This document shows positions 1-64,000 of a stretch of DNA of 64,000 nucleotides, piece by piece. Numbering within the stretch: the first letter of the stretch is position 1; each line of letters starts with the position of its first letter. The notes under the pieces were generated by a model, which was given only the letters and a program-made list of their open reading frames with translations, was not told the DNA's origin and searched no databases. This DNA comes from Hamadaea flava. Lineage in GTDB: Bacteria > Actinomycetota > Actinomycetes > Mycobacteriales > Micromonosporaceae. The position numbers and the translations under genes are program-made. The stretch lies in assembly GCF_024172085.1 (NCBI RefSeq), contig NZ_JAMZDZ010000001.1, positions 2,914,001 to 2,978,000 on the forward strand. Direction: 5' to 3'.

Positions 1-1
1 G

Positions 2-1033
2 TACGCCGGCAAGAACGTCGCGTACATCTGGGGCTCCGGCTCGCCGACCCCGCCCGCCGGCACCGTGAGCAGCCGATACTTGCCGCTCGTCCGCGATTTC
101 GGCTGGACGGTACGCCCGCTGACCTGGTGGCAGGCCAACCACCCGGACTGGGTGCTGTACCTCGCCGACGGAGTCACGCCGGCGTACCTGGGCACGGGCA
201 AGTCGGTGCCGCTGGACATGGACAACCCGCTGGTACGCGAGTGGTACTGGGACAACCAGATCCAGCCCGCCATCGACCAGGGCTACACCCTCATCGCCCT
301 GGACAACGTGGTGCCGTGGAACTGGCTGCACGCCAAGGGCCGCTACGACGCCACCGGCGCCTGGGTCGACATGTACACGGGCGACCTCGACGATCCGGCG
401 TACACGACGACCGTGCTCAACTGGCTGGAATACCTGGTGAACCGCCTGCACTCGGTGGGCGTCGCCGCGGCCGGCAACGTGAGCCCGCTCGGCGTCAACC
501 CCTACGAGCGCACCGCCTCGGCCGCTGCCGTCAACCTGGTGGACCTGTGGCTGCACGAGGGCGGCTTCACCCGCTCCCGGGACGCCAACATCGCCGACGA
601 CGAGTGGTCGCAGACCTTCCAGCTGTACCGCAGCGTGGTCAAGACCAAGCCTGTCGTGGACATCAGCATGACCACGACCCCGCATCTCGCCGACGCCGAC
701 CAGAAGCAGGTCGACTGGATCATCGCGAACTACTTCCTGGTCCGCGAGCGGGACACGCTGCTGACGCTGGCCGGCCGGAACGAGTACGGCATGTTCCTGG
801 ACCGCTCCGAGCTGTACCTGAACATCGGCAAGGCCATGTGCGACCCCCAGCTGACCGCGTCAGGTGCCTGGACGCGCAATTACCAGCAGGGCCTCGTCCT
901 GGTCAATCCGTCGTCCACGCTCACGGCCACCGTGACGCTCCCGACAGGCAACTGGGTCGACACCCACGGCAACCCGTACACCGGCACCATCACCCTGCCC
1001 ACCATCTCTGGTGCCGTCCTGACCAGGGTATAG
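2..1033 (+). CDS. putative glycoside hydrolase (GHL15-like), 5' end outside window
   Basis: The frame is open from the first bases of the window, reading YAGKNVAYIWGSGSP before the first GTG at 65, so the gene begins upstream; 343 residues are visible. The sequence looks like a TIM-barrel glycosidase of the putative glycosyl hydrolase-like family 15. It has an aromatic WYWDNQI segment, an IALDNVVPWNW strand end with a candidate acidic residue, and a C-terminal beta-rich tail (LVLVNPSSTLTATVTLP) typical of such enzymes. The substrate cannot be read from sequence. It lies just upstream of a GH20 enzyme and two sugar permeases on the same strand, which fits a carbohydrate-utilisation locus. The family call rests on overall resemblance, so function is moderately certain at best. 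Confidence 0.6.
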   Translation, partial: YAGKNVAYIWGSGSPTPPAGTVSSRYLPLVRDFGWTVRPLTWWQANHPDWVLYLADGVTPAYLGTGKSVPLDMDNPLVREWYWDNQIQPAIDQGYTLIALDNVVPWNWLHAKGRYDATGAWVDMYTGDLDDPAYTTTVLNWLEYLVNRLHSVGVAAAGNVSPLGVNPYERTASAAAVNLVDLWLHEGGFTRSRDANIADDEWSQTFQLYRSVVKTKPVVDISMTTTPHLADADQKQVDWIIANYFLVRERDTLLTLAGRNEYGMFLDRSELYLNIGKAMCDPQLTASGAWTRNYQQGLVLVNPSSTLTATVTLPTGNWVDTHGNPYTGTITLPTISGAVLTRV

Positions 1034-1046
1034 AAAGATCCACTAG

Positions 1047-1076
1047 GTGGGGCGGCGCCCTTCCCGGCCGCCCCAC
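1047..1076 (+). terminator. strong GC hairpin between the two glycosidase genes
   Basis: GTGGGGCGGC at 1047-1056 pairs perfectly with GCCGCCCCAC at 1067-1076 around a 10-base loop. There is no U-tract, as is usual in actinomycetes. It sits 13 bases after the first gene and 22 before the next start, so it may terminate, attenuate or stabilise the upstream mRNA rather than separate the genes fully. Confidence 0.6.
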
Positions 1077-1098
1077 CACCCCCACGGAAGGCACCCCC

Positions 1099-3003
1099 AT
1101 GCTCCACGTCGAGGCGGATCCACCGGCCGAGCTGTCCGGCGGGCTGCGCGACCTCGTCCAGGCGTTCCCCCACCGGATGCGTACCGCCGGACCCGGCGAG
1201 CCGGCCGTCCGGTTCACTCCGGACCCGGACCTCGTCCGCGGTTACGCGACCACCGCCGAGGGCGCCGGCTGGCACATCCGCTACGACCGCCCGTGCGATG
1301 CGTACCGCGCCCTGGGCACGCTGGCCGGCGGCAACCCCCACCAAGCCGGCACCCAGTTCGAGTCCCTGGGGGTCATGCTCGACGTCTCCCGCAACGCCGT
1401 GCTGCGCCCGGCCACGATCTTCGAATTGCTCTGCCGGTACGCGCTGATGGGCGTCAACCAGCTCTGGCTCTACCTGGAGGACACCTACTCGGTCCCGGAC
1501 GAGCCGATGATCGGGTACGCACGCGGCCGCTACACCGCCGACGAGCTGCGCGCGATCGACGACGCGGCCGACCGCCTCGGCATCGAGGTGATCCCCTGCG
1601 TGCAGACCCTCGGCCACCTGGAGCAGTTGCTGCAGTGGCCGCAATACTTCGCGCTGCGCGACACCGACCGGGTGATCGTGGCCGGCGCCGACGACACGTA
1701 CGCCTTGATCGGCCGGATGCTCGACGCCGCCACCAGCCCCCTGCGCAGCAACCGAATCCACATCGGACTCGACGAGGCGCACGGCGTGGGCACCGGCGGC
1801 TATCGAAGCCGCTTCGGCGACCGACCCCCGTTCGAGATCCTGAGCGAGCACCTCGCCAAGGTCAGCGCGATGTGCGCCCAGCGCGGGCTGAGCCCGATGA
1901 TCTGGAGCGACATGTACTTCCGGCTCGGCTCGGCGACCGGCGACTACTACGACCCGGCCACCGAGATCCCGGCCTGGGTCACCGACGCGATGCCGCCCGG
2001 AGTCGGGCTGGTGTACTGGGATTACGAGCACACCGACCCGGCCTTCTACCGGAACTGGATCGGCAAGCACCGCACTTCGCTCGGCGGCCCGCCGGTGTTC
2101 GCCGCCGGCGTGTGGACCCACCACCGGATGTGGGCGCAGCTGCCCCGATCGCTGGCCACCATCTCCGCCGGCATGGCCGCCGCCCGCGACTGCGGGCTCA
2201 CCGAGGCCGTCGTCACCATGTGGGGCAACGACGGCACGGAGTGCGACCTGTACTCCGCGCTGCCCGGAGTGCAGACCTTCGCCGACGCGGGCTATGTACG
2301 CGCTGTTCCCAGTCTTGCGGCCGGCTCATCTGACGACATCGCCGCGAACCTGCTCGGCTCGGCCGGGATCTCGCTCGACGACTGGATCGCCGCGTCCGCT
2401 GTGGACGTTCTGCCCCCGGTGACGGCGCTGCCGTCCGACCCGGCGGCGGCCCGCTGGACCGGCAACGCCGGGAAATGGCTGCTGTGGCACGATCCGGTGC
2501 TCAGCTTCCTCACCGCCACCCTGCCCGACGAGCTGCCCGACCACTACCGGGCGCTGGCAGACCGGCTCTCCGCCGCCGCGACCCGCAGCGCCGACGACGC
2601 GCCGCTGGCCTTCCCGGCAGCCCTCGCCGAGACCCTGGCCGACAAGGCCGACCTGCACCTGCGGACCGGACCGGCGTACCGGCGCGGAGATCACGGCGAG
2701 ATCCGCGACATCGCCGACACCCTGCTGCCCCGGCTGACCGACCGGATCCGGCGATTGCACGCCGTCCACCGCGACACCTGGCACGCGCGCAACAAGCCCT
2801 TCGGTTGGGACGTCGTCGATCGCCGCTACGGCGGGCTGCTGGCCCGGCTGGAGCACCTCGACCGGCTGCTCCGCGAGTGGCTCGCCGACCCGAACCGCCC
2901 CATCGAGGAACTGGCCGATCCCCCCGAGGTGGTCTTCCCCGAAGGCGCGCACACCCGATGCCTCACCCACGCCCGGGTCGCGTCACCCAGCTTCATCCAC
3001 TGA
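1099..3003 (+). CDS. GH20-family beta-N-acetylhexosaminidase-like protein
   Basis: 634-residue predicted glycoside hydrolase of the GH20 (hexosaminidase) type. The central barrel carries HIGLDEAHG, in which D225-E226 match the Asp-Glu pair that GH20 enzymes use for substrate-assisted catalysis. Upstream strands (LYLEDTYSVPDEP, VIPCVQTLGHLEQLL) are typical of the fold. No signal peptide is visible, so it probably acts in the cytoplasm on imported oligosaccharides. The ATG at 1099 was chosen over the much longer open frame because GGAAGG precedes it and the family similarity begins nearby. The two permeases follow on the same strand, consistent with one transport and degradation operon. Exact substrate (GlcNAc or GalNAc) is unknown. 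Confidence 0.82.
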   Translation: MLHVEADPPAELSGGLRDLVQAFPHRMRTAGPGEPAVRFTPDPDLVRGYATTAEGAGWHIRYDRPCDAYRALGTLAGGNPHQAGTQFESLGVMLDVSRNAVLRPATIFELLCRYALMGVNQLWLYLEDTYSVPDEPMIGYARGRYTADELRAIDDAADRLGIEVIPCVQTLGHLEQLLQWPQYFALRDTDRVIVAGADDTYALIGRMLDAATSPLRSNRIHIGLDEAHGVGTGGYRSRFGDRPPFEILSEHLAKVSAMCAQRGLSPMIWSDMYFRLGSATGDYYDPATEIPAWVTDAMPPGVGLVYWDYEHTDPAFYRNWIGKHRTSLGGPPVFAAGVWTHHRMWAQLPRSLATISAGMAAARDCGLTEAVVTMWGNDGTECDLYSALPGVQTFADAGYVRAVPSLAAGSSDDIAANLLGSAGISLDDWIAASAVDVLPPVTALPSDPAAARWTGNAGKWLLWHDPVLSFLTATLPDELPDHYRALADRLSAAATRSADDAPLAFPAALAETLADKADLHLRTGPAYRRGDHGEIRDIADTLLPRLTDRIRRLHAVHRDTWHARNKPFGWDVVDRRYGGLLARLEHLDRLLREWLADPNRPIEELADPPEVVFPEGAHTRCLTHARVASPSFIH

Positions 3004-3044
3004 CCACAGCTACATCCACAACCCGAGACCTTGAGGAGGGTGGC

Positions 3045-4025
3045 ATGGCACTGCCGGCAACCGCAGAGACGGCCGACTCGGCTCCGTCCCCACCATCGCC
3101 GCCCGCCGCACGCCGCCGGCGCACCTGGCGTACCCGGCTGCGCCACGACTGGATGCTGCTGGCCCTGGCCGCCCCCGGTGCCGCGGTCGTGGTGCTGTTC
3201 CACTACGTGCCGCTACTCGGCAACGTCATCGCGTTCAAGGCATATCAGCCCTACCTCGGCATCACCAGCGCGCCCTGGGTCGGCCTGGACAACTTCCGGG
3301 TCATCGTCACCTGGGACCCGGCGTTCCGCAACGCGCTGCTCAACACCGTGATCATCGCGCTGATCCAGGTCATCTTCGTGTTCCCGGTCCCCATCGCGCT
3401 GGCCCTGGTGCTCAACTCGCTGACCTCCGAACGGATCAAACGAGTGGTGCAGTCCGTGCTGTACCTGCCGCACTTCATGTCCTGGGTCATCGTCGTGGCC
3501 ATCTTCCAGCAGATGCTGGGCGGCTCCGGCCTGTTGCACACCTGGCTGCGTACCAAGGGCATCGAAGGCCCCGACATCATCGGCAACCCGGACATGTTCA
3601 AGGAACTCATCACCGCCCAGGTCATCTGGAAGGACACCGGCTGGGGAACCATCCTGTTCCTCGCGGCGCTCTCCCGCATCGACCTGTCGCTCTACGAAGC
3701 CGCCGCAGCCGACGGCGCGAGCCGGATGCGCCAGCTCTGGCACGTCACCCTGCCCGGGCTGCGCAGCGTGATCGTCCTGCTGCTCATCCTCAAGCTCGGC
3801 GACGTGCTGACCGTCGGATTCGAACAGATCCTGCTGCAACAGAACGCGGTCGGCGTCGACGCCTCAGAAGTGCTCGACACCTACGTCTACAACAACAGCG
3901 TCATAGCCGGGAACTGGGGCGCGAGCGCGGCCGTCGGGCTGGTCAAGGGCGTCATCGGGGTGGGCCTGGTCCTCACGGCCAACAAGATCGCCCACATGTT
4001 CGGCGAGCGCGGGGTCTACCAGTGA
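3045..4025 (+). CDS. carbohydrate ABC transporter permease (LplB type)
   Basis: 326-residue integral membrane permease. After a Pro/Ala/Arg-rich cytoplasmic N-terminus (to about residue 35), hydrophobic segments start with WMLLALAAPGAAVVVLF. The EAA loop that contacts the ATPase is clear: YEAAAADGASRMRQLWHVTLP. The length, the FKAYQP segment after TM1 and the binding to a second permease are typical of LplB/YtcP sugar or oligosaccharide importers. GAGGAGGG precedes the ATG at 3045. The stop overlaps the upstream part of the next frame, indicating one operon. No ATPase is encoded nearby; actinomycetes often use a shared MsiK-type ATPase, which is an inference here. Confidence 0.9.
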   Translation: MALPATAETADSAPSPPSPPAARRRRTWRTRLRHDWMLLALAAPGAAVVVLFHYVPLLGNVIAFKAYQPYLGITSAPWVGLDNFRVIVTWDPAFRNALLNTVIIALIQVIFVFPVPIALALVLNSLTSERIKRVVQSVLYLPHFMSWVIVVAIFQQMLGGSGLLHTWLRTKGIEGPDIIGNPDMFKELITAQVIWKDTGWGTILFLAALSRIDLSLYEAAAADGASRMRQLWHVTLPGLRSVIVLLLILKLGDVLTVGFEQILLQQNAVGVDASEVLDTYVYNNSVIAGNWGASAAVGLVKGVIGVGLVLTANKIAHMFGERGVYQ

Positions 4026-4066
4026 CGGCCACGGCCCGGAATAGTCGCGTACGAGAGGAGAACATC

Positions 4067-5020
4067 GTGAGCGCGAGCTCGGTGGCGAACAAGCGGCCGG
4101 CGGTGATCAGCCGGGCCGCCGGACGGCGGTACCGCGCGGCCGGTCCGGGTAGCACCCCCGCGTCGATACCCGCCCGCGCCGCCAAGGGACTGCTGCTGCT
4201 GATCGCCTGCGCAGTCGTGGTGATGCCGTTCATCGCGGTGGTCTCCACCAGCCTGGCCGACGACCGGCAGGTCAGCCAGGCCGGCGGACTGGTGCTGTGG
4301 CCGGAGCGGCCGTCGTTCGACGCGTACCGGGCCATCTTCGCCGGTGGCGTGGTGTCCCGGGCGCTGCTGGTGTCCGTCGGCATCACCGTCGTCGGCACGC
4401 TGCTCAGCCTCGCCTGCACCACCCTGCTGGCGTACGCGTTGTCCCGGCCGGGCAGCTTCGGCAGCAAGCCGCTGCTGATGATGGTGCTGTTCACCCTGCT
4501 CTTCACGCCCGGCATGATCCCCAGCTACCTGATGGTCAAAGAGCTGCACCTGCTCAACTCGTACTGGGCCCTGATCGTCCCGGCGCTCATCAACGGCTTC
4601 AACGTCGTGGTGATGCGGTCGTTCTTCCTGGACCTGCCGCAGGAACTGCTCGACGCGGCGCGCATCGACGGCGCCGGCGAGTGGCAGATGCTGCGCCGGG
4701 TGGTCATGCCGCTGTCCAAGGCGGTGATCGCCGTGGTCGGACTGTTCTACGCCGTCGCCTATTGGAACAACTATTTCTCGGCGCTGCTCTACATCAGCGA
4801 CGCCACCAAGTGGCCGGTACAGCTGGTCCTGCGCACGTACGTGGTCGACGGGTCCACCATCGGGGTCGACAGCAGCCAGATCACCGGCGTGATCCCGCCA
4901 CCGCAGCAGTCCCTCCAGATGGCCATCCTGGTGGTCTCGTTGCTGCCCATCGTCGTGCTCTACCCCTTCCTGCAACGCCACTTCGCCAAGGGCATCCTGA
5001 TCGGTGCCGTGAAAGGCTGA
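4067..5020 (+). CDS. carbohydrate ABC transporter permease (YtcP/LplC type)
   Basis: 317-residue partner permease of the preceding gene. It has about six hydrophobic segments and an EAA loop, LDAARIDGAGEWQMLRRVVMP. The C-terminus (QRHFAKGILIGAVKG) is characteristic of the LplC/YtcP subfamily. I prefer GTG 4067 because AGAGGAG lies 7 bases upstream; an in-frame GTG at 4022 overlaps the previous stop but has no clear ribosome site. With the preceding gene it should form a heterodimeric membrane channel. The dehydrogenase that follows starts 7 bases after the stop. Confidence 0.9.
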   Translation: MSASSVANKRPAVISRAAGRRYRAAGPGSTPASIPARAAKGLLLLIACAVVVMPFIAVVSTSLADDRQVSQAGGLVLWPERPSFDAYRAIFAGGVVSRALLVSVGITVVGTLLSLACTTLLAYALSRPGSFGSKPLLMMVLFTLLFTPGMIPSYLMVKELHLLNSYWALIVPALINGFNVVVMRSFFLDLPQELLDAARIDGAGEWQMLRRVVMPLSKAVIAVVGLFYAVAYWNNYFSALLYISDATKWPVQLVLRTYVVDGSTIGVDSSQITGVIPPPQQSLQMAILVVSLLPIVVLYPFLQRHFAKGILIGAVKG

Positions 5021-5026
5021 CTTGAG

Positions 5027-6283
5027 ATGAACGCTCCGGTACGCATCGCCATCCTCGGCGCCGGCGGGCGTGGCAGCAGCTACGCCCAATGGGTCGCGAA
5101 CCATCCCGACCGCGCCCAGGTGGTCGCCGTCGCCGATCCCCGCGACGCGTACCGGGACGCCATCGCCGACCGGCACGCGGTTCCGGCCGATGCGCGGTAC
5201 CGCAACTGGCAGGAACTGCTCGCCCAGCCCGGCCGGATCGCGGACGTAGCCATCATCGCCACCCCAGACCGCGAGCACACCGCCCCAGCCCTGGCGTTGG
5301 CCGCCCGCGGCTACCACCTGCTGCTGGAGAAGCCGATCGCGCCGACCGAGGCCGAGTGCCGGGAAGTGGTCGACGCGGTGACGAAGGCAGGTGTGCTCTT
5401 CGCGGTCTGCCACGTGATGCGGTACACGCCCTACACCGCGACGGTGAAGAAGGTGGTCGACTCCGGACGTCTCGGGGACGTGATCAACGTTCATCACCTG
5501 GAGCCGGTCGGGTTCTGGCATCAGGCTCACTCGTTCGTCCGTGGCAACTGGCGCAACACCGCCGAGTCCAGCTTCATGCTGCTGGCCAAATCGGTGCACG
5601 ACATCGACTGGCTCCAGTACGTGATGGGCCGCCCGATCCACCGGGTGGCGAGCTTCGGCGGACTCGCCCATTTCACTCGCGAGAACCAGCCGGCCGGCGC
5701 GGCGGACCGCTGCCTGGACTGTGCGGTGGAGCCGGGCTGTGCCTACTCCGCGCCCCGCATCTACGGCCGTTACCTGGCCGCCGGTGCGACCGGCTGGCCG
5801 CTGACCGTCCTCGACCCGGAGCCGACCGAGACCTCCATCGAGCAGGCGCTGCGCACCGGACCCTACGGGCGCTGCGTGTACGCGTGCGACAACGACGTGG
5901 TGGACCACCAGGTGGTTTCGCTGGAGTTCGCCGGTCAGCGAACCGCGACGTTCACGATGACCGCGTTCAGCGAGCACACGCACCGGCAGACGCAGATCTT
6001 CGGCACGCGCGGCGAACTCGTCGGCGACGGCGAGACGGTGCGGGTGTTCGACTTCCTCACCCACACCTGGGAGGAGGTGCCGACGGAGGTCGTCGGCGAC
6101 GCGACGGCGGCCGGCGGGCACGGCGGTGGCGACGACGCCCTGATGAGCGCTTTCGTCACGGCGGTCGCCTCCGGCGACCCATCGAGCATCCACAGCGGAC
6201 CCGCCGAGTCGTTGAACTCGCACCTCGCGGTGTTCGCCGCGGAGCGGGCCCGGCTCTCCGGCACCCTGGTCACCATCGACTGA
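5027..6283 (+). CDS. Gfo/Idh/MocA family sugar oxidoreductase
   Basis: 418-residue NAD(P)-dependent dehydrogenase. The N-terminal Rossmann motif GAGGRGSSYAQWV starts near residue 10. The family EKP motif (LLLEKPIAPTEAEC) places the catalytic lysine, and HVMRYTPY follows. A Cys-containing stretch, CLDCAVEPGCAYSAP, in the C-terminal domain recurs in a subgroup of the family. Substrates are usually sugars or inositols oxidised at a ring hydroxyl. It probably processes the sugar imported by the two permeases, as it is the fourth gene of the apparent operon. It ends six bases before a minus-strand gene remnant. Confidence 0.88.
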   Translation: MNAPVRIAILGAGGRGSSYAQWVANHPDRAQVVAVADPRDAYRDAIADRHAVPADARYRNWQELLAQPGRIADVAIIATPDREHTAPALALAARGYHLLLEKPIAPTEAECREVVDAVTKAGVLFAVCHVMRYTPYTATVKKVVDSGRLGDVINVHHLEPVGFWHQAHSFVRGNWRNTAESSFMLLAKSVHDIDWLQYVMGRPIHRVASFGGLAHFTRENQPAGAADRCLDCAVEPGCAYSAPRIYGRYLAAGATGWPLTVLDPEPTETSIEQALRTGPYGRCVYACDNDVVDHQVVSLEFAGQRTATFTMTAFSEHTHRQTQIFGTRGELVGDGETVRVFDFLTHTWEEVPTEVVGDATAAGGHGGGDDALMSAFVTAVASGDPSSIHSGPAESLNSHLAVFAAERARLSGTLVTID

Positions 6284-6288
6284 CGGCG

Positions 6289-6405
6289 TCAGTCGTCAGG
6301 TTCCTCCTGCTCCGTCAGCCACCGGAGGTGGGTCTCCCAGGCGGACTGTTCTGTGGTGCCGAGCGCGGCACCGATCTGCGTCCACGACGCCCCGGCGACG
6401 CGGTC
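6289..6405 (-). pseudogene. C-terminal remnant of an HTH-like small protein
   Basis: On the minus strand the frame ending at 6289 reads VAGASWTQIGAALGTT then EQSAWETHLRWLTEQEE, followed by PDD and a stop. The SWTQIGAALG segment closely resembles the recognition-helix region of small actinobacterial helix-turn-helix proteins. Upstream in the same frame (before about 6405) the translation turns into Pro/Arg-rich non-protein-like sequence and no good start exists. It is best read as the surviving 3' end of a lost gene. A real, very short gene cannot be ruled out. Confidence 0.45.
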
Positions 6406-6437
6406 ATGATTGCCCGGCAGCTTGCTGCCGTCATGAT
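6404..6437. repeat. hairpin flanked by direct TCATGAT repeats
   Basis: CGGCAG (6415-6420) and CTGCCG (6425-6430) form a perfect stem with loop CTTG. The hairpin is flanked on both sides by TCATGAT (6404-6410 and 6431-6437). It could be an operator for the gene at 6526, a terminator, or a scar associated with the neighbouring gene remnant. Confidence 0.45.
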
Positions 6438-6525
6438 CGGGCCGCCGGGGCCGCCTTCGTATGGTGGACCGGACGGTTGCCCCGCCGCGCCGTCCTCAGC
6501 ACCGTCTAGGAAGGACAGACGCAGC

Positions 6526-6900
6526 ATGGCGCACAGTGAGCCACAGGCTCTCCTCGTCAACCGGATCGTGCGTGGCCAAGCCAGCCATCGGGAGGTGGAT
6601 CAGGCGGCGCAGAACTTCCAGGACTGGCTCCGTGACGAGTGGGCCGGCGACCAGACGCTGTCCCTGGCCTACTGCGTGAACGAGCTGGCCGACGCCTACG
6701 AGGACCTGACCGGCCGATCGTGGCAAACCGTGTCGATGCCCGATGCGAGCGCCCACATCTGGATGTTCTCGTTCCTCTGCCCCCGTCGTGCCGACCTGTC
6801 CGGGCAGGCCCTCGAATACCTGGGAGCGCTGCTGGCACCGACCGACCGCTTCGCCGCGGTCGCCCGGCAGATCCGGGTGCTGCGTGGGGAATCCGGCTGA
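6526..6900 (+). CDS. hypothetical 124-residue cytoplasmic protein
   Basis: A small acidic protein without signal peptide or membrane segment, and I do not recognise a named domain. Composition and codon use look real (SLAYCVNELADAYEDLTG, ALEYLGALLAPTDRFAAV), with mostly helical character. AGGAAGG lies about 10 bases before the ATG at 6526, which supports this start over the much longer open frame. It stands alone between the sugar locus and the fatty-acid island. Confidence 0.7.
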   Translation: MAHSEPQALLVNRIVRGQASHREVDQAAQNFQDWLRDEWAGDQTLSLAYCVNELADAYEDLTGRSWQTVSMPDASAHIWMFSFLCPRRADLSGQALEYLGALLAPTDRFAAVARQIRVLRGESG

Positions 6901-6902
6901 TA

Positions 6903-6992
6903 GTTAGTTCTCGTTCACCCTTCCCGACGCAAAGTCGATCCCGAAGCAAGTGCTACGGATAGCGTCTTCCCAGAAAGTTAGTCATCGTTTAC
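6903..6992 (+). promoter_or_regulatory. two copies of a 16-bp box upstream of the acyl-CoA synthetase
   Basis: GTTAGTTCTCGTTCAC (6903-6918) and GTTAGTCATCGTTTAC (6977-6992) agree at 13 of 16 positions and lie 74 bases apart in the promoter region of the gene starting at 7090. Repeated CGTT-containing boxes of this kind are common TetR-family operators. The word GAAAGTTAG (6973-6981) recurs on the minus strand at 22114-22106 in front of the thiolase operon. Which regulator binds is unknown. Confidence 0.45.
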
Positions 6993-7089
6993 AGTGCCGT
7001 TGAGGCCGCAGCGCCCTCGACGGCACCTGAGGGGTACGCCGGGCCGCACTCCACCAACACCTGCCCGGTAACGGTTGAAGGAGTACCCC

Positions 7090-8928
7090 ATGGACACTGC
7101 TGACACGCTTGCCGCTCAATGCGCGAAGACCGCTGCCGACCAGACCATCCCCGCTCTCCTGCACCGCAACGCCACCGAGTACGCCGACCGGCCCGCGCTG
7201 ACCACACTCGACCGTGACGACACCCGTACCTGGGCGGAGCTGCGCGAAGAGGTCGCCGAACTGTCCGGCGGCCTGGCCGAGATCGGGTTGGCGCCCGGCG
7301 GCCACATGCTGATCATGATGTCCAGCCGGCCGGAACACTGGCTGATCGACCTCGGCGCGGTGCACCTTGGCGCCGTCCCCGCGACGGTCTACCCGACGCT
7401 GAGCACCGATCAGCTGCGCTACCTGGCCGGGCACTGCAACGCCCAGGTGCTCGTGCTCGAAGGCGCGGCCGAGCTGGCCCGCTGGCGTTCGATCCTGCCG
7501 GACCTGCCCAACCTGCGCCGCATCGTGCTGGTCGACGAGACCGACCCCGGCGACACCACCGTCGAGACCGTGCAGCTGGCCCAGCTGCGTACCCGCGGCC
7601 GGGCCGCGCACCAGGCCGATCCGGGCGCCTTCGAACGACGGTGGCGCGAGATCCGGCCCGAGCAGCCGGTGACACTGCTGTACACGTCGGGGACGACCGG
7701 CGACCCTAAGGGCGTCGTGCTCAGCCACCACAACGTCATCTACCAAGCCGTGGTCCTCGAAGCCACCGTGACGGTTCCCGACCACGCGCCGACCGTGGCG
7801 TACCTGCCGCTGGCCCACATCGCCGAGCGGATGCTGGGCATCTACAACCCCATCTACCGCGCGGGCCACGTGACCATCTGCCCCGACGCCACCAAGCTCA
7901 TCCCGGCGCTGCGCACCGTCGGTCCCGCCTCGTTCTTCGGCGTACCGCGGATCTGGGAGAAGATGGCCGCCGGCGTACAGGCACAGGTGAGTGCCGCCGA
8001 ACCGGCGGTCAGGGAGGCATTCACCGCCGCGAGCGCGGTGACGCTGGAGGCGTACGAGTTGCGCGCCGCCGGCAAGCCGGTGCCCGAGGAGCTGGCCGCG
8101 CGTGTGGAGCAGGCCGAAGCCACGGTGCTGCGGCCCCTCCAGACGATGCTGGGCCTGCAGAGCATGGTCTGGGCCGGCAGCGGCGCGGCCCCGATCCCGG
8201 TCGACGTGCTGCGGTTCCTGGCCGGTCTCGGCGTCGACGTGCTGGAAGTCTGGGGCATGACCGAGACCACCGGCACCGCCACCATCAACACCCCCGGGCG
8301 CTTTCGCACGGGAACCGTCGGGCGACCCAACCCTGGCATGGAGGTACGCCTGGCGGAGGACGGCGAGATCCTGGTCCGTGGTCCGTTGGTGTGCGCCGGA
8401 TATCTGCGTGCGGACGGCACCGTGGCGGCAGTCACCGACGCGGACGGCTGGCTGGCCACCGGCGATGTGGGTGTCATGGACGAGGACGGCTTCCTCACCA
8501 TCACCGACCGCAAGAAGGAACTCATCATCACCTCGAGCGGCAAGAACATCTCGCCGGCTCGCATCGAAGGGCTGCTGCGCGCGCATCCGCTCATCGGTCA
8601 AGCCGTCGCGATCGGCGACCGGCGGCCCTACGTCACCGCGCTGATCGTGCTCGACGACGAGGTCGCACCGCTCTGGGCGCGCTCGCAGGGCATCGCCGAA
8701 CCCAACCTGCCCGGCCTGGCCGCCGACCCGATGTTGCTCGCCGAGATCCAAGCTGCCGTGAACGCCGCCAACGCCCAGCTGGCGCGACCCGAGCAGGTCA
8801 AGTCCTTCCGGGTGCTGCCGTCGAGCTGGACGGCCGAGACGGGCGAGCTGACGCCGACGCTGAAGCTGCGCCGCCGAATCATCGTCGACCGGTACAGCGA
8901 GAACATCGACACGCTCTACGACGCTTAG
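7090..8928 (+). CDS. long-chain acyl-CoA synthetase (AMP-forming), FadD15-like
   Basis: 612-residue ANL-superfamily ligase that activates a carboxylic acid to its CoA thioester through an acyl-AMP. The phosphate-binding loop YTSGTTGDPKGV starts at residue 198. WGMTETTGTATIN is motif A5, and TDRKKELIITSSGKNISP is the hinge and A8 region. A long insert (VREAFTAASAVTLEAYELRA) is typical of the long-chain FAA1/FadD15 branch. The ATG at 7090 has AAGGAG seven bases upstream; the TTG at 7075 is less likely. It faces the acyl-CoA dehydrogenase operon convergently. In this island it is the likely CoA-activating step for acids made from oligo-isoprenoid aldehydes, which is an inference. Confidence 0.92.
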   Translation: MDTADTLAAQCAKTAADQTIPALLHRNATEYADRPALTTLDRDDTRTWAELREEVAELSGGLAEIGLAPGGHMLIMMSSRPEHWLIDLGAVHLGAVPATVYPTLSTDQLRYLAGHCNAQVLVLEGAAELARWRSILPDLPNLRRIVLVDETDPGDTTVETVQLAQLRTRGRAAHQADPGAFERRWREIRPEQPVTLLYTSGTTGDPKGVVLSHHNVIYQAVVLEATVTVPDHAPTVAYLPLAHIAERMLGIYNPIYRAGHVTICPDATKLIPALRTVGPASFFGVPRIWEKMAAGVQAQVSAAEPAVREAFTAASAVTLEAYELRAAGKPVPEELAARVEQAEATVLRPLQTMLGLQSMVWAGSGAAPIPVDVLRFLAGLGVDVLEVWGMTETTGTATINTPGRFRTGTVGRPNPGMEVRLAEDGEILVRGPLVCAGYLRADGTVAAVTDADGWLATGDVGVMDEDGFLTITDRKKELIITSSGKNISPARIEGLLRAHPLIGQAVAIGDRRPYVTALIVLDDEVAPLWARSQGIAEPNLPGLAADPMLLAEIQAAVNAANAQLARPEQVKSFRVLPSSWTAETGELTPTLKLRRRIIVDRYSENIDTLYDA

Positions 8929-9080
8929 CCCTCCCGCGCCATGGCTGGCCTCGCCGGCCACGGCGTTGTCGATCTCCGGAGGGCTGGACACCTTTCCGGG
9001 CCCCGGTTACGTGCGTGGCCCTCCGGAAGTCGCGGCTCGCCCCGCCCGCCGCGGCGGGATGTCGTCAGAGGAACGCGTGC

Positions 9081-9100
9081 GGGCCGGCTCGTGCCGGCCC
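9081..9100. terminator. bidirectional hairpin between convergent genes
   Basis: GGGCCGGC (9081-9088) pairs with GCCGGCCC (9093-9100) around TCGT. It lies in the 184-base gap between the convergent acyl-CoA synthetase and acyl-CoA dehydrogenase genes. A second, wider inverted repeat (CCGGAGGGC and GCCCTCCGG, near 8980-9025) occupies the same gap. Confidence 0.6.
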
Positions 9101-9112
9101 CGTGGCGCAGGG

Positions 9113-10246
9113 TCAGAGGCCGAGCGACCGGCCGATCACTTCTTTCATGATCTCCGTGGTGCCGCCGTAGATCGTCTGCACCCGAGCGTCCAAGTACGCC
9201 TTGGCCACCGGGTACTCCCGCATGTAGCCGTAGCCGCCGTGCAACTGCAGGCAGCGGTCCACGGTGCGCTTCTGCAGTTCGGTGCACCACCACTTCGCCA
9301 TCGCCGCAGTCTCCGCGGTGAGCGTGGATTCCACCAGGCACCGGTCGACGAACACCCGGCCGAGGCGCAGCTCGGTGGCGATCTCGGCTAGGACGAACCG
9401 GTTGTGCTGGAAACTGCCGATCGGACGGCCGAAGGCTTGGCGCTCCTTACAGTAGGCGAGGGTCTGCTCGAACACCGTCTCGGCCCCCGCGAGCGCCGCG
9501 ACGGCGATCGACAGCCGTTCGTAGGGCAGGTTGCGCATCAGGTACGCGAAGCCCTGGCCCTCGACGCCGAGGAGGTTGGCGGCCGGTACGCGTACGTCGG
9601 AGAAGAACAGCTCGGCCGTGTCCTGCGCCTTCTGCCCGATCTTGTCGAGGTTCCGGCCGCGCTCGAACCCGGGTGTGTCCCGTTCGACGACCAGCAGGCT
9701 GATCCCCCGATGCCCCGCTGCGGGATCGGTACGGGCCACCACGATCACCAGATCGGCCAGGATTCCGTTGCTGATGAACGTCTTCTGCCCGTTGAGGACG
9801 TAGCTGTCGCCGTCGCGTACCGCGGTGGTGGTGATGCCTTGCAGGTCGCTGCCGGCACCGGGTTCGGACATGGCGATCGCCGTGATGAGCTCGCCCGAGC
9901 AGAAGCCCGGCAGCCACCGCTGCTTCTGCTCGTCCGTGGTCAGATCCGTGAGGTACGGCCCGATGATGTCGTTGTGCAGGCCGAACGCCGGGCCGCTCGC
10001 GCCCGCCCGAGCCAACTCCTCGGTGAGGACGGCGTTGAAACGCTGGTCGACCACCCCGCCGCCGCCGTACCGCTCGTCGACGAAGAAGCCCAGCAGACCG
10101 GCGGCACCGGCGGCCCGCCAGACGCTGCGGTCGACTACTCCCTCGGTCTCCCAGCGATCGTGATGCGGGGTGATCTCCTTGTCGATGAAGGCACGCACCA
10201 GTTCGGCGAACGCGAGGTGGTCGGCGGTGAAGATGTCGCGGTTCAT
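9113..10246 (-). CDS. acyl-CoA dehydrogenase
   Basis: 377-residue flavoprotein that introduces the alpha,beta double bond into an acyl-CoA. AMSEPGAGSDLQGI and GQKTFISNG are the FAD and substrate-binding signatures; LQLHGGYGYMREYP and IYGGTTEIMKE end the protein. The usual MCAD glutamate position in the last motif is glycine here. The glutamate in YERLSIAV lies where isovaleryl-CoA dehydrogenase carries its catalytic base, hinting at a branched-chain substrate. The ATG overlaps the stop of the upstream gene by four bases (10243-10246), so translation is coupled. It is the last gene of a four-gene operon with the racemase and the hydratase. Confidence 0.92.
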   Translation of the reverse strand: MNRDIFTADHLAFAELVRAFIDKEITPHHDRWETEGVVDRSVWRAAGAAGLLGFFVDERYGGGGVVDQRFNAVLTEELARAGASGPAFGLHNDIIGPYLTDLTTDEQKQRWLPGFCSGELITAIAMSEPGAGSDLQGITTTAVRDGDSYVLNGQKTFISNGILADLVIVVARTDPAAGHRGISLLVVERDTPGFERGRNLDKIGQKAQDTAELFFSDVRVPAANLLGVEGQGFAYLMRNLPYERLSIAVAALAGAETVFEQTLAYCKERQAFGRPIGSFQHNRFVLAEIATELRLGRVFVDRCLVESTLTAETAAMAKWWCTELQKRTVDRCLQLHGGYGYMREYPVAKAYLDARVQTIYGGTTEIMKEVIGRSLGL

Positions 10247-11271
10247 CGGGCCATGTCCTTCACTGCTGCGATGAGACGCCGTGGGTCGGTCCCCAGCGGC
10301 GTGACGTTGAGGATCGTTACTCCGGCGTCGCGATAGGCCTGTACGCGGTCGCGTACGTAGCTCTCCGGGCCGATCAGGCTGGCGCGTTCCAGCAGGTCCG
10401 CCGGAACCGCGGCGGCGGCCTCGGCTTTGTGGCCGGCCAAGTAGAGATCCTGGATGCGGTCGGCCTCGGCAGCGTAGCCGTAGCGGCACAGCAGGTCGTG
10501 GTAGAAGTTGCGGCCCTTGGCCCCCATGCCGCCGACGTACAGGGCGATCAGCGGCCGGGCTAGGTCGCGCAGGCCGGTCACATCCGGGCCGATGGCCAGT
10601 GGACCGCCCGCGACGACCTCCAGCGGCCCGAGATCGGCGGACCGCTTACGCCCGCCTGCCGCCAGGGCCGAGCCCCAGACGTCGACCGCGCGCTCGGGAT
10701 CGTAGAGGAACGGCAGCCATCCGTCGGCCAGCTCGGCGGTCATCTGGACGTTCTTGTCACCGAGACTCGCCACGTAGATCGGGATGCGGTCCCGGACGGG
10801 GTGCGTGAGGATCTTCAGCGGTTTGCCGAGTCCAGTGCCTTCCCCCTTGGTCAGCGGCAGCTGGTAGATGCCGTCGTTGACCAGCGTCTCGCGTCGCCAC
10901 ACCTGCCGGCAGATCCGGATCACCTCACGGGTCCGCGCCAGCGGCCGGTCGTACGCGACGCCGTGCCAGCCCTCGATCACCTGTGGCCCCGACGCGCCGA
11001 TGCCGAGGATGGCGCGACCGCCCGACATCGCGTCCAAACCGGACGCCGTCTGCGCGAGCAGTGCCGGGGTGCGGGAGTAGATCGGCAGGATGGCCGAGCC
11101 GATCTGCATCCGGGTGGTCTTCGCCGCGAGGTAGCCCATGATGGTCGGGGCATCGAAGCCGTAGGCCTCCGACACCCAGACGACGTCGAGGCCGTCCTGC
11201 TCCCAAGCGGCCACTTCGTCCGCGCCGCCCCGGGGGTCCGTGGCGTACGCCAGTGGTGTCGCGATCCGCAT
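10243..11271 (-). CDS. F420-dependent LLM-class oxidoreductase
   Basis: 342-residue luciferase-like TIM-barrel protein. The N-terminus MRIATPLAYATDP, a VWVSEAYGFDAPTIMGYLA segment and LGIGASGPQVIEGWHG are characteristic of F420-dependent oxidoreductases related to glucose-6-phosphate dehydrogenase and methylene-H4MPT reductase. The reaction is unknown. Its start codon overlaps the racemase stop by one base (TGATG at 11269-11273), so it is part of the same operon. A reductase acting on an unsaturated isoprenoid acyl-CoA would fill a step otherwise missing from the island, but that is only a suggestion. Confidence 0.88.
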   Translation of the reverse strand: MRIATPLAYATDPRGGADEVAAWEQDGLDVVWVSEAYGFDAPTIMGYLAAKTTRMQIGSAILPIYSRTPALLAQTASGLDAMSGGRAILGIGASGPQVIEGWHGVAYDRPLARTREVIRICRQVWRRETLVNDGIYQLPLTKGEGTGLGKPLKILTHPVRDRIPIYVASLGDKNVQMTAELADGWLPFLYDPERAVDVWGSALAAGGRKRSADLGPLEVVAGGPLAIGPDVTGLRDLARPLIALYVGGMGAKGRNFYHDLLCRYGYAAEADRIQDLYLAGHKAEAAAAVPADLLERASLIGPESYVRDRVQAYRDAGVTILNVTPLGTDPRRLIAAVKDMAR

Positions 11272-12428
11272 CAGTGCGCTCCTGGTGTCTGGCTGACGGC
11301 GCCGTTGCCCAACCAGCGCGCTGAGTGTGTGCCGAGGCCCCAGTCGGCGAGCACGGCTTCGGTGTCCGCCCCTGGCATCGGCGGGCGGCCGCCGATCGTC
11401 CCCGGTGTCTGCGACAAGCGCGGTGCCACCGCTGGCTGGCGTACGCCGAACCGGTCCTCGAACGTCCCCCGTGCCACCAGGTGCGGATGGTGCTGTGCTT
11501 CGGCGAGCGACAACACCGGTGCCACACAGGCGTCGGTGCCTTCGAAGACTTTGGTCCACTCGTCGCGGGTGCGTTCGGCGAAGACCGCCGCGAACCGCGT
11601 ACGCAGCACCGGCCAGCCGGAGATGTCGTGCTGGGCCGGCAGCTCCGCGTCGGCCAGTCCGAGCAGCCGGATCAACTCGGCGTAGAACTGCGGTTCCAGC
11701 GCGCCGACCGCCATGTGCCCGCCGTCGGCGGTGGCGTAGACGTCGTAGAACGGCGCGCCGCCGTCGAGCAGATTGCGGCCGCGCTCGGCCTGCCAGGCCC
11801 CGCCAGCCAGCATTCCGGTGAACAGCGTGGTGAGGTGGGCCGTCCCGTCGACGATGGCGGCGTCGACGACCTGCCCCCGGCCGGTCGTCCGCGCCACGTG
11901 CAGGGCCGCGAGGCAGCCGACGACCAGGTACAGCGACCCGCCGCCGAAGTCGCCGACGAGGTTGAGCGGGATCTGCGGCGGGCCGCCCGCGCGGCCGATC
12001 GGATGCAGCGCCCCGGCGACGGCGATGTAGCCGATGTCGTGACCGGCGGCACGGGCCAGCGGCCCGTCCTGTCCCCAGCCGGTCATCCGCCCGTAGACCA
12101 GGCCCGGATTGCGTTCCAGCACGGTCTGCGGCCCGATCCCGAGACGTTCGGCGACCCCCGGCCGCCAGCCCTCGATCAGGATCGCGACACGATCGGCCAG
12201 CTCCAGGACCACCTCGGCGCCGTCGGGATGCTTGAGGTCCACGACGACCGACCGCTTGCCCCGGTTGAGCAGGTCCGCCCGCGGATCACCGGCCGGCAGC
12301 GCGCCCGGCTCCGGCCGGTCGACGCGGACGACGTCGGCGCCCAGGTCGGCCAGCAGCATCGCCGCGAACGGACCCGGGCCGATCCCGGCGAGTTCCAGGA
12401 CCCGGACTCCGGTCAGCGGGCCGCTCAT
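11271..12428 (-). CDS. mcr: alpha-methylacyl-CoA racemase (CaiB/BaiF family)
   Basis: 385-residue family III CoA-transferase fold enzyme that interconverts (2R)- and (2S)-2-methylacyl-CoA, needed because acyl-CoA dehydrogenases accept only the S form. The catalytic residues known from the Mycobacterium tuberculosis enzyme (H126, D156, E241) appear here as H130 in AAGHDIGYIA, D160 in LVGDFGGGS and E245 in GALEPQFY, all shifted by exactly four. That makes a racemase call much safer than a generic CoA-transferase call. The ATG at 12428 overlaps the hydratase stop by four bases. An Mcr has been implicated in rubber catabolism in Gordonia polyisoprenivorans VH2, matching the Lcp gene in this island. 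Confidence 0.93.
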   Translation of the reverse strand: MSGPLTGVRVLELAGIGPGPFAAMLLADLGADVVRVDRPEPGALPAGDPRADLLNRGKRSVVVDLKHPDGAEVVLELADRVAILIEGWRPGVAERLGIGPQTVLERNPGLVYGRMTGWGQDGPLARAAGHDIGYIAVAGALHPIGRAGGPPQIPLNLVGDFGGGSLYLVVGCLAALHVARTTGRGQVVDAAIVDGTAHLTTLFTGMLAGGAWQAERGRNLLDGGAPFYDVYATADGGHMAVGALEPQFYAELIRLLGLADAELPAQHDISGWPVLRTRFAAVFAERTRDEWTKVFEGTDACVAPVLSLAEAQHHPHLVARGTFEDRFGVRQPAVAPRLSQTPGTIGGRPPMPGADTEAVLADWGLGTHSARWLGNGAVSQTPGAH

Positions 12429-13246
12429 GAGCCGGACCTCGCCGCGAAGCGGGGCGTACGCCCCTCGGCCAGGCTCGCCAGCGCCTCGCCGAAGTCTTCC
12501 CCGGCCAGGGAATCGGTCATGAGCCGGGTAGCGTCGGCCGCTGCGACGGCGGCCCCGGTCTCCAGCCCCGACCACACCTGCTGCCGGATCACCGCCATGG
12601 ACGCCGGCGAGCAGGACGCGGCCAGCTCGGCGGCGTACGCTTGTGCCTCGGCCAGCACCTCGTCGCGTGGGAGCACTCGTTGCACCAGTCCGATCCGCAG
12701 CGCCTCCGCCGCATCGATCTTGCGGCCGGACACCAGCAGATCCAGCGCGTTGCCCACGCCGACCAGCCGGGGCAGCAGCCAGGCGCTGCCGTATTCGGCG
12801 ATCAGGCCGAGCCGGCTGAACGCGGTCGCCAGGCGAGCCTCCGCCGCCAGGAACCGGATGTCGGCGTACAGGGCGTGGACCAGGCCGAGGCCGGCCGCTC
12901 CGCCGTTGATCGCGGCGACGATCGGGGTGCCCAGCGTCATCGGCAGATGCGGTTCGAAACCGAACTCGTTCATCAGCTGATCGCGGTTGCCGCCGTCGAG
13001 CAGCGCGTGCAACGACTCCGGGTCGGCGCCCGAGCAGAACCAGTCGCCCGCGCCGGTGACGACGATCGCGCGTACCGCCGGATCTGCGTCGGCGGCCAGC
13101 AACGCCGCGTAGTAGGTGCGGAACATGTCCAGCGTCATCGCGTTCCGCCGATCGGGCCGGTCGAACCAGATCGTGCGTACGCCGGCGTGGGTGGCGGCCC
13201 GCAGACCGCTTCCGGCCGGTTCGGCCGCCGGCAGGGATATGGTCAT
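12425..13246 (-). CDS. enoyl-CoA hydratase/isomerase
   Basis: 273-residue crotonase-fold protein, first gene of the operon running down to 9113. WFDRPDRRNAMTLDMF and VVTGAGDWFCSGAD form the CoA-binding region and AAINGGAAGLGLVHALYADI the oxyanion-hole strand. Of the two glutamates of classical hydratases, the first lies in a GLVHALYADI context without Glu, while the second region reads RLGLIAEYGSAWLLPRLVG. It may therefore be an isomerase or another crotonase rather than a standard hydratase. Start ATG at 13246; the 43-base gap to the divergent GntR gene holds the shared control region. Confidence 0.87.
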   Translation of the reverse strand: MTISLPAAEPAGSGLRAATHAGVRTIWFDRPDRRNAMTLDMFRTYYAALLAADADPAVRAIVVTGAGDWFCSGADPESLHALLDGGNRDQLMNEFGFEPHLPMTLGTPIVAAINGGAAGLGLVHALYADIRFLAAEARLATAFSRLGLIAEYGSAWLLPRLVGVGNALDLLVSGRKIDAAEALRIGLVQRVLPRDEVLAEAQAYAAELAASCSPASMAVIRQQVWSGLETGAAVAAADATRLMTDSLAGEDFGEALASLAEGRTPRFAARSGS

Positions 13247-13260
13247 CGGCGCATCCTTAC

Positions 13261-13284
13261 GACATTTGACATTTGATACTCTTA
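13261..13284 (+). promoter_or_regulatory. GntR-type operator over a leaderless divergent promoter
   Basis: The 24-base box beginning GACATTTGACATTTGA matches the box at 15460-15483 at 19 of 24 positions (19 of the first 22). It contains TTGACA (13267-13272 region) and GATACT (13275-13280), a good -10 for a transcript starting at or near the GTG at 13290, so the regulator mRNA is probably leaderless. The box lies between the divergent hydratase and GntR starts and would let the regulator control both. Confidence 0.7.
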
Positions 13285-13289
13285 CGTCC

Positions 13290-13982
13290 GTGGCAGAGCG
13301 GAGCAAGGGTCAGGACGTTTCATATCCGCAGCTGTCCGAGACGGTGGCGAGCCTGCTGCGCGACCGGATCATGTCCGGCCAGCTGCGCCCCGGCGAGCGG
13401 ATCCGGCTCGAAGAGGTGGCCCAGGAGACCGGGCTCAGCATCACCCCGGTACGCGAGGCGCTGCTGATGCTGCGCGCGGAGGACATGGTCGAGCTGCAGC
13501 CGCGTCGCGGCCACGTGGTCGCACCACTGTCCCGGCAGGACATCCTGGACGTGTTCGCTCTGCAGGGCGACATCGCCGGCGAACTCGCCTCCCGGGTCGC
13601 CGCCACGATCACCCAGGACCAGCTCGACGACCTGCGGCAGCAGCACGAGCGGTTGCGCCGCGCCGCTCAGGCCCGGCAGATCAGCCGGGTCGAGCAGCTC
13701 GAGTTCGAGTTCCACCGCAGCATCAACCGGCTGGCCGACGCGCGCAAGCTGTCCTGGCTGCTGCGCACGGTGACGCGCTACACGCCGTCGCGGTTCTACG
13801 CGGCCAACCCGGAATGGCGGGCCGCCATGATCGCCGACCACGAGGCGCTGCTGATCGCACTCGAGGCCCACGACCCGGCGGCCGTCAAGCCGATCATGGC
13901 CCGCCACTTCACCGACGGCGCCGAGCGATTGGTCAAGCATCTCGACGGGCTGGGTGTGTGGAGCGACCGTGCCGCCACCTGA
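13290..13982 (+). CDS. GntR-family regulator, FCD (FadR-like) subfamily
   Basis: 230-residue repressor-type protein. The winged helix-turn-helix occupies about residues 15-75 (VASLLRDRIMSGQLRPGERI, then TGLSITPVREALLML), and an all-helical FCD ligand domain follows with FEFHRSINRLADA and a late IMARHFTDGAERLV histidine. GTG 13290 is chosen because a -10 sequence lies the right distance away for a leaderless start. The gene is divergent from the racemase operon and overlaps the 3' end of the aldehyde dehydrogenase gene by 50 bases. Near-identical boxes at 13261 and 15460 suggest it controls both flanking units, probably responding to an acyl-CoA or acid intermediate. Confidence 0.9.
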   Translation: MAERSKGQDVSYPQLSETVASLLRDRIMSGQLRPGERIRLEEVAQETGLSITPVREALLMLRAEDMVELQPRRGHVVAPLSRQDILDVFALQGDIAGELASRVAATITQDQLDDLRQQHERLRRAAQARQISRVEQLEFEFHRSINRLADARKLSWLLRTVTRYTPSRFYAANPEWRAAMIADHEALLIALEAHDPAAVKPIMARHFTDGAERLVKHLDGLGVWSDRAAT

Positions 13983-15447
13983 ACATCGCCAGTGACGTAC
14001 GCATCGCCGACGCCGCGGGTTGCAGCGTCATCAGGTCGATCGGCGGCCGGAACCGCTGCCAGGTCACCGACATGGGCCGGCTGAACTCCCGCAGGCCGTC
14101 GGCGCCATGAACCCGTCCGAAGCCGGAGTCGCCCACCCCGCCGAAGGGCAGCGACGGCACACCGGCGTACCCGAGCACTGAATTGACCGACACCGCGCCC
14201 GCCCGAAGCTGCGCCGCGAGAGCCAGCCCACGACGGCGATGGCGGGTGAAGATCGCACCGGACAGACCGTAGGCGGTCGCGTTGGTCCGGCGCAGCGCCT
14301 CCTCGGCGTCGACCACCGGATTGACCACCAGGACCGGGCCGAAGGTCTCGTCGGTGACCGCCGCGCTGTCCTCAGGGACGTCGGTCAGCACCACCGGCTC
14401 CACGAACGGCGGCCGCACCGAGGCGGCATCGCCGACCAGCGCCCGCGCACCGCGGTCGATCGCGTCGGTGATGTGGCGCAGCACGATGCCGGGTTGCGTG
14501 GGCGTGGTCATCGGCCCGTAGGGCGCTTCCGGTTCGGCACCGGGCCGGACCTTCCGCGCGAGTTCCGCCAGCCTGGCCACGAACGGCTCGTACACGGCCT
14601 GCTCGACGTAGACGCGCTCGACTCCGGCGCAGGTCTGCCCGGCGTTGCCCAGACCGCCGAACACCGCGGCTTGGGCGGCGGCGTCGAGATCGGCGTCGGC
14701 CGTGACGATGAGCGCGTCCTTGCCGCCGCCCTCGATGACGACCGGGGTCAACCGCTCGGCGCAGGCGGCCATCACGGCACGCCCGGTCGCCGCCGATCCG
14801 GTGAACGCGATCTTGTCGACCGCCGCGCGGCACAGCGCCGCCCCGGTCGCGCCGTCGCCGGTGACGACCTGCAGAACCGGCTGGTCCGGCAGCAGCTCGC
14901 TCCAGCACTGCGCCAGCCACACCCCGACACCGGGGGTGAACTCGCTGGGCTTGAAGACCACCGCGTTGCCGGCGGCCAGCGCGTGCGAGACGGCTCCCAT
15001 CGGCGTGTAGACCGGATAGTTCCACGGCCCGATCACGCCGACGACGCCGAACGGCACGTAGGTCACCGAACTGGCCTGATTGAAGGCGAGCATGCCGGAG
15101 GACACCGACCGCCGCTTCAACACCCGCCGGGCGTTGCGCGCCGCCCAGTCCAGGTGCTCGACCGCCAGCATCACCTCAAGCTGCGCCCCCGCGAGCGACT
15201 TGCCGGTCTCCGCGCGGATCAGCTCGGCCAGCTCGTCGATCCGACTCGCGATCAGCGACTTGTACGCCGACAGGTGCCGCCGCCGCTCGCGCGCCCGAAG
15301 GCCGGCCCACCAGCCGGCCGCGTCGCGTGCCCGCTCGACGGCCGCGTGCACCGCGGCTTCGTCGGCGATGTCGTAGTCGGCGCGGGACTCACCGGTTATC
15401 GGGTCCACGACGTGGAGCCGACGAGGGTGCTCAACGAGGGACGTCAT
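13933..15447 (-). CDS. NAD(P)-dependent aldehyde dehydrogenase
   Basis: 504-residue ALDH-superfamily enzyme oxidising an aldehyde to its acid. Active-site residues are all present: N143 in GPWNYP, K166 in FKPSEF, E239 in VIEGGGKDA and the nucleophile C273 in GNAGQTCAG. No signal peptide, so cytoplasmic. ATG 15447 precedes a strong match to the family; a longer open frame to 15495 would run through the operator box. In this island it is a good candidate for oxidising the aldehyde ends of oligo-isoprenoids released by Lcp, or the aldehyde made by the nearby alcohol oxidase. The 3' end overlaps the convergent GntR gene. Confidence 0.92.
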   Translation of the reverse strand: MTSLVEHPRRLHVVDPITGESRADYDIADEAAVHAAVERARDAAGWWAGLRARERRRHLSAYKSLIASRIDELAELIRAETGKSLAGAQLEVMLAVEHLDWAARNARRVLKRRSVSSGMLAFNQASSVTYVPFGVVGVIGPWNYPVYTPMGAVSHALAAGNAVVFKPSEFTPGVGVWLAQCWSELLPDQPVLQVVTGDGATGAALCRAAVDKIAFTGSAATGRAVMAACAERLTPVVIEGGGKDALIVTADADLDAAAQAAVFGGLGNAGQTCAGVERVYVEQAVYEPFVARLAELARKVRPGAEPEAPYGPMTTPTQPGIVLRHITDAIDRGARALVGDAASVRPPFVEPVVLTDVPEDSAAVTDETFGPVLVVNPVVDAEEALRRTNATAYGLSGAIFTRHRRRGLALAAQLRAGAVSVNSVLGYAGVPSLPFGGVGDSGFGRVHGADGLREFSRPMSVTWQRFRPPIDLMTLQPAASAMRTSLAMFRWRHGRSTHPARRDA

Positions 15448-15459
15448 CGGCGGCCTCCT

Positions 15460-15483
15460 GACATTTGATATTCGATAGTCTAG
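15460..15483 (+). promoter_or_regulatory. second GntR-type operator between divergent ALDH and acyl-CoA dehydrogenase
   Basis: The box starting GACATTTGATATTCGA is nearly identical to the one at 13261-13284. Its core TTGATATTCGA is a partial dyad. GATAGT or TAGCCT just downstream can act as the -10 for the gene at 15523, and the box also lies 13 bases from the aldehyde dehydrogenase start. Confidence 0.7.
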
Positions 15484-15522
15484 CCTTGCTGTCAACCCCT
15501 GAGCGACGCTGGAGGTACAGCT

Positions 15523-16674
15523 GTGGAATGGACCGACGAGCGACGGTCACTCGTCGCGGCGGTGCAGGATTTCTGCCGCCGCGAGGCCGGAACCCGTGAG
15601 CAGCGGCAGAAACTGACCAATGGCGGCCGGGAGAACCACAGCCCAGAGCTGTACCGCAAGATGGCCGACCTCGGCTGGCTCGGCCTGTCCCTGCCGGAGG
15701 AGTTCGACGGCGGCGGCGCGGGCATGGTGGAGCTGTGCCTGTTCCTGGAGGAGACCGCCCGGGCGATGGCCCCGATCGGCGGTTTCACCACGTCGATCAT
15801 CGTCGCCGCGACCTATGAGCGATTCGGGTCGCTGGAGCAGAAGAAGCTCATCCTGGGCGGCGTGGCCCAGGGCGCGATCGAGGCGGTGGCGATGTCCGAG
15901 CCGGAAGCCGGCTCCGATGTGGCCAACCTGAGCTGCCGCGCCGAGCGCCACGGCGACGGATTCATCGTCAACGGCCAGAAGACGTGGTGCTCCAACGCCC
16001 ATCTCGCCGAGCACATCCTGCTCGTCGCGCGTACGTCGGGGCGGGCCGGCGACCACAACGGGCTGACCATGTTCCTCGTCCCCGCCACCACACCCGGACT
16101 GACCGTCTCCGGCATCGACACCATGGGCGGCCGGGAGGTCAACGACCTCTACTTCGCCGACTGCGTACTGCCGGCCGACGCCGTGGTCGGCCAGCTCGAT
16201 CAGGGCTGGCGGCAGCTGATGGCCGGGCTCAACATGGAACGGCTGATCCTGGCCAGCGTCATGCTGGGCACCGCCCAGCGCGCGTTCGACGACGTCGTGG
16301 CGTACGTCAAGAACCGGCGCCAGTTCCGCAAGCCGATCGGCTCGTTCCAGGTGATCCGGCACCGCCTGGCCGACCTGGCCACCGAGATCGAATGCGCCCG
16401 CCTCCTGGTCTACGACACGGCGGCGCAGGTCGACCGGGCCCCGGACACCGTGCTGCCCCGGGAGAGTTCGATGGCCAAGCTCAAGGCCACCGAGACCGCC
16501 CGCCGCGTCACGCTGGACGCGATGCAGATGATGGGCGGCTACGGCTACGCCACCGAGTACGACATGGAACGCCTGGTCCGGGCCTCGGTGGTGTCCACCG
16601 TCTACGGCGGCACCAGCGAGATCCAGCGCGAGATCATCGCGAAGACCTACGGGCTGTCCGACCAGTTGCAGTAA
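15523..16674 (+). CDS. acyl-CoA dehydrogenase
   Basis: 383-residue acyl-CoA dehydrogenase. Signatures are AMSEPEAGSDVANL, NGQKTWCSNAHLA, MMGGYGYATEYDMERL and VYGGTSEIQREIIA. Like the enzyme at 9113 it has glycine where medium-chain enzymes place their catalytic glutamate, and a glutamate in MERLILAS at the isovaleryl-CoA-dehydrogenase position. GGAGG lies before the GTG start. Divergent from the aldehyde dehydrogenase under a shared GntR-type box. Probable role is oxidation of branched acyl-CoA in the island pathway. Confidence 0.92.
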   Translation: MEWTDERRSLVAAVQDFCRREAGTREQRQKLTNGGRENHSPELYRKMADLGWLGLSLPEEFDGGGAGMVELCLFLEETARAMAPIGGFTTSIIVAATYERFGSLEQKKLILGGVAQGAIEAVAMSEPEAGSDVANLSCRAERHGDGFIVNGQKTWCSNAHLAEHILLVARTSGRAGDHNGLTMFLVPATTPGLTVSGIDTMGGREVNDLYFADCVLPADAVVGQLDQGWRQLMAGLNMERLILASVMLGTAQRAFDDVVAYVKNRRQFRKPIGSFQVIRHRLADLATEIECARLLVYDTAAQVDRAPDTVLPRESSMAKLKATETARRVTLDAMQMMGGYGYATEYDMERLVRASVVSTVYGGTSEIQREIIAKTYGLSDQLQ

Positions 16675-16689
16675 TCCACGATCAGCTCC

Positions 16690-16722
16690 TGGCCGGCGAG
16701 TGTTCGACACACTCGCCGGCCA
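16690..16722 (+). terminator. 14-bp perfect hairpin between dehydrogenase and oxidase genes
   Basis: TGGCCGGCGAGTGT (16690-16703) pairs perfectly with ACACTCGCCGGCCA (16709-16722), with a 5-base loop. It lies 16 bases after the dehydrogenase stop and 20 before the oxidase start, so the oxidase is either read through at reduced level or has its own promoter. Confidence 0.75.
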
Positions 16723-16742
16723 TTCCTGAATGGAGACAGAGC

Positions 16743-18689
16743 ATGGAACTGTCCGTCAAACAGCGCGCCGCCCTGGCGAGCATCTGCGACACGTTCGCCC
16801 CCGGCGACGGAGCCGGCCTGCCCTCGGCCAGCGAGATCGGCGCGGTCGACATCATGGCCGCGCTGGTCCTGCACAATCCGCGTACCGCTGAGGTGAAGCA
16901 GTTCTGCCAGCTGCTGAACGTCTGGGACTCCCCCGCCACCCAACTGCTCCTCGGCGGCGGCGCGCGACGGTTCTCCCAGCAGACCCAGCAGCGCCGCGAG
17001 CGGATGCTGCTCGCCCTGGCCGAGTCGGGCATGACCCGCAAACGCGCCATCTTCCAGGCCCTCAAGGGCGCCGCCACCCTGTCCTACTACATGGCACCCG
17101 GAGCTACCGGTCACTCGCCGCTATGGGACGCCATCGGTTATCCCGGCCCGCTCGGCACCCGGGCCGACGCCGCCGAGCCCCCGCTGACTCCCCTTCGCCC
17201 GGCCGGGGCGACCACTCTGGACTGTGACGTCGTCATCGTCGGGTCGGGCGCCGGCGGCGGCACGGCCGCGGCCGTCCTCGCCGGCCATGGGCTGAACGTG
17301 ATCGTGGTGGAGAAGGGCGAGTACTACGACGACAAGGACTTCGACGGCGGCGAACTGTCCGGGCTCTCCCGCCTGTACGCACCCGGCCCCGCCGCCACCG
17401 CCGAGGGTCAGCTGAGCCTGCTTCAGGGGCAGTGCCTCGGCGGTGGAACCGTCGTCAACTACACCACCTCGTTCCGCACCCCGCCCCGCGTACGCGAAGA
17501 GTGGGCGGCGTTGGGCGTACCGCAGTTCGCCACCGACGAATACGACCGCAGCCTCGACGCGGTGTGGTCAAGGCTCGGCGTCAACCGCGACCACGGCCAG
17601 ATCTCCTCCCGCGACGTACTGATGGAACGCGGACTGGCCAAGCTCGGCTGGCACGTCGACGAGATGCCGCGCAACGTCGACGGCTGCGACAACGGTGTCG
17701 AATGTGGCCGGTGTGGGCTCGGCTGCCGCCTCGGGGCCAAGCAGTCCACCGCCAAGACCTGGCTGGTCGACGCCCAGCAGTCCGGCGCGCGGCTCGTCGT
17801 CGGCGTCGACGTACGCACCGTCACCCTCCAAGCCGGCCGGGCCACCGGCATCGTCGGGCGTACCGCCGACGGGCATCCGGTGATCATCCACGCCCGTGCC
17901 GTGGTGGCCGCGGCCGGCAGTGTGCAGACGCCGGCCCTGCTCCGCCGGTCGGGGCTGACCAACCCGAACATCGGCCGCCACCTGCATCTGCACCCCGCGA
18001 CCGGCGTGTGGGGCGTATTCGACGAGGAAGTCCGGCCGTGGGAGGGTGGCATCCAGACCCGGTACTCCACCGAGCATGCCGACCTCGACGGCCACGGGTA
18101 CGGCGTCATCTACGAGACCGCCGCCACCAACCCGGCCACCGCCGTGTCGTTCATGAGCTGGACCGGCGCGCAGGCCCATCTGGACCAGATGCGGTCGCTG
18201 CCGAACCTCAGCGGGGTCGGCATCATCACCCGCGACCGCGACAGCGGACAGGTCAAGGTCGGCAGCGACGGCGAACCGGTGGTGCACTATCGCCTGTCCG
18301 CGTACGACGCGGCGCACATGCGGGCCGGGATCGAGGGCGGCGCCCGCATCGTCGAGGCGGCCGGCGCCCGCCGGCTCTTCTCCGGCCACCAGCGCGGCAC
18401 CATCTGGGAACGCGGCACGAGCTCCATCGACGACTTCATCCGGCAGACCGACTCCTTGGGCACCGCCCCCGGCCAGATCGCCATGGCCGCCCTGCACATC
18501 ATGGGCGCGGCCCGGATGGGCGGCAGCCCGGCGACCTCGGCCGCCGGGCCTGACGGCGCCACCTGGGAGGTCCCGAACCTGGTCCTCGCCGACGCGTCCA
18601 CTTTCCCGGCGTCGTTGGGCGTCAACCCGATGATCTCCGTGGAGGCCATCGCGTACATGAACGCCCAACGACTCGCCGCCGGGCTCTGA
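16743..18689 (+). CDS. GMC-family oxidoreductase, long-chain-alcohol-oxidase-like
   Basis: 648-residue FAD enzyme. A 155-residue N-terminal helical domain precedes the FAD-binding motif VIVGSGAGGGTAAAVLAGHG near residue 165. QGQCLGGGTVVNY is the second flavin motif. A cysteine cluster CDNGVECGRCGLGC falls near residue 315, and the end carries ALHIMGAARMGG and LGVNPMISVEA, where the His and Asn of the GMC active site lie. The N-terminal domain plus cysteine cluster is the architecture of plant and bacterial long-chain fatty alcohol oxidases rather than of cholesterol oxidase. It could oxidise a primary alcohol to the aldehyde that the neighbouring aldehyde dehydrogenase uses. No export signal. 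Confidence 0.82.
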   Translation: MELSVKQRAALASICDTFAPGDGAGLPSASEIGAVDIMAALVLHNPRTAEVKQFCQLLNVWDSPATQLLLGGGARRFSQQTQQRRERMLLALAESGMTRKRAIFQALKGAATLSYYMAPGATGHSPLWDAIGYPGPLGTRADAAEPPLTPLRPAGATTLDCDVVIVGSGAGGGTAAAVLAGHGLNVIVVEKGEYYDDKDFDGGELSGLSRLYAPGPAATAEGQLSLLQGQCLGGGTVVNYTTSFRTPPRVREEWAALGVPQFATDEYDRSLDAVWSRLGVNRDHGQISSRDVLMERGLAKLGWHVDEMPRNVDGCDNGVECGRCGLGCRLGAKQSTAKTWLVDAQQSGARLVVGVDVRTVTLQAGRATGIVGRTADGHPVIIHARAVVAAAGSVQTPALLRRSGLTNPNIGRHLHLHPATGVWGVFDEEVRPWEGGIQTRYSTEHADLDGHGYGVIYETAATNPATAVSFMSWTGAQAHLDQMRSLPNLSGVGIITRDRDSGQVKVGSDGEPVVHYRLSAYDAAHMRAGIEGGARIVEAAGARRLFSGHQRGTIWERGTSSIDDFIRQTDSLGTAPGQIAMAALHIMGAARMGGSPATSAAGPDGATWEVPNLVLADASTFPASLGVNPMISVEAIAYMNAQRLAAGL

Positions 18690-18693
18690 CGCG

Positions 18694-20841
18694 TTACTCG
18701 AACAGCTCGCCCCGGTCGGCCTTCTCGACCAGCAGCCGGGGCGGGCTGAACCGGTCGCCGTAGCGCTCCGCGAGCACCCGCGCGCGGGCGACGAAGCCGG
18801 GCAGCCCGCCTTCGTACTGGTTGATGTACTGCAGCACGCCGCCGGTCCAGGCCGGGTAGCCGATGCCCAGGATCGAGCCGACGTTGGCGTCGACCACCGA
18901 GTCCAGCACGCCTTCCTCGAGGCATCTCACCGACTCGACCGCCTCGATGAACAGCATCCGTTCCTTGAGGTCCTCGAAGGGGGTGTCGAGGTTCGTCCCG
19001 CCGAAGTTCTCCCGCAGTCCCGGCCACAGCCCGGCCCGCTTGCCCTCGCGATAGTCGTAGAACCCGGCGCCGCCCGAACGTCCGGGCCGGCCGAAGTCGT
19101 CGATCATCCGGTCGATGACCGCGTCGGCGGCATGCGGCTGCCAGGTGCCACCGGCGGCGACCGTCGCCGCCGCCGTCTCCTGCCGGATCTTGCGCGGCAG
19201 GGTCAGCGTCAGCTCGTCCATCAACGCGAGTACCGGCGCCGGGTAGCCGGCCTGGCTACTGGCCTGCTCGATGCTGGCCGCCGGAATCCCCTCGGCGAGC
19301 ATCGCCACGCCCTCGTTGGTGAACGTGCCGATGACCCGGCTGGTGAAGAAGCCGCGGCTGTCGTTGACGACGATCGGCGTCTTGCGCAGCCGATGCACGA
19401 CGCCCAGCGCCCGCTGCAGCGTGGCCTCGCTGGTCCGCTCGCCGCGGATCACCTCGACCAGTGGCATCTTGTCCACCGGCGAGAAGAAGTGCAGCCCGAC
19501 GAACTCGTCCGGCTTGCTGACGCCTTCGGCGAGCAGGGTGATCGGCAGGGTCGACGTGTTGGACGCGATCAACGCCTCCGGTGCGACCTGCTCGATCTCG
19601 GCGTACACCTTGTGCTTGAGGGCGGGATCCTCGAAGACCGCCTCGATGACGAGGTCGACGCCGGCCAGGTCCGCGAGGTCGTCCGTCGCGTGGATCCGGT
19701 CCAGCAGCGCGTCCTTATCGTCCGGTGTGGACAAACCCCGGGCGACCGCCTTGTCGAGCAGACCCACCGAGTACGCCTTGCCGCGCAGCGCCCCCTCGAC
19801 GGTCACGTCCTTGAGCACGACCTGCATACCCGCACGGGCGCACACGTACGCGATCGCGGCACCCATCATGCCCGCCCCGATGACCGCCACCCGCTGGATC
19901 GGCGGATGACCCTCGCCGCGGTCGCGCGACCCGGCCGTCTGCACGTCGAAGAAGAGCGCCTTGATCATGTTCTTCGAGATCTGGCCGGTGGCCAGTTCTG
20001 TGAAGTACCGGCCCTCGATGGTGAACGCGGTGTCCAGGTCGACCTGCGCACCCTCGACGGCGGCGGCCAGGATGTTGCGCGGCGCCGGATAGGGCGCGCC
20101 CTTGAGCTGCTGCCGCAGGATGGCGGCCATCGCCGGCAGTTGCGTGGCGAGCGCCGGAGTGGACGGAGTTCCGCCGGGCATCTTGTAACCCTTGCGGTCG
20201 TACGGCTGCGTCGCGTCGGGGTTCGCCGCGATGAACGCTCGGGCTGCGGCCATCATCGCTGCCTCGTCGGCGGCGAGTTCGTCGACCAGCCCGTTCGCCA
20301 GGGCGTCCTGCGGCCGGCGCCGCTGTCCGCGTACCAGCCAGTTGAGCAGTGCGTCAGCCACCCCCAGGAGCCGCACAGTACGCACGACGCCGCCGCAGCC
20401 GGGCAGTAGACCGAGGGTGACCTCGGGAAAGCCGATCTCGATCGCCGGGTTGTCGAGCACGACGCGGTGGTGGCAGCCCAGCGCGAGTTCCAGCCCGCCG
20501 CCGAGGGCCGACCCGTTGACGGCGGCCACGACCGGACGCCCGAGCGTCTCCAGCCGACGCACCGCGTCCTTGAGCATACGGGTGTTGGCAGTGGAGGACT
20601 CGGCGTCGGCCGGCGTCAGCCGCATCAGGGAGTCCAGGTCGCCGCCGGCGAAGAAGGTCTTCTTGGCGGAGGTGAGGATCACGCCGGTGATCTGGTCGCG
20701 CTCGGCTTCGAGCCGGTCCACCGTCGCCACGAGGCTCGCCCCGAACTCGTCGTTCATCACGTTCGCCGAACGCCCGGGGTGGTCGAGGGTGAGCAGCACG
20801 ATGCCGTCGTCGCCGCGCTCCCACCGGATTGTGTTGACCAT
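18694..20841 (-). CDS. fadB: FadB-type enoyl-CoA hydratase/3-hydroxyacyl-CoA dehydrogenase
   Basis: 715-residue bifunctional beta-oxidation protein. The N-terminal crotonase domain carries E118 (GGGLELALG) and E140 (GFPEVTLGLLPGCGG), matching the two catalytic glutamates of E. coli FadB. The NAD-binding domain begins at GAGMMG (residues 322-327) and the dehydrogenase histidine lies in FVGLHFFSPVDKMPLVEV. ATG 20841 has GAGGAG upstream. It starts 10 bases after the thiolase stop, forming a two-gene operon for the last three steps of beta-oxidation. Its 3' end is four bases from the convergent oxidase gene with no terminator between. Confidence 0.95.
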   Translation of the reverse strand: MVNTIRWERGDDGIVLLTLDHPGRSANVMNDEFGASLVATVDRLEAERDQITGVILTSAKKTFFAGGDLDSLMRLTPADAESSTANTRMLKDAVRRLETLGRPVVAAVNGSALGGGLELALGCHHRVVLDNPAIEIGFPEVTLGLLPGCGGVVRTVRLLGVADALLNWLVRGQRRRPQDALANGLVDELAADEAAMMAAARAFIAANPDATQPYDRKGYKMPGGTPSTPALATQLPAMAAILRQQLKGAPYPAPRNILAAAVEGAQVDLDTAFTIEGRYFTELATGQISKNMIKALFFDVQTAGSRDRGEGHPPIQRVAVIGAGMMGAAIAYVCARAGMQVVLKDVTVEGALRGKAYSVGLLDKAVARGLSTPDDKDALLDRIHATDDLADLAGVDLVIEAVFEDPALKHKVYAEIEQVAPEALIASNTSTLPITLLAEGVSKPDEFVGLHFFSPVDKMPLVEVIRGERTSEATLQRALGVVHRLRKTPIVVNDSRGFFTSRVIGTFTNEGVAMLAEGIPAASIEQASSQAGYPAPVLALMDELTLTLPRKIRQETAAATVAAGGTWQPHAADAVIDRMIDDFGRPGRSGGAGFYDYREGKRAGLWPGLRENFGGTNLDTPFEDLKERMLFIEAVESVRCLEEGVLDSVVDANVGSILGIGYPAWTGGVLQYINQYEGGLPGFVARARVLAERYGDRFSPPRLLVEKADRGELFE

Positions 20842-20851
20842 TCGTGACTCC

Positions 20852-22066
20852 TCAGATTCGTTCGATGACGGTCGCGATGCCCATGCCGCCACCGACGCAG
20901 AGCGTGGCGAGCCCGTAGCGACCACCGCGGCGCTCCAGCTCGTCGAGAAGCGTGCCGAGGATCATGCCGCCGGTGGCTCCCAGCGGGTGTCCCATCGCGA
21001 TGGCTCCACCGTTGACGTTGACGATGTCCATGCTCAGGCCCATGTCGGCGACGAACCGCAGGACCACGGCCGCGAACGCCTCGTTCATCTCGACGAGGTC
21101 CAGATCCGCCACGGTGAGGCCGGCCTTGGCCAGCGCCTTGCGGGTGGCCGGGGCCGGACCGGCGAGCATGATCGTCGGATCCGCGCCGCTGAGCGCGGTC
21201 GCGACGATGCGCGCCCGCGGCGTCAGGCCGGCGGCCTTCCCGGCCGCCTCGCTGCCCACGACCACCAGCGACGCGCCGTCGACGATGCCGGACGAGTTGC
21301 CCGCCGTGTGGACGTGGTTGATGGCCTCGACCCAGTGGTACTTCTGCAACGCCACAGCGTCGAAGCCCGCCTTCTCGCCGAGACCGGCGAAGGACGGGCG
21401 AAGCGCGGCGAGACCCGCGGCAGTCGAGTCCGCCCGGATGTGCTCGTCACGATCGAGCACGGTCAGCCCGTTGCGGTCCCGCACCGGCACCACCGAACGG
21501 GCGAAGTAGCCGTTGGCCCACGCCTTCGCCGCGCGGGCCTGCGACTGCAACGCGTATCCGTCCACGACGTCGCGGTCGTAACCGTCGAGGGTCGCGATGA
21601 GGTCCGCGCCGATGCCCTGCGGCACGAAGCCGGTGTCGAAGTTGGTCTCCGGGTCCTGCGCCCAGGCTCCACCGTCGGAGCCCATCGCGACCCGGGACAT
21701 CGACTCGACGCCGCCGGCGAGCACGAGATCCTCCCAGCCCGACCGCACCTTCTGCGCGGCGACGTTCACCGCCTCCAGGCCCGACGCGCAGAACCGGTTG
21801 AGCTGCACTCCGGCCACCGTGTCGGGCAGACCCGCGACGAGGGCGGCGGTCTTGGCGATGTCGGATCCCTGATCGCCCAGCGGGGACACCACCCCGAGCA
21901 CGATGTCGTCGATCACCTGTGGGTCCAGGCTCGGCAGCCGCCGCAGGGTCTCCTCGATCAGACCCACGACAAGCGAAACCGGCTTAACCCCATGCAGCGA
22001 TCCGTTCGGCTTTCCCCGGCCGCGTGGTGTGCGCAGCGCATCGTAGATGAACGCCTCGGTCGTCAT
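20852..22066 (-). CDS. fadA: acetyl-CoA acyltransferase (thiolase), FadA type
   Basis: 404-residue degradative thiolase that cleaves 3-ketoacyl-CoA. The nucleophile is C93 in [13 protein letters not shown]. The histidine lies in [18 protein letters not shown] and the second cysteine in [13 protein letters not shown] 22066 has AAGGAG eight bases upstream and is preferred over the in-frame TTG at 22072. It is the first gene of the fadA-fadB operon and is divergent from a double-headed TetR gene. The separation from that gene (184 bases) makes local repression likely. Confidence 0.95.
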
Positions 22067-22104
22067 GGCCAAGCTCCTTGCTGCTCACCCGAATGCGAAT
22101 TCAG

Positions 22105-22250
22105 CCTAACTTTCGTTGAGCCCGCCGCCGGTTGTCAAGCGATCCCGGTGCCCGAAGCCCGCTGGCCGCCCTCGACCCTGCCGATCAATAGCGGGCGAGA
22201 AGTCGGCTGGCTGTCGCGACCTTTCCGCGAGGTGGCGCTAACGTATACGG
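22105..22250. promoter_or_regulatory. divergent control region of thiolase operon and double TetR gene
   Basis: CTAACTTTCGTTGAG (22106-22120) is a partial dyad 40 bases upstream of the thiolase start; on the minus strand it gives GAAAGTTAG then GGCT, where TAGGCT can serve as -10. On the plus strand TAACGT (22239-22244) lies six bases before the GTG at 22251, consistent with a leaderless TetR transcript. Confidence 0.45.
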
Positions 22251-23441
22251 GTGCGACCAGCAGCCAGCGGCGAAGCCCCCGTAGCGACCAAGCGGCCGAA
22301 GGACCGCAAGGACCGCATCGCGCTGGCCGGCGCCGAGCTGTTCTGCGAGCGGGGATACCACCGCGTCTCCGTCGACGAGATCGCCGCCGTCGTCGGCATC
22401 AGCGGCCCCGCCGTCTACCGGCACTTCCCCAACAAGTACGCCATCCTCGTCCACGCCACCCGGGAGGTCGTCGGCGCGCTGCTCACCGCGACCGCCGACC
22501 CGCACGCGACCACCGCCGAGGGCGTCCTGAACGAGCAGCTCGCCGCGCTGGCCGGCGTCGCCGTCGGCAAGCGGCGCGTGGCCGGGCTCTACCAATGGGA
22601 ACGCCGCTACCTCACCTCGGAGCATCGGCGCGAGTTCGCCGCCATCCTGGCGACCCTGGTCGGCCGCCTCGCCGGACCCCTGCGCGAACTACGGCCCGAG
22701 CTGACCGCCGGGCAGGCCGACCTCCTGGTCAACGCCGCGCTCAGCGCGTTCGGCAGCGTATCCACCCACCGCGCCACGGCGACCGGCACCGAACAACTGC
22801 TCACCCGGATCGCCTGGACGCTCCTACGGGCGGACGCGCCCCAGTCGCCGCCGTCGGAGCAGACCACGCCACCCACCACACCGGTACGCCCGTCGTCGCG
22901 CCGTGAACTGCTGCTGACCGAAGCGATCCGGCTGTTCCACCGCCACGGCTATCACGCCGTCGCGGTCGAGGACATCGGCCGCGCCGCCGGGATGCAGGCC
23001 TCCAGCGTGTACCGATACTTCCCCAGCAAGGCCGACCTGCTCGCCGCCGCCTACTACCGGGCCACCGACCGCCTCGGCGGCGCCACGACCGCCGCGATCG
23101 CCGAGGCCAGTGATCCCGTCGACGCCCTGCACCGAGTCGTGCACGCGTACGCCGCCTTCGCCTTCGCGCAGAGCGATCTCGTCGCGGTCTACCTGGCGGA
23201 GAACAACAACCTGCCCGACGAGGACCGCCACCAACTCCGGGGAGCACAGCGCTCGAACGTCGAGGAATGGGTGCAACTCGTCGTCGCCGTACGCCCGGAG
23301 CTGCCGGTCGCCGACGCGCGCGTACTCGTGCACGCCGTGCTCAACGTCATCACCGACATCGGCCGGCTCGGCCGCTTCGACAGCGCCGCAGGCTACGACG
23401 AGCAGACAGCCCGCCTCGCCCTCACGGTGCTGCAGGCCTGA
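22251..23441 (+). CDS. double-headed TetR-family regulator (two TetR units fused)
   Basis: 396-residue protein with two complete TetR units. HTH 1 lies near residues 18-65 (AGAELFCERGYHRVSVDEIA, then YRHFPNKYAIL) and HTH 2 near 215-265 (AIRLFHRHGYHAVAVEDIG, then VYRYFPSKADLL), joined by a Pro/Thr/Ser linker around residues 190-205. TetR proteins normally act as dimers of about 200 residues, so this chain may work as a built-in dimer or bridge two sites. GTG 22251 with TAACGT six bases upstream suggests a leaderless message. It is divergent from the fadA-fadB operon, and a paralogue follows directly. Confidence 0.88.
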   Translation: MRPAASGEAPVATKRPKDRKDRIALAGAELFCERGYHRVSVDEIAAVVGISGPAVYRHFPNKYAILVHATREVVGALLTATADPHATTAEGVLNEQLAALAGVAVGKRRVAGLYQWERRYLTSEHRREFAAILATLVGRLAGPLRELRPELTAGQADLLVNAALSAFGSVSTHRATATGTEQLLTRIAWTLLRADAPQSPPSEQTTPPTTPVRPSSRRELLLTEAIRLFHRHGYHAVAVEDIGRAAGMQASSVYRYFPSKADLLAAAYYRATDRLGGATTAAIAEASDPVDALHRVVHAYAAFAFAQSDLVAVYLAENNNLPDEDRHQLRGAQRSNVEEWVQLVVAVRPELPVADARVLVHAVLNVITDIGRLGRFDSAAGYDEQTARLALTVLQA

Positions 23442-23539
23442 ACCAGCCGACCCCGGCCGGGACTTCGAGGGCGTACCGGGTGCTGTGATTGACTAGCAGG
23501 CATGGTCTTGTGTCCGCCCACGTCGGCTCGAGGGATGCT

Positions 23540-24703
23540 GTGACCACCGGGCCGACGGCGGCCACCCGACCGCGCAACCGCAAGCAGGTCATCGTCGACG
23601 CGGCCGGTCAGGTGTTCAGCGAACGCGGGTATCACGCGGCGTCCATGGAGGAGATCGCCGCCGTCGTGGGGATCAGCGCGGCCGCGCTGTACCGGCACTT
23701 CCCCAACAAGTACGCCCTGTTCGCCGAGTGCGCCAACATCATGGTGGACAAGCTCGTCGCGGCGGTCGACGACTGGGGCCCTGCGGCGGAACTGCGGGAC
23801 GTGCTCGTCGCCCTCACTCGGGTGACCGTCTCGCACCGTGCGTCGGGCGGCCTCTACCGGTGGGAGGCCCGCTACCTCGAACGCGAGGACCGACGCCGCC
23901 TGCGGACGAAGTTCGGGCACGTCGTGGGCCGAGTGACCGAACTGGTCCGGCGCGAGTACCCGTTGCCCGACGAACGTCTGCGAGCCGTGGCGGCCCTCGG
24001 CGTGATCGGGTCCATCACGATGCACCACACCTCGATCGCCCAGCGGCGTACCGAGGAACTGTTGCTGGCCTCCGCGACCCAGGTCGTCGCGACCGATCCG
24101 ACGGCGGTCGCCGGCACCGCGCGGCAGGTCGAACTGCCCGCCCAGCCTGTGCCGCGTACGCGGCGTGCCGAGATCCTCGCGGCGGCCATCCCGTTGTTCG
24201 CCCGGGACGGGTTCGCCAACGTCACCAACGCGCAGATCGCTCAGGCGGTGGGGCTCGCACCGTCGGCGATCTACCGGCAATACCCCGGCAAGGTCGACAT
24301 CCTGGTCGCCGCCTGCCTGCAAGCGGCGGCACTGCTCGAACAGGCCGTGGAACGCAGCCTCCATCAGGCAACCGATCCCCGGCAGGCCGTCGTCGCGCTG
24401 GCGGCGGCGTACGTGGCTTATTGCTTCGAGCACAACGCGCTCAACAGCGTCGCCGAAGCCGAGGTCGCCGGCCTGCCGGCGGATCTCCAGCGGCCGGTGA
24501 TCCTCGCCCAGCGCGAACACATCGCCGTCTGGGAGCACCAGCTGCGGACGGTACGCCCGGAGCTGGACTCCCGGCAGGCTCGGCTGCTGGTCCACGCCGG
24601 CTTCGGCGTGGTGGTGGAGGCCGGGCGTGCACTGCGCTGGCAGGACGCGCCCGGCCATCGGGACGCGGTCACCGCTCTGGTGACCGGTGCCCTGACGCTC
24701 TGA
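23540..24703 (+). CDS. double-headed TetR-family regulator, paralogue of preceding gene
   Basis: About 387 residues with the same two-unit design. HTH 1 contains AGQVFSERGYHAASMEEIA and YRHFPNKYALF; HTH 2 contains AIPLFARDGFANVTNAQIA and YRQYPGKVDIL. The first unit is clearly similar to that of the previous protein (EIAAVVGIS, YRHFPNKYA). I choose GTG 23540 because GAGGG lies upstream and the fold starts soon after; TTG 23489 and GTG 23510 are alternatives. It is convergent with and 28 bases from the lcp gene. TetR regulators next to lcp are known in Gordonia (LcpR), so control of lcp is plausible; these are twice the usual size. Confidence 0.85.
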   Translation: MTTGPTAATRPRNRKQVIVDAAGQVFSERGYHAASMEEIAAVVGISAAALYRHFPNKYALFAECANIMVDKLVAAVDDWGPAAELRDVLVALTRVTVSHRASGGLYRWEARYLEREDRRRLRTKFGHVVGRVTELVRREYPLPDERLRAVAALGVIGSITMHHTSIAQRRTEELLLASATQVVATDPTAVAGTARQVELPAQPVPRTRRAEILAAAIPLFARDGFANVTNAQIAQAVGLAPSAIYRQYPGKVDILVAACLQAAALLEQAVERSLHQATDPRQAVVALAAAYVAYCFEHNALNSVAEAEVAGLPADLQRPVILAQREHIAVWEHQLRTVRPELDSRQARLLVHAGFGVVVEAGRALRWQDAPGHRDAVTALVTGALTL

Positions 24704-24731
24704 ACGGTCAGACTCCTGAACCGGCATCGGC

Positions 24732-25949
24732 TCAGGCGCCGGGCCGGTTCCCCGTCGGAATGGTGATCGGGGTGTAGCTCGTCGACGTGCCGTTGTTGAG
24801 GAACAGCATCGCCAGGCCGCGGATGAACTGGTCGAAGAGGGAAAACCCTTCGGGCATGATCGGCGACAGCCCTTCACGGAACAGCACGTACGCCGGCCAG
24901 CCGACCTCGATCACGCCCCGCGAGATGAAATCGCGCGGCAGCTTCAGCCAGTTGCCGATCTTGTCGCTGAGCACGTAGCGCGAGAACTCCCGCTGGAATC
25001 CTTTGGTCACGCCCAGGTCGACCGACGAGGTCAGGTTCAGCAGGATGTTGGCCAGGTCGATGCCTTCCGGCGTCGCGCCGAGCAGCGGCGTCAGCACGTA
25101 CTGCGACTGCTCGTCCGCGGCGGCCCAGGTCGCCGGGATGAACTCGTCCCGCACGCCCAGCAGGTGCAGCGCGACCTGCCACATGTGCAGGTACGCCGCC
25201 TCCTCCGCCGCCGACATCTTCAGCCCGAAGCTGCGCCACTCCAGCAGCTTGCGGTGCACGTAGGTGCCCAGGCTGTGGAAGGTGATCAGGATGTCGCCGT
25301 TGCTGATCGGGATGGGGTTGTCCGTGACAGCCCGCCACTGCGCCGACTGCGGCAGCAGGTGCCGCACCGCGGCGTGGGTCAGGCGGGTCTTGGTGGAGGT
25401 GACCACGAAGTGGCCGGTGGGCTTGAAGGCGTCGACTGCGCTGAGGTCGTAGCCGTAGGTGAAGGTCTTGGCCGCCCGCATCTTCATGCCGGCGCCGCCC
25501 TCGGACCAGTAGACGTTGCGGGCCTCGCGCGGGATCACCGTGCTCATGATGCCGCTGCCCAGGCCGTACAGCAGGAACAGGTACATGCTCATGCGCTTGT
25601 TGAACTGGGCGGCGAGGTCCAGCTTGGCCTGGTCCGCCCACGACGGCAGCTTGTTGTAGGTCGTGAGGTAGCTGGTGAGCTGGGCGGGCAGGCCGCTGGG
25701 CAACGGGTCGCCGTTCTTGACCCACGACTGGAACGCGGTGTTGACTCCCGGGATCTGATTGCTGTCCAGCAGCGAGGCGAGCAGCGGGTCGGTGGCGTCG
25801 TCCCAGACGTCCCACGGGTCGGTGACCGTGTCGGTCCCGGCGATCGAGTCGGCGGACGACCACGCCCATGCCTTCGGAGCTTCCGTCGCAGCTACCAGAC
25901 CCAGCGCGGCACCGAGGGTCAGGATGCTTCTTCTGCTGAGATTTTGCAT
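24732..25949 (-). CDS. lcp: latex-clearing protein, rubber oxygenase (DUF2236/MpaB superfamily)
   Basis: 405-residue secreted heme b dioxygenase that cleaves cis-1,4-polyisoprene to oligomers with aldehyde and ketone ends. The N-terminus has a twin-arginine motif SRRSILTLG, a hydrophobic stretch and AWA cleavage-like residues, indicating folded export. Residues known from Streptomyces sp. K30 Lcp all have counterparts, six residues earlier: E142 (E148), R158-x-x-K161-T162 (R164, K167, T168), the proximal heme ligand H192 (H198) and R196 (R202); H225 corresponds to H232. Length matches the family. A 197-base gap with AT-rich sequence lies upstream, and a double TetR gene is convergent at its 3' end. 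No reading-frame damage is seen. Confidence 0.95.
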   Translation of the reverse strand: MQNLSRRSILTLGAALGLVAATEAPKAWAWSSADSIAGTDTVTDPWDVWDDATDPLLASLLDSNQIPGVNTAFQSWVKNGDPLPSGLPAQLTSYLTTYNKLPSWADQAKLDLAAQFNKRMSMYLFLLYGLGSGIMSTVIPREARNVYWSEGGAGMKMRAAKTFTYGYDLSAVDAFKPTGHFVVTSTKTRLTHAAVRHLLPQSAQWRAVTDNPIPISNGDILITFHSLGTYVHRKLLEWRSFGLKMSAAEEAAYLHMWQVALHLLGVRDEFIPATWAAADEQSQYVLTPLLGATPEGIDLANILLNLTSSVDLGVTKGFQREFSRYVLSDKIGNWLKLPRDFISRGVIEVGWPAYVLFREGLSPIMPEGFSLFDQFIRGLAMLFLNNGTSTSYTPITIPTGNRPGA

Positions 25950-26146
25950 TCGCGCACCTACCTACCGGTCGGCCGGACGTTGCCTTGAGCACCGGCTTGT
26001 GGCAACGATACGAGCAGGTTTCAAGTCATCCGGTCATGTGATTTTCTATTAACATAGAGGAGGGTGACTCGACCGGCAAGAGGGCATGTTCGAGGTGATT
26101 GCCATCCATCGACTTCGAGCTGAGACCGCCGCGGGCGGAACCGTCC
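25950..26146 (-). promoter_or_regulatory. probable lcp promoter region
   Basis: This 197-base gap separates the lcp start from the end of the upstream alcohol dehydrogenase gene. It contains the only AT-rich patch nearby (TTTTCTATTAACATA, 26042-26056), which on the minus strand gives TATGTTAAT-like -10 candidates. TAGGTAGGTG just before the start can act as a weak ribosome site. I found no convincing long palindrome. Confidence 0.4.
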
Positions 26147-27241
26147 TCAGCCGAAGGTCAGCACGGGTTTGACCGCCGTGCCGTCGCGCATCCCGGCCAC
26201 GGCGGCGGCGATGTCCTCGAAGGCGAACGTCGTGACGAGGCGATCCACGGGGAACAGGCCGCGCTGGTAGAGACCGACCAGCTCGGGGATGAAGCGCGCC
26301 GGGTCCACATCCCCCTCGATCACCCCGTGTACCCGGACGCCCTTGGTGAGCAGGCTCATCACGTCGAACTCGACCTTGGCACCGATGCCGAGCAGGGCGA
26401 GTTCACCCCTCGGCCGCAGGGCGGCGACGGCCTGCCGGAGCACGTCCGACCGGCTGGTGGTGTCCACGACGTACTGCGCGCCGCCACGGGTCAGATCGAG
26501 CACAGTGGAGACGAAGTCGCCGTCCGCTGTTGGATCCAGGACGGCCGTGGCGCCCAACTCGGTGGCCAGCGCGCGGCGCGATGCGACCGGCTCGACGACG
26601 ATGACTGGATCGCAGCCCACCACGACGGCGGCCAGGAGCGTACTGAGCCCCACCCCGCCGGCCCCGATCACCATCAGCGAGCTGCCCGGCTCGGGACGCA
26701 GCCGGTTGACCACCGTCCCGGCGCCCGTCTGCACGCCACAGCCCAACGGCGCGGCCACGGCAGGCGGCAACTCGGCGGGCACCCGGACCGTGTTGCGCGC
26801 GTGGGTGATCGCATACGTCGCGAAGCTCGACTGGCCGAAGAACGCGCCGAACACGGGCGCGCCGTCGCGCGACAGCGGAGTGCTGCCGTCGGCCCGGCCC
26901 CCGGCGGTGTTCAAGATCCGCTGAGAGTGGCAGTAGGCCGGGTGGCCGGCCACGCACTGCTCACACCGGCCACAGCTGTCGAAGGTCAGGCAGACGTGGT
27001 CACCCACCGCGAGACCCGCCACCTGCTCGCCGACCGCCTCGACCACACCGGCCCCCTCATGCCCGAAGACCATCGGGGTACGCCGTTGCGGCCAGCCGGC
27101 CTGCATACCGAGGTCGGTGTGGCACACACCCGCGGCGGTCATCCGGACCAGGACCTCGTCGGGCCGGGGCGCTTCCAGGTCCACCGCCTGAACGACGAAG
27201 GGCCCGCCCGGATTCTCCGTGATGGCAGCTCGGATCTGCAT
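26147..27241 (-). CDS. zinc-dependent alcohol dehydrogenase (aryl/NDMA-type MDR)
   Basis: 364-residue medium-chain dehydrogenase. Catalytic zinc ligands lie in GVCHTDLG and GHEGAGVVEAVG, and the structural zinc lobe is CGRCEQCVAGHPAYC. The Rossmann motif is VIGAGGVGLSTLLAAV. It resembles class III-like and benzyl-alcohol dehydrogenases, and acts on primary alcohols or the reverse. It lies upstream of lcp on the same strand and 25 bases after the DUF4334 gene, so DUF4334-ADH are probably co-transcribed. It could balance alcohol and aldehyde forms of isoprenoid oligomers, though the substrate is unproven. Confidence 0.9.
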   Translation of the reverse strand: MQIRAAITENPGGPFVVQAVDLEAPRPDEVLVRMTAAGVCHTDLGMQAGWPQRRTPMVFGHEGAGVVEAVGEQVAGLAVGDHVCLTFDSCGRCEQCVAGHPAYCHSQRILNTAGGRADGSTPLSRDGAPVFGAFFGQSSFATYAITHARNTVRVPAELPPAVAAPLGCGVQTGAGTVVNRLRPEPGSSLMVIGAGGVGLSTLLAAVVVGCDPVIVVEPVASRRALATELGATAVLDPTADGDFVSTVLDLTRGGAQYVVDTTSRSDVLRQAVAALRPRGELALLGIGAKVEFDVMSLLTKGVRVHGVIEGDVDPARFIPELVGLYQRGLFPVDRLVTTFAFEDIAAAVAGMRDGTAVKPVLTFG

Positions 27242-27266
27242 GATCGACTCCTCCGCACGGCCGGGC

Positions 27267-27737
27267 TCAGGCGACCCGCTCGAGCACGAAGTAGAAGAAC
27301 GGGCCGTCGTCGGCGAAGTGCTTGCCGTTCATGATCCCCATGAGCGTACGCTCGTCGACCCGCTTGAAATGGTCGAAGACCGGCTGGCCGTCGTACACCA
27401 TCGTCGCGGTCGACTCACCCCGGAACTCGACCGTCCACAAGCTGGCCTCGCCCTTGCCCAGCGCCTTGTTGGAGTACAACTCGCCGTCGTCGTCCCGGCA
27501 GATCAGCGGCTTGACGTCCTTGCGGCTCACGAAGGTCTTGCCGAACCACCGTGCCTGGTCCAGCTGCCCGTTGATCGGGTGCCCGGTGTCGAACTCGCCG
27601 CCCTTCCACTCGCCGAAGATCTCCTCGGGACGGACCGTGTCCAACGCGGCCCAGATCTCGTCGAGTTCGGCGGCCGAGACCCGGCCGTCCTGTCGGCGCA
27701 GTTCGGCGAAACGGGCCCGAGCCTTGTTCGCGTCCAT
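27267..27737 (-). CDS. DUF4334 / GXWXG-domain protein
   Basis: 156-residue cytoplasmic protein with the GxWxG signature (FGEWKGGEFDTGHP, about residues 39-53) followed by a DUF4334-type beta-rich domain ending in GPFFYFVLERV. Proteins of this type recur beside actinobacterial lipid and alcohol-oxidation genes; a lipocalin-like ligand-binding role is often suggested but the function is not established. ATG 27737 is preceded by GAGAGGA. Its upstream region contains the 11-base periodic repeats shared with the divergent DUF2236 gene. Confidence 0.82.
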   Translation of the reverse strand: MDANKARARFAELRRQDGRVSAAELDEIWAALDTVRPEEIFGEWKGGEFDTGHPINGQLDQARWFGKTFVSRKDVKPLICRDDDGELYSNKALGKGEASLWTVEFRGESTATMVYDGQPVFDHFKRVDERTLMGIMNGKHFADDGPFFYFVLERVA

Positions 27738-27748
27738 GACGGCGTCCT

Positions 27749-27808
27749 CTCGCTGGCGTCTCGCAGATGTCTCGCTGGCGTCTCACTGATGTCTCGCTGG
27801 CGCAGCGG
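27749..27808. repeat. helically phased 11-bp direct repeats between divergent genes
   Basis: On the minus strand GAGAC recurs every 11 bases (GAGACATCAGT, GAGACGCCAGC, GAGACATCTGC, GAGACGCCAGC), equal to two and a half copies of a 22-base unit at 27749-27770, 27771-27792 and 27793 onward. One repeat per helical turn in a divergent promoter region is how SARP or PhoP-type direct-repeat operators look. Confidence 0.7.
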
Positions 27809-27910
27809 CACTCGAAGCCGGCGGCGCCGGATCCTGGGGCAGAGGATAGACAGCCGACGGCCCTTGACACGAGCGGCGTCGTTGCCGACCCTGCTTGCGA
27901 GGTGGTCGCG

Positions 27911-28819
27911 ATGGCTGGTGGCGGTCGGTACCGATGGTTGCGTCGCATCGAGGCGCTCGATCCCCTGCACGACCATCACGAGATCTACCGGATCTCGACA
28001 GGCTTCGAGTTCCCGTTCGACTATCAGCGGGCGCTGGAGTTCGCGCTGTTCCGCACGTACTGCGTACCGAGCATCTCGGCGCTGCTCGACGCGACCGGCG
28101 AGTTCCGGCTCCGCCCGCAACAGCGGTACGACGACACCGCCTTGCTGATGGCCGAGATGGTCGAGCACGGGTACGACTCGCCACGTGGCAAGCAGGCGCT
28201 GCGCGCGGTCAACCGGGCCCACTCCGCGTACGCGATCTCCAACGACGACATGCGCTATGTGCTGTCCACCTTCGTCTACGAGCCGATCGACTGGCTGGGC
28301 CGCTTCGGCTGGCGACCGCTGCACGAGCACGAGCGGCTGGCCGCGTTCCACTACTACCGCGCGGTCGGTGCTCGGATGGGCATCCACGACGTACCGGACG
28401 ACTTCGACGCGTTCTGGGACTTCAAGCGCGAGTACGAGCGCACGAAGTTCCGGTATGACCCGACCAACGAGCGCGTCGGCACGTACACCCTGGACCTGTT
28501 CGCGTCCTGGTATCCCGCGCCGTTGCGCCGCGCCGCCCGGCTCGGAGTGTTGGCGCTGCTACCCGTCGAACTGCGTACCGCGTTCGGCTTTCCGGCCGCG
28601 CCGCGCTGGGTGTCCGCGACGGTCAACGGCAGCTTGCGTACGCGGGCCTCTGCGGTTCGGCTGCTCCCACCGCGTACCAAGAGCAAACTGACCCGGGCAC
28701 CGCGAAACCGCACGTATCCCGGCTATCCCGAGGGATACCAGCCCGCGGACCTTGGCGCTCCCCCGCCATCGCCCGACCTCGACCCGAGCTGGCTGGCCCG
28801 CCCGGCGGACCGCCGGTGA
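27911..28819 (+). CDS. second DUF2236/MpaB-family (Lcp-superfamily) protein
   Basis: 302 residues, no signal peptide, so cytoplasmic unlike Lcp. Homology to Lcp is visible around the heme pocket: R72-x-x-x-T76 (RYDDT) matches the R158..T162 pair of the Lcp at 24732, H104 in NRAHSAYAISNDDM matches the proximal heme ligand, and ISNDDMRYVL aligns with ISNGDILITF. The distal lysine of Lcp is replaced by aspartate (D75), so the closed Lys-heme state described for Lcp cannot form. ATG 27911 has GAGGTGG upstream. A heme-dependent oxygenase or peroxygenase acting inside the cell on oligo-isoprenoids is possible; substrate unknown. It is divergent from the DUF4334 gene. Confidence 0.8.
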   Translation: MAGGGRYRWLRRIEALDPLHDHHEIYRISTGFEFPFDYQRALEFALFRTYCVPSISALLDATGEFRLRPQQRYDDTALLMAEMVEHGYDSPRGKQALRAVNRAHSAYAISNDDMRYVLSTFVYEPIDWLGRFGWRPLHEHERLAAFHYYRAVGARMGIHDVPDDFDAFWDFKREYERTKFRYDPTNERVGTYTLDLFASWYPAPLRRAARLGVLALLPVELRTAFGFPAAPRWVSATVNGSLRTRASAVRLLPPRTKSKLTRAPRNRTYPGYPEGYQPADLGAPPPSPDLDPSWLARPADRR

Positions 28820-28823
28820 CCGC

Positions 28824-29363
28824 CTAGCCGGCGAGTTCCACCGCCACGGCGACGGTGCTCGTGCTGGCCGCCTTCGCCGCGAGGGCGCCGAGGTCGAGTC
28901 GGTGGCCGCCGCGATCGGCGACCGCTCCAGCGGCGAGCCGCAGGTCGGCGACGGGCGAGCCGAACGCGGCCGACGCGGCCTCCAGCAGGCGCCGACGCGC
29001 CACCGCGACAGCGACTCGCACGGTCGTCACCTGGTGGTACGCCGCATCGGGCAGCGCATCGCCCAGCGCGACGTCGACCCGCTCCCGCGGCACGGACAGC
29101 TCCTGCGTGATCAGCGTGACCGACGTTGCGAGCGCCTCCCTCGAGGTGGCTCGCGGAACCACGAGCGTCACCGTCCCGTCCGGGTGGACCTCGATCGAGA
29201 TCAGCCGGGACGCCGGCAGCGCCACCGCGGTCCTGATGTCGTTGAGGCCGAGCAGGTCCTCGGTGGTAGCTGTGGGCGTCGCCGCCAGGTCGGCTGCGGT
29301 GACGAGGATCGGGGCGGCCAGCACGTACCCACGGAATCGTCGCCGGGCGACGGCTTCCACCAT
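28824..29363 (-). pseudogene. truncated OxiB-like molybdopterin aldehyde dehydrogenase subunit
   Basis: The 179-residue frame from ATG 29363 matches only the first quarter of the roughly 690-residue large subunits of isoquinoline-1-oxidoreductase-type aldehyde dehydrogenases. A twin-arginine-like N-terminus (ARRRFRGYVLAAPILV) is followed by LLGLNDIRTAVALPASRLIS, VHPDGTVTLVVPRA, then RVDVALGDALPD and GALAAKAAS, and a TAG stop. The MGQG-type motif expected after the LVVPRA strand is changed to TSREALATS. In Streptomyces sp. K30 oxiA and oxiB lie beside lcp and oxidise its aldehyde products. Here no OxiA [2Fe-2S] subunit and no catalytic C-terminal domains remain, so this is probably a decayed relic. 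Confidence 0.78.
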
Positions 29364-29742
29364 GGCCGTGGTCACCGGGGTGGGCCGGGCACGACATCGC
29401 GCCCGCCGAGTGGCTCCACGCTTCGCTCCTCCTGCGATCGGCCCGCCGAGGCGAGCATCGATGTGTTTGCACGCGCGCATCGCATGACAGCACACCGGCT
29501 CGGTGACCACAAGGCCCGCCCGGTTCCCGACTGTCCGGTCGGTCGGTACCAGCCGATGAACCTCCTCGACAAAGTCGAGGTTTCCAGATGAGAGCGAACA
29601 CACTGCTCAGCAGTCCATCGCAAGTGGACAGACATGCGCCGATCATGCGGGCATCTAGCCAACCGCGCGGTCGGTCGCGTACCTTGAAGAACTGATCGGT
29701 CGACGGCACGCGCGAAGACCGGAGCGACCAGGAGGCCCCGAG
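29364..29742. other. 379-base intergenic stretch with hairpin
   Basis: No gene is supported between the OxiB relic and the next acyl-CoA dehydrogenase. CCTCGAC (29564-29570) pairs with GTCGAGG (29574-29580) around AAA. The minus strand was checked for an OxiA-like cysteine motif and none was found. The promoter for the gene at 29743 should lie between about 29640 and 29730; GGTCGG and CGGTCG words cluster there (29668-29705). Confidence 0.5.
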
Positions 29743-30912
29743 GTGAACGCGAACGGTACGCAGAGCCTCTCCGCGCGGGTCCGCGAGTTCATCGACCATC
29801 GGGTGATCCCGGTCGAACACGCCGTCGAGACCGATCCCCAAATACTGGTGAAACTTCGCCGAGCGGCTCGCGAAGCGGGCGTGTTCGCCCCGTCGGCCCC
29901 CACCGAGTACGGCGGCCTGGGCCTGTCGATGCTCGGCCAGACCGACGTGCTGGAGGAGGCCGGACGGAGTCTGCCCGGCCCGCTCGTGCTGAACTGCGCC
30001 GCCCCCGACGAGGGCAACATGACGCTGCTGGAACACGTCGCCACACCCGCACAACGCGAGCAGTACCTTCGGCCGCTGGCCGCCGGCGACGTCCGTTCGG
30101 CGTTCGCCATGACCGAACCCGCCCCCGGTGCCGGGTCGGATCCCACCGCGCTCGCCACGTCCGCCGTACGTGACGGCGACGACTGGGTGATCGACGGCCA
30201 GAAGTGGTTCATCACTGGCGCCGACGGAGCGGGCTTCTTCATCGTGATGGCACGCACCGGCGCGGACGCCGCGACGATGTTCCTCGTCGACGCCGGCAAC
30301 CCCGGTCTGACGGTCGGCCGGCACATCCCGACCATCGACGCCGGGTTCACCGGCGGGCATTGCGAAGTGACGCTGGAGCGGTGTCGCGTTCGGTCGTCGG
30401 CGGTGCTGGGCGAGGTCGATCGCGGCTTCGCCAACGCCCAGGTCCGGCTCGGACCCGCTCGCCTGACGCACTGCATGCGCTGGCTCGGCGTCGCCCGCCG
30501 CGCGCACGAGATCATGCTCGGCTACGTCGTCGACCGGGAACTGTTCGGCAGCCGGCTCGCCGATCTCGGCCTCGCACAGCACCTCATCGCCGACAACGAG
30601 ATCGACCTCGCGGCGTCCCGGGCGCTGATCCGCACCGCCGCCGTGGCGCTCGACCAGGGCAGCCGGGCGAACCAGGAGACCTCGATCGCCAAGACGTTCG
30701 TCTCGGAGGCCGTCGGCCGCGTCGTCGACCGCTCCGTCCAATTGTGCGGCGCGCAGGGGGTCTCCCACGACCTGCCGCTGGCGCGGTTCCTGGCCGAGGT
30801 ACGCCCATTCCGCATCTACGACGGCGCGTCCGAGGCGCACCGCTGGGCGGTGGCCCGTCGTGCGGTCCGGCGATACGAGGCGGCCCGACCCGGTAAGCGG
30901 TCGCATGACTGA
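29743..30912 (+). CDS. acyl-CoA dehydrogenase, ACAD10/11-like
   Basis: 389-residue flavoprotein. It carries AMTEPAPGAGSDPTAL, IDGQKWFITGADGAGFF, VQLCGAQGVSHDLPLARF and ends RIYDGASEAHRWAVAR. The last motif resembles the xxDGPDEVHR end of ACAD10/ACAD11 and related FadE proteins rather than classical enzymes with YEG. GTG start with AGGAGG upstream. The next gene encodes an APH-fold phosphotransferase and overlaps it by eight bases; in animals these two activities are fused in ACAD10/11, which handle 4-hydroxyacyl-CoAs. A similar pair here could remove hydroxylated or branched intermediates. Confidence 0.88.
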   Translation: MNANGTQSLSARVREFIDHRVIPVEHAVETDPQILVKLRRAAREAGVFAPSAPTEYGGLGLSMLGQTDVLEEAGRSLPGPLVLNCAAPDEGNMTLLEHVATPAQREQYLRPLAAGDVRSAFAMTEPAPGAGSDPTALATSAVRDGDDWVIDGQKWFITGADGAGFFIVMARTGADAATMFLVDAGNPGLTVGRHIPTIDAGFTGGHCEVTLERCRVRSSAVLGEVDRGFANAQVRLGPARLTHCMRWLGVARRAHEIMLGYVVDRELFGSRLADLGLAQHLIADNEIDLAASRALIRTAAVALDQGSRANQETSIAKTFVSEAVGRVVDRSVQLCGAQGVSHDLPLARFLAEVRPFRIYDGASEAHRWAVARRAVRRYEAARPGKRSHD

Positions 30913-31975
30913 CGAGGCAGACCTGCCAGGTCTGCCCTTCGATCGGCTGGCGGCGTACCTGGGCGAACATCTGTCTGACGTGGATTCGGCGGCACCATGG
31001 CAGGCCCAGTCGCTCGCGGGCGGCCGCAGTAATCTCACTTACCGCATCGACCAAGGCACCCGGTCCTGGGTGCTGCGCCGGCCGCCGCTCGGCCATGTGA
31101 TGCCCAAGGCACACGACATGGCCCGCGAGTATCGCGTCCTGTGTGGCCTCGACCGTACCGCGGTGCCGAGCGCCCGGCCGTATCTGCTCTGCGAGGACGC
31201 GTCCGTCATCGGTGCGCCCTTCCTCGTCATGGAGCACGTCGAGGGCGTCGTGTTGTCGTCGGCGGCGGACTGCGCCGGCCTTTCCGCCGAGCGTGCCGCG
31301 GCGATCTCCGAAGTCCTCGTCCGGACGCTGGCCACGCTGCACGATGCCGACCTCACCGGCACCGGCCTGGAGACCTTCGGGCAACCGGCCGGCTACCTCA
31401 GCCGCCAGGCCGCGCTGTGGACCGCCCAATGGGAGCGGACCAAGGTACGAGACCTGCCCGGATTCGACCGGCTCGCCCGCTGGCTGGCCGACCGCACCGA
31501 CGCGTACGCCGACCGGCCGGCCACACTCGTGCACGGCGACTACCGCCTCGACAACCTCATCCTCGCGCCCGACACCGCCCGCGTACGCGCAGTGCTGGAC
31601 TGGGAGATGGCCACCCGCGGCGATCCGGTGTGCGACCTCGCGCTCCTGCTCGTCTACTGGACCGAGCCCGGCGACACCTTGCGACGACGCGTACCGGTGG
31701 CGCTCGGGGTGACCGACCGGCCGGGGTTCGGCGATCGCGCCGCCGTGCTGGGCGCGTACACCGCTCTCCGTCCGGTCGACGGCGACCACCTCGACGTATG
31801 CCTGGCGCTGACCTGTCTCAAGCTCGCGGTCATCATGGAGTCGATCTACTTCCGCCATCTCCAGGGCCAGCACCTGGGATCGGACGCGGCCGGCATGGCA
31901 GAGGCGTCCGCCGCGCTCGTCGAGCTGGGCCTGCGCGTCGCCGACGGACAGGGTGTCGCCGCGTTGGGCTCGTGA
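30905..31975 (+). CDS. APH-fold phosphotransferase, partner of the ACAD10/11-like dehydrogenase
   Basis: 356-residue aminoglycoside-phosphotransferase-fold protein. GGRSNLTYRI is the nucleotide-binding loop, LVHGDYRLDNLIL the catalytic HGDxxxxN segment and VLDWEMATRGDP the metal-binding D. The fold equals the kinase half of ACAD10/11, proposed to phosphorylate 4-hydroxyacyl-CoA before elimination by the dehydrogenase half. The ATGACTGA overlap with the preceding stop (30905-30912) indicates tight co-translation, supporting a joint pathway. Not an antibiotic-resistance gene on this evidence. Confidence 0.88.
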   Translation: MTDEADLPGLPFDRLAAYLGEHLSDVDSAAPWQAQSLAGGRSNLTYRIDQGTRSWVLRRPPLGHVMPKAHDMAREYRVLCGLDRTAVPSARPYLLCEDASVIGAPFLVMEHVEGVVLSSAADCAGLSAERAAAISEVLVRTLATLHDADLTGTGLETFGQPAGYLSRQAALWTAQWERTKVRDLPGFDRLARWLADRTDAYADRPATLVHGDYRLDNLILAPDTARVRAVLDWEMATRGDPVCDLALLLVYWTEPGDTLRRRVPVALGVTDRPGFGDRAAVLGAYTALRPVDGDHLDVCLALTCLKLAVIMESIYFRHLQGQHLGSDAAGMAEASAALVELGLRVADGQGVAALGS

Positions 31976-32044
31976 CGAGACCTGATTCGCCGCCCGACGG
32001 CGCGGCCTACCATGGCACGTCGGAGCCCAGTTCGAGGAGATCAC

Positions 32045-32680
32045 ATGACCGTTTCACGACCGGCTCGCCCCGCGTCGCGTACGCGTCGGCCGCGCACCGC
32101 GGACGACCGGCGTACCGAGATCGTCCTGAGGGCCTCCGAGCTGTTCGACGACGTCGGCTATCACCTGACCTCGATGGACGACATCGCCCGGGCGGTGGGG
32201 CTCGCCAAGCCGACGCTGTACCACTACTTCCCGAGCAAGGACAGCATCCTCCTCGCGATCCACGAGGAGTTCATCTCCATCCTGCTCGGCCGGCAGCGAC
32301 AGCGGCTGGAGCGGGACGACCGCGACGTCTCCGATCTGCTGCTCGACGTCATGGTGGACATCTGCGACCTGATGCGTACGCACCGCGGTTATGTCCGGGT
32401 CTTCTTCGAGCATCATCGCGAACTGCCGGACGCCTCCCGGCGGGAAGCCCTGGCGGCGCGCGACGCGTACTTCGACTCCGTCCGGGGGCTGTTCGAGCGC
32501 GGTCGCACCGAAGGCTTGGTCACCGGCGATCCGATGCTCAGCTCGATGGCGCTGTTCGGCATGTGCAACTGGGCATACCAGTGGTACGACCCGCGCGGGA
32601 CACTCACTTCGCTGGACGTCGCCCGCTACTTCCATCGGGTTCTGCTGCACGGCGTCGGAGCGACTCCCAGCCGGCCATAG
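32045..32680 (+). CDS. TetR-family regulator (KstR2-like)
   Basis: 211-residue TetR protein. The HTH occupies about residues 20-68 (ASELFDDVGYHLTSMDDIAR, then KPTLYHYFPSKDSIL), with a helical C-terminal domain rich in charged residues. The sequence style is that of the KstR2 group that controls acyl-CoA catabolism in actinobacteria, but its ligand is unknown. ATG 32045 has GAGGAG seven bases upstream and is preferred to GTG/ATG options at 32012. It follows the kinase gene by 69 bases on the same strand. Its 3' end overlaps a convergent TetR gene by 77 bases. Confidence 0.88.
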   Translation: MTVSRPARPASRTRRPRTADDRRTEIVLRASELFDDVGYHLTSMDDIARAVGLAKPTLYHYFPSKDSILLAIHEEFISILLGRQRQRLERDDRDVSDLLLDVMVDICDLMRTHRGYVRVFFEHHRELPDASRREALAARDAYFDSVRGLFERGRTEGLVTGDPMLSSMALFGMCNWAYQWYDPRGTLTSLDVARYFHRVLLHGVGATPSRP

Positions 32681-33239
32681 CGCAGGCGATGACCGTCTCC
32701 AATTCGGCCCGGGTGGCGCCGTCGCGGGCCTGGATCGACAGGCCGTGCACCACGGTCGTGTAGAACCGGGCGATCGCGTCCACATCGGCGGCCGGGGTTT
32801 CCGCGTCGGCGGCCAGGCATTCGCGGATGGCCTCGAACTGGCTGTGCCGCCGTTCGGCCAGAAAATCGCGTACCCGGTGATTCTCCACCGCCCCGGTGGG
32901 CGCGGCGAGCACGAGCAGGCAGCCACGCGGAGCGTCCGGGCGGGTGATCTCGTCGGCGGTGGCGCGCAGCATCGCCTCGATGGCGACCCGCGCGGACGGT
33001 TGGTCACGCAGCGCCCGCCGGGGCGCGGCGCCGGACAGCGTCCCGTACAGCGCGACGGCCTGGCGGAACAGGTCCTCCTTGCTGCCGAAGCAGGCGTAGA
33101 TGCTGGCTGAGGCGATCCCCATCGCCCCGGCCAGGTCGCTCAACGAGGTCCCCTCGTAACCGCGTTCCCAGAACACCTCCAGCGCTTGGCGCAGGGCCAC
33201 GTCCGCGTCGAATCCGCGCGGTCTGCCACGAGAAGCCAT
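32604..33239 (-). CDS. TetR-family repressor of the divergent quinone oxidoreductase
   Basis: 211 residues; the N-terminus MASRGRPRGFDADVALRQAL and ASIYACFGSKEDLFRQAV define a TetR HTH of the type often paired with redox enzymes. The C-terminal half (CLLVLAAPTGA, LSIQARDGATRAEL) is the TetR_C domain of that group. It is divergent from an MDR quinone oxidoreductase and the intergenic region contains two GTCGTTCGA boxes, a standard arrangement for local autoregulation. The 3' end overlaps the convergent TetR gene by 77 bases. Confidence 0.9.
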   Translation of the reverse strand: MASRGRPRGFDADVALRQALEVFWERGYEGTSLSDLAGAMGIASASIYACFGSKEDLFRQAVALYGTLSGAAPRRALRDQPSARVAIEAMLRATADEITRPDAPRGCLLVLAAPTGAVENHRVRDFLAERRHSQFEAIRECLAADAETPAADVDAIARFYTTVVHGLSIQARDGATRAELETVIACAMAGWESLRRRAAEPDGSSGRRPAK

Positions 33240-33253
33240 GCCTGAACCCCTAG

Positions 33254-33329
33254 ATATTTGTCGTTCGATCCAGAATACCTTGACTCGGCGCGGTGAGCGC
33301 TGCCAATATTTTTTGGTCGTTCGAAAAAT
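33254..33329 (+). promoter_or_regulatory. two TetR operator copies and promoter upstream of quinone oxidoreductase
   Basis: GTCGTTCGA occurs at 33260-33268 (in TATTTGTCGTTCGATCC) and at 33316-33324 (in TTTTTGGTCGTTCGAAAAA). The core TCGTTCGA is a near-perfect dyad. TTGACT (33280-33285) and CAATAT (33304-33309) form a promoter with 18-base spacing, with the second box over the likely start point, so binding would block transcription. Confidence 0.65.
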
Positions 33330-33346
33330 AATCGAAGGAGTCTCGT

Positions 33347-34324
33347 ATGCGCGCCCTCCAGCAGACCTCGCTCCGCGGTCCCCAGGACTTGCGACTCATC
33401 ACCGATGCCACCAAGCCGGAGCCGGGACCGGGCGAGGTGCTGATCCGCGTGACCGCCGCCGGGATCAACTTCGCCGATCTGTCTCAGGCGTACGGCGCCT
33501 TCGCCAACGGCCCGCAGCCGCCGTACCTGGCCGGTTTCGAGGCTGCCGGCCAGGTCGTCGCGGTCGGCAGCGCGGTGATCGGGCTGACCCCAGGCACCCA
33601 TGTGGTAGGGACGAATGTCTTCGGACTCGGCGCCTTCGCCGAGTACATGTCCCTACCAGCCGGGGCCGTGCTGCCGGTGCCGGAAGGTTGGCCGGACGAG
33701 CATGCGTTGGGGCTGACCGTGAATTACCCGACCGCCATGGCCGCGCTGCGGCCACTGGGCGGGCTCGCTGCCGGGCAGACGGTGCTGATCCATGCCGCAG
33801 CCGGAGCCACCGGACAAGCGGCGATGATCATGGCCAAACACTACGGCGCCACGGTGATCGCCGCCGCGTCGCCGGACAAGCACCACCTGCTCGATAACGC
33901 GGACCACGTCGTGAACTCGCGCAGCCAAGACCTCGCCGCCCACGTGCTAGGGCTGACCGATGGGGCGGGCGTCGACCTGGTGCTCGAATCGGCCGGTGGC
34001 ACCACCTTCGAGGCCAGTCTGGCGTCGGCGAAACGAGTCACCGGCCGCGTCGTGGTCATCGGCAGCGCGGGCGGCGACGCGACGCTGAGCAACTGGGATC
34101 TGATCTACCGGCACCAGGTCCACGTGATCGGCTTCAACCTCGGCATCCTCATCCAAACCGCGCCGCACGTCTTCGGCGAGGTCATGGGCGAACTGTTCGC
34201 GCTGATCGCCACCGGGGTCCTGCGACCCACGCAGCCGACGATGTTCGACCTGGCCGACGGCCCCAAAGCGCTTGCCGAACTCCAGGCCCGAACGACCGTC
34301 GGCAAACTGGCTCTACGCCCGTAG
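33347..34324 (+). CDS. NADPH:quinone oxidoreductase-like MDR enzyme
   Basis: 325-residue zinc-independent medium-chain reductase. GINFADLSQAYGAF, AGFEAAGQVVAVGSAV and the nucleotide-binding loop HAAAGATGQAAMIMAKHYGA are quinone-oxidoreductase signatures, and no zinc-binding cysteines are present. It reduces quinones or alpha,beta-unsaturated carbonyls. AAGGAG precedes the ATG. It is probably repressed by the divergent TetR. In the island it could reduce enals or enones formed during oligo-isoprenoid breakdown, but general electrophile defence fits equally. Confidence 0.9.
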   Translation: MRALQQTSLRGPQDLRLITDATKPEPGPGEVLIRVTAAGINFADLSQAYGAFANGPQPPYLAGFEAAGQVVAVGSAVIGLTPGTHVVGTNVFGLGAFAEYMSLPAGAVLPVPEGWPDEHALGLTVNYPTAMAALRPLGGLAAGQTVLIHAAAGATGQAAMIMAKHYGATVIAAASPDKHHLLDNADHVVNSRSQDLAAHVLGLTDGAGVDLVLESAGGTTFEASLASAKRVTGRVVVIGSAGGDATLSNWDLIYRHQVHVIGFNLGILIQTAPHVFGEVMGELFALIATGVLRPTQPTMFDLADGPKALAELQARTTVGKLALRP

Positions 34325-34329
34325 GACCG

Positions 34330-34358
34330 ATGACCTGGGCAAAGTCAGCCCAGGTCAT
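34330..34358. terminator. bidirectional 11-bp hairpin
   Basis: ATGACCTGGGC (34330-34340) pairs perfectly with GCCCAGGTCAT (34348-34358). It sits between the convergent oxidoreductase and coiled-coil genes and overlaps the stop codon of the latter. Confidence 0.75.
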
Positions 34359-34782
34359 CCCACTGCGCGAGTTCAGCGTCGATCTCTTTCTGATCCGCCG
34401 CCGACTCCCGCGCCGCTATCGCGGCCTCACGGCGGTTCATCGCTTCGTCGCGGTCATCGGCCTGCCGCTCGCGTGCGGCCTGACCGCCTTCTCGCCGATG
34501 GGCCGCCGACTCCCGGACAGCCAGGTCCCGCTCGCGCAACGCAGCAAGTTCATCCCGATCATCGGCCTCATCGTCTCGCTCGTCGGCACGAGACGAGCGC
34601 GCCTCCAGATCAACCTCGCGTTGATCGGCATGTGCATCGCGCCGGTCGGCCTCCCGATCCCGTTCGTCGGACCGAGCGTCTCGCTGCCGCGCCAACTCCT
34701 CACGCTGAGCGAGCAACTTCTCCGCCCCAGCCAGGGTCAGCTCGCGGCCATCGATGTCGTTACGGCGTCCGGCCTCTTCCAC
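34345..34782 (-). CDS. highly charged coiled-coil repeat protein
   Basis: 145 residues made almost wholly of Arg, Asp, Glu and Ala, in a repeating ADERDxxADxRDxxA pattern (for example ADRRDAHADQREVDLEARSS, ADERDDEADDRDELAALRE). No signal peptide or membrane segment. This is a long single amphipathic helix or coiled coil of unknown function. The start is GTG 34782 with a GGGAG close upstream; no internal ATG is better. The DNA of the repeat is also periodic. Such charged repeat proteins are common in actinomycetes near stress genes, but I cannot assign a role. Confidence 0.72.
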   Translation of the reverse strand: MEEAGRRNDIDGRELTLAGAEKLLAQREELARQRDARSDERDREADRRDAHADQREVDLEARSSRADERDDEADDRDELAALRERDLAVRESAAHRREGGQAARERQADDRDEAMNRREAAIAARESAADQKEIDAELAQWDDLG

Positions 34783-34907
34783 ACTCCCAGCGTAGACCGC
34801 GTCGCGGCCTGCGGGCGATCAGCACACCGGCCGATGATCACCGACCCGGCGGCCGCCATCGGGCGTCGTCACCGTCAGGCCTCGGCTGAAGCAGCCGCGA
34901 AGCCGAA

Positions 34908-35522
34908 ATGAAGCGGACCGGGCGGCCGCAGCAGCTCAGGAGGCGGTCGCCGCCGCCCCAGATCGCGATCGAGGAAGCCGCCGCCGCACTCAGATGGGGC
35001 AAGATGCGCGTCACCACGGCCGGTGCGATCCGAGCCGCGGGCGGCACAGTCACCTACGCGCCGGAGCTGAACAACGGGCAGATGAACTACAACCACGTCA
35101 ACGTCACCCTCGACGAGGTCAACCCCTACGGTCCGCAAATGGACAACCCCGTGGCAAAGAGTGAGCGCATGACATTGCGGGCGCTCGGGATCCGCGCTGC
35201 TGAAGCTGTCCTATGTGATCACTGGATCGCATCGGGTGGCCGCGGAGACAGCTCCGCGGCCACTCACGCAACCGGAGGCGGGTACGCCGGAGCGGCCGGG
35301 GCCGGGCGGAAGTACCGGTTACTACTCGGCGCGGCGAGCACCGCGACGAGAATCAGCAAGCTGACGGCCCACAGCACGGTCGCTGGAATCTGCAGCAGCT
35401 GGATCCAGGCCGGCTGCGCTTGCGCGATCGCGTCGGCGACCTCGGTCCCGGTGATCGTGCCGCCGCTGGACAACTCCGCGTTGGTCGGCATCCCTGACGA
35501 GACGGTGGAGCAGCCGAAGTAG
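34908..35522 (+). CDS. uncertain hypothetical protein, 3' half antisense to a membrane gene
   Basis: The first roughly 90 residues look like real protein (IEEAAAALRWGKMRVTTAGA, then GGTVTYAPELNNGQMNYNHV and NPYGPQMDNPVAKSERM). Their style reminds me of C-terminal domains of secreted or polymorphic-toxin-like proteins, but I cannot name a family. After about 35170 the frame runs antisense through the well-supported membrane gene at 35264-35923 for 259 bases and reads as low-quality sequence. No clear ribosome site precedes ATG 34908. Probably a decayed or truncated gene whose true stop has been lost. Confidence 0.4.
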   Translation: MKRTGRPQQLRRRSPPPQIAIEEAAAALRWGKMRVTTAGAIRAAGGTVTYAPELNNGQMNYNHVNVTLDEVNPYGPQMDNPVAKSERMTLRALGIRAAEAVLCDHWIASGGRGDSSAATHATGGGYAGAAGAGRKYRLLLGAASTATRISKLTAHSTVAGICSSWIQAGCACAIASATSVPVIVPPLDNSALVGIPDETVEQPK

Positions 35523-35923
35523 CACAGATCCAGACCGGCGGTCACCCAGAGCAGGACCCGGGCGGGCTGCTTGCCCGCACCCGCCAGCATGCCGTTGATC
35601 AGATAGCTGGCGGCGAAGGCGAACAGCACGAGCGAGCTGAAGGCTACGCCGATCACGTAACCCGAGGTCATCGCGTCGACGTCGCTGTCGGACCCGCCGC
35701 GCGTACGGCTGCCGATCAGCTCGTCGATCGCGTCGAGCTGCCCTTGGAGGGTCAGCCAGCCGAGGACGACGGTCAGCACGTCGAGGGTGGCCGCGATGAG
35801 CGCGAGGACGAGGGCGGCGGACACAGTGGCCGGACGGGCCGGTCGCGGATCGGTCAAGGTCACGTGCAGCACGCTACGAGCGGGTTCCCGCTGGCGGAAC
35901 GGTTTCGAGCGGGCACCGGACAA
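35264..35923 (-). CDS. four-helix membrane protein, unknown function
   Basis: 219 residues from GTG 35923, or 199 from GTG 35863 (VTLTDPRPARP), which I think as likely; neither has a strong ribosome site. Four hydrophobic segments are clear: about residues 35-58, 90-112, 122-142 and 172-196, with an acidic extracellular loop containing GSRTRGGSDSDVD between the first two and a Pro-rich tail (APAAPAYPPPVA). No enzymatic motif. Possibly related to small actinobacterial integral membrane proteins with Pro-rich tails. Confidence 0.72.
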   Translation of the reverse strand: MSGARSKPFRQREPARSVLHVTLTDPRPARPATVSAALVLALIAATLDVLTVVLGWLTLQGQLDAIDELIGSRTRGGSDSDVDAMTSGYVIGVAFSSLVLFAFAASYLINGMLAGAGKQPARVLLWVTAGLDLCYFGCSTVSSGMPTNAELSSGGTITGTEVADAIAQAQPAWIQLLQIPATVLWAVSLLILVAVLAAPSSNRYFRPAPAAPAYPPPVA

Positions 35924-35949
35924 CTACCGGACAACCCGGGTACGCGTAC

Positions 35950-36651
35950 ATGACAATATGGACTGTGGGCCGTCCGGAGAAGCCGATCGAGATCGTCGAC
36001 GAGGTCGCGGCGTTCGCTGCCGAGCTGCGTACCCTCAAGGCGGCACAAGGTTCGCTGACCTACCGCGACCTCGCCGCGCGTACGCACTATTCGCGGACGA
36101 CGCTGGCCGAGGCGACTGCGGGCAAGAAACCACCGAGCCTGCCGGTCGTGCTGGCCATCGTGCGGGCCTGCGGTGGTGACCCCGGGCTGTGGCAGGCGCG
36201 CTGGGAGAAGATGCGCCAGCGGGCCGCGAACACGCCGATCCTGCTCTCGGCACTGCCTGAGCAGGAGGTCGCGGACGGGTCCGAACCGGAGGCCGCCGGC
36301 TGCGGTGCGGACGCCACGACCGCGATCGCCCGCAAGATCGCCTGGCACGAGCGACGGCTCAACCTGGGTCAGGTCGAACTGCGGTACTCGGCGCGCCAGG
36401 GCGCCGCCTGGGCCCGGTTCGAGGGCTATGGATCACTGGACCACCTCGCCGGCCAACGACAGGTCGTCATCGAGGTGGCCGTCGTCCGCGAGTCCGACGA
36501 CCGGCGCACCGCAGTACGCGAGGCGTACTGCTTCGACTATCACTGGTGCGACATCCTGCTCAGCCAGGGACGGCTCCGCGCCGCCGCCTGGATCCTGGTC
36601 GACGACCGGGTCGTCGCCGAGAGCAGCACACCCTGGTTCGCCCTCGGCTGA
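35950..36651 (+). CDS. XRE-type HTH protein with DUF2690-like C-terminal domain
   Basis: 233 residues. Residues about 18-75 form a helix-turn-helix (LTYRDLAARTHYSRTTLAEA, then VLAIVRACGG). The C-terminal part, LNLGQVELRYSARQGAAWAR, resembles the VELRYS..C..AW.R core of DUF2690 proteins that follow XRE domains in streptomycetes and relatives. The cysteine usual in that core is glutamine here. Role unknown; possibly a sensor or regulator of cell-surface or secondary-metabolic functions. Start ATG 35950; the in-frame GTG at 35965 is an alternative. Confidence 0.78.
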   Translation: MTIWTVGRPEKPIEIVDEVAAFAAELRTLKAAQGSLTYRDLAARTHYSRTTLAEATAGKKPPSLPVVLAIVRACGGDPGLWQARWEKMRQRAANTPILLSALPEQEVADGSEPEAAGCGADATTAIARKIAWHERRLNLGQVELRYSARQGAAWARFEGYGSLDHLAGQRQVVIEVAVVRESDDRRTAVREAYCFDYHWCDILLSQGRLRAAAWILVDDRVVAESSTPWFALG

Positions 36652-36670
36652 GCAGCGTCGGGAGCCGTCG

Positions 36671-38431
36671 TCAGAAACTGCTGAGCAGCTTGACGAACGC
36701 GTCGTCGATCAGCTGCGGGTCCCGTGCGTCGAACGCCTTGCCCGAGGCGGCCTTGGCGATCGCCTCCAAGGTCGCCAGGTCCGATCCCTTGTCGAAGGCG
36801 ATGCAGAAGATCTTCACCGGGCGGTCGGGGTCCAGCGCGACGTCCTTGAGCAGGTTCGCCAGCTTGTTGTCCCTGGCGTACTCGTTCTCGCCGTCGGTCA
36901 GCACCACGACCGCGTTGATCCGCGTACGGTCGTAATGGTCGAGCATGTAGGAGTGGGCGGCGCGGATGGTCGTGTAGAGCGCGGTCGCGCCACCGGGACG
37001 CAGCCCACTCAGCCGGTCGGAGAAATGCCCGAGGTCCAGCCGGGACAGCGGCACCTGCTGCTGATAGGGCGCCGCGCTCGAACCCTGCTTCTCCGAGGAG
37101 AACGACCACAGCCCGACCTGATCGGCCGAGTTCAGCAGGGCCAGGCCCTTCTTCGCCGCCTCCGTCGCCATCTCCAGTCGTGTCTTGGACCTGACCTGGT
37201 TCGTCATCGAGCCCGAGACGTCGATGGTCATCAGAATGTTCGCCTTCTTGCGCAGCGTCGACCAGCTGTCCAGGATGCCCTGGACCACGGTCGGCGACGG
37301 CGGCTTGAAGTACGGGCGCTTGTCCGTCTCGTGGCCGCCGACCACCTTCGTCAGCTCCGCCGAGGCGACCTGCTGGTGATCGCGGAAACCCAGCCCGGCG
37401 AACGCCCGCTGCTGCGGCGATTCCTGCAGGAACGCCAGGAAGTCGGCCGCCGCCTTCTGCTGCGCGGTCGAAGCGCCCGGCAGCACGACGTACGGGTGAT
37501 CGAGGTTGAACGTGCCTTCCTTGGGATACAGCGCCACCAACGGCTCGTGCGGCTTCTCCCCCGGCTTGTCCGCCGTACGCGGGCTGAGCTGGCCCTCGTT
37601 GTACAGATAGACGAGTTCCTCCTGCGTCACGACCGCGCTCAGATCCGACTCTCCCTCGTCCACTGGGGACAGATCGGCGGCGGCCAGCGACTTCAGCAGG
37701 TCCACGACGTCGTCGCTGTAGTGCGACACGTTCGCCTCGATCCGGCGGACGAACTGGGTCACCTGCGGTGCGCGTACGTCGGCGTCGATCAGATCGCTGG
37801 AGGTTCCGGTCGCCGCGTAGTAGGTCGCGATGGTGGCGGCCAGGCCCGAGGTGGACAGCCGGGGGTTGTCCTTGCCGAAGGTGAACCGCTTCCATTCGGG
37901 CTTGCCGAAGGCCGCCCAGCCCTCGTCGCCGGACAAACCGAGGATGTCGCCCCAACCCAGCTCGCCCCGCTGTTGCAGCACCCGAGCCTTCGTCGCGGGC
38001 ATCGCGATGACCAGCGGGCTGTTGGCGATCGACGGGTACTCCCCCGGAGTCTGCTCCGGCCGCTTGGCCGCCCGGTCGCGCAGTTGCAGCTGACCGGTCC
38101 ACAGGCTCGACGTCGGCAACCACACCTGAGGCTTCGGGATGCCGCCCGCAACGGTGGCCCAGTCCCCGGCCAGCGCCTCCATCGCCTGACCGGAGTTCAG
38201 CCCGGCCACCGTGACGTTCGCGCACTGCCCGCCGAAGCGCCGCCCGCTTTTGTTGTACCGCCCGGCCAGCTCCGCGACCAGATCGTTCTTCTCGGTGGAG
38301 GAGACCATGCCGAGCGCCACGCAGTCGCTGCGATCGGTGTCGAGCCGTACGTACAGGTAGGAACCCGCGATCACCGCGAGCCCGACCACCACGGCGACGG
38401 TCACCGGGAGCCATCTGCGGCCGGATGCCAT
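36671..38431 (-). CDS. substrate-binding and von Willebrand factor A domain protein
   Basis: 586 residues. One N-terminal membrane helix (residues 6-28) anchors it outside the cell. Residues about 35-370 resemble a periplasmic extracellular solute-binding domain (VTVAGLNSGQAMEAL, SPLVIAMPATKA). The VWA domain follows with an intact MIDAS, MTIDVSGSMT, and the later VVVLTDGENEYARDN. This two-domain design recurs in actinobacteria beside a Ser/Thr kinase gene, exactly as here (38522-39898, same strand). AGGAGG precedes ATG 38431. It probably senses or presents a ligand at the cell surface; the molecule is unknown. Confidence 0.88.
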   Translation of the reverse strand: MASGRRWLPVTVAVVVGLAVIAGSYLYVRLDTDRSDCVALGMVSSTEKNDLVAELAGRYNKSGRRFGGQCANVTVAGLNSGQAMEALAGDWATVAGGIPKPQVWLPTSSLWTGQLQLRDRAAKRPEQTPGEYPSIANSPLVIAMPATKARVLQQRGELGWGDILGLSGDEGWAAFGKPEWKRFTFGKDNPRLSTSGLAATIATYYAATGTSSDLIDADVRAPQVTQFVRRIEANVSHYSDDVVDLLKSLAAADLSPVDEGESDLSAVVTQEELVYLYNEGQLSPRTADKPGEKPHEPLVALYPKEGTFNLDHPYVVLPGASTAQQKAAADFLAFLQESPQQRAFAGLGFRDHQQVASAELTKVVGGHETDKRPYFKPPSPTVVQGILDSWSTLRKKANILMTIDVSGSMTNQVRSKTRLEMATEAAKKGLALLNSADQVGLWSFSSEKQGSSAAPYQQQVPLSRLDLGHFSDRLSGLRPGGATALYTTIRAAHSYMLDHYDRTRINAVVVLTDGENEYARDNKLANLLKDVALDPDRPVKIFCIAFDKGSDLATLEAIAKAASGKAFDARDPQLIDDAFVKLLSSF

Positions 38432-38450
38432 GCGTTCCTCCTCTGTCGCG

Positions 38451-38510
38451 GGCTGACTGTCTCGGGGCTGAGCGTCTCGGGGCTGAGCGTCTCGGGGCTG
38501 AGTATCGCGG
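38451..38510. repeat. four tandem 15-bp repeats between kinase and VWA genes
   Basis: The unit GGCTGAGCGTCTCGG occurs at 38466-38480 and 38481-38495 exactly, with one-to-three-base variants on both sides (38451-38465 and 38496-38510). It fills most of the 90-base gap and lies just before the ribosome site of the VWA gene. It may arise by slippage or affect spacing of expression between the two genes. Confidence 0.85.
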
Positions 38511-38521
38511 GGGCGCGGGTG

Positions 38522-39898
38522 TCAGTCCCGCCCGGTGTCGCGGTCCATGGCTAGTGCGACGGCCAGCCGCACGAAGTAGCCGACTCCAGCGGCGATCGCA
38601 CCGGTGGTCGCGGAGCGCGCGGCGTCCGCCGAAGCGATGTAGATCGCCGCGAAGCCGACCGCGCCGAGGACGATCGCCGCCGAGATCCCGATCGGGTCGC
38701 CCAGCTGCCGCAGCAGGCGCCGAAACCCGCCGACCGGCGCGACGGCCACCTGGGTGGGCGAGGGCACCGGCACCGCGGCCGTCGTCGGCACCGGCAGCAC
38801 GCTCGGCTGCGGCCGTGTCGCCGCAAGGGGCGCGCCCGGCCCCATCCCCCCGGAAGCCCCCGCAACGGAAGCGCCCAGCCCCACACTCCTGGACGACGCC
38901 GCAACGGAAGCGCCCAGCCCCATGGCCCCGGACGACGCCGCAACGGGACCGCCCGGCTCCGAAGAAACGGTCGACGCCGCAATGGAAGCGCCCGGAGGTG
39001 AGGCTGGGAGCACGGCGGTCGCCGCGACACTGCCTGCCTTGAGGACGGTGCCCAGCGGCTCCTCGACCACGGCCGGTGCGTCGGCGCGGCCCAGCAGCCG
39101 CAGCAGCAACTGCTCCGAGGTCGGGCGGGCGTACTGGTCCTTGGCCAGCGCCTCTTCCACCAGGTCCAGCAGCGGACCGGACAGGTTCGCCAGGTCCGGC
39201 GGCTCGTGCAGGACGCGGGCCATCACGGTGGCCAGTGAGTCGTGGCCGAACGGACCGCGCCCCGACGCCGCGAACGCGATGGTCGCCGCCCAGCCGAAGA
39301 CGTCGCACCGCGGGCCGACGTCGGCGTTGTGGAAGCGCTCCGGCGCCATGTACGGCACCGTGCCCATGACGTTGCCGGTCAGCGTGTGCGTGTTCAGCGC
39401 CCGCGCGATGCCGAAGTCGATGACGCGCGGACCGTCCTCGCCCAGGATGACGTTGTCGGGCTTCAAGTCACAGTGGACGATCCCCGCCTGGTGGATCGCC
39501 GCGAGGGCGGTCGCGGTGCCGACGGCGAGCCGATAGAGCGCGTTGCCGGTGACCGGGCCGTGGTCGCGCACCTGGCGGTGCAACGTCGGGCCCGCGATGA
39601 ACTCGCTGGCCACATACGGCTGCTCGGCGTCCAGATCGGCCAGCAGGACCTGGGCGGTGCAGAACGCGGCTACCCGGGTCGCGGCGGCGATCTCCTTGGC
39701 GAACCGCGCCTTGGCCCTCGGATCCTGCTCCAGGTCGATGCTGAGCATCTTGACCGCGACGTGCCGGTCTCCGCCGTCCAGACCCAGGTAGACGATCCCC
39801 TGCCCACCCTGCCCCAGCCGGCCCAGCAACCGGTACGGTCCGGCCGACCGGGGATCGTGCGCGGCCAGCGGCGTCAGGTTCGGCAGCGGGACGGCCAT
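38522..39898 (-). CDS. eukaryotic-like Ser/Thr protein kinase (PknB family)
   Basis: 458 residues. The kinase domain (about 20-275) has the glycine loop LGQGGQGIVYLG, the ATP lysine in VAVKMLS, the catalytic loop HCDLKPDN, the metal-binding DFG (VIDFGIARA) and an APE-like segment MAPERF. Residues about 300-390 form a low-complexity linker with repeated GLGASVA-type units, followed by a membrane helix (AAIVLGAVGFAAIYIASA) and another hydrophobic stretch. ATG 39898 has GGGGAG upstream and is preferred to TTG 39901. It is co-oriented with the VWA/binding-protein gene 90 bases downstream, an arrangement that suggests a surface-sensing pair. Confidence 0.93.
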   Translation of the reverse strand: MAVPLPNLTPLAAHDPRSAGPYRLLGRLGQGGQGIVYLGLDGGDRHVAVKMLSIDLEQDPRAKARFAKEIAAATRVAAFCTAQVLLADLDAEQPYVASEFIAGPTLHRQVRDHGPVTGNALYRLAVGTATALAAIHQAGIVHCDLKPDNVILGEDGPRVIDFGIARALNTHTLTGNVMGTVPYMAPERFHNADVGPRCDVFGWAATIAFAASGRGPFGHDSLATVMARVLHEPPDLANLSGPLLDLVEEALAKDQYARPTSEQLLLRLLGRADAPAVVEEPLGTVLKAGSVAATAVLPASPPGASIAASTVSSEPGGPVAASSGAMGLGASVAASSRSVGLGASVAGASGGMGPGAPLAATRPQPSVLPVPTTAAVPVPSPTQVAVAPVGGFRRLLRQLGDPIGISAAIVLGAVGFAAIYIASADAARSATTGAIAAGVGYFVRLAVALAMDRDTGRD

Positions 39899-39998
39899 CA
39901 ACTCCCCTGAATCTCGATGATCAGCATGCGAGGCAAGGATAACGTCGCCTGTCCATCGTGACTGGAGCTAGGCGGAGCGCGACCCCGGCGGCTGCGCG

Positions 39999-40265
39999 TC
40001 AGCTCGGCGTCGACCACCGGCGTTCGGCGTCGGCCAGGCCGGGGATGACGAAGTCGGGCACCGCGTCGCCGGCGGCGATGTGCGCTCGGACGTGCTCGAT
40101 CATCCGGCCGGGTGTCGCCTCGACATGGCTGGGGTAGTCGCCGGCCTCGTCAGCCGGATACCGGACGCAGGAGAAGCACACGACGCCGTCGTCGGTGTCG
40201 TAGATGTAGACCGCCGAGTCGTAGTCATGGGGCCGGCCGGGACTGCTCCACCGCACGTAGCTCAC
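39999..40265 (-). CDS. hypothetical 88-residue protein
   Basis: Small cytoplasmic protein (MSYVRWSSPGRPHDYDSAVY, VCFSCVRYP, PGRMIEHVRAHIAAGD). It has good codon bias and resembles uncharacterised actinobacterial proteins of similar length. No domain or function recognised. The two cysteines in CFSC could bind metal but nothing else supports that. It is transcribed away from the GH15 gene. Confidence 0.65.
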   Translation of the reverse strand: MSYVRWSSPGRPHDYDSAVYIYDTDDGVVCFSCVRYPADEAGDYPSHVEATPGRMIEHVRAHIAAGDAVPDFVIPGLADAERRWSTPS

Positions 40266-40366
40266 CCCCGCAGAGTAGGCGGCTGCGACCAGCTGGGCGA
40301 GATGTCCGATTCTTCCGCCACCGGCGGGCCCGACTGAAGGGCTCGCTACCTGGGTAGTGGCCGGTG

Positions 40367-42184
40367 ATGGCGGCCGACTCCGGGCGCATAGACGGCTACG
40401 CGGCGCTGCGGGACTACGCCGTGGTGGGCGATGGGCGTACTGCTGCGCTGATCGCTCCGGACGGCGCGGTGGACTGGCTGAGCTGGCCCGACCTGGATTC
40501 GCCGAGCGTCTTCGGGGCGATCCTGGACGCCGAGCGCGGCGGGAGCTTCCAGCTCCGACCGGAGACGTCGTTCAGCGTCGGCCGGAACTATCGACCCGGC
40601 ACCAACGTGCTGGAGACCACCTTCACCACCGAGTCGGGCACCGTCGTCGTCACCGACGCGCTCACCCTGCAGGACGACCATCCGCTGGGGCCGGCCCGCG
40701 AGCTGGTCCGGCAGATCACCTGCGTCGCGGGCACGGTGCCGATCGAGTGGACGGTCGAACCACGTTTCAGCTACGCGTCGGCTGCTCCACGCGTACACGC
40801 TCGGGCAAATGCCTTGATCGCGAGCCATCACGGACAGGCACTCGCCGTCTCGGCCTGGGGCGCGGGAACGCCGCGCCACACGGACGGGACCATCCACGGC
40901 CGCGCGGATCTGACGCCAGGACCAGGCGCGATGATCGCGCTGAGCTACGCGGACCTGGAGCCGCTCGTGCTGCCCACTCGCGGGGAATGCGAAGACCGGC
41001 TGGTACGCACGGAGCAGGTGTGGCGCGAGTGGGCCGGGCAGCGCCCCTACGACGGCCCGTGGCGCGACGCGGTCCTGCGCAGCGCGCTGGCGTTGAAGCT
41101 GCTCGTCTTCGCGCCCTCGGCGGCCGTCGCCGCAGCCGCCACCTGTTCGCTGCCCGAACTGATCGGCGGGGAACGCAACTGGGACTACCGCTTCTCCTGG
41201 ATCCGCGACTCCGTGTTCACCCTGAACGCCTTCCTCCAGCTCGACTGCCCCGACGAGGCGATCGCCTACTTCTGGTGGCTCATGCACGCCTCGCAGCTGA
41301 CGCATCCACGGCTGCGCGTGTTGTACCGGCTGGACGGCGGGCCGCACGCCGGCGAACGGACGCTGCCGTTGTCCGGCTACCGCCGGTCCCGCCCGGTACG
41401 CGTCGGCAACGCCGCCGCCGGGCAGCTGCAACTGGACACCTATGGGGAACTGCTGCAAACCGCCCGCCGGTACGCCACCCGCATCGGCCGGCTCGACGCG
41501 GACATCGGCCGTCGGCTGGCGCAGATCGCCGACCTGGTCTGCCAAGTCTGGCGGCAGCCCGACGCGGGCATCTGGGAGGTTCGCAGCGCACCGCAGCACT
41601 TCACCCAATCCAAGATGATGTGCTGGGTCGCGCTGGACGCCGCCGTCGAACTCGCGCTGGCGGGTCTGATCCCGAACCGTCGCCTGGAAAAGTGGCTGGC
41701 CGAACGGGCGGCGGTGGCGCAGTTCATCGACAGCGAGTGCTTCGACACGCGCCGCGGCAGCTACGTCCGATCGGCGGGGAGCGCCGACCTGGACGCCGGA
41801 GTGCTGCTCGGGCTGCTCAACGGATTCCGGCCCGCCGAACCGAGCCGGCTGGCCGGCACCGTGCACGCCGTTCAGCGGGAACTACGGCACGGCCCCTACG
41901 TCTACCGATACCTGTCCGAGGACGGCGTACGCGGTGGCGAGGGCGCCTTCCTCGCCTGCTCGTTCTGGCTCGCCGAGGCGCTGGCCCGGTTCGGACGGCC
42001 CGACGAGGCGGTGCCGCTGATGGACGAACTGGTCGGACTGGCCAACGACGTCGGCCTCTACAGCGAGGAGATCGATCCCGGCACGGGCGCGTTCCTCGGC
42101 AACCTGCCGCAAGGTCTGTCCCATCTGGCCCTGATCAGCGCGGCCGGCGCGATCGCCGACGCGATGCACGGAGACGCGGGATGA
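40367..42184 (+). CDS. glycoside hydrolase family 15 (glucoamylase/trehalase-like)
   Basis: 605-residue GH15 protein. An N-terminal beta-sandwich domain (to about residue 220) precedes the six-hairpin helical barrel. Signature segments are GGERNWDYRFSWIRDSVFTL, a catalytic-acid candidate in PDAGIWEVR, and the catalytic-base region LYSEEIDPGTGAFLGNLPQG. No signal peptide, so an intracellular enzyme acting on maltodextrins or trehalose; actinobacterial homologues include both glucan glucosidases and trehalases. GTG 40364 immediately before the ATG is an alternative start. Its last bases overlap the next gene (ATGA, 42181-42184). Confidence 0.9.
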   Translation: MAADSGRIDGYAALRDYAVVGDGRTAALIAPDGAVDWLSWPDLDSPSVFGAILDAERGGSFQLRPETSFSVGRNYRPGTNVLETTFTTESGTVVVTDALTLQDDHPLGPARELVRQITCVAGTVPIEWTVEPRFSYASAAPRVHARANALIASHHGQALAVSAWGAGTPRHTDGTIHGRADLTPGPGAMIALSYADLEPLVLPTRGECEDRLVRTEQVWREWAGQRPYDGPWRDAVLRSALALKLLVFAPSAAVAAAATCSLPELIGGERNWDYRFSWIRDSVFTLNAFLQLDCPDEAIAYFWWLMHASQLTHPRLRVLYRLDGGPHAGERTLPLSGYRRSRPVRVGNAAAGQLQLDTYGELLQTARRYATRIGRLDADIGRRLAQIADLVCQVWRQPDAGIWEVRSAPQHFTQSKMMCWVALDAAVELALAGLIPNRRLEKWLAERAAVAQFIDSECFDTRRGSYVRSAGSADLDAGVLLGLLNGFRPAEPSRLAGTVHAVQRELRHGPYVYRYLSEDGVRGGEGAFLACSFWLAEALARFGRPDEAVPLMDELVGLANDVGLYSEEIDPGTGAFLGNLPQGLSHLALISAAGAIADAMHGDAG

Positions 42185-42663
42185 ACGTCTGGGCGGCGCT
42201 GGCCGGTGGGTTCGTCGGCACGGTGCTGCTGACGACCGCGATGCGAATGGCCAACGAACTCAAACTCACCCGGACCGACCTGCCGTTCCTCCTCGGCACG
42301 ATCTTCACCGACGACCGATCGCTGGCGAAGGCGATCGGCTACCTGATCCACTTCGTCAACGGTCTGGTCTTCGCACTCCTCTACGTCGCGGTGTTCGCCG
42401 CCATCGGGTACGCCAGCTGGTGGCTGGGCGCGCTGTTCGGTCTCCTGCACGGGCTGTTCGCCGCGACCGCGATCGTGACCGTGCTGCTGCCGCTGGTCCA
42501 CCCCCGCATGGGTACGCCGTACACCAGCGCACCCAAGGCAGCGCAACTGGAGACCCCCGGATTCCTCATGCTCAACTACGGGCTGAGCACACCGGTCGTG
42601 ATGCTGATCGCGCACGTCGCGTACGGGGCGATCATCGGAGCATTCGTTCAACTCGCTGCATAA
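42181..42663 (+). CDS. small multi-helix membrane protein coupled to the GH15 gene
   Basis: 160 residues with about four membrane segments (VWAALAGGFVGTVLLTTAM, LVFALLYVAVFAAIGY, WLGALFGLLHGLFAATAIV, STPVVMLIAHVAYGAIIG). A conserved-looking HPRMGTP motif lies between them. The start codon overlaps the GH15 stop, so translation is coupled. I do not recognise a named family; similar proteins occur next to GH15 genes in actinomycetes, function unknown. Confidence 0.8.
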   Translation: MNVWAALAGGFVGTVLLTTAMRMANELKLTRTDLPFLLGTIFTDDRSLAKAIGYLIHFVNGLVFALLYVAVFAAIGYASWWLGALFGLLHGLFAATAIVTVLLPLVHPRMGTPYTSAPKAAQLETPGFLMLNYGLSTPVVMLIAHVAYGAIIGAFVQLAA

Positions 42664-43240
42664 ATCACGCCTGCCCAAGGACCTGTACGCCCAGCGCAGC
42701 GCAGGCGCCGGCGGCGGCCGCCGCCCGCAGGTCGGCCTCGGGCACGTCGGGGAACTGGGCGGTGCAGTCCTGGATCCCGCCGAAGGCGATCACCGCTCGG
42801 GCCGCCTGGTACGCAACGCCTTCGCGGGCTGGTCCAGGGTCCCCGGCTCGTGTCCGCGTTGCCCGCGGGACTCGGCCGTACGGTGCTGCGCCTGACGACC
42901 AAGAGCGCCCGCGTCCACAACTCGATGGTCATCGAGACTACGACACCGCTCGGATCCAGATTGGATGATCCGCCCCGCGGCGGCCACCAGGGCCGTGAAC
43001 GTGTAACGATCACACTATAACAAATGTAAATCAATAACTTTTTCACTGTTGCGGTACTGGCCACGCCGCCTTGAAACTTCCTCCAAACGGTCTAGTAGAG
43101 GGCTCGAAACCCTCTCACCGAGGCCAGCGAGGCGACTTCCATGCCAAGTGCCGCAACGGTTCAGACCACCTGCACGACCCGGGTCCGCCCGCCTCGCCGC
43201 GCCACGGTTCAGCTTCACCGACCGAGGAAGGAAGGTAGGA
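42664..43240. other. 577-base region without a confident gene
   Basis: Two protein-like tails are present but neither has a start or full length. On the minus strand, the frame ending just past 42667 reads AYQAARAVIAFGGIQDCTAQ then FPDVPEADLRAAAAAG. On the plus strand a frame ending at 43020 includes LVSALPAGLGRTVLRLTTKS and ARVHNSMV. These may be relics of deleted genes. TATAAC (43016-43021) in an AT-rich stretch up to 43060 is a likely promoter for the metallophosphoesterase. Confidence 0.45.
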
Positions 43241-44593
43241 ATGAGGATCACCAAGGTCACCCGTGCCTTGGGTGCCACGTACGCCCTGTTGTTGACGGCG
43301 GTGTTGTACGGCCAAGGAGCGCCTGCTCAAGCGCAGGCGCTGGCCGCCGCCGAGAACTTCACCATCGTGATGCTGCCCGACACGCAGTTCGCCTCCGAGT
43401 ACTGGCCGGAGGTGTATCGGGCGCAGATGCAATGGGTGGCCGACCAGCAGACCGCGCGCAACATCAAGTACGTCCTCCACGTCGGCGACGTCGTGGACAA
43501 CCACGACCAGCCGACCCAGTGGGCCAACAGCAAGAGCGCGATGGGCCTGCCCACCGACGACGTCCCCTACATCATCGGTCCGGGCAATCACGACCTGGAC
43601 TCGACGACCACGCGGGCGGCGACGATCTACAACAGCCACTATCCCCGCTCGAAGTTCACCAGCCTGCCGTCGTTCGGTGGAACGTACCCCGCCGCACAGA
43701 ACGACAACGCCTACCACACGTTCACCGCCGGTGGCGTGGACTGGCTCGTGCTGGCGATGAAGTACGCCCCCAGCGACGCCGAGATCACCTGGGCGAACTC
43801 CGTCGTCTCGGCGTACCCGAACCACAACGCGATCCTGGTCACCCACGCCTATCAGAACGGGACGACCAAGGACAGCAACGGCACCAAGCTCTGGACCAAC
43901 CTGGTCAGCAAGCACAAGAACTTCCGGTTCACCTTCTCCGGCCACTACGTCAACGCCGGAGTGATCCCCCAGGCCGGGGTGAACGGGAACACCGTGTACC
44001 AGATCCAGGCGGACTACCAGGACCCGTCCACACGTGACCCCAATAGCTTCATGCGGGTCATGACGTTCAACCCGACCGCCAACACGCTGGACGTCAAGAC
44101 GTACTCGCCGTATCTGAACACCTACAAGACCGATGCGGCGAACCAGTTCGTCCTCAGCAACATCAACCCCGTTCCGCAAGCGTGGAGCACCATCGTCGAC
44201 AACACGACGGCGGACCGGTTCACGGCGAGCACGAGCTGGGGCACGTCCACCTACTCGGCTCAGCGGTACGGCGCCGACTACCGCTTCGCCGACCCCGTCT
44301 CGGCCAGCGACCCGGCCTGGTACAAGGTGAACATCCCGGCGACGGGCACCTATCAGGTGGCGGTCTGGTACTCGGCCAACGCCGGCTACAACAACTCGAC
44401 CCCCTACATCGTCGTGACGCCGAGCGGGAACCAAGTCGTCAACATCAACCAACAGGCCAACGGCGGCAAATGGGTGTCGCTCGGCAACTTCACGCTGTCA
44501 GCCGGTGACGAGAACAAGGTGGGTGTCAGCCGCTGGACGGCCGGCACCGGATACATCATCGCCGACGCCGTGAAGGTCACCCGCATCAGCTGA
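43241..44593 (+). CDS. secreted metallophosphoesterase with golvesin-like C-terminal domain
   Basis: 450 residues. A signal peptide covers about residues 1-35 (RALGATYALLLTAVLYGQG, then AQA). The calcineurin-like phosphoesterase domain has the metal-binding sequence MLPDTQ, HVGDVVDN, GPGNHDLD and GHYVN. The C-terminal ~130 residues (IVDNTTADRFTASTSWGTST, PYIVVTPSGNQVV) match golvesin/xanthan-lyase C-terminal-like domains that accompany secreted enzymes. It should hydrolyse extracellular phosphoesters. GGAAGGTAGGA precedes the ATG. A strong terminator follows at 44620. Confidence 0.88.
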   Translation: MRITKVTRALGATYALLLTAVLYGQGAPAQAQALAAAENFTIVMLPDTQFASEYWPEVYRAQMQWVADQQTARNIKYVLHVGDVVDNHDQPTQWANSKSAMGLPTDDVPYIIGPGNHDLDSTTTRAATIYNSHYPRSKFTSLPSFGGTYPAAQNDNAYHTFTAGGVDWLVLAMKYAPSDAEITWANSVVSAYPNHNAILVTHAYQNGTTKDSNGTKLWTNLVSKHKNFRFTFSGHYVNAGVIPQAGVNGNTVYQIQADYQDPSTRDPNSFMRVMTFNPTANTLDVKTYSPYLNTYKTDAANQFVLSNINPVPQAWSTIVDNTTADRFTASTSWGTSTYSAQRYGADYRFADPVSASDPAWYKVNIPATGTYQVAVWYSANAGYNNSTPYIVVTPSGNQVVNINQQANGGKWVSLGNFTLSAGDENKVGVSRWTAGTGYIIADAVKVTRIS

Positions 44594-44619
44594 ACCCCGC
44601 GACAAGAGGTCTGAACCTC

Positions 44620-44646
44620 GAAGGTGCGGTGTTCCGCCGCACCTTC
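44620..44646 (+). terminator. 10-bp hairpin after the metallophosphoesterase gene
   Basis: GAAGGTGCGG (44620-44629) pairs perfectly with CCGCACCTTC (44637-44646) around a seven-base loop, 26 bases after the stop codon. Confidence 0.75.
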
Positions 44647-44695
44647 ACCAACCCCGTTCATCGCGCGCGCCGACAACCGCCACGGAGGGTGTCCC

Positions 44696-45925
44696 GTGAT
44701 CCCGACGATTCTGCTCAGCGCAGCCCTCGCCGCTCACCCGCTGACCCCGTTCTCGATCGACCACCTCGTGAAGGTGACGATCCATCCCGATCGCGTCGAC
44801 GTCGTCGCCGCCCTGGACATCGGCGAGGTGGCGGCGAAGCAGATCACCCCCGACTGCACCGCCTTCGCCGCGAAGTTCGACACCCGCGTCGACGGCGTAC
44901 CAGTGAAGTGGACCGTGCAGTCGCAGGAGCTGAAACAGATCGGCGCGTCCGGCATCCCAAGCAGCCTGCTCACCTGCAAGCTGTCGGCACCAGCCACAGT
45001 CGGCGCGGCGACCGACGTCGCCGTGGTGAACGGCTATCTGGCCGACCGCACCGGCGCCAGCCAGATCCTGCTGGCCGGCGATGGTGTCGCGCTGCCCGCG
45101 CAACTGCCGCCGTACGAGCGCTCGGCGCAGGTGAAGACCCTGGCCGTAGCCGGAACGGCCACTTCGGACGCGTCGCCGCAAGCCGAGGCTCCCCCGGCCG
45201 CCTCGAAGGACAAGGGTTGGCTGCAACGCGGTGAGGCATGGCTGGAAGGCGTCCTCGGCGACCCCGCGCCGCACGTTCTGCTGCTCGCCGTGCTCATGGC
45301 TGCCCTGCTGGGCGCCGCGCACGCGGCCCTGCCCGGCCATGGCAAGACCGTGATGGCCCTCTATCTCGCGGGTCGCCAGGGACGCCGGCGCGACGCGCTC
45401 ATCGTCGGCGGCATCGTCACCCTCACCCACACTGCCGGAGTGCTGATCCTCGGCGTGGCCACCACGACCTTCGCCGGACTCGCCGCGGAATCGGTCCTCC
45501 AATGGCTCGGCGTGGTCAGTGGCGTGCTGATCACCGTCGTCGGGCTGGGCATCCTGATCAACGCCCTGCGCCACCGGCGCGACCATCATCATCACCGGGC
45601 GCACCACCACCATCACCACGACCACCCGGGCAGCCGCCGCAATCTCACGGTCCTCGGCGTCGCCGGCGGGCTCGTCCCGAGCCCCACCGCCCTCGTGGTC
45701 CTGCTCGGCGCGGCGGCGCTGGGCCGCCTCTGGTTCGGCATCGTCCTCATCATCGTGTACGGCTTGGGCATGGCGGGCACGCTGACCGCCGCCGGCCTGC
45801 TCCTCTTGCGGGTACGCGACCGGTGGGCCTGGCTCGGCCGGTTGACCGTCCCGGCGGAGGCGACCGGCTCGGTGATCATCGTGCTGGGCTTCGGCCTGGC
45901 CGCCCGAGCCATGCTCGCACTGTGA
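44696..45925 (+). CDS. NicO/RcnA-type nickel/cobalt exporter with extracellular N-terminal domain
   Basis: 409 residues. A signal-like N-terminus and an extracytoplasmic domain (to about residue 175) precede the membrane part with about six helices. NicO signatures are HAALPGHGKTVMALYLAG and TLTHTAGVLILG. A cytoplasmic loop contains HHHHRAHHHHHHDH, a likely metal-binding stretch as in RcnA-type exporters. GTG 44696 has GGAGGG upstream and replaces the longer open frame that begins inside the terminator. The lipoprotein gene 32 bases downstream may be co-transcribed. Confidence 0.87.
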   Translation: MIPTILLSAALAAHPLTPFSIDHLVKVTIHPDRVDVVAALDIGEVAAKQITPDCTAFAAKFDTRVDGVPVKWTVQSQELKQIGASGIPSSLLTCKLSAPATVGAATDVAVVNGYLADRTGASQILLAGDGVALPAQLPPYERSAQVKTLAVAGTATSDASPQAEAPPAASKDKGWLQRGEAWLEGVLGDPAPHVLLLAVLMAALLGAAHAALPGHGKTVMALYLAGRQGRRRDALIVGGIVTLTHTAGVLILGVATTTFAGLAAESVLQWLGVVSGVLITVVGLGILINALRHRRDHHHHRAHHHHHHDHPGSRRNLTVLGVAGGLVPSPTALVVLLGAAALGRLWFGIVLIIVYGLGMAGTLTAAGLLLLRVRDRWAWLGRLTVPAEATGSVIIVLGFGLAARAMLAL

Positions 45926-45957
45926 TCCGGCCCGTTCTGATCTGGACAGGAGTTCCC

Positions 45958-46521
45958 ATGCCACGCACGATCGGACGCCTGCTCGGCGTCGCCCTCGCCG
46001 GTGTCACCCTGGCCGGAGCAGCGGCGTGCACCCACGACAGACCTTCCGCCGCCGTCCCCCTGGCCACCTCGGTCACCCCGGCGACCTCCGTCGAACCCTC
46101 CGCCGTCGCGAGCCCGGTCGCGTCCGCGACGTCCACCGTGGTGGTGTCGGCGACCAATTCGGCTGGGCGAAAACTCGTACCGGCCTGCGCGGCCGCATTG
46201 ACGGCTCGCCAGAACGCCGCCGACGCGCTGTCGCCGGTGTCGGCCGTCCTGGTGCAGAGCGGGCTCTTCCACGAGGACCTCGCCAAGGCCACCCGGGACC
46301 TGATGGCGGCGATCACCACCCTGCACGCCGCGCTCGGAGCCGCCGCCGAACTCGCCGCCGACCCGAAGCTCAAGGCGAAGATCACCGCGTACCAGGTGTC
46401 GGTGGAGCAGGCGATCGTCGCGGGCGAAAGCTCCGACAGCGAGCAGGCGAAGCTCAAGGCGGTGATCGCGTCGCCGGCGATGCGCGACGCCGGCAACGCA
46501 GTCGTCGCTGCCTGTGCCTAG
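45958..46521 (+). CDS. putative lipoprotein, unknown function
   Basis: 187 residues with a lipoprotein signal peptide ending LAGAAAC (lipid-attached cysteine near residue 26). A Ser/Thr/Val/Ala-rich linker follows, then a helical domain with ACAAALTARQNAADALSPVS and AKATRDLMAAITTLHAALG. No recognised family. AGGAG lies six bases before ATG 45958. Co-oriented with the metal exporter upstream, it may be an accessory surface protein. Confidence 0.78.
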   Translation: MPRTIGRLLGVALAGVTLAGAAACTHDRPSAAVPLATSVTPATSVEPSAVASPVASATSTVVVSATNSAGRKLVPACAAALTARQNAADALSPVSAVLVQSGLFHEDLAKATRDLMAAITTLHAALGAAAELAADPKLKAKITAYQVSVEQAIVAGESSDSEQAKLKAVIASPAMRDAGNAVVAACA

Positions 46522-46541
46522 CCGATCCGTTCTGACCTGCT

Positions 46542-46563
46542 GATTCAACTCCGATTCAATTCC
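46542..46563 (+). promoter_or_regulatory. two adjacent 11-bp direct repeats, PHO-box-like
   Basis: GATTCAACTCC (46542-46552) is followed immediately by GATTCAATTCC (46553-46563). The TTCA core repeated at 11-base spacing is the layout of actinomycete PhoP boxes. It lies 61 bases before the small secreted protein gene at 46624. Match to the consensus is only partial. Confidence 0.4.
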
Positions 46564-46623
46564 CCTGCAAGCCGACGCCGATACCTTTCGAGCCGCAGCA
46601 ACCGACCTCGAAAGGAAAGATCA

Positions 46624-47022
46624 GTGAGAAAACGATCAGCGGCGCTGGCCACGATCGCGTGCGCGCTCACCGCAGCGGTCGCGTTCGGAGCCGGCAGCCC
46701 GGCGTACGCGTCGATCGACGCCACCGTCGTCGTTCAGCGGGTCGGCAGCACCGGCGACGCCGGGTCGATGACCCACGAGGACGTCGGCGACATCTTCACC
46801 GTCTGGGACCGCGTCGCCGACGGGCACGGCGTACGCGGCTCGCTCATCGACGGCAGCGGCACGACGCTGAAGTCGATCTACAACGGCAACGGAAACGGCA
46901 CCAACGTCAAGTTCGCCTACGACATCAAGCCCGGCAACGCGTACTACATGAAGGTCTGCCTGGTCGACGGCGCGTCCGACACGACGCCGATCAAGTGCGC
47001 CATGCGCTACGTGTACGAGTAG
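46624..47022 (+). CDS. small secreted protein, member A of a local family
   Basis: 132 residues. Signal peptide about residues 1-29 ends SPAYA. The mature part contains DVGDIFTVWDRVADGHGVRG then SLIDGSG, a pattern shared almost exactly with the protein at 51873 (DKFTVCDLYADGHGVRGSL). Two cysteines may pair. Function unknown; a beta-rich secreted fold is likely. GTG start with GGAAAG upstream. A perfect 12-bp terminator follows. Confidence 0.8.
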   Translation: MRKRSAALATIACALTAAVAFGAGSPAYASIDATVVVQRVGSTGDAGSMTHEDVGDIFTVWDRVADGHGVRGSLIDGSGTTLKSIYNGNGNGTNVKFAYDIKPGNAYYMKVCLVDGASDTTPIKCAMRYVYE

Positions 47023-47029
47023 CCGCACC

Positions 47030-47062
47030 GCCTGGCCGGGACCCGAGCGATCCCGGCCAGGC
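47030..47062. terminator. 12-bp hairpin between convergent genes
   Basis: GCCTGGCCGGGA (47030-47041) pairs perfectly with TCCCGGCCAGGC (47051-47062). It can serve both the small secreted protein gene and the minus-strand hydrolase. Confidence 0.8.
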
Positions 47063-47079
47063 CGCTGGAGCGACCGGTC

Positions 47080-49443
47080 CTACCGCAGTGTGCGGAGATC
47101 GATGGCCTCGGCCATGACCCGGTATCCGGCGTCCGACGGGTGCAGATGGTCACCGGAGTCGTAGGCCGGGTTGATCTGCTGCGGGTCGGCCGGATCGCGA
47201 ACCACCGCGTCGAAGTCGACCACGGCGTCGAAGTCCGTGCTCGTGCGGATGAACGCGTTCACCTCTTGCCGTACGCCGTCCCGCGCCTCGGTGTAGGAAC
47301 GCCATCCCTTGATCGGCGTGATGGTTCCGACGACGACCTTCAGCCCCTGGGCGTGCGCCTGGGCGGCGAGCTGTTTCAGGGCGAGCTTCAAGGTCTCCGG
47401 GTCCGGGTTGGCCAGGTTGAGGATGTCGTTGACGCCTTCGAGCACGATGACCGTTCGCGCCCCGGTCGTGGTCAGCATGTCCCGCGACGACCGGGCGTAC
47501 GCGTTCGGCCCGCCGATCCCGGTTCCGGTGCTGCTGTCGAGGATCCGGTTGCCGCTGAGGCCGCTGTTGACCACGCCGAGCTTGGTCGGCCCCGGCTCGG
47601 CGGCCAGCCGGTCCGCCAGGATGTCGGGCCAGCGCTGGTTCAGACCGACTGTCGACCGGTCGCCGTCGGTGATCGAGTCGCCGAAGGTCACCACGGTGCC
47701 GTGCAAGAGGTTGGACTGGACGTCCACTCCCGTCACGTAGTACCAGGCGGTGGTCGGCTTGCTGAACGCCGTGCCCTGCTCGTCCGCGGCGTGGTCGCCG
47801 TCGGTCGCGATGAACGACGTCTGGTACGCCCGCGGATGCTCGGTGACCGCGCCGGACTCCACCGGCGTGTACACGGTCACCAGCAGATCCCCGTCCGCCG
47901 GAACGCTCAGCGAGATCGGGTCGCTGAGGACTTCGCCGCCGATCGGGATCGTCACCGACGGCGAGCCGCCGAAGGTCACCTCCCGCATCGTGCCCGCGAC
48001 CGCGTCCGGTCCGTCCGACCGGGACGCCACAGCCACCGTGACCCGGCCCATCAGGACCGGTGCCGTGCCGAGCGCGTTGGACAGGCGTACGCGCGCCGCG
48101 TCGCCGCCGACGCTGGTGTGCACCACGTTGCGGATCGACTGGTTCGGCAGGCCGAGGTCGGCGCCCGGTGTCGTCCGCGCCATGGCGGTCTGCCAGGTGC
48201 TCGCCCAGCGGCCGGCCGGGTGTCCGGTGAGCTTGTCCAGGTCGACGACCGCGGCCATCGCCTGGTAGCCGGCGTCCTTGGGGTGCAGGTGATCGCCGGA
48301 GTCGAAGTCCGCCCGCAGCCGGGTGGGCGTCGCCGGGTCACGCAGCGCCGCGTCGAAGTCGGCCACCGCGTCGAAGACACCGCTGGTACGGATGAAGTCG
48401 TTGACCGCCTGGCGTACCCCTTCAAGCTCCTCGGTGTAGTTGCTGGACCCGCCGAAAGGCGTGAGGGTGCCCCCGGTGATCCGCAGCCCCTTGGCCTTGG
48501 ACTGGGCCGCGATCTGGCGCAGGGCCGCGATGATCTCGGACGGCTCGTGATGCTGGGGCTGGCCGCCGATGTCGTTGATGCCGAGCATGACGATGACCGA
48601 GCGCACGCCGGGCGCGGTCAGGACGTCCCGGTCGAGCCGGGAGATCGCGTTGGGGTTCCAGGTGTTGGACAGCAACCGGTTCGAGCTGATACCGGCGTTG
48701 AGCACGCCGAGCCTGGTCGCGCCGGGCTCGGCGATCAGCCGGTCGGCCAGGTAGTCCGGCCAGCGGTGGTTCGCGTTCCGGGTGGAGGCGTTCCCGTCGG
48801 TGATCGAGTCGCCGAACGCGACCACGGCGCCCTCGGCCTGCCCGAGGACATCCACCCCGCTGACATAGGGCCAGAAGGTGATCGCACTGGTGAACGCCGC
48901 ACCGGCCGCCTCGGCGGCGTGGTTGCCGGCCACCGACAGGTACGAGGTCTGATTGGCCACCTGGTGATAGGTGACCGGCCCGGACGGCGCGGCCGTGTAC
49001 ACGCTGACCAGGAGGTTTCCATCTTCCGGCACAGCGAACGGGAGCGGGTCGCTGAGCACCTCGCCACCGGCGGGGATGCTCACCGCGGACGCGCCGCCGA
49101 AGGTGAGCGATCGCATCGTGCCCGCGACCGCGCCGGGTGTGGTGGGCGCTTCGGCGACGGCCACCGTCACGGCGTCCATGCGTACCGCCACGCTGCTCAG
49201 GACGTTGGTCAGCGAGACGCGTACGCCGGAACCCCCGACGCTGGTGTGCACCACGTTGCGGATGGTCCGGTCGGCGTACCCGGTGGGCAGATTGGGCACG
49301 GTGCCCGTCGCCGCCGCCGACCAGGTCCCGACCCAGTCGTCGGGCGGTGGCGCCGATTCGGCCGCGGTGACGGGACTCGTCGGGCTGAGAACCAGGGCCA
49401 GCACGGTACCGGCGGTTAGCAGCATCTTCTGGACATAGGACAT
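47080..49443 (-). CDS. secreted double SGNH hydrolase (two fused GDSL units)
   Basis: 787 residues built from two homologous halves after a signal peptide. Unit 1 (about 35-410) has GTWSAAATGT, VVAFGDSITDGNAS, MLGINDIG and DSGDHLHPKDAGY. Unit 2 (about 415-787) has STWQTAMART, VVTFGDSITDGDRS, LEGVNDIL and DSGDHLHPSDAGY. Each unit therefore keeps the catalytic Ser and the Asp-x-x-His pair and looks active. Such enzymes are usually single-unit esterases or lipases of about 400 residues. GGAGGAGA precedes ATG 49443. Divergent from the sialidase gene. Confidence 0.9.
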   Translation of the reverse strand: MSYVQKMLLTAGTVLALVLSPTSPVTAAESAPPPDDWVGTWSAAATGTVPNLPTGYADRTIRNVVHTSVGGSGVRVSLTNVLSSVAVRMDAVTVAVAEAPTTPGAVAGTMRSLTFGGASAVSIPAGGEVLSDPLPFAVPEDGNLLVSVYTAAPSGPVTYHQVANQTSYLSVAGNHAAEAAGAAFTSAITFWPYVSGVDVLGQAEGAVVAFGDSITDGNASTRNANHRWPDYLADRLIAEPGATRLGVLNAGISSNRLLSNTWNPNAISRLDRDVLTAPGVRSVIVMLGINDIGGQPQHHEPSEIIAALRQIAAQSKAKGLRITGGTLTPFGGSSNYTEELEGVRQAVNDFIRTSGVFDAVADFDAALRDPATPTRLRADFDSGDHLHPKDAGYQAMAAVVDLDKLTGHPAGRWASTWQTAMARTTPGADLGLPNQSIRNVVHTSVGGDAARVRLSNALGTAPVLMGRVTVAVASRSDGPDAVAGTMREVTFGGSPSVTIPIGGEVLSDPISLSVPADGDLLVTVYTPVESGAVTEHPRAYQTSFIATDGDHAADEQGTAFSKPTTAWYYVTGVDVQSNLLHGTVVTFGDSITDGDRSTVGLNQRWPDILADRLAAEPGPTKLGVVNSGLSGNRILDSSTGTGIGGPNAYARSSRDMLTTTGARTVIVLEGVNDILNLANPDPETLKLALKQLAAQAHAQGLKVVVGTITPIKGWRSYTEARDGVRQEVNAFIRTSTDFDAVVDFDAVVRDPADPQQINPAYDSGDHLHPSDAGYRVMAEAIDLRTLR

Positions 49444-49662
49444 AGGATCTCCTCCCCAGGTTGGGGACGAGTGTGCCTCTCGATGTCAGCGCCGTCAACA
49501 GGTGCTCACAATTCTGTCCACATGCGACCCACGATGCCGCGTGATGGGTCAGTACAGGGTTTGGCCAGCTATAACATTGCCTCCGAGCGGTTTCGGTGAT
49601 CAACGATGGCCCGACCCTCGGGATCAGCGTCATCAATGCCCTGAGCAGGGCCTTGTGGTACT

Positions 49663-49703
49663 TCGGACATGGGACGTAGGATGTCCGAACATTTCGTCCA
49701 TGT
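49663..49703. promoter_or_regulatory. inverted repeats upstream of the sialidase gene
   Basis: TCGGACAT (49663-49670) and ATGTCCGA (49681-49688) are perfectly complementary, followed by AACAT and ATGTT around TTCGTCC (49687-49703). Three GGACAT-like words in 41 bases suggest an operator in the 322-base divergent region 49444-49765, which otherwise shows TATAAC near 49571 and no gene. Confidence 0.5.
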
Positions 49704-49765
49704 TTCCTGAGCCCGCGCTCGACCCGCTCCGCGTTCAGCGCCGGCAAGTGGAGGTATCCCGCTTC

Positions 49766-51670
49766 ATGACGAGACAACGAGACCACCGACTACATCGCAG
49801 ACTGCTCTCCGTCGCCGTGGTCGCCACGATGGCGGCGGCCACCTTGCTCACCGGCGGGACGGCGTACGCCGCCGAGCCGTATCACGAGGAAGGGGCGGTC
49901 TACACAGCGAAGACGGACGGCTACTTCTGCTACCGCATCCCCGCGATCGTCAAGGCCACCAACGGTGACCTGCTCGCCTTCGCCGAAGGCCGGGTCAGCA
50001 ACTGCGACGACCGCGGCAACATCGACCTGGTGCTCAAGCGCTCCCACGACGGCGGCAAGACCTGGGGCCCGCTCCAGGTCGTCTCCAAGGGCAACGGCGA
50101 CACGCACGGCAACCCGATGCCGATCGTCGACGAGCGCACCGGCCGAGTCGTGCTGTTCACGACGCACAACCCCGGCACCGGCAGCGGCGGCCGGGTTCCG
50201 TTCCTCCAGATCAGCGACGACAGCGGAGCGACCTGGAGCGCGCCGCGGCAGATGTCCGAGCTGTTGCAGCCGGAGTGGACCGCCTGGTACGCCACCGGCC
50301 CGGTGCACGCCATTCAGCTCAAGCGCGGCCCGCACGCCGGACGCCTCGTGATGAGCGCCAACCACGAATCGGTCGGACCCGACGGGCGCAGCGTCCCCGG
50401 AATCCACCTCGGCTACAGCGACGACGGCGGCGACACCTGGCACCTCGGCGCCAGCGCCGGCGGCGTGTCCGACGACATCTTCGTCAACGAGTCCACCCTG
50501 GTGGAGCTGACCGACGGGCGGATCTACGTCAACGTGCGCGAGGCAGGCACGTCGGAGGGCACGCGGGCGTACGCCATCTCCAGCGACGGCGGCGCCAGCT
50601 ATGACGCTCCGTTCCAGATGGTTCCCGCGTTGACGATGCCGGTCGTGCAGGGCTCGCTGCTGCGTCTGACCGCCACCGACGAAGGCGACGCGCAGAACCG
50701 CATCCTGTTCTCCGGCCCGGCCAACCCCGGCAAGCGGGAGGCGCTGACCATCCGCTCCTCGTTCGACGAGGCGAAGACCTGGGAGACCTGGCAGGAGGGC
50801 AAGGTCATCAGCTGGGGTCCGGGCGGATACTCCGACCTGGTCAAGATCTCCGATGATCCGGCTCTGGGACCGGTGGCCGGCGTGCTCTACGAAAGCGGCG
50901 TGGCCGCCCTGTACGAGGTCATCCAGTTCGTGCGGTTCAACGAGGCGTACTTGGACACCCCGAACGGCACCCCGCCGAGTCTGCCGCCGGCACCGGCGCC
51001 GGGCCCGACGACGCCGGACGCGTCGCCCCGCTACGACAACACCGCGTACGTCCGCGGCAACCCCACCCTCGGCGAAGGCCGGTACGGCACCGGGCTCGCG
51101 GCCGACGGCGTCGACGACTACGTGGAGATGCCGTTCAACCAGACCCTCGACCTCGGTGACGACCAGTTCACGATCATGACGTGGTTCCGCTACACCGAGA
51201 CCTCCGGCAGCATCGTGATCTGGTGGTGCTACCAGGTGGGTACGGGAGCCGCCCAGATCTGGCTGCGCGCCGAACCGGCGAGCAACCGCATTCGGGGTGT
51301 CGTGGGCACCGGCCAGGGCGACGCGAACATCACCATCCCCGGCGCGTACAACGACGGGAAATGGCACCACGTCGCCATGCAGCGCACGGCGACCCGGGTC
51401 ACCGTGAACATCGACGGCGCGACCGTCGTCGACCTCGCCGCGCCCCGCGGCTCGGTGACCACCGGCAAGGAGTTCGGCATCAACAGCGTGTTCCTGGGTC
51501 GCCGCGTCGACGGCCTGAACAACACGTTCAAGGGGGACCTGGACGAGTTCCGGATCTACGGCCGTGCGCTGACCGCCGAGGAGCTGACCGAGATCCGTAC
51601 GCACAACGTGCCGATCGCCGGGCAGCTCAAGCTGCGCCTGCCGTTCGACACCATCAACCCGCAGAGCTAG
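49766..51670 (+). CDS. secreted exo-alpha-sialidase (GH33) with LamG-like domain
   Basis: 634 residues. Signal peptide covers about 1-35 (SVAVVATMAAATLLTGGTAY, then AA). The propeller domain begins with the arginine motif CYRIPAIV and carries at least four Asp boxes: SHDGGKTW, SDDSGATW, SDDGGDTW and SSDGGASY. The catalytic acid/base region is FAEGRVSNCDDRGNIDLVLK. A Pro-rich linker near residue 420 leads to a concanavalin-like LamG domain (VDDYVEMPFNQTLDLGDDQF, LDEFRIYGRALT). It should release sialic acid from external glycoconjugates. ATG 49766 has GGAGG eleven bases upstream; the longer frame to 49502 lacks a signal peptide at its start. Confidence 0.9.
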   Translation: MTRQRDHRLHRRLLSVAVVATMAAATLLTGGTAYAAEPYHEEGAVYTAKTDGYFCYRIPAIVKATNGDLLAFAEGRVSNCDDRGNIDLVLKRSHDGGKTWGPLQVVSKGNGDTHGNPMPIVDERTGRVVLFTTHNPGTGSGGRVPFLQISDDSGATWSAPRQMSELLQPEWTAWYATGPVHAIQLKRGPHAGRLVMSANHESVGPDGRSVPGIHLGYSDDGGDTWHLGASAGGVSDDIFVNESTLVELTDGRIYVNVREAGTSEGTRAYAISSDGGASYDAPFQMVPALTMPVVQGSLLRLTATDEGDAQNRILFSGPANPGKREALTIRSSFDEAKTWETWQEGKVISWGPGGYSDLVKISDDPALGPVAGVLYESGVAALYEVIQFVRFNEAYLDTPNGTPPSLPPAPAPGPTTPDASPRYDNTAYVRGNPTLGEGRYGTGLAADGVDDYVEMPFNQTLDLGDDQFTIMTWFRYTETSGSIVIWWCYQVGTGAAQIWLRAEPASNRIRGVVGTGQGDANITIPGAYNDGKWHHVAMQRTATRVTVNIDGATVVDLAAPRGSVTTGKEFGINSVFLGRRVDGLNNTFKGDLDEFRIYGRALTAEELTEIRTHNVPIAGQLKLRLPFDTINPQS

Positions 51671-51673
51671 CGC

Positions 51674-51760
51674 GGCTGGCGTGATCATTGCGCCAGCCAT
51701 GTCGTATCGAGCGGCGAAATGTCCGGCGAAACAGCATGGCTGGCGCGATGATCATCACGC
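51674..51760. repeat. compound inverted repeat after the sialidase gene
   Basis: GGCTGGCG (51674-51681) pairs with CGCCAGCC (51691-51698). The second arm GGCTGGCG returns at 51738-51745, so GCGTGATCAT..GCGCCAGCCATG at 51679-51701 also pairs with CATGGCTGGCGCGATGATCA (from 51735) over more than 20 bases with a 3-base bulge. Two alternative structures are possible: a small terminator or a large hairpin. Confidence 0.7.
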
Positions 51761-51872
51761 GGAGAGCTGTCCGATCAGACGATATTCGGGTGGCCGTTCC
51801 GGTTGACGGTCAATGATCTTGCGGGCAAGATGCCACACAAGATCGATCGAACGTCCAGATTGGAGCGACGCG

Positions 51873-52268
51873 TTGCAGCGATTCCTCAGGGGCGGCATAC
51901 TCGCCGCGGCCACCGCGCTCGCCACGGCGGTGTTGATGCCCGGCACCGCCCAGGCCGCGGCGACCCCGGACATCACCATCTACATCACGAACAGCTTCAC
52001 CAACGTCGCGTCGATGAGCTTCCACGACGACGGTGACAAGTTCACGGTGTGCGACCTGTACGCCGACGGCCACGGCGTACGCGGCTCCCTCTACTACGCC
52101 GGCGACCGGGTGGCGACGCTCTACAACGGCTCCGGTACGGGCGCCTGCAAGAGCTTCACCTATGACGTCAAGGCAGCCGCCGGCGGCTATGACATGTGGG
52201 TGTGCCTTGTGGACGGTTCCGGTGACACGACCGGAAGCGGCTGTCAGTACAAGCAGATCTCGGAATAA
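51873..52268 (+). CDS. small secreted protein, member B of a local family
   Basis: 131 residues from TTG 51873, which has GGAG seven bases upstream and gives a classical signal peptide (ILAAATALATAVLMPGTAQA). The mature part shares DGDKFTVCDLYADGHGVRGS with the 132-residue protein at 46624, and it ends GSGCQYKQISE with two extra cysteines. Using the upstream ATG would put a non-signal N-terminus in front. Function unknown. The next gene, nine bases on, encodes a third small secreted protein. Confidence 0.75.
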   Translation: MQRFLRGGILAAATALATAVLMPGTAQAAATPDITIYITNSFTNVASMSFHDDGDKFTVCDLYADGHGVRGSLYYAGDRVATLYNGSGTGACKSFTYDVKAAAGGYDMWVCLVDGSGDTTGSGCQYKQISE

Positions 52269-52277
52269 GGGGAAGCC

Positions 52278-52721
52278 ATGCGACGAATCGCTTATGCCGC
52301 AGTGACGTTGTTCGTGGCCGTGGTGGCCACCCTGGTCACGCCGACCGCCGCGAGCGCGGCGCCGACTCCGGAGAACGACCACGCGGTCGCCGCCACCGTC
52401 GACACCGTTCTGAGCTGCTATTCCATCGACGGCGCCAAGGTCTGTTACGAGAAGAGCGGCGACAAGTGGTGGGTGCAGGACACCGCCAAGGACGGCATGT
52501 CGGCCGTCGCCGACTGGCGTAACTACCTGACCGCCAACGGCGACCTGTACCGGCAGGGCAAGTGCATCAACTCCCTGGGCTACGGCAACTGGGGCGTCTG
52601 CAACAAGAACTACTACGAGACCAGCAAGCTGATCATGCGCATCTGCGTCATCGACTACTCGGGCGGTGGCTCGGTCTGCTCCAGCTGGGTGACCGTCCAG
52701 GCCGGCGTCATCGAGGCGTAA
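52278..52721 (+). CDS. small secreted cysteine-rich protein, member C
   Basis: 147 residues. Signal peptide about 1-28 (AVVATLVTPTAASAAP). The mature protein has six cysteines (LSCYSIDGAKVCYEKSGDKW, GKCINSLGYGNWGVCN, IMRICVIDYSGGGSVCSSW), likely three disulfides. A V.DTAKDGMSAVADW segment resembles the DLYADGHGVRGSL segment of the two neighbours, suggesting distant relation. GGGGAAGCC precedes the ATG. It forms an operon with the gene before it. A perfect 15-bp terminator follows. Confidence 0.78.
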   Translation: MRRIAYAAVTLFVAVVATLVTPTAASAAPTPENDHAVAATVDTVLSCYSIDGAKVCYEKSGDKWWVQDTAKDGMSAVADWRNYLTANGDLYRQGKCINSLGYGNWGVCNKNYYETSKLIMRICVIDYSGGGSVCSSWVTVQAGVIEA

Positions 52722-52737
52722 CGGCCTCAGGCACGCG

Positions 52738-52770
52738 GAGGCCCGCTGGAGATCGTCTCCAGCGGGCCTC
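52738..52770. terminator. 15-bp perfect hairpin
   Basis: GAGGCCCGCTGGAGA (52738-52752) pairs with TCTCCAGCGGGCCTC (52756-52770) around TCG. The right arm word AGCGGGCCTC is repeated at 52791-52800 inside the next gene. It serves the plus-strand operon and probably the convergent gene as well. Confidence 0.85.
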
Positions 52771-52788
52771 TTGTCGACTATCCCGCTG

Positions 52789-53946
52789 TCAGCGGGCCTC
52801 TTCGGCCGGGCCGCGGCGGCGGCTCAGCACCAACAGGGTTCCGGCGATCAGGACGGCGAACACGGCCAGTCCACCGACGACGAACCCGTCGTGATCGTTC
52901 GGCTCGTCCGCGCTCGCCTCGACCAGCGGAGGGTCGGTCTCGTCGGCACTCGCCACCACCAACGCACCGTCGGCTGTGGCGGACGGCGACAGCGTGGGCG
53001 ACACCGAAGGACTGGCCGACGGCGTACTCGATGGGGCACTCGACGGCGATCGTGACGGCGAGGTACGCGACGTCGTGGAACCCGACGATCCAGAGGACCC
53101 GCTCGCATAGCACCCGTTGACGGTGATCTTCAGGCGGAAGTTGTTGTTGTACTGGTTCTGGTCCGACAACGCGGTGCTGGTGCTCTCACCGGGCCCCTCA
53201 TAGCCGAGGGCGTACCCCTTGTCGCAGCGGTCGATGCGCAGCGACAGCTTCACGGTGGCCGTCGATCCGACCGCCATGTTCTCCTTGCGGCACGAGAACG
53301 ACGTGCCCGCCTTCACACAGCCGGAGCCACCGGCGTACGACATGCCCGGCGGCATGCGGGACGCGCTCAGCACGATCCAGGGCTGCACTCCCGGGCCGTT
53401 GTTGCGGATCGTCGTGGTGACGGTGACGACCTGGCCGACGTCGCCGCGCGGCGTCGTGGACGAGATCGCCATATCGGCCACGTCCGCCTCGCCCGCGATG
53501 GTGATGGATCCGGTCGCGTTCGGGTCGGTCGGCGTCGGACTGCCCGTCAGATGCAGCTTGACGGTGCCTGCCCGGCCCGCCGGGGCGTCCGCCACGGCTT
53601 GGAAGATCGCGTACGCGGTCTTCTTGGACTTCGACACGGTCCCGAACTTGCAGGTGATCTTGGTGCTAGTGAACGTGCACGGCCCGTCCGCGCCGACGAC
53701 GCGTACGCGGGCCGAGATCGCCGACGCGTCGAGGGTCACGACCGCATTGGTGATCGGCGTCGACCCCCAGGCCTGTACGCCGATGGGCACCCGAGTCGGC
53801 GAACCACGCCCGATCGAGGTGCCGATTCCGCTGCCGTAGACGACGAAGAACGGCGCCGCCCCGGCGGTGGCGGCCTGTGCGGCGGCCGGTGCGATGAGCG
53901 TACCGGCCAAGATCATGAGAATCAGGACGACAGCCCGGCGGACCAT
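52789..53946 (-). CDS. surface protein with Ser/Pro stalk and C-terminal anchor
   Basis: 385 residues. Signal peptide about 1-28 (VVLILMILAGTLIAPAAAQA). Two beta-sandwich-like regions follow, the second like DUF11/CARDB (VTVTTTIRNNGPGVQPWIVL), with cysteine pairs. A Ser/Pro/Thr stalk (SPSRSPSSAPSSTPSASPS) leads to one membrane helix (GLAVFAVLIAGTLLVL) and a basic end SRRRGP. No LPXTG motif is evident, so it is membrane-anchored. GGGGAGG precedes ATG 53946; the longer frame adds a non-signal N-terminus. Function unknown, possibly adhesion. Confidence 0.82.
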   Translation of the reverse strand: MVRRAVVLILMILAGTLIAPAAAQAATAGAAPFFVVYGSGIGTSIGRGSPTRVPIGVQAWGSTPITNAVVTLDASAISARVRVVGADGPCTFTSTKITCKFGTVSKSKKTAYAIFQAVADAPAGRAGTVKLHLTGSPTPTDPNATGSITIAGEADVADMAISSTTPRGDVGQVVTVTTTIRNNGPGVQPWIVLSASRMPPGMSYAGGSGCVKAGTSFSCRKENMAVGSTATVKLSLRIDRCDKGYALGYEGPGESTSTALSDQNQYNNNFRLKITVNGCYASGSSGSSGSTTSRTSPSRSPSSAPSSTPSASPSVSPTLSPSATADGALVVASADETDPPLVEASADEPNDHDGFVVGGLAVFAVLIAGTLLVLSRRRGPAEEAR

Positions 53947-54031
53947 CTGCACCTCCCCGTATATCGATGCGGCGCTGATGGTAACCGAAGACACCCGGCC
54001 GGCGGGACCGGTCCGTCGGCCGAAAAGGAAG

Positions 54032-54055
54032 CGCCCGCACTGAAGAGTGCGGGCG
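54032..54055 (-). terminator. 10-bp hairpin with T-rich tail on the minus strand
   Basis: CGCCCGCACT (54032-54041) pairs with AGTGCGGGCG (54046-54055) around GAAG. On the minus strand it is followed by GCTTCCTTTTCGG, a U-rich tail, and lies 16 bases after the stop of the gene at 54072. Confidence 0.75.
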
Positions 54056-54071
54056 AGAGTGTGGGCGCTTG

Positions 54072-54476
54072 TCAGGCGGCGTCGAGGGCCGCGGTGATCT
54101 TGCGGGTCATGTCCGCCAGGACCGGGGTGGGCTTGCTGTCGCCGAGTGCCGATTCGACGGCGACCAGGACGATGCCGCGGTAGTTGTCGGCCTCGGCCGG
54201 GGCCTGCGCCTTGAGCAGGCTCATCGCCTCGGTCAGCGCGGGCAGCACCTTGTCGGCCAGCTCCGCGACGGACTTGCCGCTCAGGTCCATGCCGCCCTTC
54301 TTCTCGGCGAGCACGTGCCCGACCGGGCCGGTGGCCGAGGCCAGCGCGATCGAGCCGCTGGTGGCGATCTTGTGCGGCGAGCCGTTGACGGCGCCGGCCG
54401 CGGCGAGCAGGGACACCGCGCCGTACGCGCCGGTCCGCAGGGTCTGCTTGTCGTCGGCGGTGAAGGTGATGGACAT
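54072..54476 (-). CDS. small conserved protein, tandem paralogue 1
   Basis: 134 residues (MSITFTADDKQTLRTGAYGA, ASATGPVGHVLAEKKG, NYRGIVLVAVESALGDSKPT). It is closely similar along its length to the 136-residue protein encoded at 54584, clearly a tandem duplication. No membrane segment or signal; mixed helical character. Function unknown. GGAGAACG precedes ATG 54476. Terminated by the hairpin at 54032. Confidence 0.8.
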   Translation of the reverse strand: MSITFTADDKQTLRTGAYGAVSLLAAAGAVNGSPHKIATSGSIALASATGPVGHVLAEKKGGMDLSGKSVAELADKVLPALTEAMSLLKAQAPAEADNYRGIVLVAVESALGDSKPTPVLADMTRKITAALDAA

Positions 54477-54583
54477 TTCGTTCTCCTTTGTTGGCGTGCT
54501 TGCTTCGTTTGCGATGTGACTACGATCGGCCGCCGTCCTGTCATGGGACCGTCGTCGGGCTGTCACGGGCGGCCCGCGCGCTG

Positions 54584-54994
54584 TCATGAGCGATCCAGCG
54601 CGCCGGTGATCTCCCGAGTCACCTGCGCCATCGCCGGACCGGGCTCGCGCCATTGGGTGCGGATCGCCGCCTCGAGGGCGACCAGAACGGTGCTGCGGAA
54701 GTTGTCGGACTCCGCCGGAGCCCGTTCCCGGAGCAGGTTCATCGCCGCCGACAGTGCCGGCAGGACCTGCGCCGCGAGGTCGGCCACCGAGGTGCCGCTC
54801 AGATACACCCCGGCCTTCTTGTCGGCGAGCACCCCGCCGACCGGGCCGGTCGCCGAGGCGAGCGAGATCGAGCCCTCGGCCGCGATCCGGTGCGGCGTGC
54901 CGCCCGCGCCCCCGGCCGCCGCCAGCAGCGACACCGCGCCGTACGCCGCCGTCCGGATGGTGAGTTTGTCCTGCTCGGAGAAGGTGATGGACAT
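54584..54994 (-). CDS. small conserved protein, tandem paralogue 2
   Basis: 136 residues (MSITFSEQDKLTIRTAAYGA, ASATGPVGGVLADKKAGVYL, NFRSTVLVALEAAIRTQ). Aligns end to end with the gene at 54072, with the same MSITF start and ASATGPVG core. The 107-base spacer holds no other gene. AGGAG precedes ATG 54994. It follows the SDR gene on the same strand (29-base gap), so the three may be co-transcribed. Confidence 0.8.
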   Translation of the reverse strand: MSITFSEQDKLTIRTAAYGAVSLLAAAGGAGGTPHRIAAEGSISLASATGPVGGVLADKKAGVYLSGTSVADLAAQVLPALSAAMNLLRERAPAESDNFRSTVLVALEAAIRTQWREPGPAMAQVTREITGALDRS

Positions 54995-55023
54995 GTCGTG
55001 ACTCCTTTGGAGAACAGGCGAGG

Positions 55024-55785
55024 TCAGCTACGGGGGCCGAGGAAGTAGCCGCCGCTCGCGTCGAGTACGCCGCCGGTGATCCAGCGGGCGTCGTCGGAGG
55101 CCAGGAAGGCGACCGCCGCCGCGATGTCGGCCGGCTGCCCGACCCGGTTGAGCGCATTGGCGGCGGCGAGGCGGTCTTCGGCTGCCGCCGTGGCGAGCAT
55201 CCAGCCGGAGGAATCGGTGACGGTCGGCCCCGGAGCCACCGCGTTGACGGTGATGCCGCGTACGCCGACCTCCTGGGCGAGGCTCCGGACGAGCACGTCG
55301 ATCGCGCCCTTGGTCATCGCGTACGCCACCTCCGGCGACACCACCCGGGTGGCCGCCGAGGAGACGCAGATGACCCGTCCGCCGTCGGACATCACCGGCA
55401 GCGCTCGCTGAATGAGGAAGAAGGGCGCCTTGACGTTGACCGCGAACAGCCGGTCGAACGACGCCTCGGTGGTGTGGGCGAACGAACCGACCGTGGCCAG
55501 GGCGGCGTTGCTGACCAGGACGTCCAGCGGCCGCCCCGCCAGACCCGAGGCCAACCCGGCGAACAGAGCGTCCAGCTCGCCGGGTACGCCCAGCTCAGCC
55601 CGGACCGCGTACGCTCGCCCGCCGGCCTGCTCGATCTCGGCCACCGTCCGCCCGGCCGCCTCGTCGTCGTGGCCGTAGTGCACCGCGACCAGTGCGCCGT
55701 CGACCGCCAGGCGCAGCGCGATCGCCCGGCCGATGCCGCGAGAGGCCCCGGTCACCAGGGCGGTCTTGCCGTTCAGCGCGGTCAT
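55024..55785 (-). CDS. SDR-family oxidoreductase (FabG-like)
   Basis: 253 residues. The NAD(P)-binding motif VTGASRGIGRAIALRLA, the NAG-like NAALATVG strand, catalytic Ser in CVSSAATRV and Tyr/Lys in VAYAMTKGA are all present. The end, ITGGVLDASGGYFLG, is typical of classical SDRs of the 3-oxoacyl-ACP-reductase type. GGAGTGCGAG precedes ATG 55785. Divergent (106 bases) from a LAL-type LuxR regulator, which may control it. Substrate unknown. Confidence 0.92.
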   Translation of the reverse strand: MTALNGKTALVTGASRGIGRAIALRLAVDGALVAVHYGHDDEAAGRTVAEIEQAGGRAYAVRAELGVPGELDALFAGLASGLAGRPLDVLVSNAALATVGSFAHTTEASFDRLFAVNVKAPFFLIQRALPVMSDGGRVICVSSAATRVVSPEVAYAMTKGAIDVLVRSLAQEVGVRGITVNAVAPGPTVTDSSGWMLATAAAEDRLAAANALNRVGQPADIAAAVAFLASDDARWITGGVLDASGGYFLGPRS

Positions 55786-55891
55786 CTCGCACTCCTTGCT
55801 CAGATCGACTGCGCAGAACGCTAAGTTCGGCCACCTCAGAAGGAATGAGTAAGGTGACTCATGATCCGCGAATAGGTACGAGGGATACGTG

Positions 55892-58558
55892 ATGCTGCAA
55901 GGACGTGCGGAGGAGATCCGGGCCGTCGAGGCGCTGTTGGCCGACGCGAGAACCGGTACCAGCGGCGTCCTCGTGCTCCGAGGCGAACCAGGATTGGGCA
56001 AGTCCGCGCTGCTCGAGTACGCCGCTCAGGCCGCCGACGGGGTCACCGTGCTGCGCGGCGCAGGCGTGGAGACCGAGGTGGAACTGCCCTTCGCCGCCCT
56101 GCATCTGCTGCTGCGACCCGCCCTCGACCGGCTCGACACGCTGCCCGAACCGCAGGCCGTCGCCCTGCGTGGCGCGTTCGGCCTGGCCCCGCTGGGTCAG
56201 ACCGACAAGTTCCTGGTCGGGCTGGCCACCCTCAGCCTCCTGGCGGAGTTGGCCGAGAACCGCCCGCTGCTGGCCGTCGTCGACGACGCCCAATGGTTCG
56301 ACCAAGCCTCGGCCTCGGCCCTGCTCTTCGCGGCCCGTCGGCTGCATTCCGAAGGTGTCGCCCTGCTGATCGCCGCGCGCGACGACCAAGCCGCCTTCCC
56401 CACCTCCGGTCTGCCCGAGCTGCGCCTCGGCGGACTGGTACGCGACGACGCCGAACTCCTGCTGAACGACGGGCTCCCCGCCCACCTGCGGGAGCAGGTG
56501 CTGGCCGAGGCCGGCGGGAACCCGCTGGCCCTCATCGAGCTGTCGAAGGCGGCCGGCGCGGGCGAGCTGGAACTCGCCGGGCCGCTCCCGCTGACCGATC
56601 GGCTCCTCGACGCCTTCGCCGGGCAGATCCAGCGCATGCCCGACCCCACCCGGAAGATGCTCGCCGTGGCGGCCGCCGAGGACACCGGCGCGCTCGGCAT
56701 CGTCCTCGCCGCGTCGGGCACGTTGACGATCCCGGCCGACGCGCTGGAGCCCGCCGAGCTGGCCGGGCTCGCCAAGGTCACCGGTGGCGTCCTGCGATTC
56801 CGCCATCCGCTGCTGCGCTCGGCGGCGTACCACAGCATCTCCTCGGCCCAGCGCCGCGCGATCCATCAGGCCCTGGCCGGAGCGGTGAGCGACGACCGGC
56901 GGGCGTGGCACCTCGCCCTGGCCGCGACCGGACCGGACGAGGAGATCGCCGGCGCCCTCGAACAGTCGGCCGAGCGGGCCGGCGCCCGCCTCGGCTACGC
57001 GGCGATGGCGACCGCCTACGAACGTTCCGCGCAGCTCAGCGCCGACCCGGGACAGCTGGCCCGTCGGCTGGCGGCCGCCGCGCTGGCGGCCAAGGAAGCG
57101 GGGCAAGGCCGCCGGGCGGCGGACTTGAGTGAACGCGCCGCGCACCAGACCACCGATCCGGTGACCTTGGCGCGGCTCTCCGACGTCCGGGCAGCGGTGG
57201 CCTACGACGAGGGCTCGCCACGCGGAGCGGCTCGTTTCCTGGTCGACGGCGCGACCCACGTCGCCGAAGCCGATCCGCGGACCGCCGCCCGTATGCTCAT
57301 GGCCGCGGCGCACAACATCTGGGCCGCGGGCGATCCGGCGCTCGCCGCAGAGGCGTCCCGTCTGCTCGATCGGCTGGGGCTGCCGGCCGACGACAGTCTC
57401 GTCAGCCTTACCCGCGGCGTGGCGCTCGTCTACGGCGGCGACCTCGAATCGGGCTACCCGATGGTGGACGGCTTCCTCCGGCAGGCTTCGACGTCCGGCG
57501 TCCCGGCCCAGATGATGGCCGCCAACCTCACCTTCATCTGCGGCCGCCTCGATCAAGCCGTCGAACTCACCACCGCGATCGCCGCCGGCTGCCGGGCCGA
57601 GGGCCGGATTCGGCTGCTTCCCTTCGCGCTCAACCATCTCGCGTACACGCAGGTCGTGATTGGACACCACCGGGACGCGCGCGACAACGGCGAGGAAGGG
57701 CTCCAGCTCGCGCTCGACACCGGCCAGCCGCACGCCGCCACCGGCCTGCGCGGCCAGCTCGCCTGGTTGGCCGCGGTCGAGGGCGACGAGGAACGCTGCC
57801 GCCCACTGGCCGAATCAGCCTTGGCGTTCGCGGTCAGCCACAACGCCCCGGCCGTCGCCCTGCTGCCGATCTGGGCGCTGGCCATGCTCGACCTGACCCA
57901 GGGCCGCGACCAGGCGGCCCTCGACCGACTCCAGGCACGTCCCGCCGGCTCGTCACACTTCGGCACCAGATTCGTCGTCGACGAGGTCGAAGCGGCGGTA
58001 CGCCTCGGCACACCCGATCGCGTCCGCGAATCGATGGAGCTGGCCGAGCGCTGGACCGACTTGTCCGGCGAGGACTGGGCGAACGCGCTGATCGCACGCT
58101 GCCACGGATTGCTCCGCGACTCGGAGGCAGACTTCGCCCGGGCGTTGGACCTGCACAAACTCGCACCCCAGCCGTACGAACAGGCCCGAACCCGGCTGGC
58201 CTACGGCGAGTGGCTGCGCCGCCGGCGTCGCAAGGCCGAAGCCCGCCCGCACCTGCGCGAAGCGCACGAAGCCTTCGAACGCCTCAACGCGCGACCGTGG
58301 GCCGACCGCGCCGCCGCCGAACTGCGGGCCGCCGGGGAAGTCACACCCACCCGGCGTCGCGTCGATCCCGGCGCCGCGCTGACCGCCCAGGAACTCCAAG
58401 TCGTACGCCTAGCCGCGACGGGCGCCACGAACCGTGACATCGCAGCGCACCTGCTGCTCAGCCCGCGCACCATCGGCCAGCATCTGTACAAGGCGTTCCC
58501 GAAGCTGGGCATCTCCTCCCGGACCGAGTTGGCCCGGCTGGACCTCGACCGGCTCTAA
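55892..58558 (+). CDS. LAL-type LuxR-family transcriptional regulator
   Basis: 888 residues, the size of large ATP-binding regulators of the LuxR family. Walker A is RGEPGLGKSALL near residue 30, Walker B LLAVVDDAQWFD near 130. A long helical-repeat middle follows, then a C-terminal LuxR HTH (LTAQELQVVRLAATGATNRD, LSPRTIGQHLYKAFPKLGIS). It probably activates the divergent SDR gene when ATP and a ligand are bound. GTG 55889 just before the ATG is an alternative start. Its 3' end overlaps the convergent PAP2 gene by four bases. Confidence 0.93.
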   Translation: MLQGRAEEIRAVEALLADARTGTSGVLVLRGEPGLGKSALLEYAAQAADGVTVLRGAGVETEVELPFAALHLLLRPALDRLDTLPEPQAVALRGAFGLAPLGQTDKFLVGLATLSLLAELAENRPLLAVVDDAQWFDQASASALLFAARRLHSEGVALLIAARDDQAAFPTSGLPELRLGGLVRDDAELLLNDGLPAHLREQVLAEAGGNPLALIELSKAAGAGELELAGPLPLTDRLLDAFAGQIQRMPDPTRKMLAVAAAEDTGALGIVLAASGTLTIPADALEPAELAGLAKVTGGVLRFRHPLLRSAAYHSISSAQRRAIHQALAGAVSDDRRAWHLALAATGPDEEIAGALEQSAERAGARLGYAAMATAYERSAQLSADPGQLARRLAAAALAAKEAGQGRRAADLSERAAHQTTDPVTLARLSDVRAAVAYDEGSPRGAARFLVDGATHVAEADPRTAARMLMAAAHNIWAAGDPALAAEASRLLDRLGLPADDSLVSLTRGVALVYGGDLESGYPMVDGFLRQASTSGVPAQMMAANLTFICGRLDQAVELTTAIAAGCRAEGRIRLLPFALNHLAYTQVVIGHHRDARDNGEEGLQLALDTGQPHAATGLRGQLAWLAAVEGDEERCRPLAESALAFAVSHNAPAVALLPIWALAMLDLTQGRDQAALDRLQARPAGSSHFGTRFVVDEVEAAVRLGTPDRVRESMELAERWTDLSGEDWANALIARCHGLLRDSEADFARALDLHKLAPQPYEQARTRLAYGEWLRRRRRKAEARPHLREAHEAFERLNARPWADRAAAELRAAGEVTPTRRRVDPGAALTAQELQVVRLAATGATNRDIAAHLLLSPRTIGQHLYKAFPKLGISSRTELARLDLDRL

Positions 58559-59325
58559 GCCGTCCTTGCCGTGAAGTGGTCGGCGAGCCGGGCCACGCCG
58601 ACGGAACATGCCACCAGCGCCACGCTGCCGACGACGTCGAGCAGGTAATGGTTGCCCGTGGTCAGCACGACGACGATCATCAGCAGCGGGAAGACCCACG
58701 CCAGCAAAGCCCACCGTGGATGGCGTACGCGAACCGCCGCCCACACCGCGTACGCGCACCACAGCGACCAGGCCACGTGCATGCTGGGCATGGCCGAGAA
58801 ATGATTCTGGCCGCTGCCGGGGTCCCGAGTCTCCGCGCCCCAGAACGGGTCGGTCTCGGCGATGACGTCGACGATGCCCGGCAACGCCAGCCGGGGCGGC
58901 GCCATGGGCAGCAACCAGAACATGGGCAGCACCAGGACCGTCATCGCGACCGCCGCCCGGCGGACGTGCCGATAGACCTCGGAGTGCCGCAGGTACGCCC
59001 AGACCAGTACGCCGAGCACCACCAGGTAGTACGAGCGATAGAAGACCACCGCGGGTGCGGCGAAACCCGGATACTCGACGAGCCACCGATTCGCCCACAG
59101 CTCGACGTCCAGCCCGAGTGCCCGTTCGAGCCCCTGCAACGAACTCGCGTGGGCCATGGCCGCCACCGCGTCCTTGCCGGCGGACGTGTGCAGCCACGCG
59201 AACAGCCAAAGCCACAACGCCAGCCCGCCGAACTCCACCACAGCCGCCAGAATTCGGCGCAGCGGCCACGCCGTCGTCTCTTCGCTCACACGTCCTAGAC
59301 GGTCGACCGCCGCAGAGGGTTGCAT
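58555..59325 (-). CDS. PAP2-superfamily membrane phosphatase
   Basis: 256 residues with about six membrane segments. The PAP2-like active site is NHFSAMPSMHVAWSLW (residues near 175) and the second histidine motif is TTGNHYLLDVVGS. The layout corresponds to the PAP2_3/inositol-phosphorylceramide-synthase-like group, which removes or transfers phosphate from lipid head groups. Start is uncertain: ATG 59325 has no ribosome site; GTG 59289 (VSEETTAW) is an in-frame alternative. Convergent with and overlapping the LuxR gene by four bases. Confidence 0.88.
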   Translation of the reverse strand: MQPSAAVDRLGRVSEETTAWPLRRILAAVVEFGGLALWLWLFAWLHTSAGKDAVAAMAHASSLQGLERALGLDVELWANRWLVEYPGFAAPAVVFYRSYYLVVLGVLVWAYLRHSEVYRHVRRAAVAMTVLVLPMFWLLPMAPPRLALPGIVDVIAETDPFWGAETRDPGSGQNHFSAMPSMHVAWSLWCAYAVWAAVRVRHPRWALLAWVFPLLMIVVVLTTGNHYLLDVVGSVALVACSVGVARLADHFTARTA

Positions 59326-59466
59326 GCGGCGTCCACGGCGGACCGAGCCGGTACGGACACCGGTACTGAGCCGCGGCGCGCACCGGATTTCCGTACGCGT
59401 CCCGATGCCCTGCGATCGCGTACTTCCTAGATTTCGAGCCAGTCTTCCTCTTCTCTAGGAGTTCTG

Positions 59467-59970
59467 ATGTCGATGCGTTGGGTGGCGGCGGCGACGATTG
59501 CGGTCGCACTGGCGGCAGGCGCGAGCGGGTGCGGCGATTCGTCGGATACGGCCGGCACTGGAAGCGGCGCTGGGGCGTCCACGGCCGGCAAGGATTCCAA
59601 GGCGAAGGGAGCGAAGGCGTGCGACCTGCTGAAGCCGGCCGACGCCGCCGGGCTGCTCGGCGTCGACTCGCCCAAGCCGTCCAAGCAGACGAACAAGGAG
59701 TGCGTGTACACCAGCGGCACCAAGTTGGTGCAGATCGCCGTCGAGCCGGGCACCTTCGATCCGTCGATCTTGGAGTCGGTGTTCCGCGGCCGGGCCGTGA
59801 AGGTCGAAGGGCTCGGCGACGTCGCGTACACGTTCCAGAACCAGGCGATCGGCCAGACCCACGTCTGGGCCAAGGGCCAGTACCTGACGCTGTCGGTCGG
59901 CGCGACCACCGTCGACGACACCGTGGCGGCCTCGAAGCAGCTCGCCGAGACGGCCGTCGGTCGCCTCTGA
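59467..59970 (+). CDS. DUF3558-like lipoprotein
   Basis: 167 residues. Lipoprotein signal ends AGASGC (attached cysteine near residue 22). A Gly/Ser/Lys linker leads to a globular domain with KACDLLKPADAAGLLGVDSP and KECVYTSGTKLVQIAVEPGT, a pattern like the DUF3558 family of secreted actinobacterial lipoproteins. AGGAG precedes ATG 59467. Function unknown. Confidence 0.82.
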   Translation: MSMRWVAAATIAVALAAGASGCGDSSDTAGTGSGAGASTAGKDSKAKGAKACDLLKPADAAGLLGVDSPKPSKQTNKECVYTSGTKLVQIAVEPGTFDPSILESVFRGRAVKVEGLGDVAYTFQNQAIGQTHVWAKGQYLTLSVGATTVDDTVAASKQLAETAVGRL

Positions 59971-60008
59971 ACCAGCCCCCGACGGTGCGGCCTCCCCGGG
60001 CCACACCG

Positions 60009-60761
60009 TCACACTTCGTCGGCGGCCCGCTGGAGACGTTCCCTTAGGTGGCGAGCCACACTCCCCCGGTACACCCGCAGAACGCTCTCCAAGGTGTCGC
60101 GAACGTCGGGATCGGGATGGTCGGCCAGGTACGCGAGTTCCTCCGCGCCACCACGTCGTTTCCTGCCCAGCTCGTAGAGCACCTCGATGATCTCGTCCGC
60201 AGACTCCGCCGCATGCAACCGGGCCATCAGCTCGCTCTTCGGCCGGGCGGGCGGGTCGTCGTCGTAGGGGAATCGGCGCCGAAGGCGGTCCACTTTGTAC
60301 GTTCCGGGCTGAAGGCACGCCGGGCAGGTACAGGGACGCCGGCCGCGCGCGGACGGCTGATACCGCCAGCCGATACCCTGCGGAACTCCGCGTACGCGCC
60401 GAATCTCACTGACGGTGATCGCGCGCGGTACGAATACCTCGTACCCGCGCGGATCGTCGAGGCCGCGTACCGCCGCGATCGCTGCCGCCGCGCTCACCTC
60501 TCGCGGCAGTTCGCTGTATCGCCCGACGGCCACCGGCTCGTCGTCGGGCAGCCGCAGATGCACCGCCACGAGCACACCCGGATGCCAGCGGCGCAGCTCG
60601 CGTACCCATTGGTAGGTCAGGGTGAACGACGGCAACACAGGCATGCAGTACACGCCACGGATACCGATCCGCCCTCTGCTACGCGCGGCGATGCCCGAGC
60701 GCTCGATCCGCCGAGCCGACCGCTCCGCCGTGATGTGCACGAACTCCGCCACGCCCGGCAT
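60009..60761 (-). CDS. hypothetical protein with Cys motif and HEAT-like C-terminus
   Basis: 250 residues, soluble. A central CTCPACLQPGTYK could bind zinc. The C-terminal ELAYLADHPDPDVRDTLESV has the two-helix style of HEAT repeats. The N-terminal half (VLPSFTLTYQWVRELRRWHP, AVHLRLPDDEPVAVGRYSEL) looks like a conserved domain I cannot name. Role unknown. Confidence 0.72.
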   Translation of the reverse strand: MPGVAEFVHITAERSARRIERSGIAARSRGRIGIRGVYCMPVLPSFTLTYQWVRELRRWHPGVLVAVHLRLPDDEPVAVGRYSELPREVSAAAAIAAVRGLDDPRGYEVFVPRAITVSEIRRVRGVPQGIGWRYQPSARGRRPCTCPACLQPGTYKVDRLRRRFPYDDDPPARPKSELMARLHAAESADEIIEVLYELGRKRRGGAEELAYLADHPDPDVRDTLESVLRVYRGSVARHLRERLQRAADEV

Positions 60762-60813
60762 AGTAGCCAGCCGGAGACGGCGGTGCTCCGGAGTTTCTGG
60801 TGCTCACCCCCGG

Positions 60814-61605
60814 TCAGTAGACGATGTTGTCGCGGCCGTTGGACGTCGCCAGCCAGATTTCGACGGTCGAGGCCGACCCGGTCGTCCGCAGCTCGACGCA
60901 GGTGTCGTACGGGTTGAGCCAGCCGACGTGACGGCACTGGAACTGCGGCGGTGCGAAGTCGAACCAGGTGGCCCGCCAGCCTTTCGTCTGTTCGAGGTGG
61001 AGGCCGAGGCGACGGGTCAGCTCGGCCTGCGTACCGGTGCCTTCGACGGTTATGCGGCGCGTGCAGGCATTGGTGCACCCGGTCTCCTCGTGCACCACCG
61101 TCATGCCTGCCGGCAGGGGCAGGACCGTGTCGCTCGGCGGCACTGTCTCGGCCCCGACGACCGGGACCGCGAGCGTCACGGTCACGCCGAGCAGCCACAC
61201 CAGTGCGCCGGGCAGTAGCCGCGCGCCCAGGTGCGCGAGCCGCTTCGCCTCGTACGCGACCGCGCCCGCCACGAGGAGTCCGGCCCCGACGAGGTGCCAC
61301 CGAAGTCCGTCGTCGATCGTGGGCGGGCTGGCGTAGCTGCCGGCGGAGACAGTCCAGACCGACCAGGCCAGCACCCAGACGGCCAGCGCCAGGCCCACAC
61401 GCCAGGCGTACGCACGGCGCCGGGCCAGCAATGCCCAGGCGATCGGGAAGATCAACACCATCGGGACGAGCACTGCGACCTCGACCGGTTCGAGCAGCTC
61501 GTCGGCGATCGGGTCGCCGGGCTGGAGAACGGGCCAGACCGGAGCGGTGGCGGCGACCGCGGCCGCCACCGTAAGCAGCCGGTACACCAAGTCACGCGGG
61601 TTCAC
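60814..61605 (-). CDS. membrane protein, unknown function
   Basis: 263 residues. About five hydrophobic segments occupy the first 165 residues (LLTVAAAVAATAPVWPVL, VAVLVPMVLIFPIAWALL, VGLALAVWVLAWSVWTV, GLLVAGAVAYEA, LVWLLGVTVTLAVPVVG). An extracytoplasmic C-terminal domain has cysteines in GCTNACTRR, FQCRHVG and DTCVEL. Codon use is normal. No family recognised. The divergent gene is glutaminase. Confidence 0.75.
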   Translation of the reverse strand: MNPRDLVYRLLTVAAAVAATAPVWPVLQPGDPIADELLEPVEVAVLVPMVLIFPIAWALLARRRAYAWRVGLALAVWVLAWSVWTVSAGSYASPPTIDDGLRWHLVGAGLLVAGAVAYEAKRLAHLGARLLPGALVWLLGVTVTLAVPVVGAETVPPSDTVLPLPAGMTVVHEETGCTNACTRRITVEGTGTQAELTRRLGLHLEQTKGWRATWFDFAPPQFQCRHVGWLNPYDTCVELRTTGSASTVEIWLATSNGRDNIVY

Positions 61606-61705
61606 GGGGCCTTCGACGCGTACACCCGGGGATCGGTTGCGTCATCGGGTATAACTGTCCATAGTCTGCTCACACCCCTGCGGCGGCTGGGGCTACTTCG
61701 ACGAA

Positions 61706-62974
61706 TTGGACGTTGTGGTGGCTCTCAATCCGATCCCGGATCTGCTCGACGCGCTGCGGGAAAGCCTCGTCGGCGTCACCGACGGCCAGGTGGCCCAATA
61801 CATCCCGGAACTCGCGCACGCGGAGCCGGGCTGGTTCGGGCTCGCCCTGGCCACGCTCGACGGCCACGTGTACGCCAGCGGCGACGCCGACCGGCCGTTC
61901 ACCCTCCAGTCCGTCTCGAAACCCTTCGTGTACGCGCTGGCGCTGACCGATCGTGGGCTGGACGAGGTCGTCAGCCGCGTCGGGTTGGAGCCCAGCGGAG
62001 AGGCGTTCAACGCCACCCGGCTGGAGCCCGGGACGGGCCGCCCGCCGAACCCGATGGTCAACGCCGGGGCGATCCTGACCACGTCGCTGGTGGACGACGG
62101 GTTCCCCCGCATCCTGGCCGGGCTTGAGGCGTTCGCCGGGCGCGTACTCGGGGTGGACGAGCGGGCGTACGAGTCGGAGGTCGAGACCGGCGACCGGAAC
62201 CGCGCGATCGCCTACTTGATGCGTACCGCTGGATCTTTGCGGGCCGACGCCGAGCAGAGCGTGCGGCGCTACTTCCGGCAGTGCGCGATCCAGGTGACCG
62301 CCCGCGATCTGGCGGTGATGTCCGCGACCCTGGCCAACGGGGGGGTCAACCCGGTGACCGGCGTGCAGGTGGTCACCCGCGACACCGCGTCGCACGTGCT
62401 GACCGTCATGGCGACCTGCGGGATGTACGACTTCGCAGGGGAATGGCTGCTCCGGGTGGGTCTGCCCGCGAAGAGCGGGGTCAGCGGCGGGATCACCGGG
62501 GCGCTGCCCGCGCAGCTCGGCATCGGGCTGTTCAGCCCGCCGCTGGACGAGCGGGGCACGAGCGTCCGCGGCATCGCGGCGTGCGAGGAACTGTCGGCGC
62601 GCTTCGGCCTGCACCTCATGCGACCGCCCGCGCGCACCGCGTCAGCCGTCTACCTCACCGAGAACGGCGACCGCCTCCTCGTCCGCGGCCTGCAGGGCGA
62701 CTTCGGGTTCGCCGCGGCGGAGGCGCTGACCCGCGACGTCGCCGGTCACGCCACCCAAGGCCGGCTGCTGGTCCTCGACCTCGACCGGGTCGGCCGGCTA
62801 CACCCGGTCGCCGTCCACCTGCTCGGCACGCTGATCGAGCGGCTGGCCGCCTACGGGATGACGACGGTGGTGGCCGACGTCAACCGGCGCGGTCTGCTGC
62901 CGCAGGCGCATCGCGAGTTCCCAGGACTGGACGCGGCCCGGCACTGGTGCGACGCAAGCCTGCTCAGGGCGTAG
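61706..62974 (+). CDS. glsA: glutaminase A with C-terminal STAS domain
   Basis: 422 residues from TTG 61706, or 419 from GTG 61715; neither has a strong ribosome site. Residues 1-310 form the serine-dependent glutaminase (L-glutamine to glutamate plus ammonia), with the S69-x-x-K72 motif in LQSVSKPF, PPNPMVNAGAI, VMSATLANGG and GLPAKSGVSGGI. From about residue 320 a STAS domain follows (LVLDLDRVGRLHPVAVHLLG), as in glutaminases of some actinobacteria. Its last 11 bases overlap the convergent NadR-like gene. Confidence 0.92.
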   Translation: MDVVVALNPIPDLLDALRESLVGVTDGQVAQYIPELAHAEPGWFGLALATLDGHVYASGDADRPFTLQSVSKPFVYALALTDRGLDEVVSRVGLEPSGEAFNATRLEPGTGRPPNPMVNAGAILTTSLVDDGFPRILAGLEAFAGRVLGVDERAYESEVETGDRNRAIAYLMRTAGSLRADAEQSVRRYFRQCAIQVTARDLAVMSATLANGGVNPVTGVQVVTRDTASHVLTVMATCGMYDFAGEWLLRVGLPAKSGVSGGITGALPAQLGIGLFSPPLDERGTSVRGIAACEELSARFGLHLMRPPARTASAVYLTENGDRLLVRGLQGDFGFAAAEALTRDVAGHATQGRLLVLDLDRVGRLHPVAVHLLGTLIERLAAYGMTTVVADVNRRGLLPQAHREFPGLDAARHWCDASLLRA

Positions 62975-64000
62975 CCGGCGGCCTGAGCGGATCCGCCAGA
63001 TCCCACCCTCGGGCCAGTAGCTCGTCGCACGCGGCCAGCGCGGCGGCGAGCCGGACCTCTGGCGTTCCGGTGACCTCGACGACCGGTACGCCCCAGCCGC
63101 GCAGCTCGGCGCGAAAGCGTTCGTTCATCCACGTACGCAGGTGTTCTCCGTCCCGCAGCCCGTCGTCCTCGAACGGCACGCCCTTCTCGTCCGTCAGGAG
63201 ATACAGAGCTGGCTTGCGCGCGGCGGCGCGTACCTCGGGTGAGGTGGAGCCGAGGTAGCGCTCCTCCCAGATGGCTGTCGCCCACGCGTCTGTGTCGCAG
63301 ACGAGCAGCGGCGACCCGGTACGCGCGGCGGCGTCCTCGGCGGCGTTCTGGGCGTACGCGACCTCGATGAAGTCGTCGCGGTCCCAGGTGACGTCGAAGA
63401 CAGTCGCCTCAGGGTCACACTGACGCAGGTCAGCCAGCTTCCGTTCGGTCAACTCGCGGCCGAATTCGGGCACCCAGTTCGTCGCGGCCCACACTCCTCC
63501 CCGATCCCGCAACGCCTGCGCAAGCGCTCGGGCGAGCGTCGTCGTGCCGGTCGACTCCGCCCCGACGACCACCACGCGGCGAGTGAACCAGGCCCGCACC
63601 GGCTCGGCCAGCAGCTCCCAGTACGCCACCGGATCAGCGCGTACGGCGGTTCCAGAGACGGCCGCAACCGATCGGGCGGGGTCCACGCTGACGTGGGTCG
63701 CGTCGAACCGGGCCGCTAATTCCTCCCCGTATGCCTCCGACGTGAACACCGCGTCCACGTCGTCCGTGTCGAGGGCGGATCGGAAGATCTCACAATGAGC
63801 CTTCCACGCGTCCGGGTCGGCGTAGTCGATCGGGTGGTCGTCGATCACCCCGGCGAACCGCACCCAGCCGGTGTCGGCGTGCACCTGCCGCAGCCAGTTC
63901 AGCCGCAGGTCCAGTGGAATGGATTCCTGACTCGACGGCGCCACCACGACGGTGACGCGCGCGCAGGCCGCGGCAGCGGCGCGGATCAGATGGTGGTGGC
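62964..64000 (-). CDS. NadR-like nicotinamide-nucleotide adenylyltransferase/kinase, 5' end outside window
   Basis: The frame is open to the window edge, where residues HHHLIRAAAAACARVTV precede the GTG at 63947, matching the GHHxLI nucleotidyltransferase motif of NadR. The C-terminal half has a P-loop-like VVVGAESTGTTTLARALAQ and later segments (DWDTWAT-like CDTDAWATAIWEERY) typical of the ribosylnicotinamide kinase domain. It would work in NAD salvage. About 345 residues are visible. Confidence 0.85.
   Translation of the reverse strand, partial: HHHLIRAAAAACARVTVVVAPSSQESIPLDLRLNWLRQVHADTGWVRFAGVIDDHPIDYADPDAWKAHCEIFRSALDTDDVDAVFTSEAYGEELAARFDATHVSVDPARSVAAVSGTAVRADPVAYWELLAEPVRAWFTRRVVVVGAESTGTTTLARALAQALRDRGGVWAATNWVPEFGRELTERKLADLRQCDPEATVFDVTWDRDDFIEVAYAQNAAEDAAARTGSPLLVCDTDAWATAIWEERYLGSTSPEVRAAARKPALYLLTDEKGVPFEDDGLRDGEHLRTWMNERFRAELRGWGVPVVEVTGTPEVRLAAALAACDELLARGWDLADPLRPPATP

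Follow-up and report, generated by a model that had tools for sequence, protein, structure and literature searches.

An island around lcp in Hamadaea flava is probably a horizontally exchanged rubber-utilisation unit

The locus around lcp in the soil actinobacterium Hamadaea flava raises the question of whether the route from Lcp to acetyl-CoA and propionyl-CoA is encoded there as a unit. Candidate genes for the steps after Lcp have so far been listed by annotation from many paralogues, as the available parts of PMC8538451 and PMC9108482 show. The window, which is the whole stretch of DNA analysed, comprises 64,000 nt of assembly GCF_024172085.1 (NZ_JAMZDZ010000001.1, positions 2,914,001–2,978,000, forward strand). 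It carries an island that is probably a horizontally exchanged rubber-utilisation unit, in which fragments would be burned by alternating β-oxidation and the expression of lcp and fadAB would be coupled. This reading builds on gene identities, linkage, an empty site, a tree conflict, correlated presence and a shared promoter element with its specificity in the loci read. Gene starts were placed by ORF and domain fit, and several are estimated, as marked below.

6285–32664, no strand: island of about 26 kb, limits set by the empty site in an lcp-less congener
7090–8928, +: acyl-CoA ligase FadD, FadD11-like (PF00501, 6e-68; ORF opens at 7075)
9113–10246, −: acyl-CoA dehydrogenase 1, ACAD1 (top PDB match 2pg0, then human LCAD 8w0t, E 1e-115; start estimated)
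10243–11268, −: F420-dependent LLM oxidoreductase, Rv3520c subfamily (TIGR03559, 475 bits, above the cut-off of 335; start estimated)
11271–12422, −: α-methylacyl-CoA racemase Mcr (PDB 9i2t/1x74, E ~1e-117; start estimated)
12425–13200, −: enoyl-CoA hydratase, ECH (PF00378, 3e-42; start estimated)
13200–13982, +: GntR/FCD regulator (PF07729, PF00392; start estimated)
13933–15495, −: aldehyde dehydrogenase, ALDH (PF00171, 1.5e-127)
15523–16674, +: acyl-CoA dehydrogenase 2, ACAD2 (Pfam, PDB)
16758–18689, +: gluconate-2-dh3-type domain and GMC oxidoreductase (PF13618, PF00732, PF05199; start estimated)
18694–20850, −: FadB (PDB 4b3h, M. tuberculosis FadB, E 3e-260; start estimated)
20852–22072, −: FadA thiolase (PDB 3svk, E 1e-192; 4b3h FadA, E 2e-187; NF006090 over cut-off)
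22094–22110, −: operator-like element GTTAGGCTGAATTCGCA in the fadA promoter (GTTAR-N7-TCRCA)
22251–23441, +: TetRa, double-TetR regulator and LcpRB paralogue, divergent from fadA (two TetR_N domains)
23489–24703, +: LcpRB-type double-TetR regulator (two TetR_N domains)
24732–25949, −: Lcp rubber oxygenase (PDB 5o1l, E 7.7e-113; twin-arginine-like start judged by eye)
26037–26056, −: LcpRB box TATGTTAATAGAAAATCACA upstream of lcp (similarity to the published box)
26147–27241, −: zinc alcohol dehydrogenase (PF08240, PF00107; best match TIGR03989, below its cut-off)
27267–27737, −: GXWXG/DUF4334 protein (PF14231, PF14232; predicted small β-barrel)
27767–28819, +: MpaB-family protein (PF09995, 60 bits)
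28824–29330, −: OxiB N-terminal fragment, inside ORF 28824–29603
29743–30912, +: acyl-CoA dehydrogenase 3, ACAD3 (Pfam, NCBIfam)
30920–31975, +: phosphotransferase-family protein adjoining ACAD3 (PF01636, 1e-49; ORF opens at 30860)
32012–32680, +: TetR regulator marking the island's right edge (PF00440, PF17932; 85% identical in relative G368)
32604–34324, no single strand: backbone outside the island, with a TetR (32604–33239, −) and a quinone oxidoreductase (33347–34324, +)

The limits of the island are defined by G002, an lcp-less congener represented by one draft genome (87% complete), whose contig C330 carries window positions 1–6284 at 87% DNA identity and positions 32665–34452 at 81%. 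Only 1.36 kb of unrelated DNA separates the two flanks, thus placing the island at about 6285–32664 instead of the edges of 7090 and 34324 drawn by the sequence-only reading. Both the final TetR and the quinone oxidoreductase belong to the backbone, and proteins 85% and 81% identical to them adjoin the left flank in G002. With this discrete insertion, seen against the empty site of one draft congener, and a tree conflict with rpoB, the locus has the marks of a genomic island. The window holds no tRNA gene, and the longer ORFs, scanned for families, include no integrase.

Lcp aligns with LcpK30 over residues 2–403 (E 7.7e-113, PDB search), which amounts to full-length similarity. Its residues R158, K161, T162 and H192 align with the K30 active site, to which K167 also belongs, and are invariant in eight aligned Lcps, that of the window included. 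The window Lcp is a K30-type latex clearing protein, predicted to cleave polyisoprene. Residues of the K30 active site given in the available part of PMC11169899 include R164, T168 and H198. NCBIfam gives no family for Lcp, nor for the MPAB/Lcp-domain protein at 27767–28819; the latter was rejected as a second Lcp, its sole PDB match being a trans-anethole oxygenase (E 2e-6).

The locus departs from the Streptomyces K30 lcp-oxiBA operon, no intact oxiB lying beside lcp. The OxiB fragment covers residues 2–191 of the 750 of Dactylosporangium OxiB at 56% identity, with a TAG within the aligned range, and the genome holds no other OxiB match at E 1e-10. ALDH, which is 84–90% identical in all ten lcp-plus relatives, is a candidate for the oxidation of oligo-isoprene aldehydes and a likely replacement for OxiB. 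The GMC protein and the zinc alcohol dehydrogenase are each found in the islands of five of the ten relatives. The OxiB fragment, together with the lack of the second lcp that eight Micromonospora islands carry, could also mean that the island is a relic losing function, and in G368 ACAD2 matches in two pieces with a possible frame break. Such decay is extremely improbable, however: the window's lcp reads through as an open frame and retains the active-site residues, in-frame stops are lacking in lcp, Mcr and FadB of ten relatives and in ACAD2 of eight Micromonospora, and the lcp box is retained in all ten relatives.

The core also holds genes for CoA activation and β-oxidation. FadD scores 520 bits with NF038343, under that model's cut-off of 950, and is 80–87% identical in all ten lcp-plus relatives, where its position varies and the G368 copy is cut by the edge of the fetched sequence. 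Mcr matches α-methylacyl-CoA racemases at ~1e-117 versus 2e-36 for the next family in the PDB search, which places it among the racemases. ACAD1 (87–93%), the LLM oxidoreductase (88–92%) and Mcr (83–89%) are similarly conserved in 10/10. An alternative reading as a sterol side-chain cluster draws on the likeness of ACAD, Mcr, LLM and thiolase to components of cholesterol catabolism in mycobacteria. The LLM protein belongs to the subfamily of Rv3520c, which lies in the mycobacterial cholesterol region, and the GMC protein matches a cholesterol-oxidase model, but with 56 bits against a cut-off of 850. Ring-degradation families are absent among the ORFs scanned, FadA is nearer the FadAB-complex thiolase than the steroid thiolase FadA5 (627 versus 226 bits) and lcp is located inside the cluster, leaving a sterol function very improbable.

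Every enzyme class that the sequence-only reading had listed is present within 7090–34324 by Pfam, NCBIfam and PDB sequence searches. Its larger claim of a whole route from Lcp to acetyl- and propionyl-CoA goes too far: no uptake gene is seen among the ORFs scanned for families, the 2,4-dienoyl-CoA reductase family (PF00724) has no member in the island, two PF00724 genes lying elsewhere, and OxiB is a fragment. What holds of the proposed self-contained rubber unit is a catabolic unit packed at lcp, as indicated by the ACAD2/lcp match and the shared element described below, while the route itself is incomplete.

The grouping of these genes is not a matter of chance, since twelve core genes (FadD, ACAD1, LLM, Mcr, ECH, GntR, ALDH, ACAD2, FadB, FadA, TetRa and LcpRB) occur together with Lcp in all ten other lcp-plus genomes, from three related genera, and in a common order with the exception of FadD. 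ACAD2 is found in 8 of 160 Micromonospora, exactly the eight with lcp (1/C(160,8) = 1e-13, ignoring relatedness). Micromonospora rubida and M. tulbaghiae are among the carriers of the island. A block common in genomes lacking lcp had been named as the observation that would undo the proposal; ACAD2, at E 1e-150, is absent from all 152 lcp-less Micromonospora. G250, considered as an lcp-less Micromonospora carrying the block, was rejected: apart from a close Mcr, an ACAD at 26% is the one further window gene found in it. In the island trees the genus Hamadaea and two others fall inside or next to Micromonospora, conflicting with rpoB.

Five regulators do lie within 7090–34324 as first read (GntR, two double-TetR and two single TetR), although the last TetR belongs to the backbone. 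The regulator next to lcp is assigned to the LcpRB/ACTI_69510 type by its two TetR domains, its adjacency to lcp and the promoter box, which it is predicted to bind; the neighbouring TetRa is 38% identical to it. TATGTTAATAGAAAATCACA differs at two positions from the published S. coelicolor A3(2) box, with 0 such matches expected by chance. Of 80 named lcp genes, 74 have a box with at most five mismatches no more than 300 bases upstream, an LcpRB homologue is near lcp in 74/80 named loci, and the lcp box is kept in 10/10 lcp-plus relatives. No full-length box occurs at other window genes within five mismatches. Aligning fadA promoters yields a looser element, GTTAR-N7-TCRCA, present in all 16 fadA promoters compared. 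The window holds two sites, in the lcp and fadA promoters (0.10 expected), and no third copy; thus most island genes bear no sign of that control. In 3.52 Mb of loci there are 114 sites, all at lcp, fadA or neighbouring regulator/ligase genes, those at neither lcp nor fadA being at LcpRB and FadD genes only; random sequence gives 2 and 2, and altered-spacing and swapped-half controls 0–4. The scan covers 180 loci with some genomes entered twice, so that site counts are not independent; 11 sites lying ~80–106 bases short of where a fetched half stops, with lcp starting at the next base, are counted as lcp promoters, and one site labelled TetRa is also upstream of fadA. Because the element was derived from the promoters of lcp and fadA themselves, matches there arise by construction, and the independent part of this evidence is only the absence elsewhere and the regulator/ligase sites.

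In Actinoplanes, fadAB lies apart from the main lcp, yet the two co-occur: 25 genomes have lcp and the FadB ortholog (identity of at least 65%, a cut picked after the gap was visible), 2 and 2 have a single one and 37 have neither (Fisher 1e-13). A Pagel-type test gives LR 38.9 and p 7e-8 with 10 parsimony changes each, using a custom script, few random starts and an rpoB-only tree; G123, one of 67 Actinoplanes, was left out for missing rpoB, and the 2×2 test was also run with it. LcpRB is the sole companion of the main lcp in 12/12 Actinoplanes neighbourhoods examined. Mcr, at a cut of E 1e-130, failed as a phylogenetic marker of lcp in Actinoplanes (2/27 lcp-plus versus 10/40 lcp-minus, p 0.10). 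Outside the family, 6 of 57 loci have a FadA of at least 70% identity no more than 10 kb from lcp, and among the 80 named loci 72 show none in that range; FadD rows of 26–30% at named loci are distant ligases and are not counted.

These distributions bear on a reading in which lcp and LcpRB were later additions to a block serving methyl-branched or isoprenoid acids in general (terpenes, phytol, branched lipids). Consistent with it, lcp goes unmatched at E 1e-60 in 10 of 54 FadB-ortholog genomes, and the presence of Mcr in Actinoplanes shows no correlation with that of lcp. Similarly, in the genus Catenuloplanes the lcp-less G148 has FadB-FadA-TetRa-FadD-ACAD1-Mcr-GntR, and in the lcp-plus G147, G149 and G009 of that genus a cluster of this kind is located away from lcp. 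The absence of ACAD2 from lcp-less Micromonospora, the correlated gains and losses of FadB and an unlinked lcp and the element common to fadA and lcp argue against it, making a general cluster unlikely. The fadA element also occurs in the lcp-less G148 and G119, as would be expected whether lcp was lost or the element serves more widely.

In the preferred reading, a rubber-utilisation unit, Lcp would be exported, and its extracellular cleavage of poly(cis-1,4-isoprene) would give oligomers with one aldehyde and one ketone end. With only an OxiB fragment remaining, the island ALDH would oxidise the aldehyde and FadD would activate the resulting acid. Alternating turns of β-oxidation by the acyl-CoA dehydrogenases, ECH, FadB and FadA would then yield acetyl-CoA and propionyl-CoA, Mcr setting the 2-methyl stereocentre ahead of propionyl-CoA release. 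Both the substrates and the order of steps are presumed. Expression of lcp and fadAB would be coupled through one operator-like element, read by the paralogues LcpRB and TetRa, with presumed regulator binding at the fadA site and induction by rubber. A bolder version is tentative: lcp and fadAB might form a mobile rubber regulon, co-switched via one operator class by paired two-headed TetRs, co-gained and co-lost even when far apart and moved between genera as one 26-kb unit, with LLM replacing 2,4-dienoyl-CoA reductase and the GXWXG protein carrying oligo-isoprenoids. In 10/10 relatives, as in the window, the LLM gene adjoins Mcr and ACAD1, and it lies beside Mcr in several Streptomyces lcp loci. 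The AF2 model of the GXWXG protein (pLDDT 80) has one clear Foldseek match, the top-ranked 4mve (Tcur_1030), with lipocalin-type matches weaker, and its carrier role is thus a guess.

Published loci share parts of this layout. The Figure 6 legend of PMC8538451 gives FadD, AcrR, thiolase, FadB, FadD, GMC, ACAD and TetR near lcp2-lcp3 of Dactylosporangium sp. AC04546; that locus differs in having a tandem lcp pair accompanied by oxiB and oxiA, with Liv-type transport genes between, and in the available part of the paper its genes are given in the legend and not treated as a unit. A legend of PMC9108482 lists mcr, TetR, a hypothetical protein, ADH, TetR, lcp and MpaB at lcp2 of Streptomyces sp. 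AC04842, an arrangement resembled by four Streptomyces loci of the present set (L182, L202, L208 and L216); in contrast to the island, fadAB is not listed in that legend, and oxiA and oxiB are placed with the other lcp. At lcp3 of Actinoplanes sp. OR16 the double-HTH TetR ACTI_69510 adjoins lcp and binds its promoter, and a similar box is present; the paper reports no other known rubber genes nearby, and "acyl-CoA" is absent from its main text (PMC7413915). The lcp-oxiBA operon of Streptomyces sp. K30, cited in the available parts of PMC8235351 and PMC9782182, has Lcp in common with the window, which keeps an OxiB fragment only. The initial statement that described lcp loci are mostly limited to lcp, a regulator and oxiAB is therefore too strong, as genes for CoA ligase, thiolase, FadB, acyl-CoA dehydrogenase or Mcr appear beside lcp in the legends of PMC8538451 and PMC9108482. 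Parts of such layouts are thus already in print as figure legends; the boundaries, transfer, co-evolution and shared element are, as far as searched, new to the literature.

Little is known of the steps that follow Lcp, and the island supplies named candidate genes for them. Linkage, co-evolution and the shared element narrow the candidates to about a dozen knock-out targets, and GTTAR-N7-TCRCA is a cheap probe for the remaining rubber regulon in other actinobacteria. A transferable unit would be a sensible start for engineering rubber-waste degradation.

A single 8.86-Mb contig contains the window, whose relatives fall in the Micromonosporaceae, including Micromonospora, several Actinoplanes and Catenuloplanes. 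Pfam, NCBIfam and searches against PDB sequences give gene identities that agree with the list of the sequence-only reading, which had proposed an island at 7090–34324 that could encode the whole polyisoprene route. The window's rubber oxygenase Lcp, used as query, finds one match in the whole genome; the broader model PF09995 finds four, two within the window. Two DNA searches of three congeners, together covering the window outside 19001–33299, pointed to contig C330 from G002, an lcp-less congener (87% complete draft) with both flanks on this one contig. When the whole window is aligned to part of C330, only 1–6284 and 32665–34452 find a counterpart, and 1.36 kb of unrelated sequence separates the two; the island is therefore ~26.4 kb long. 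The right end proposed earlier shifts inwards, since the last TetR gene and the quinone oxidoreductase fall in the flank aligned to G002 and are thus backbone. A possible short ORF (~6480–6900, by eye) lies inside the island between its left edge and FadD and is unmatched in the empty site. To the right of the island, 43049–51670 encodes proteins with no apparent connection to rubber: a Golvesin-domain phosphoesterase, a GDSL lipase and proteins with BNR/laminin-G domains. G368, from another genus, carries FadD through the TetR gene at 32012 and lacks MPAB, an MpaB-family protein; none of the window's right-hand flank genes occurs in the G368 stretch examined, which ends short of the G368 left flank.

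The block is conserved as a unit. FadD, ACAD1, LLM, Mcr, ECH, GntR, ALDH, ACAD2, FadB, FadA and the TetR regulators TetRa and LcpRB accompany Lcp in all ten other lcp-plus genomes (eight Micromonospora, G351 and G368; three related genera), together with MPAB in eight, GMC in five and ADH with GXWXG in five of these islands. If lcp had merely inserted into a general lipid cluster, the block would be common without it. A search for such cases favoured the sequence-only reading on this point: ACAD2 at E 1e-150 or better occurs in 8 of 160 Micromonospora, identical to the eight with lcp. Another member of the genus, G250, shares a close Mcr but no other block gene. The G368 ACAD2 matches as two pieces (L048, ~7.8–8.9 kb), a possible frame break; Lcp of G370 contains one in-frame TGA (L097:1–1188) and was excluded from the Lcp alignment. 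The GXWXG/DUF4334 protein (27267–27737) is a predicted small beta-barrel with solved relative 4mve; among the 80 named loci (best 80 of 493), 16 have it no more than 10 kb from lcp, often with ADH.

The association extends to genomes where the genes lie apart. The main lcp of Actinoplanes has LcpRB beside it and no other window gene above 35% in 12 of 12 neighbourhoods, and the closest FadB orthologs are located away from it. FadA, TetRa and FadD adjoin FadB in the three modules examined from lcp-plus genomes (G124, G100 and G116), and in G082 the closest FadB ortholog adjoins tandem lcp paralogues. Presence of lcp and FadB is strongly linked in Actinoplanes (25 both, 2 lcp only, 2 FadB only, 37 neither; 66/67 genomes, rpoB tree; dependent versus independent model LR 38.9, p 7e-8), and family-wide the counts are 44, 2, 10 and 298, respectively, in 354 genomes. 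Mcr shows no positive link with lcp in Actinoplanes (2/27 lcp-plus versus 10/40 lcp-minus genomes, p 0.10). In Catenuloplanes the block and lcp occupy separate sites in G009, G147 and G149; lcp is absent from G148, which carries the block. The lcp-less G148 (L110–L111) and G376 (L108–L109) carry FadB-FadA-FadD-ACAD1-Mcr-GntR, to which G148 adds TetRa and G376 an MPAB protein, a sister cluster with a possible role in the use of other isoprenoids.

One promoter element is common to lcp and fadA. The LcpRB box, described for S. coelicolor and OR16 in the consulted portion of PMC7413915, lies upstream of the window lcp at 26037–26056 with 2 mismatches (0 expected by chance). Of the 80 named lcp promoters (best 80 of 493), 74 contain it when up to 5 mismatches are allowed. 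When fadA-TetRa gaps from 16 genomes of several genera are aligned, every one shows a constant stretch that matches this layout, GTTAR-N7-TCRCA. It occurs twice in the window, at fadA and lcp (0.10 expected), and 114 times in 180 loci (3.52 Mb) picked for lcp or the block. Of these 114 sites, 78 lie at lcp (67 by label, the other 11 where the locus boundary cuts off lcp), 26 at fadA, 9 at LcpRB, 1 at FadD and 0 elsewhere. Two random sequences of equal size gave 2 sites each; spacings of 5, 6, 8 or 9, or swapped halves, gave 0–4. The lcp and fadA sites are there by construction, because the pattern was derived from these promoters; its absence from the remaining DNA of the loci and its presence at LcpRB and the ligase gene are not. 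The paralogues LcpRB and TetRa share 38% identity, and one or the other presumably binds the fadA element.

Full oxiB genes occur in G156 (Dactylosporangium) and G124. The Dactylosporangium OxiB query finds only a fragment in the window genome (residues 2–191 of 750) and likewise in all eight lcp-plus Micromonospora, none past residue 201 and four interrupted by a stop within the aligned stretch. Neither G351 nor G368 gives a match at E 1e-10. This N-terminal quarter (28824–29330; L045:10132–10833), without a stop in four Micromonospora copies, could be a remnant of the gene or a small protein put to new use. The window lacks a second lcp; the eight Micromonospora islands have one beside the fragment. 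ALDH, kept in 10 of 10 islands, is a candidate natural substitute for OxiAB; in Nocardia farcinica an ALDH performs the OxiAB step, according to the part of PMC9782182 consulted. No uptake gene was found among the island ORFs scanned. By established chemistry, breakdown of the polyisoprene chain would be expected to require 2,4-dienoyl-CoA reduction whenever a double bond is reached. The island has no PF00724 gene, and two lie elsewhere in the genome; our guess for this reduction would be LLM, the F420-dependent enzyme next to Mcr and ACAD1.

Tree topologies point to transfer between genera. The rpoB tree sets the sampled Micromonospora apart from the window and from G351/G368. Neither the concatenated block tree nor the LcpRB+Lcp tree holds Micromonospora together: in both, the M. 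tulbaghiae group branches first, then the window, with the G351/G368 pair inside or beside the remaining Micromonospora. Block DNA of the window is 88% identical to that of M. rubida, as high as the identity of the window flanks to the congener G002 (87% and 81%). The portions consulted of PMC8538451 and PMC9108482, figure legends included, place several island genes beside lcp, and that of PMC8235351 tabulates lcp in 4 Micromonospora species; in the open literature consulted (subscription papers outside scope) no report of the shared lcp-fadA element, island transfer or lcp-FadB co-evolution was found.

Named lcp loci (best 80 of 493) were compared up to 10 kb either side. LcpRB is near lcp in 74 of these 80 and FadA of at least 70% in 8. 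Of the 80 loci, 57 come from outside the family, and 6 of the 8 with FadA belong to this set. These six, from Streptomyces, Pseudofrankia and Parafrankia, include varying sets of Mcr, ACAD1, FadB, ADH or GXWXG. Many other loci among the best 80, for example in Amycolatopsis, hold little besides LcpRB, and no block gene lies near the more distant lcp of G056 (45%). Packed catabolism around lcp is thus recurrent, not general.
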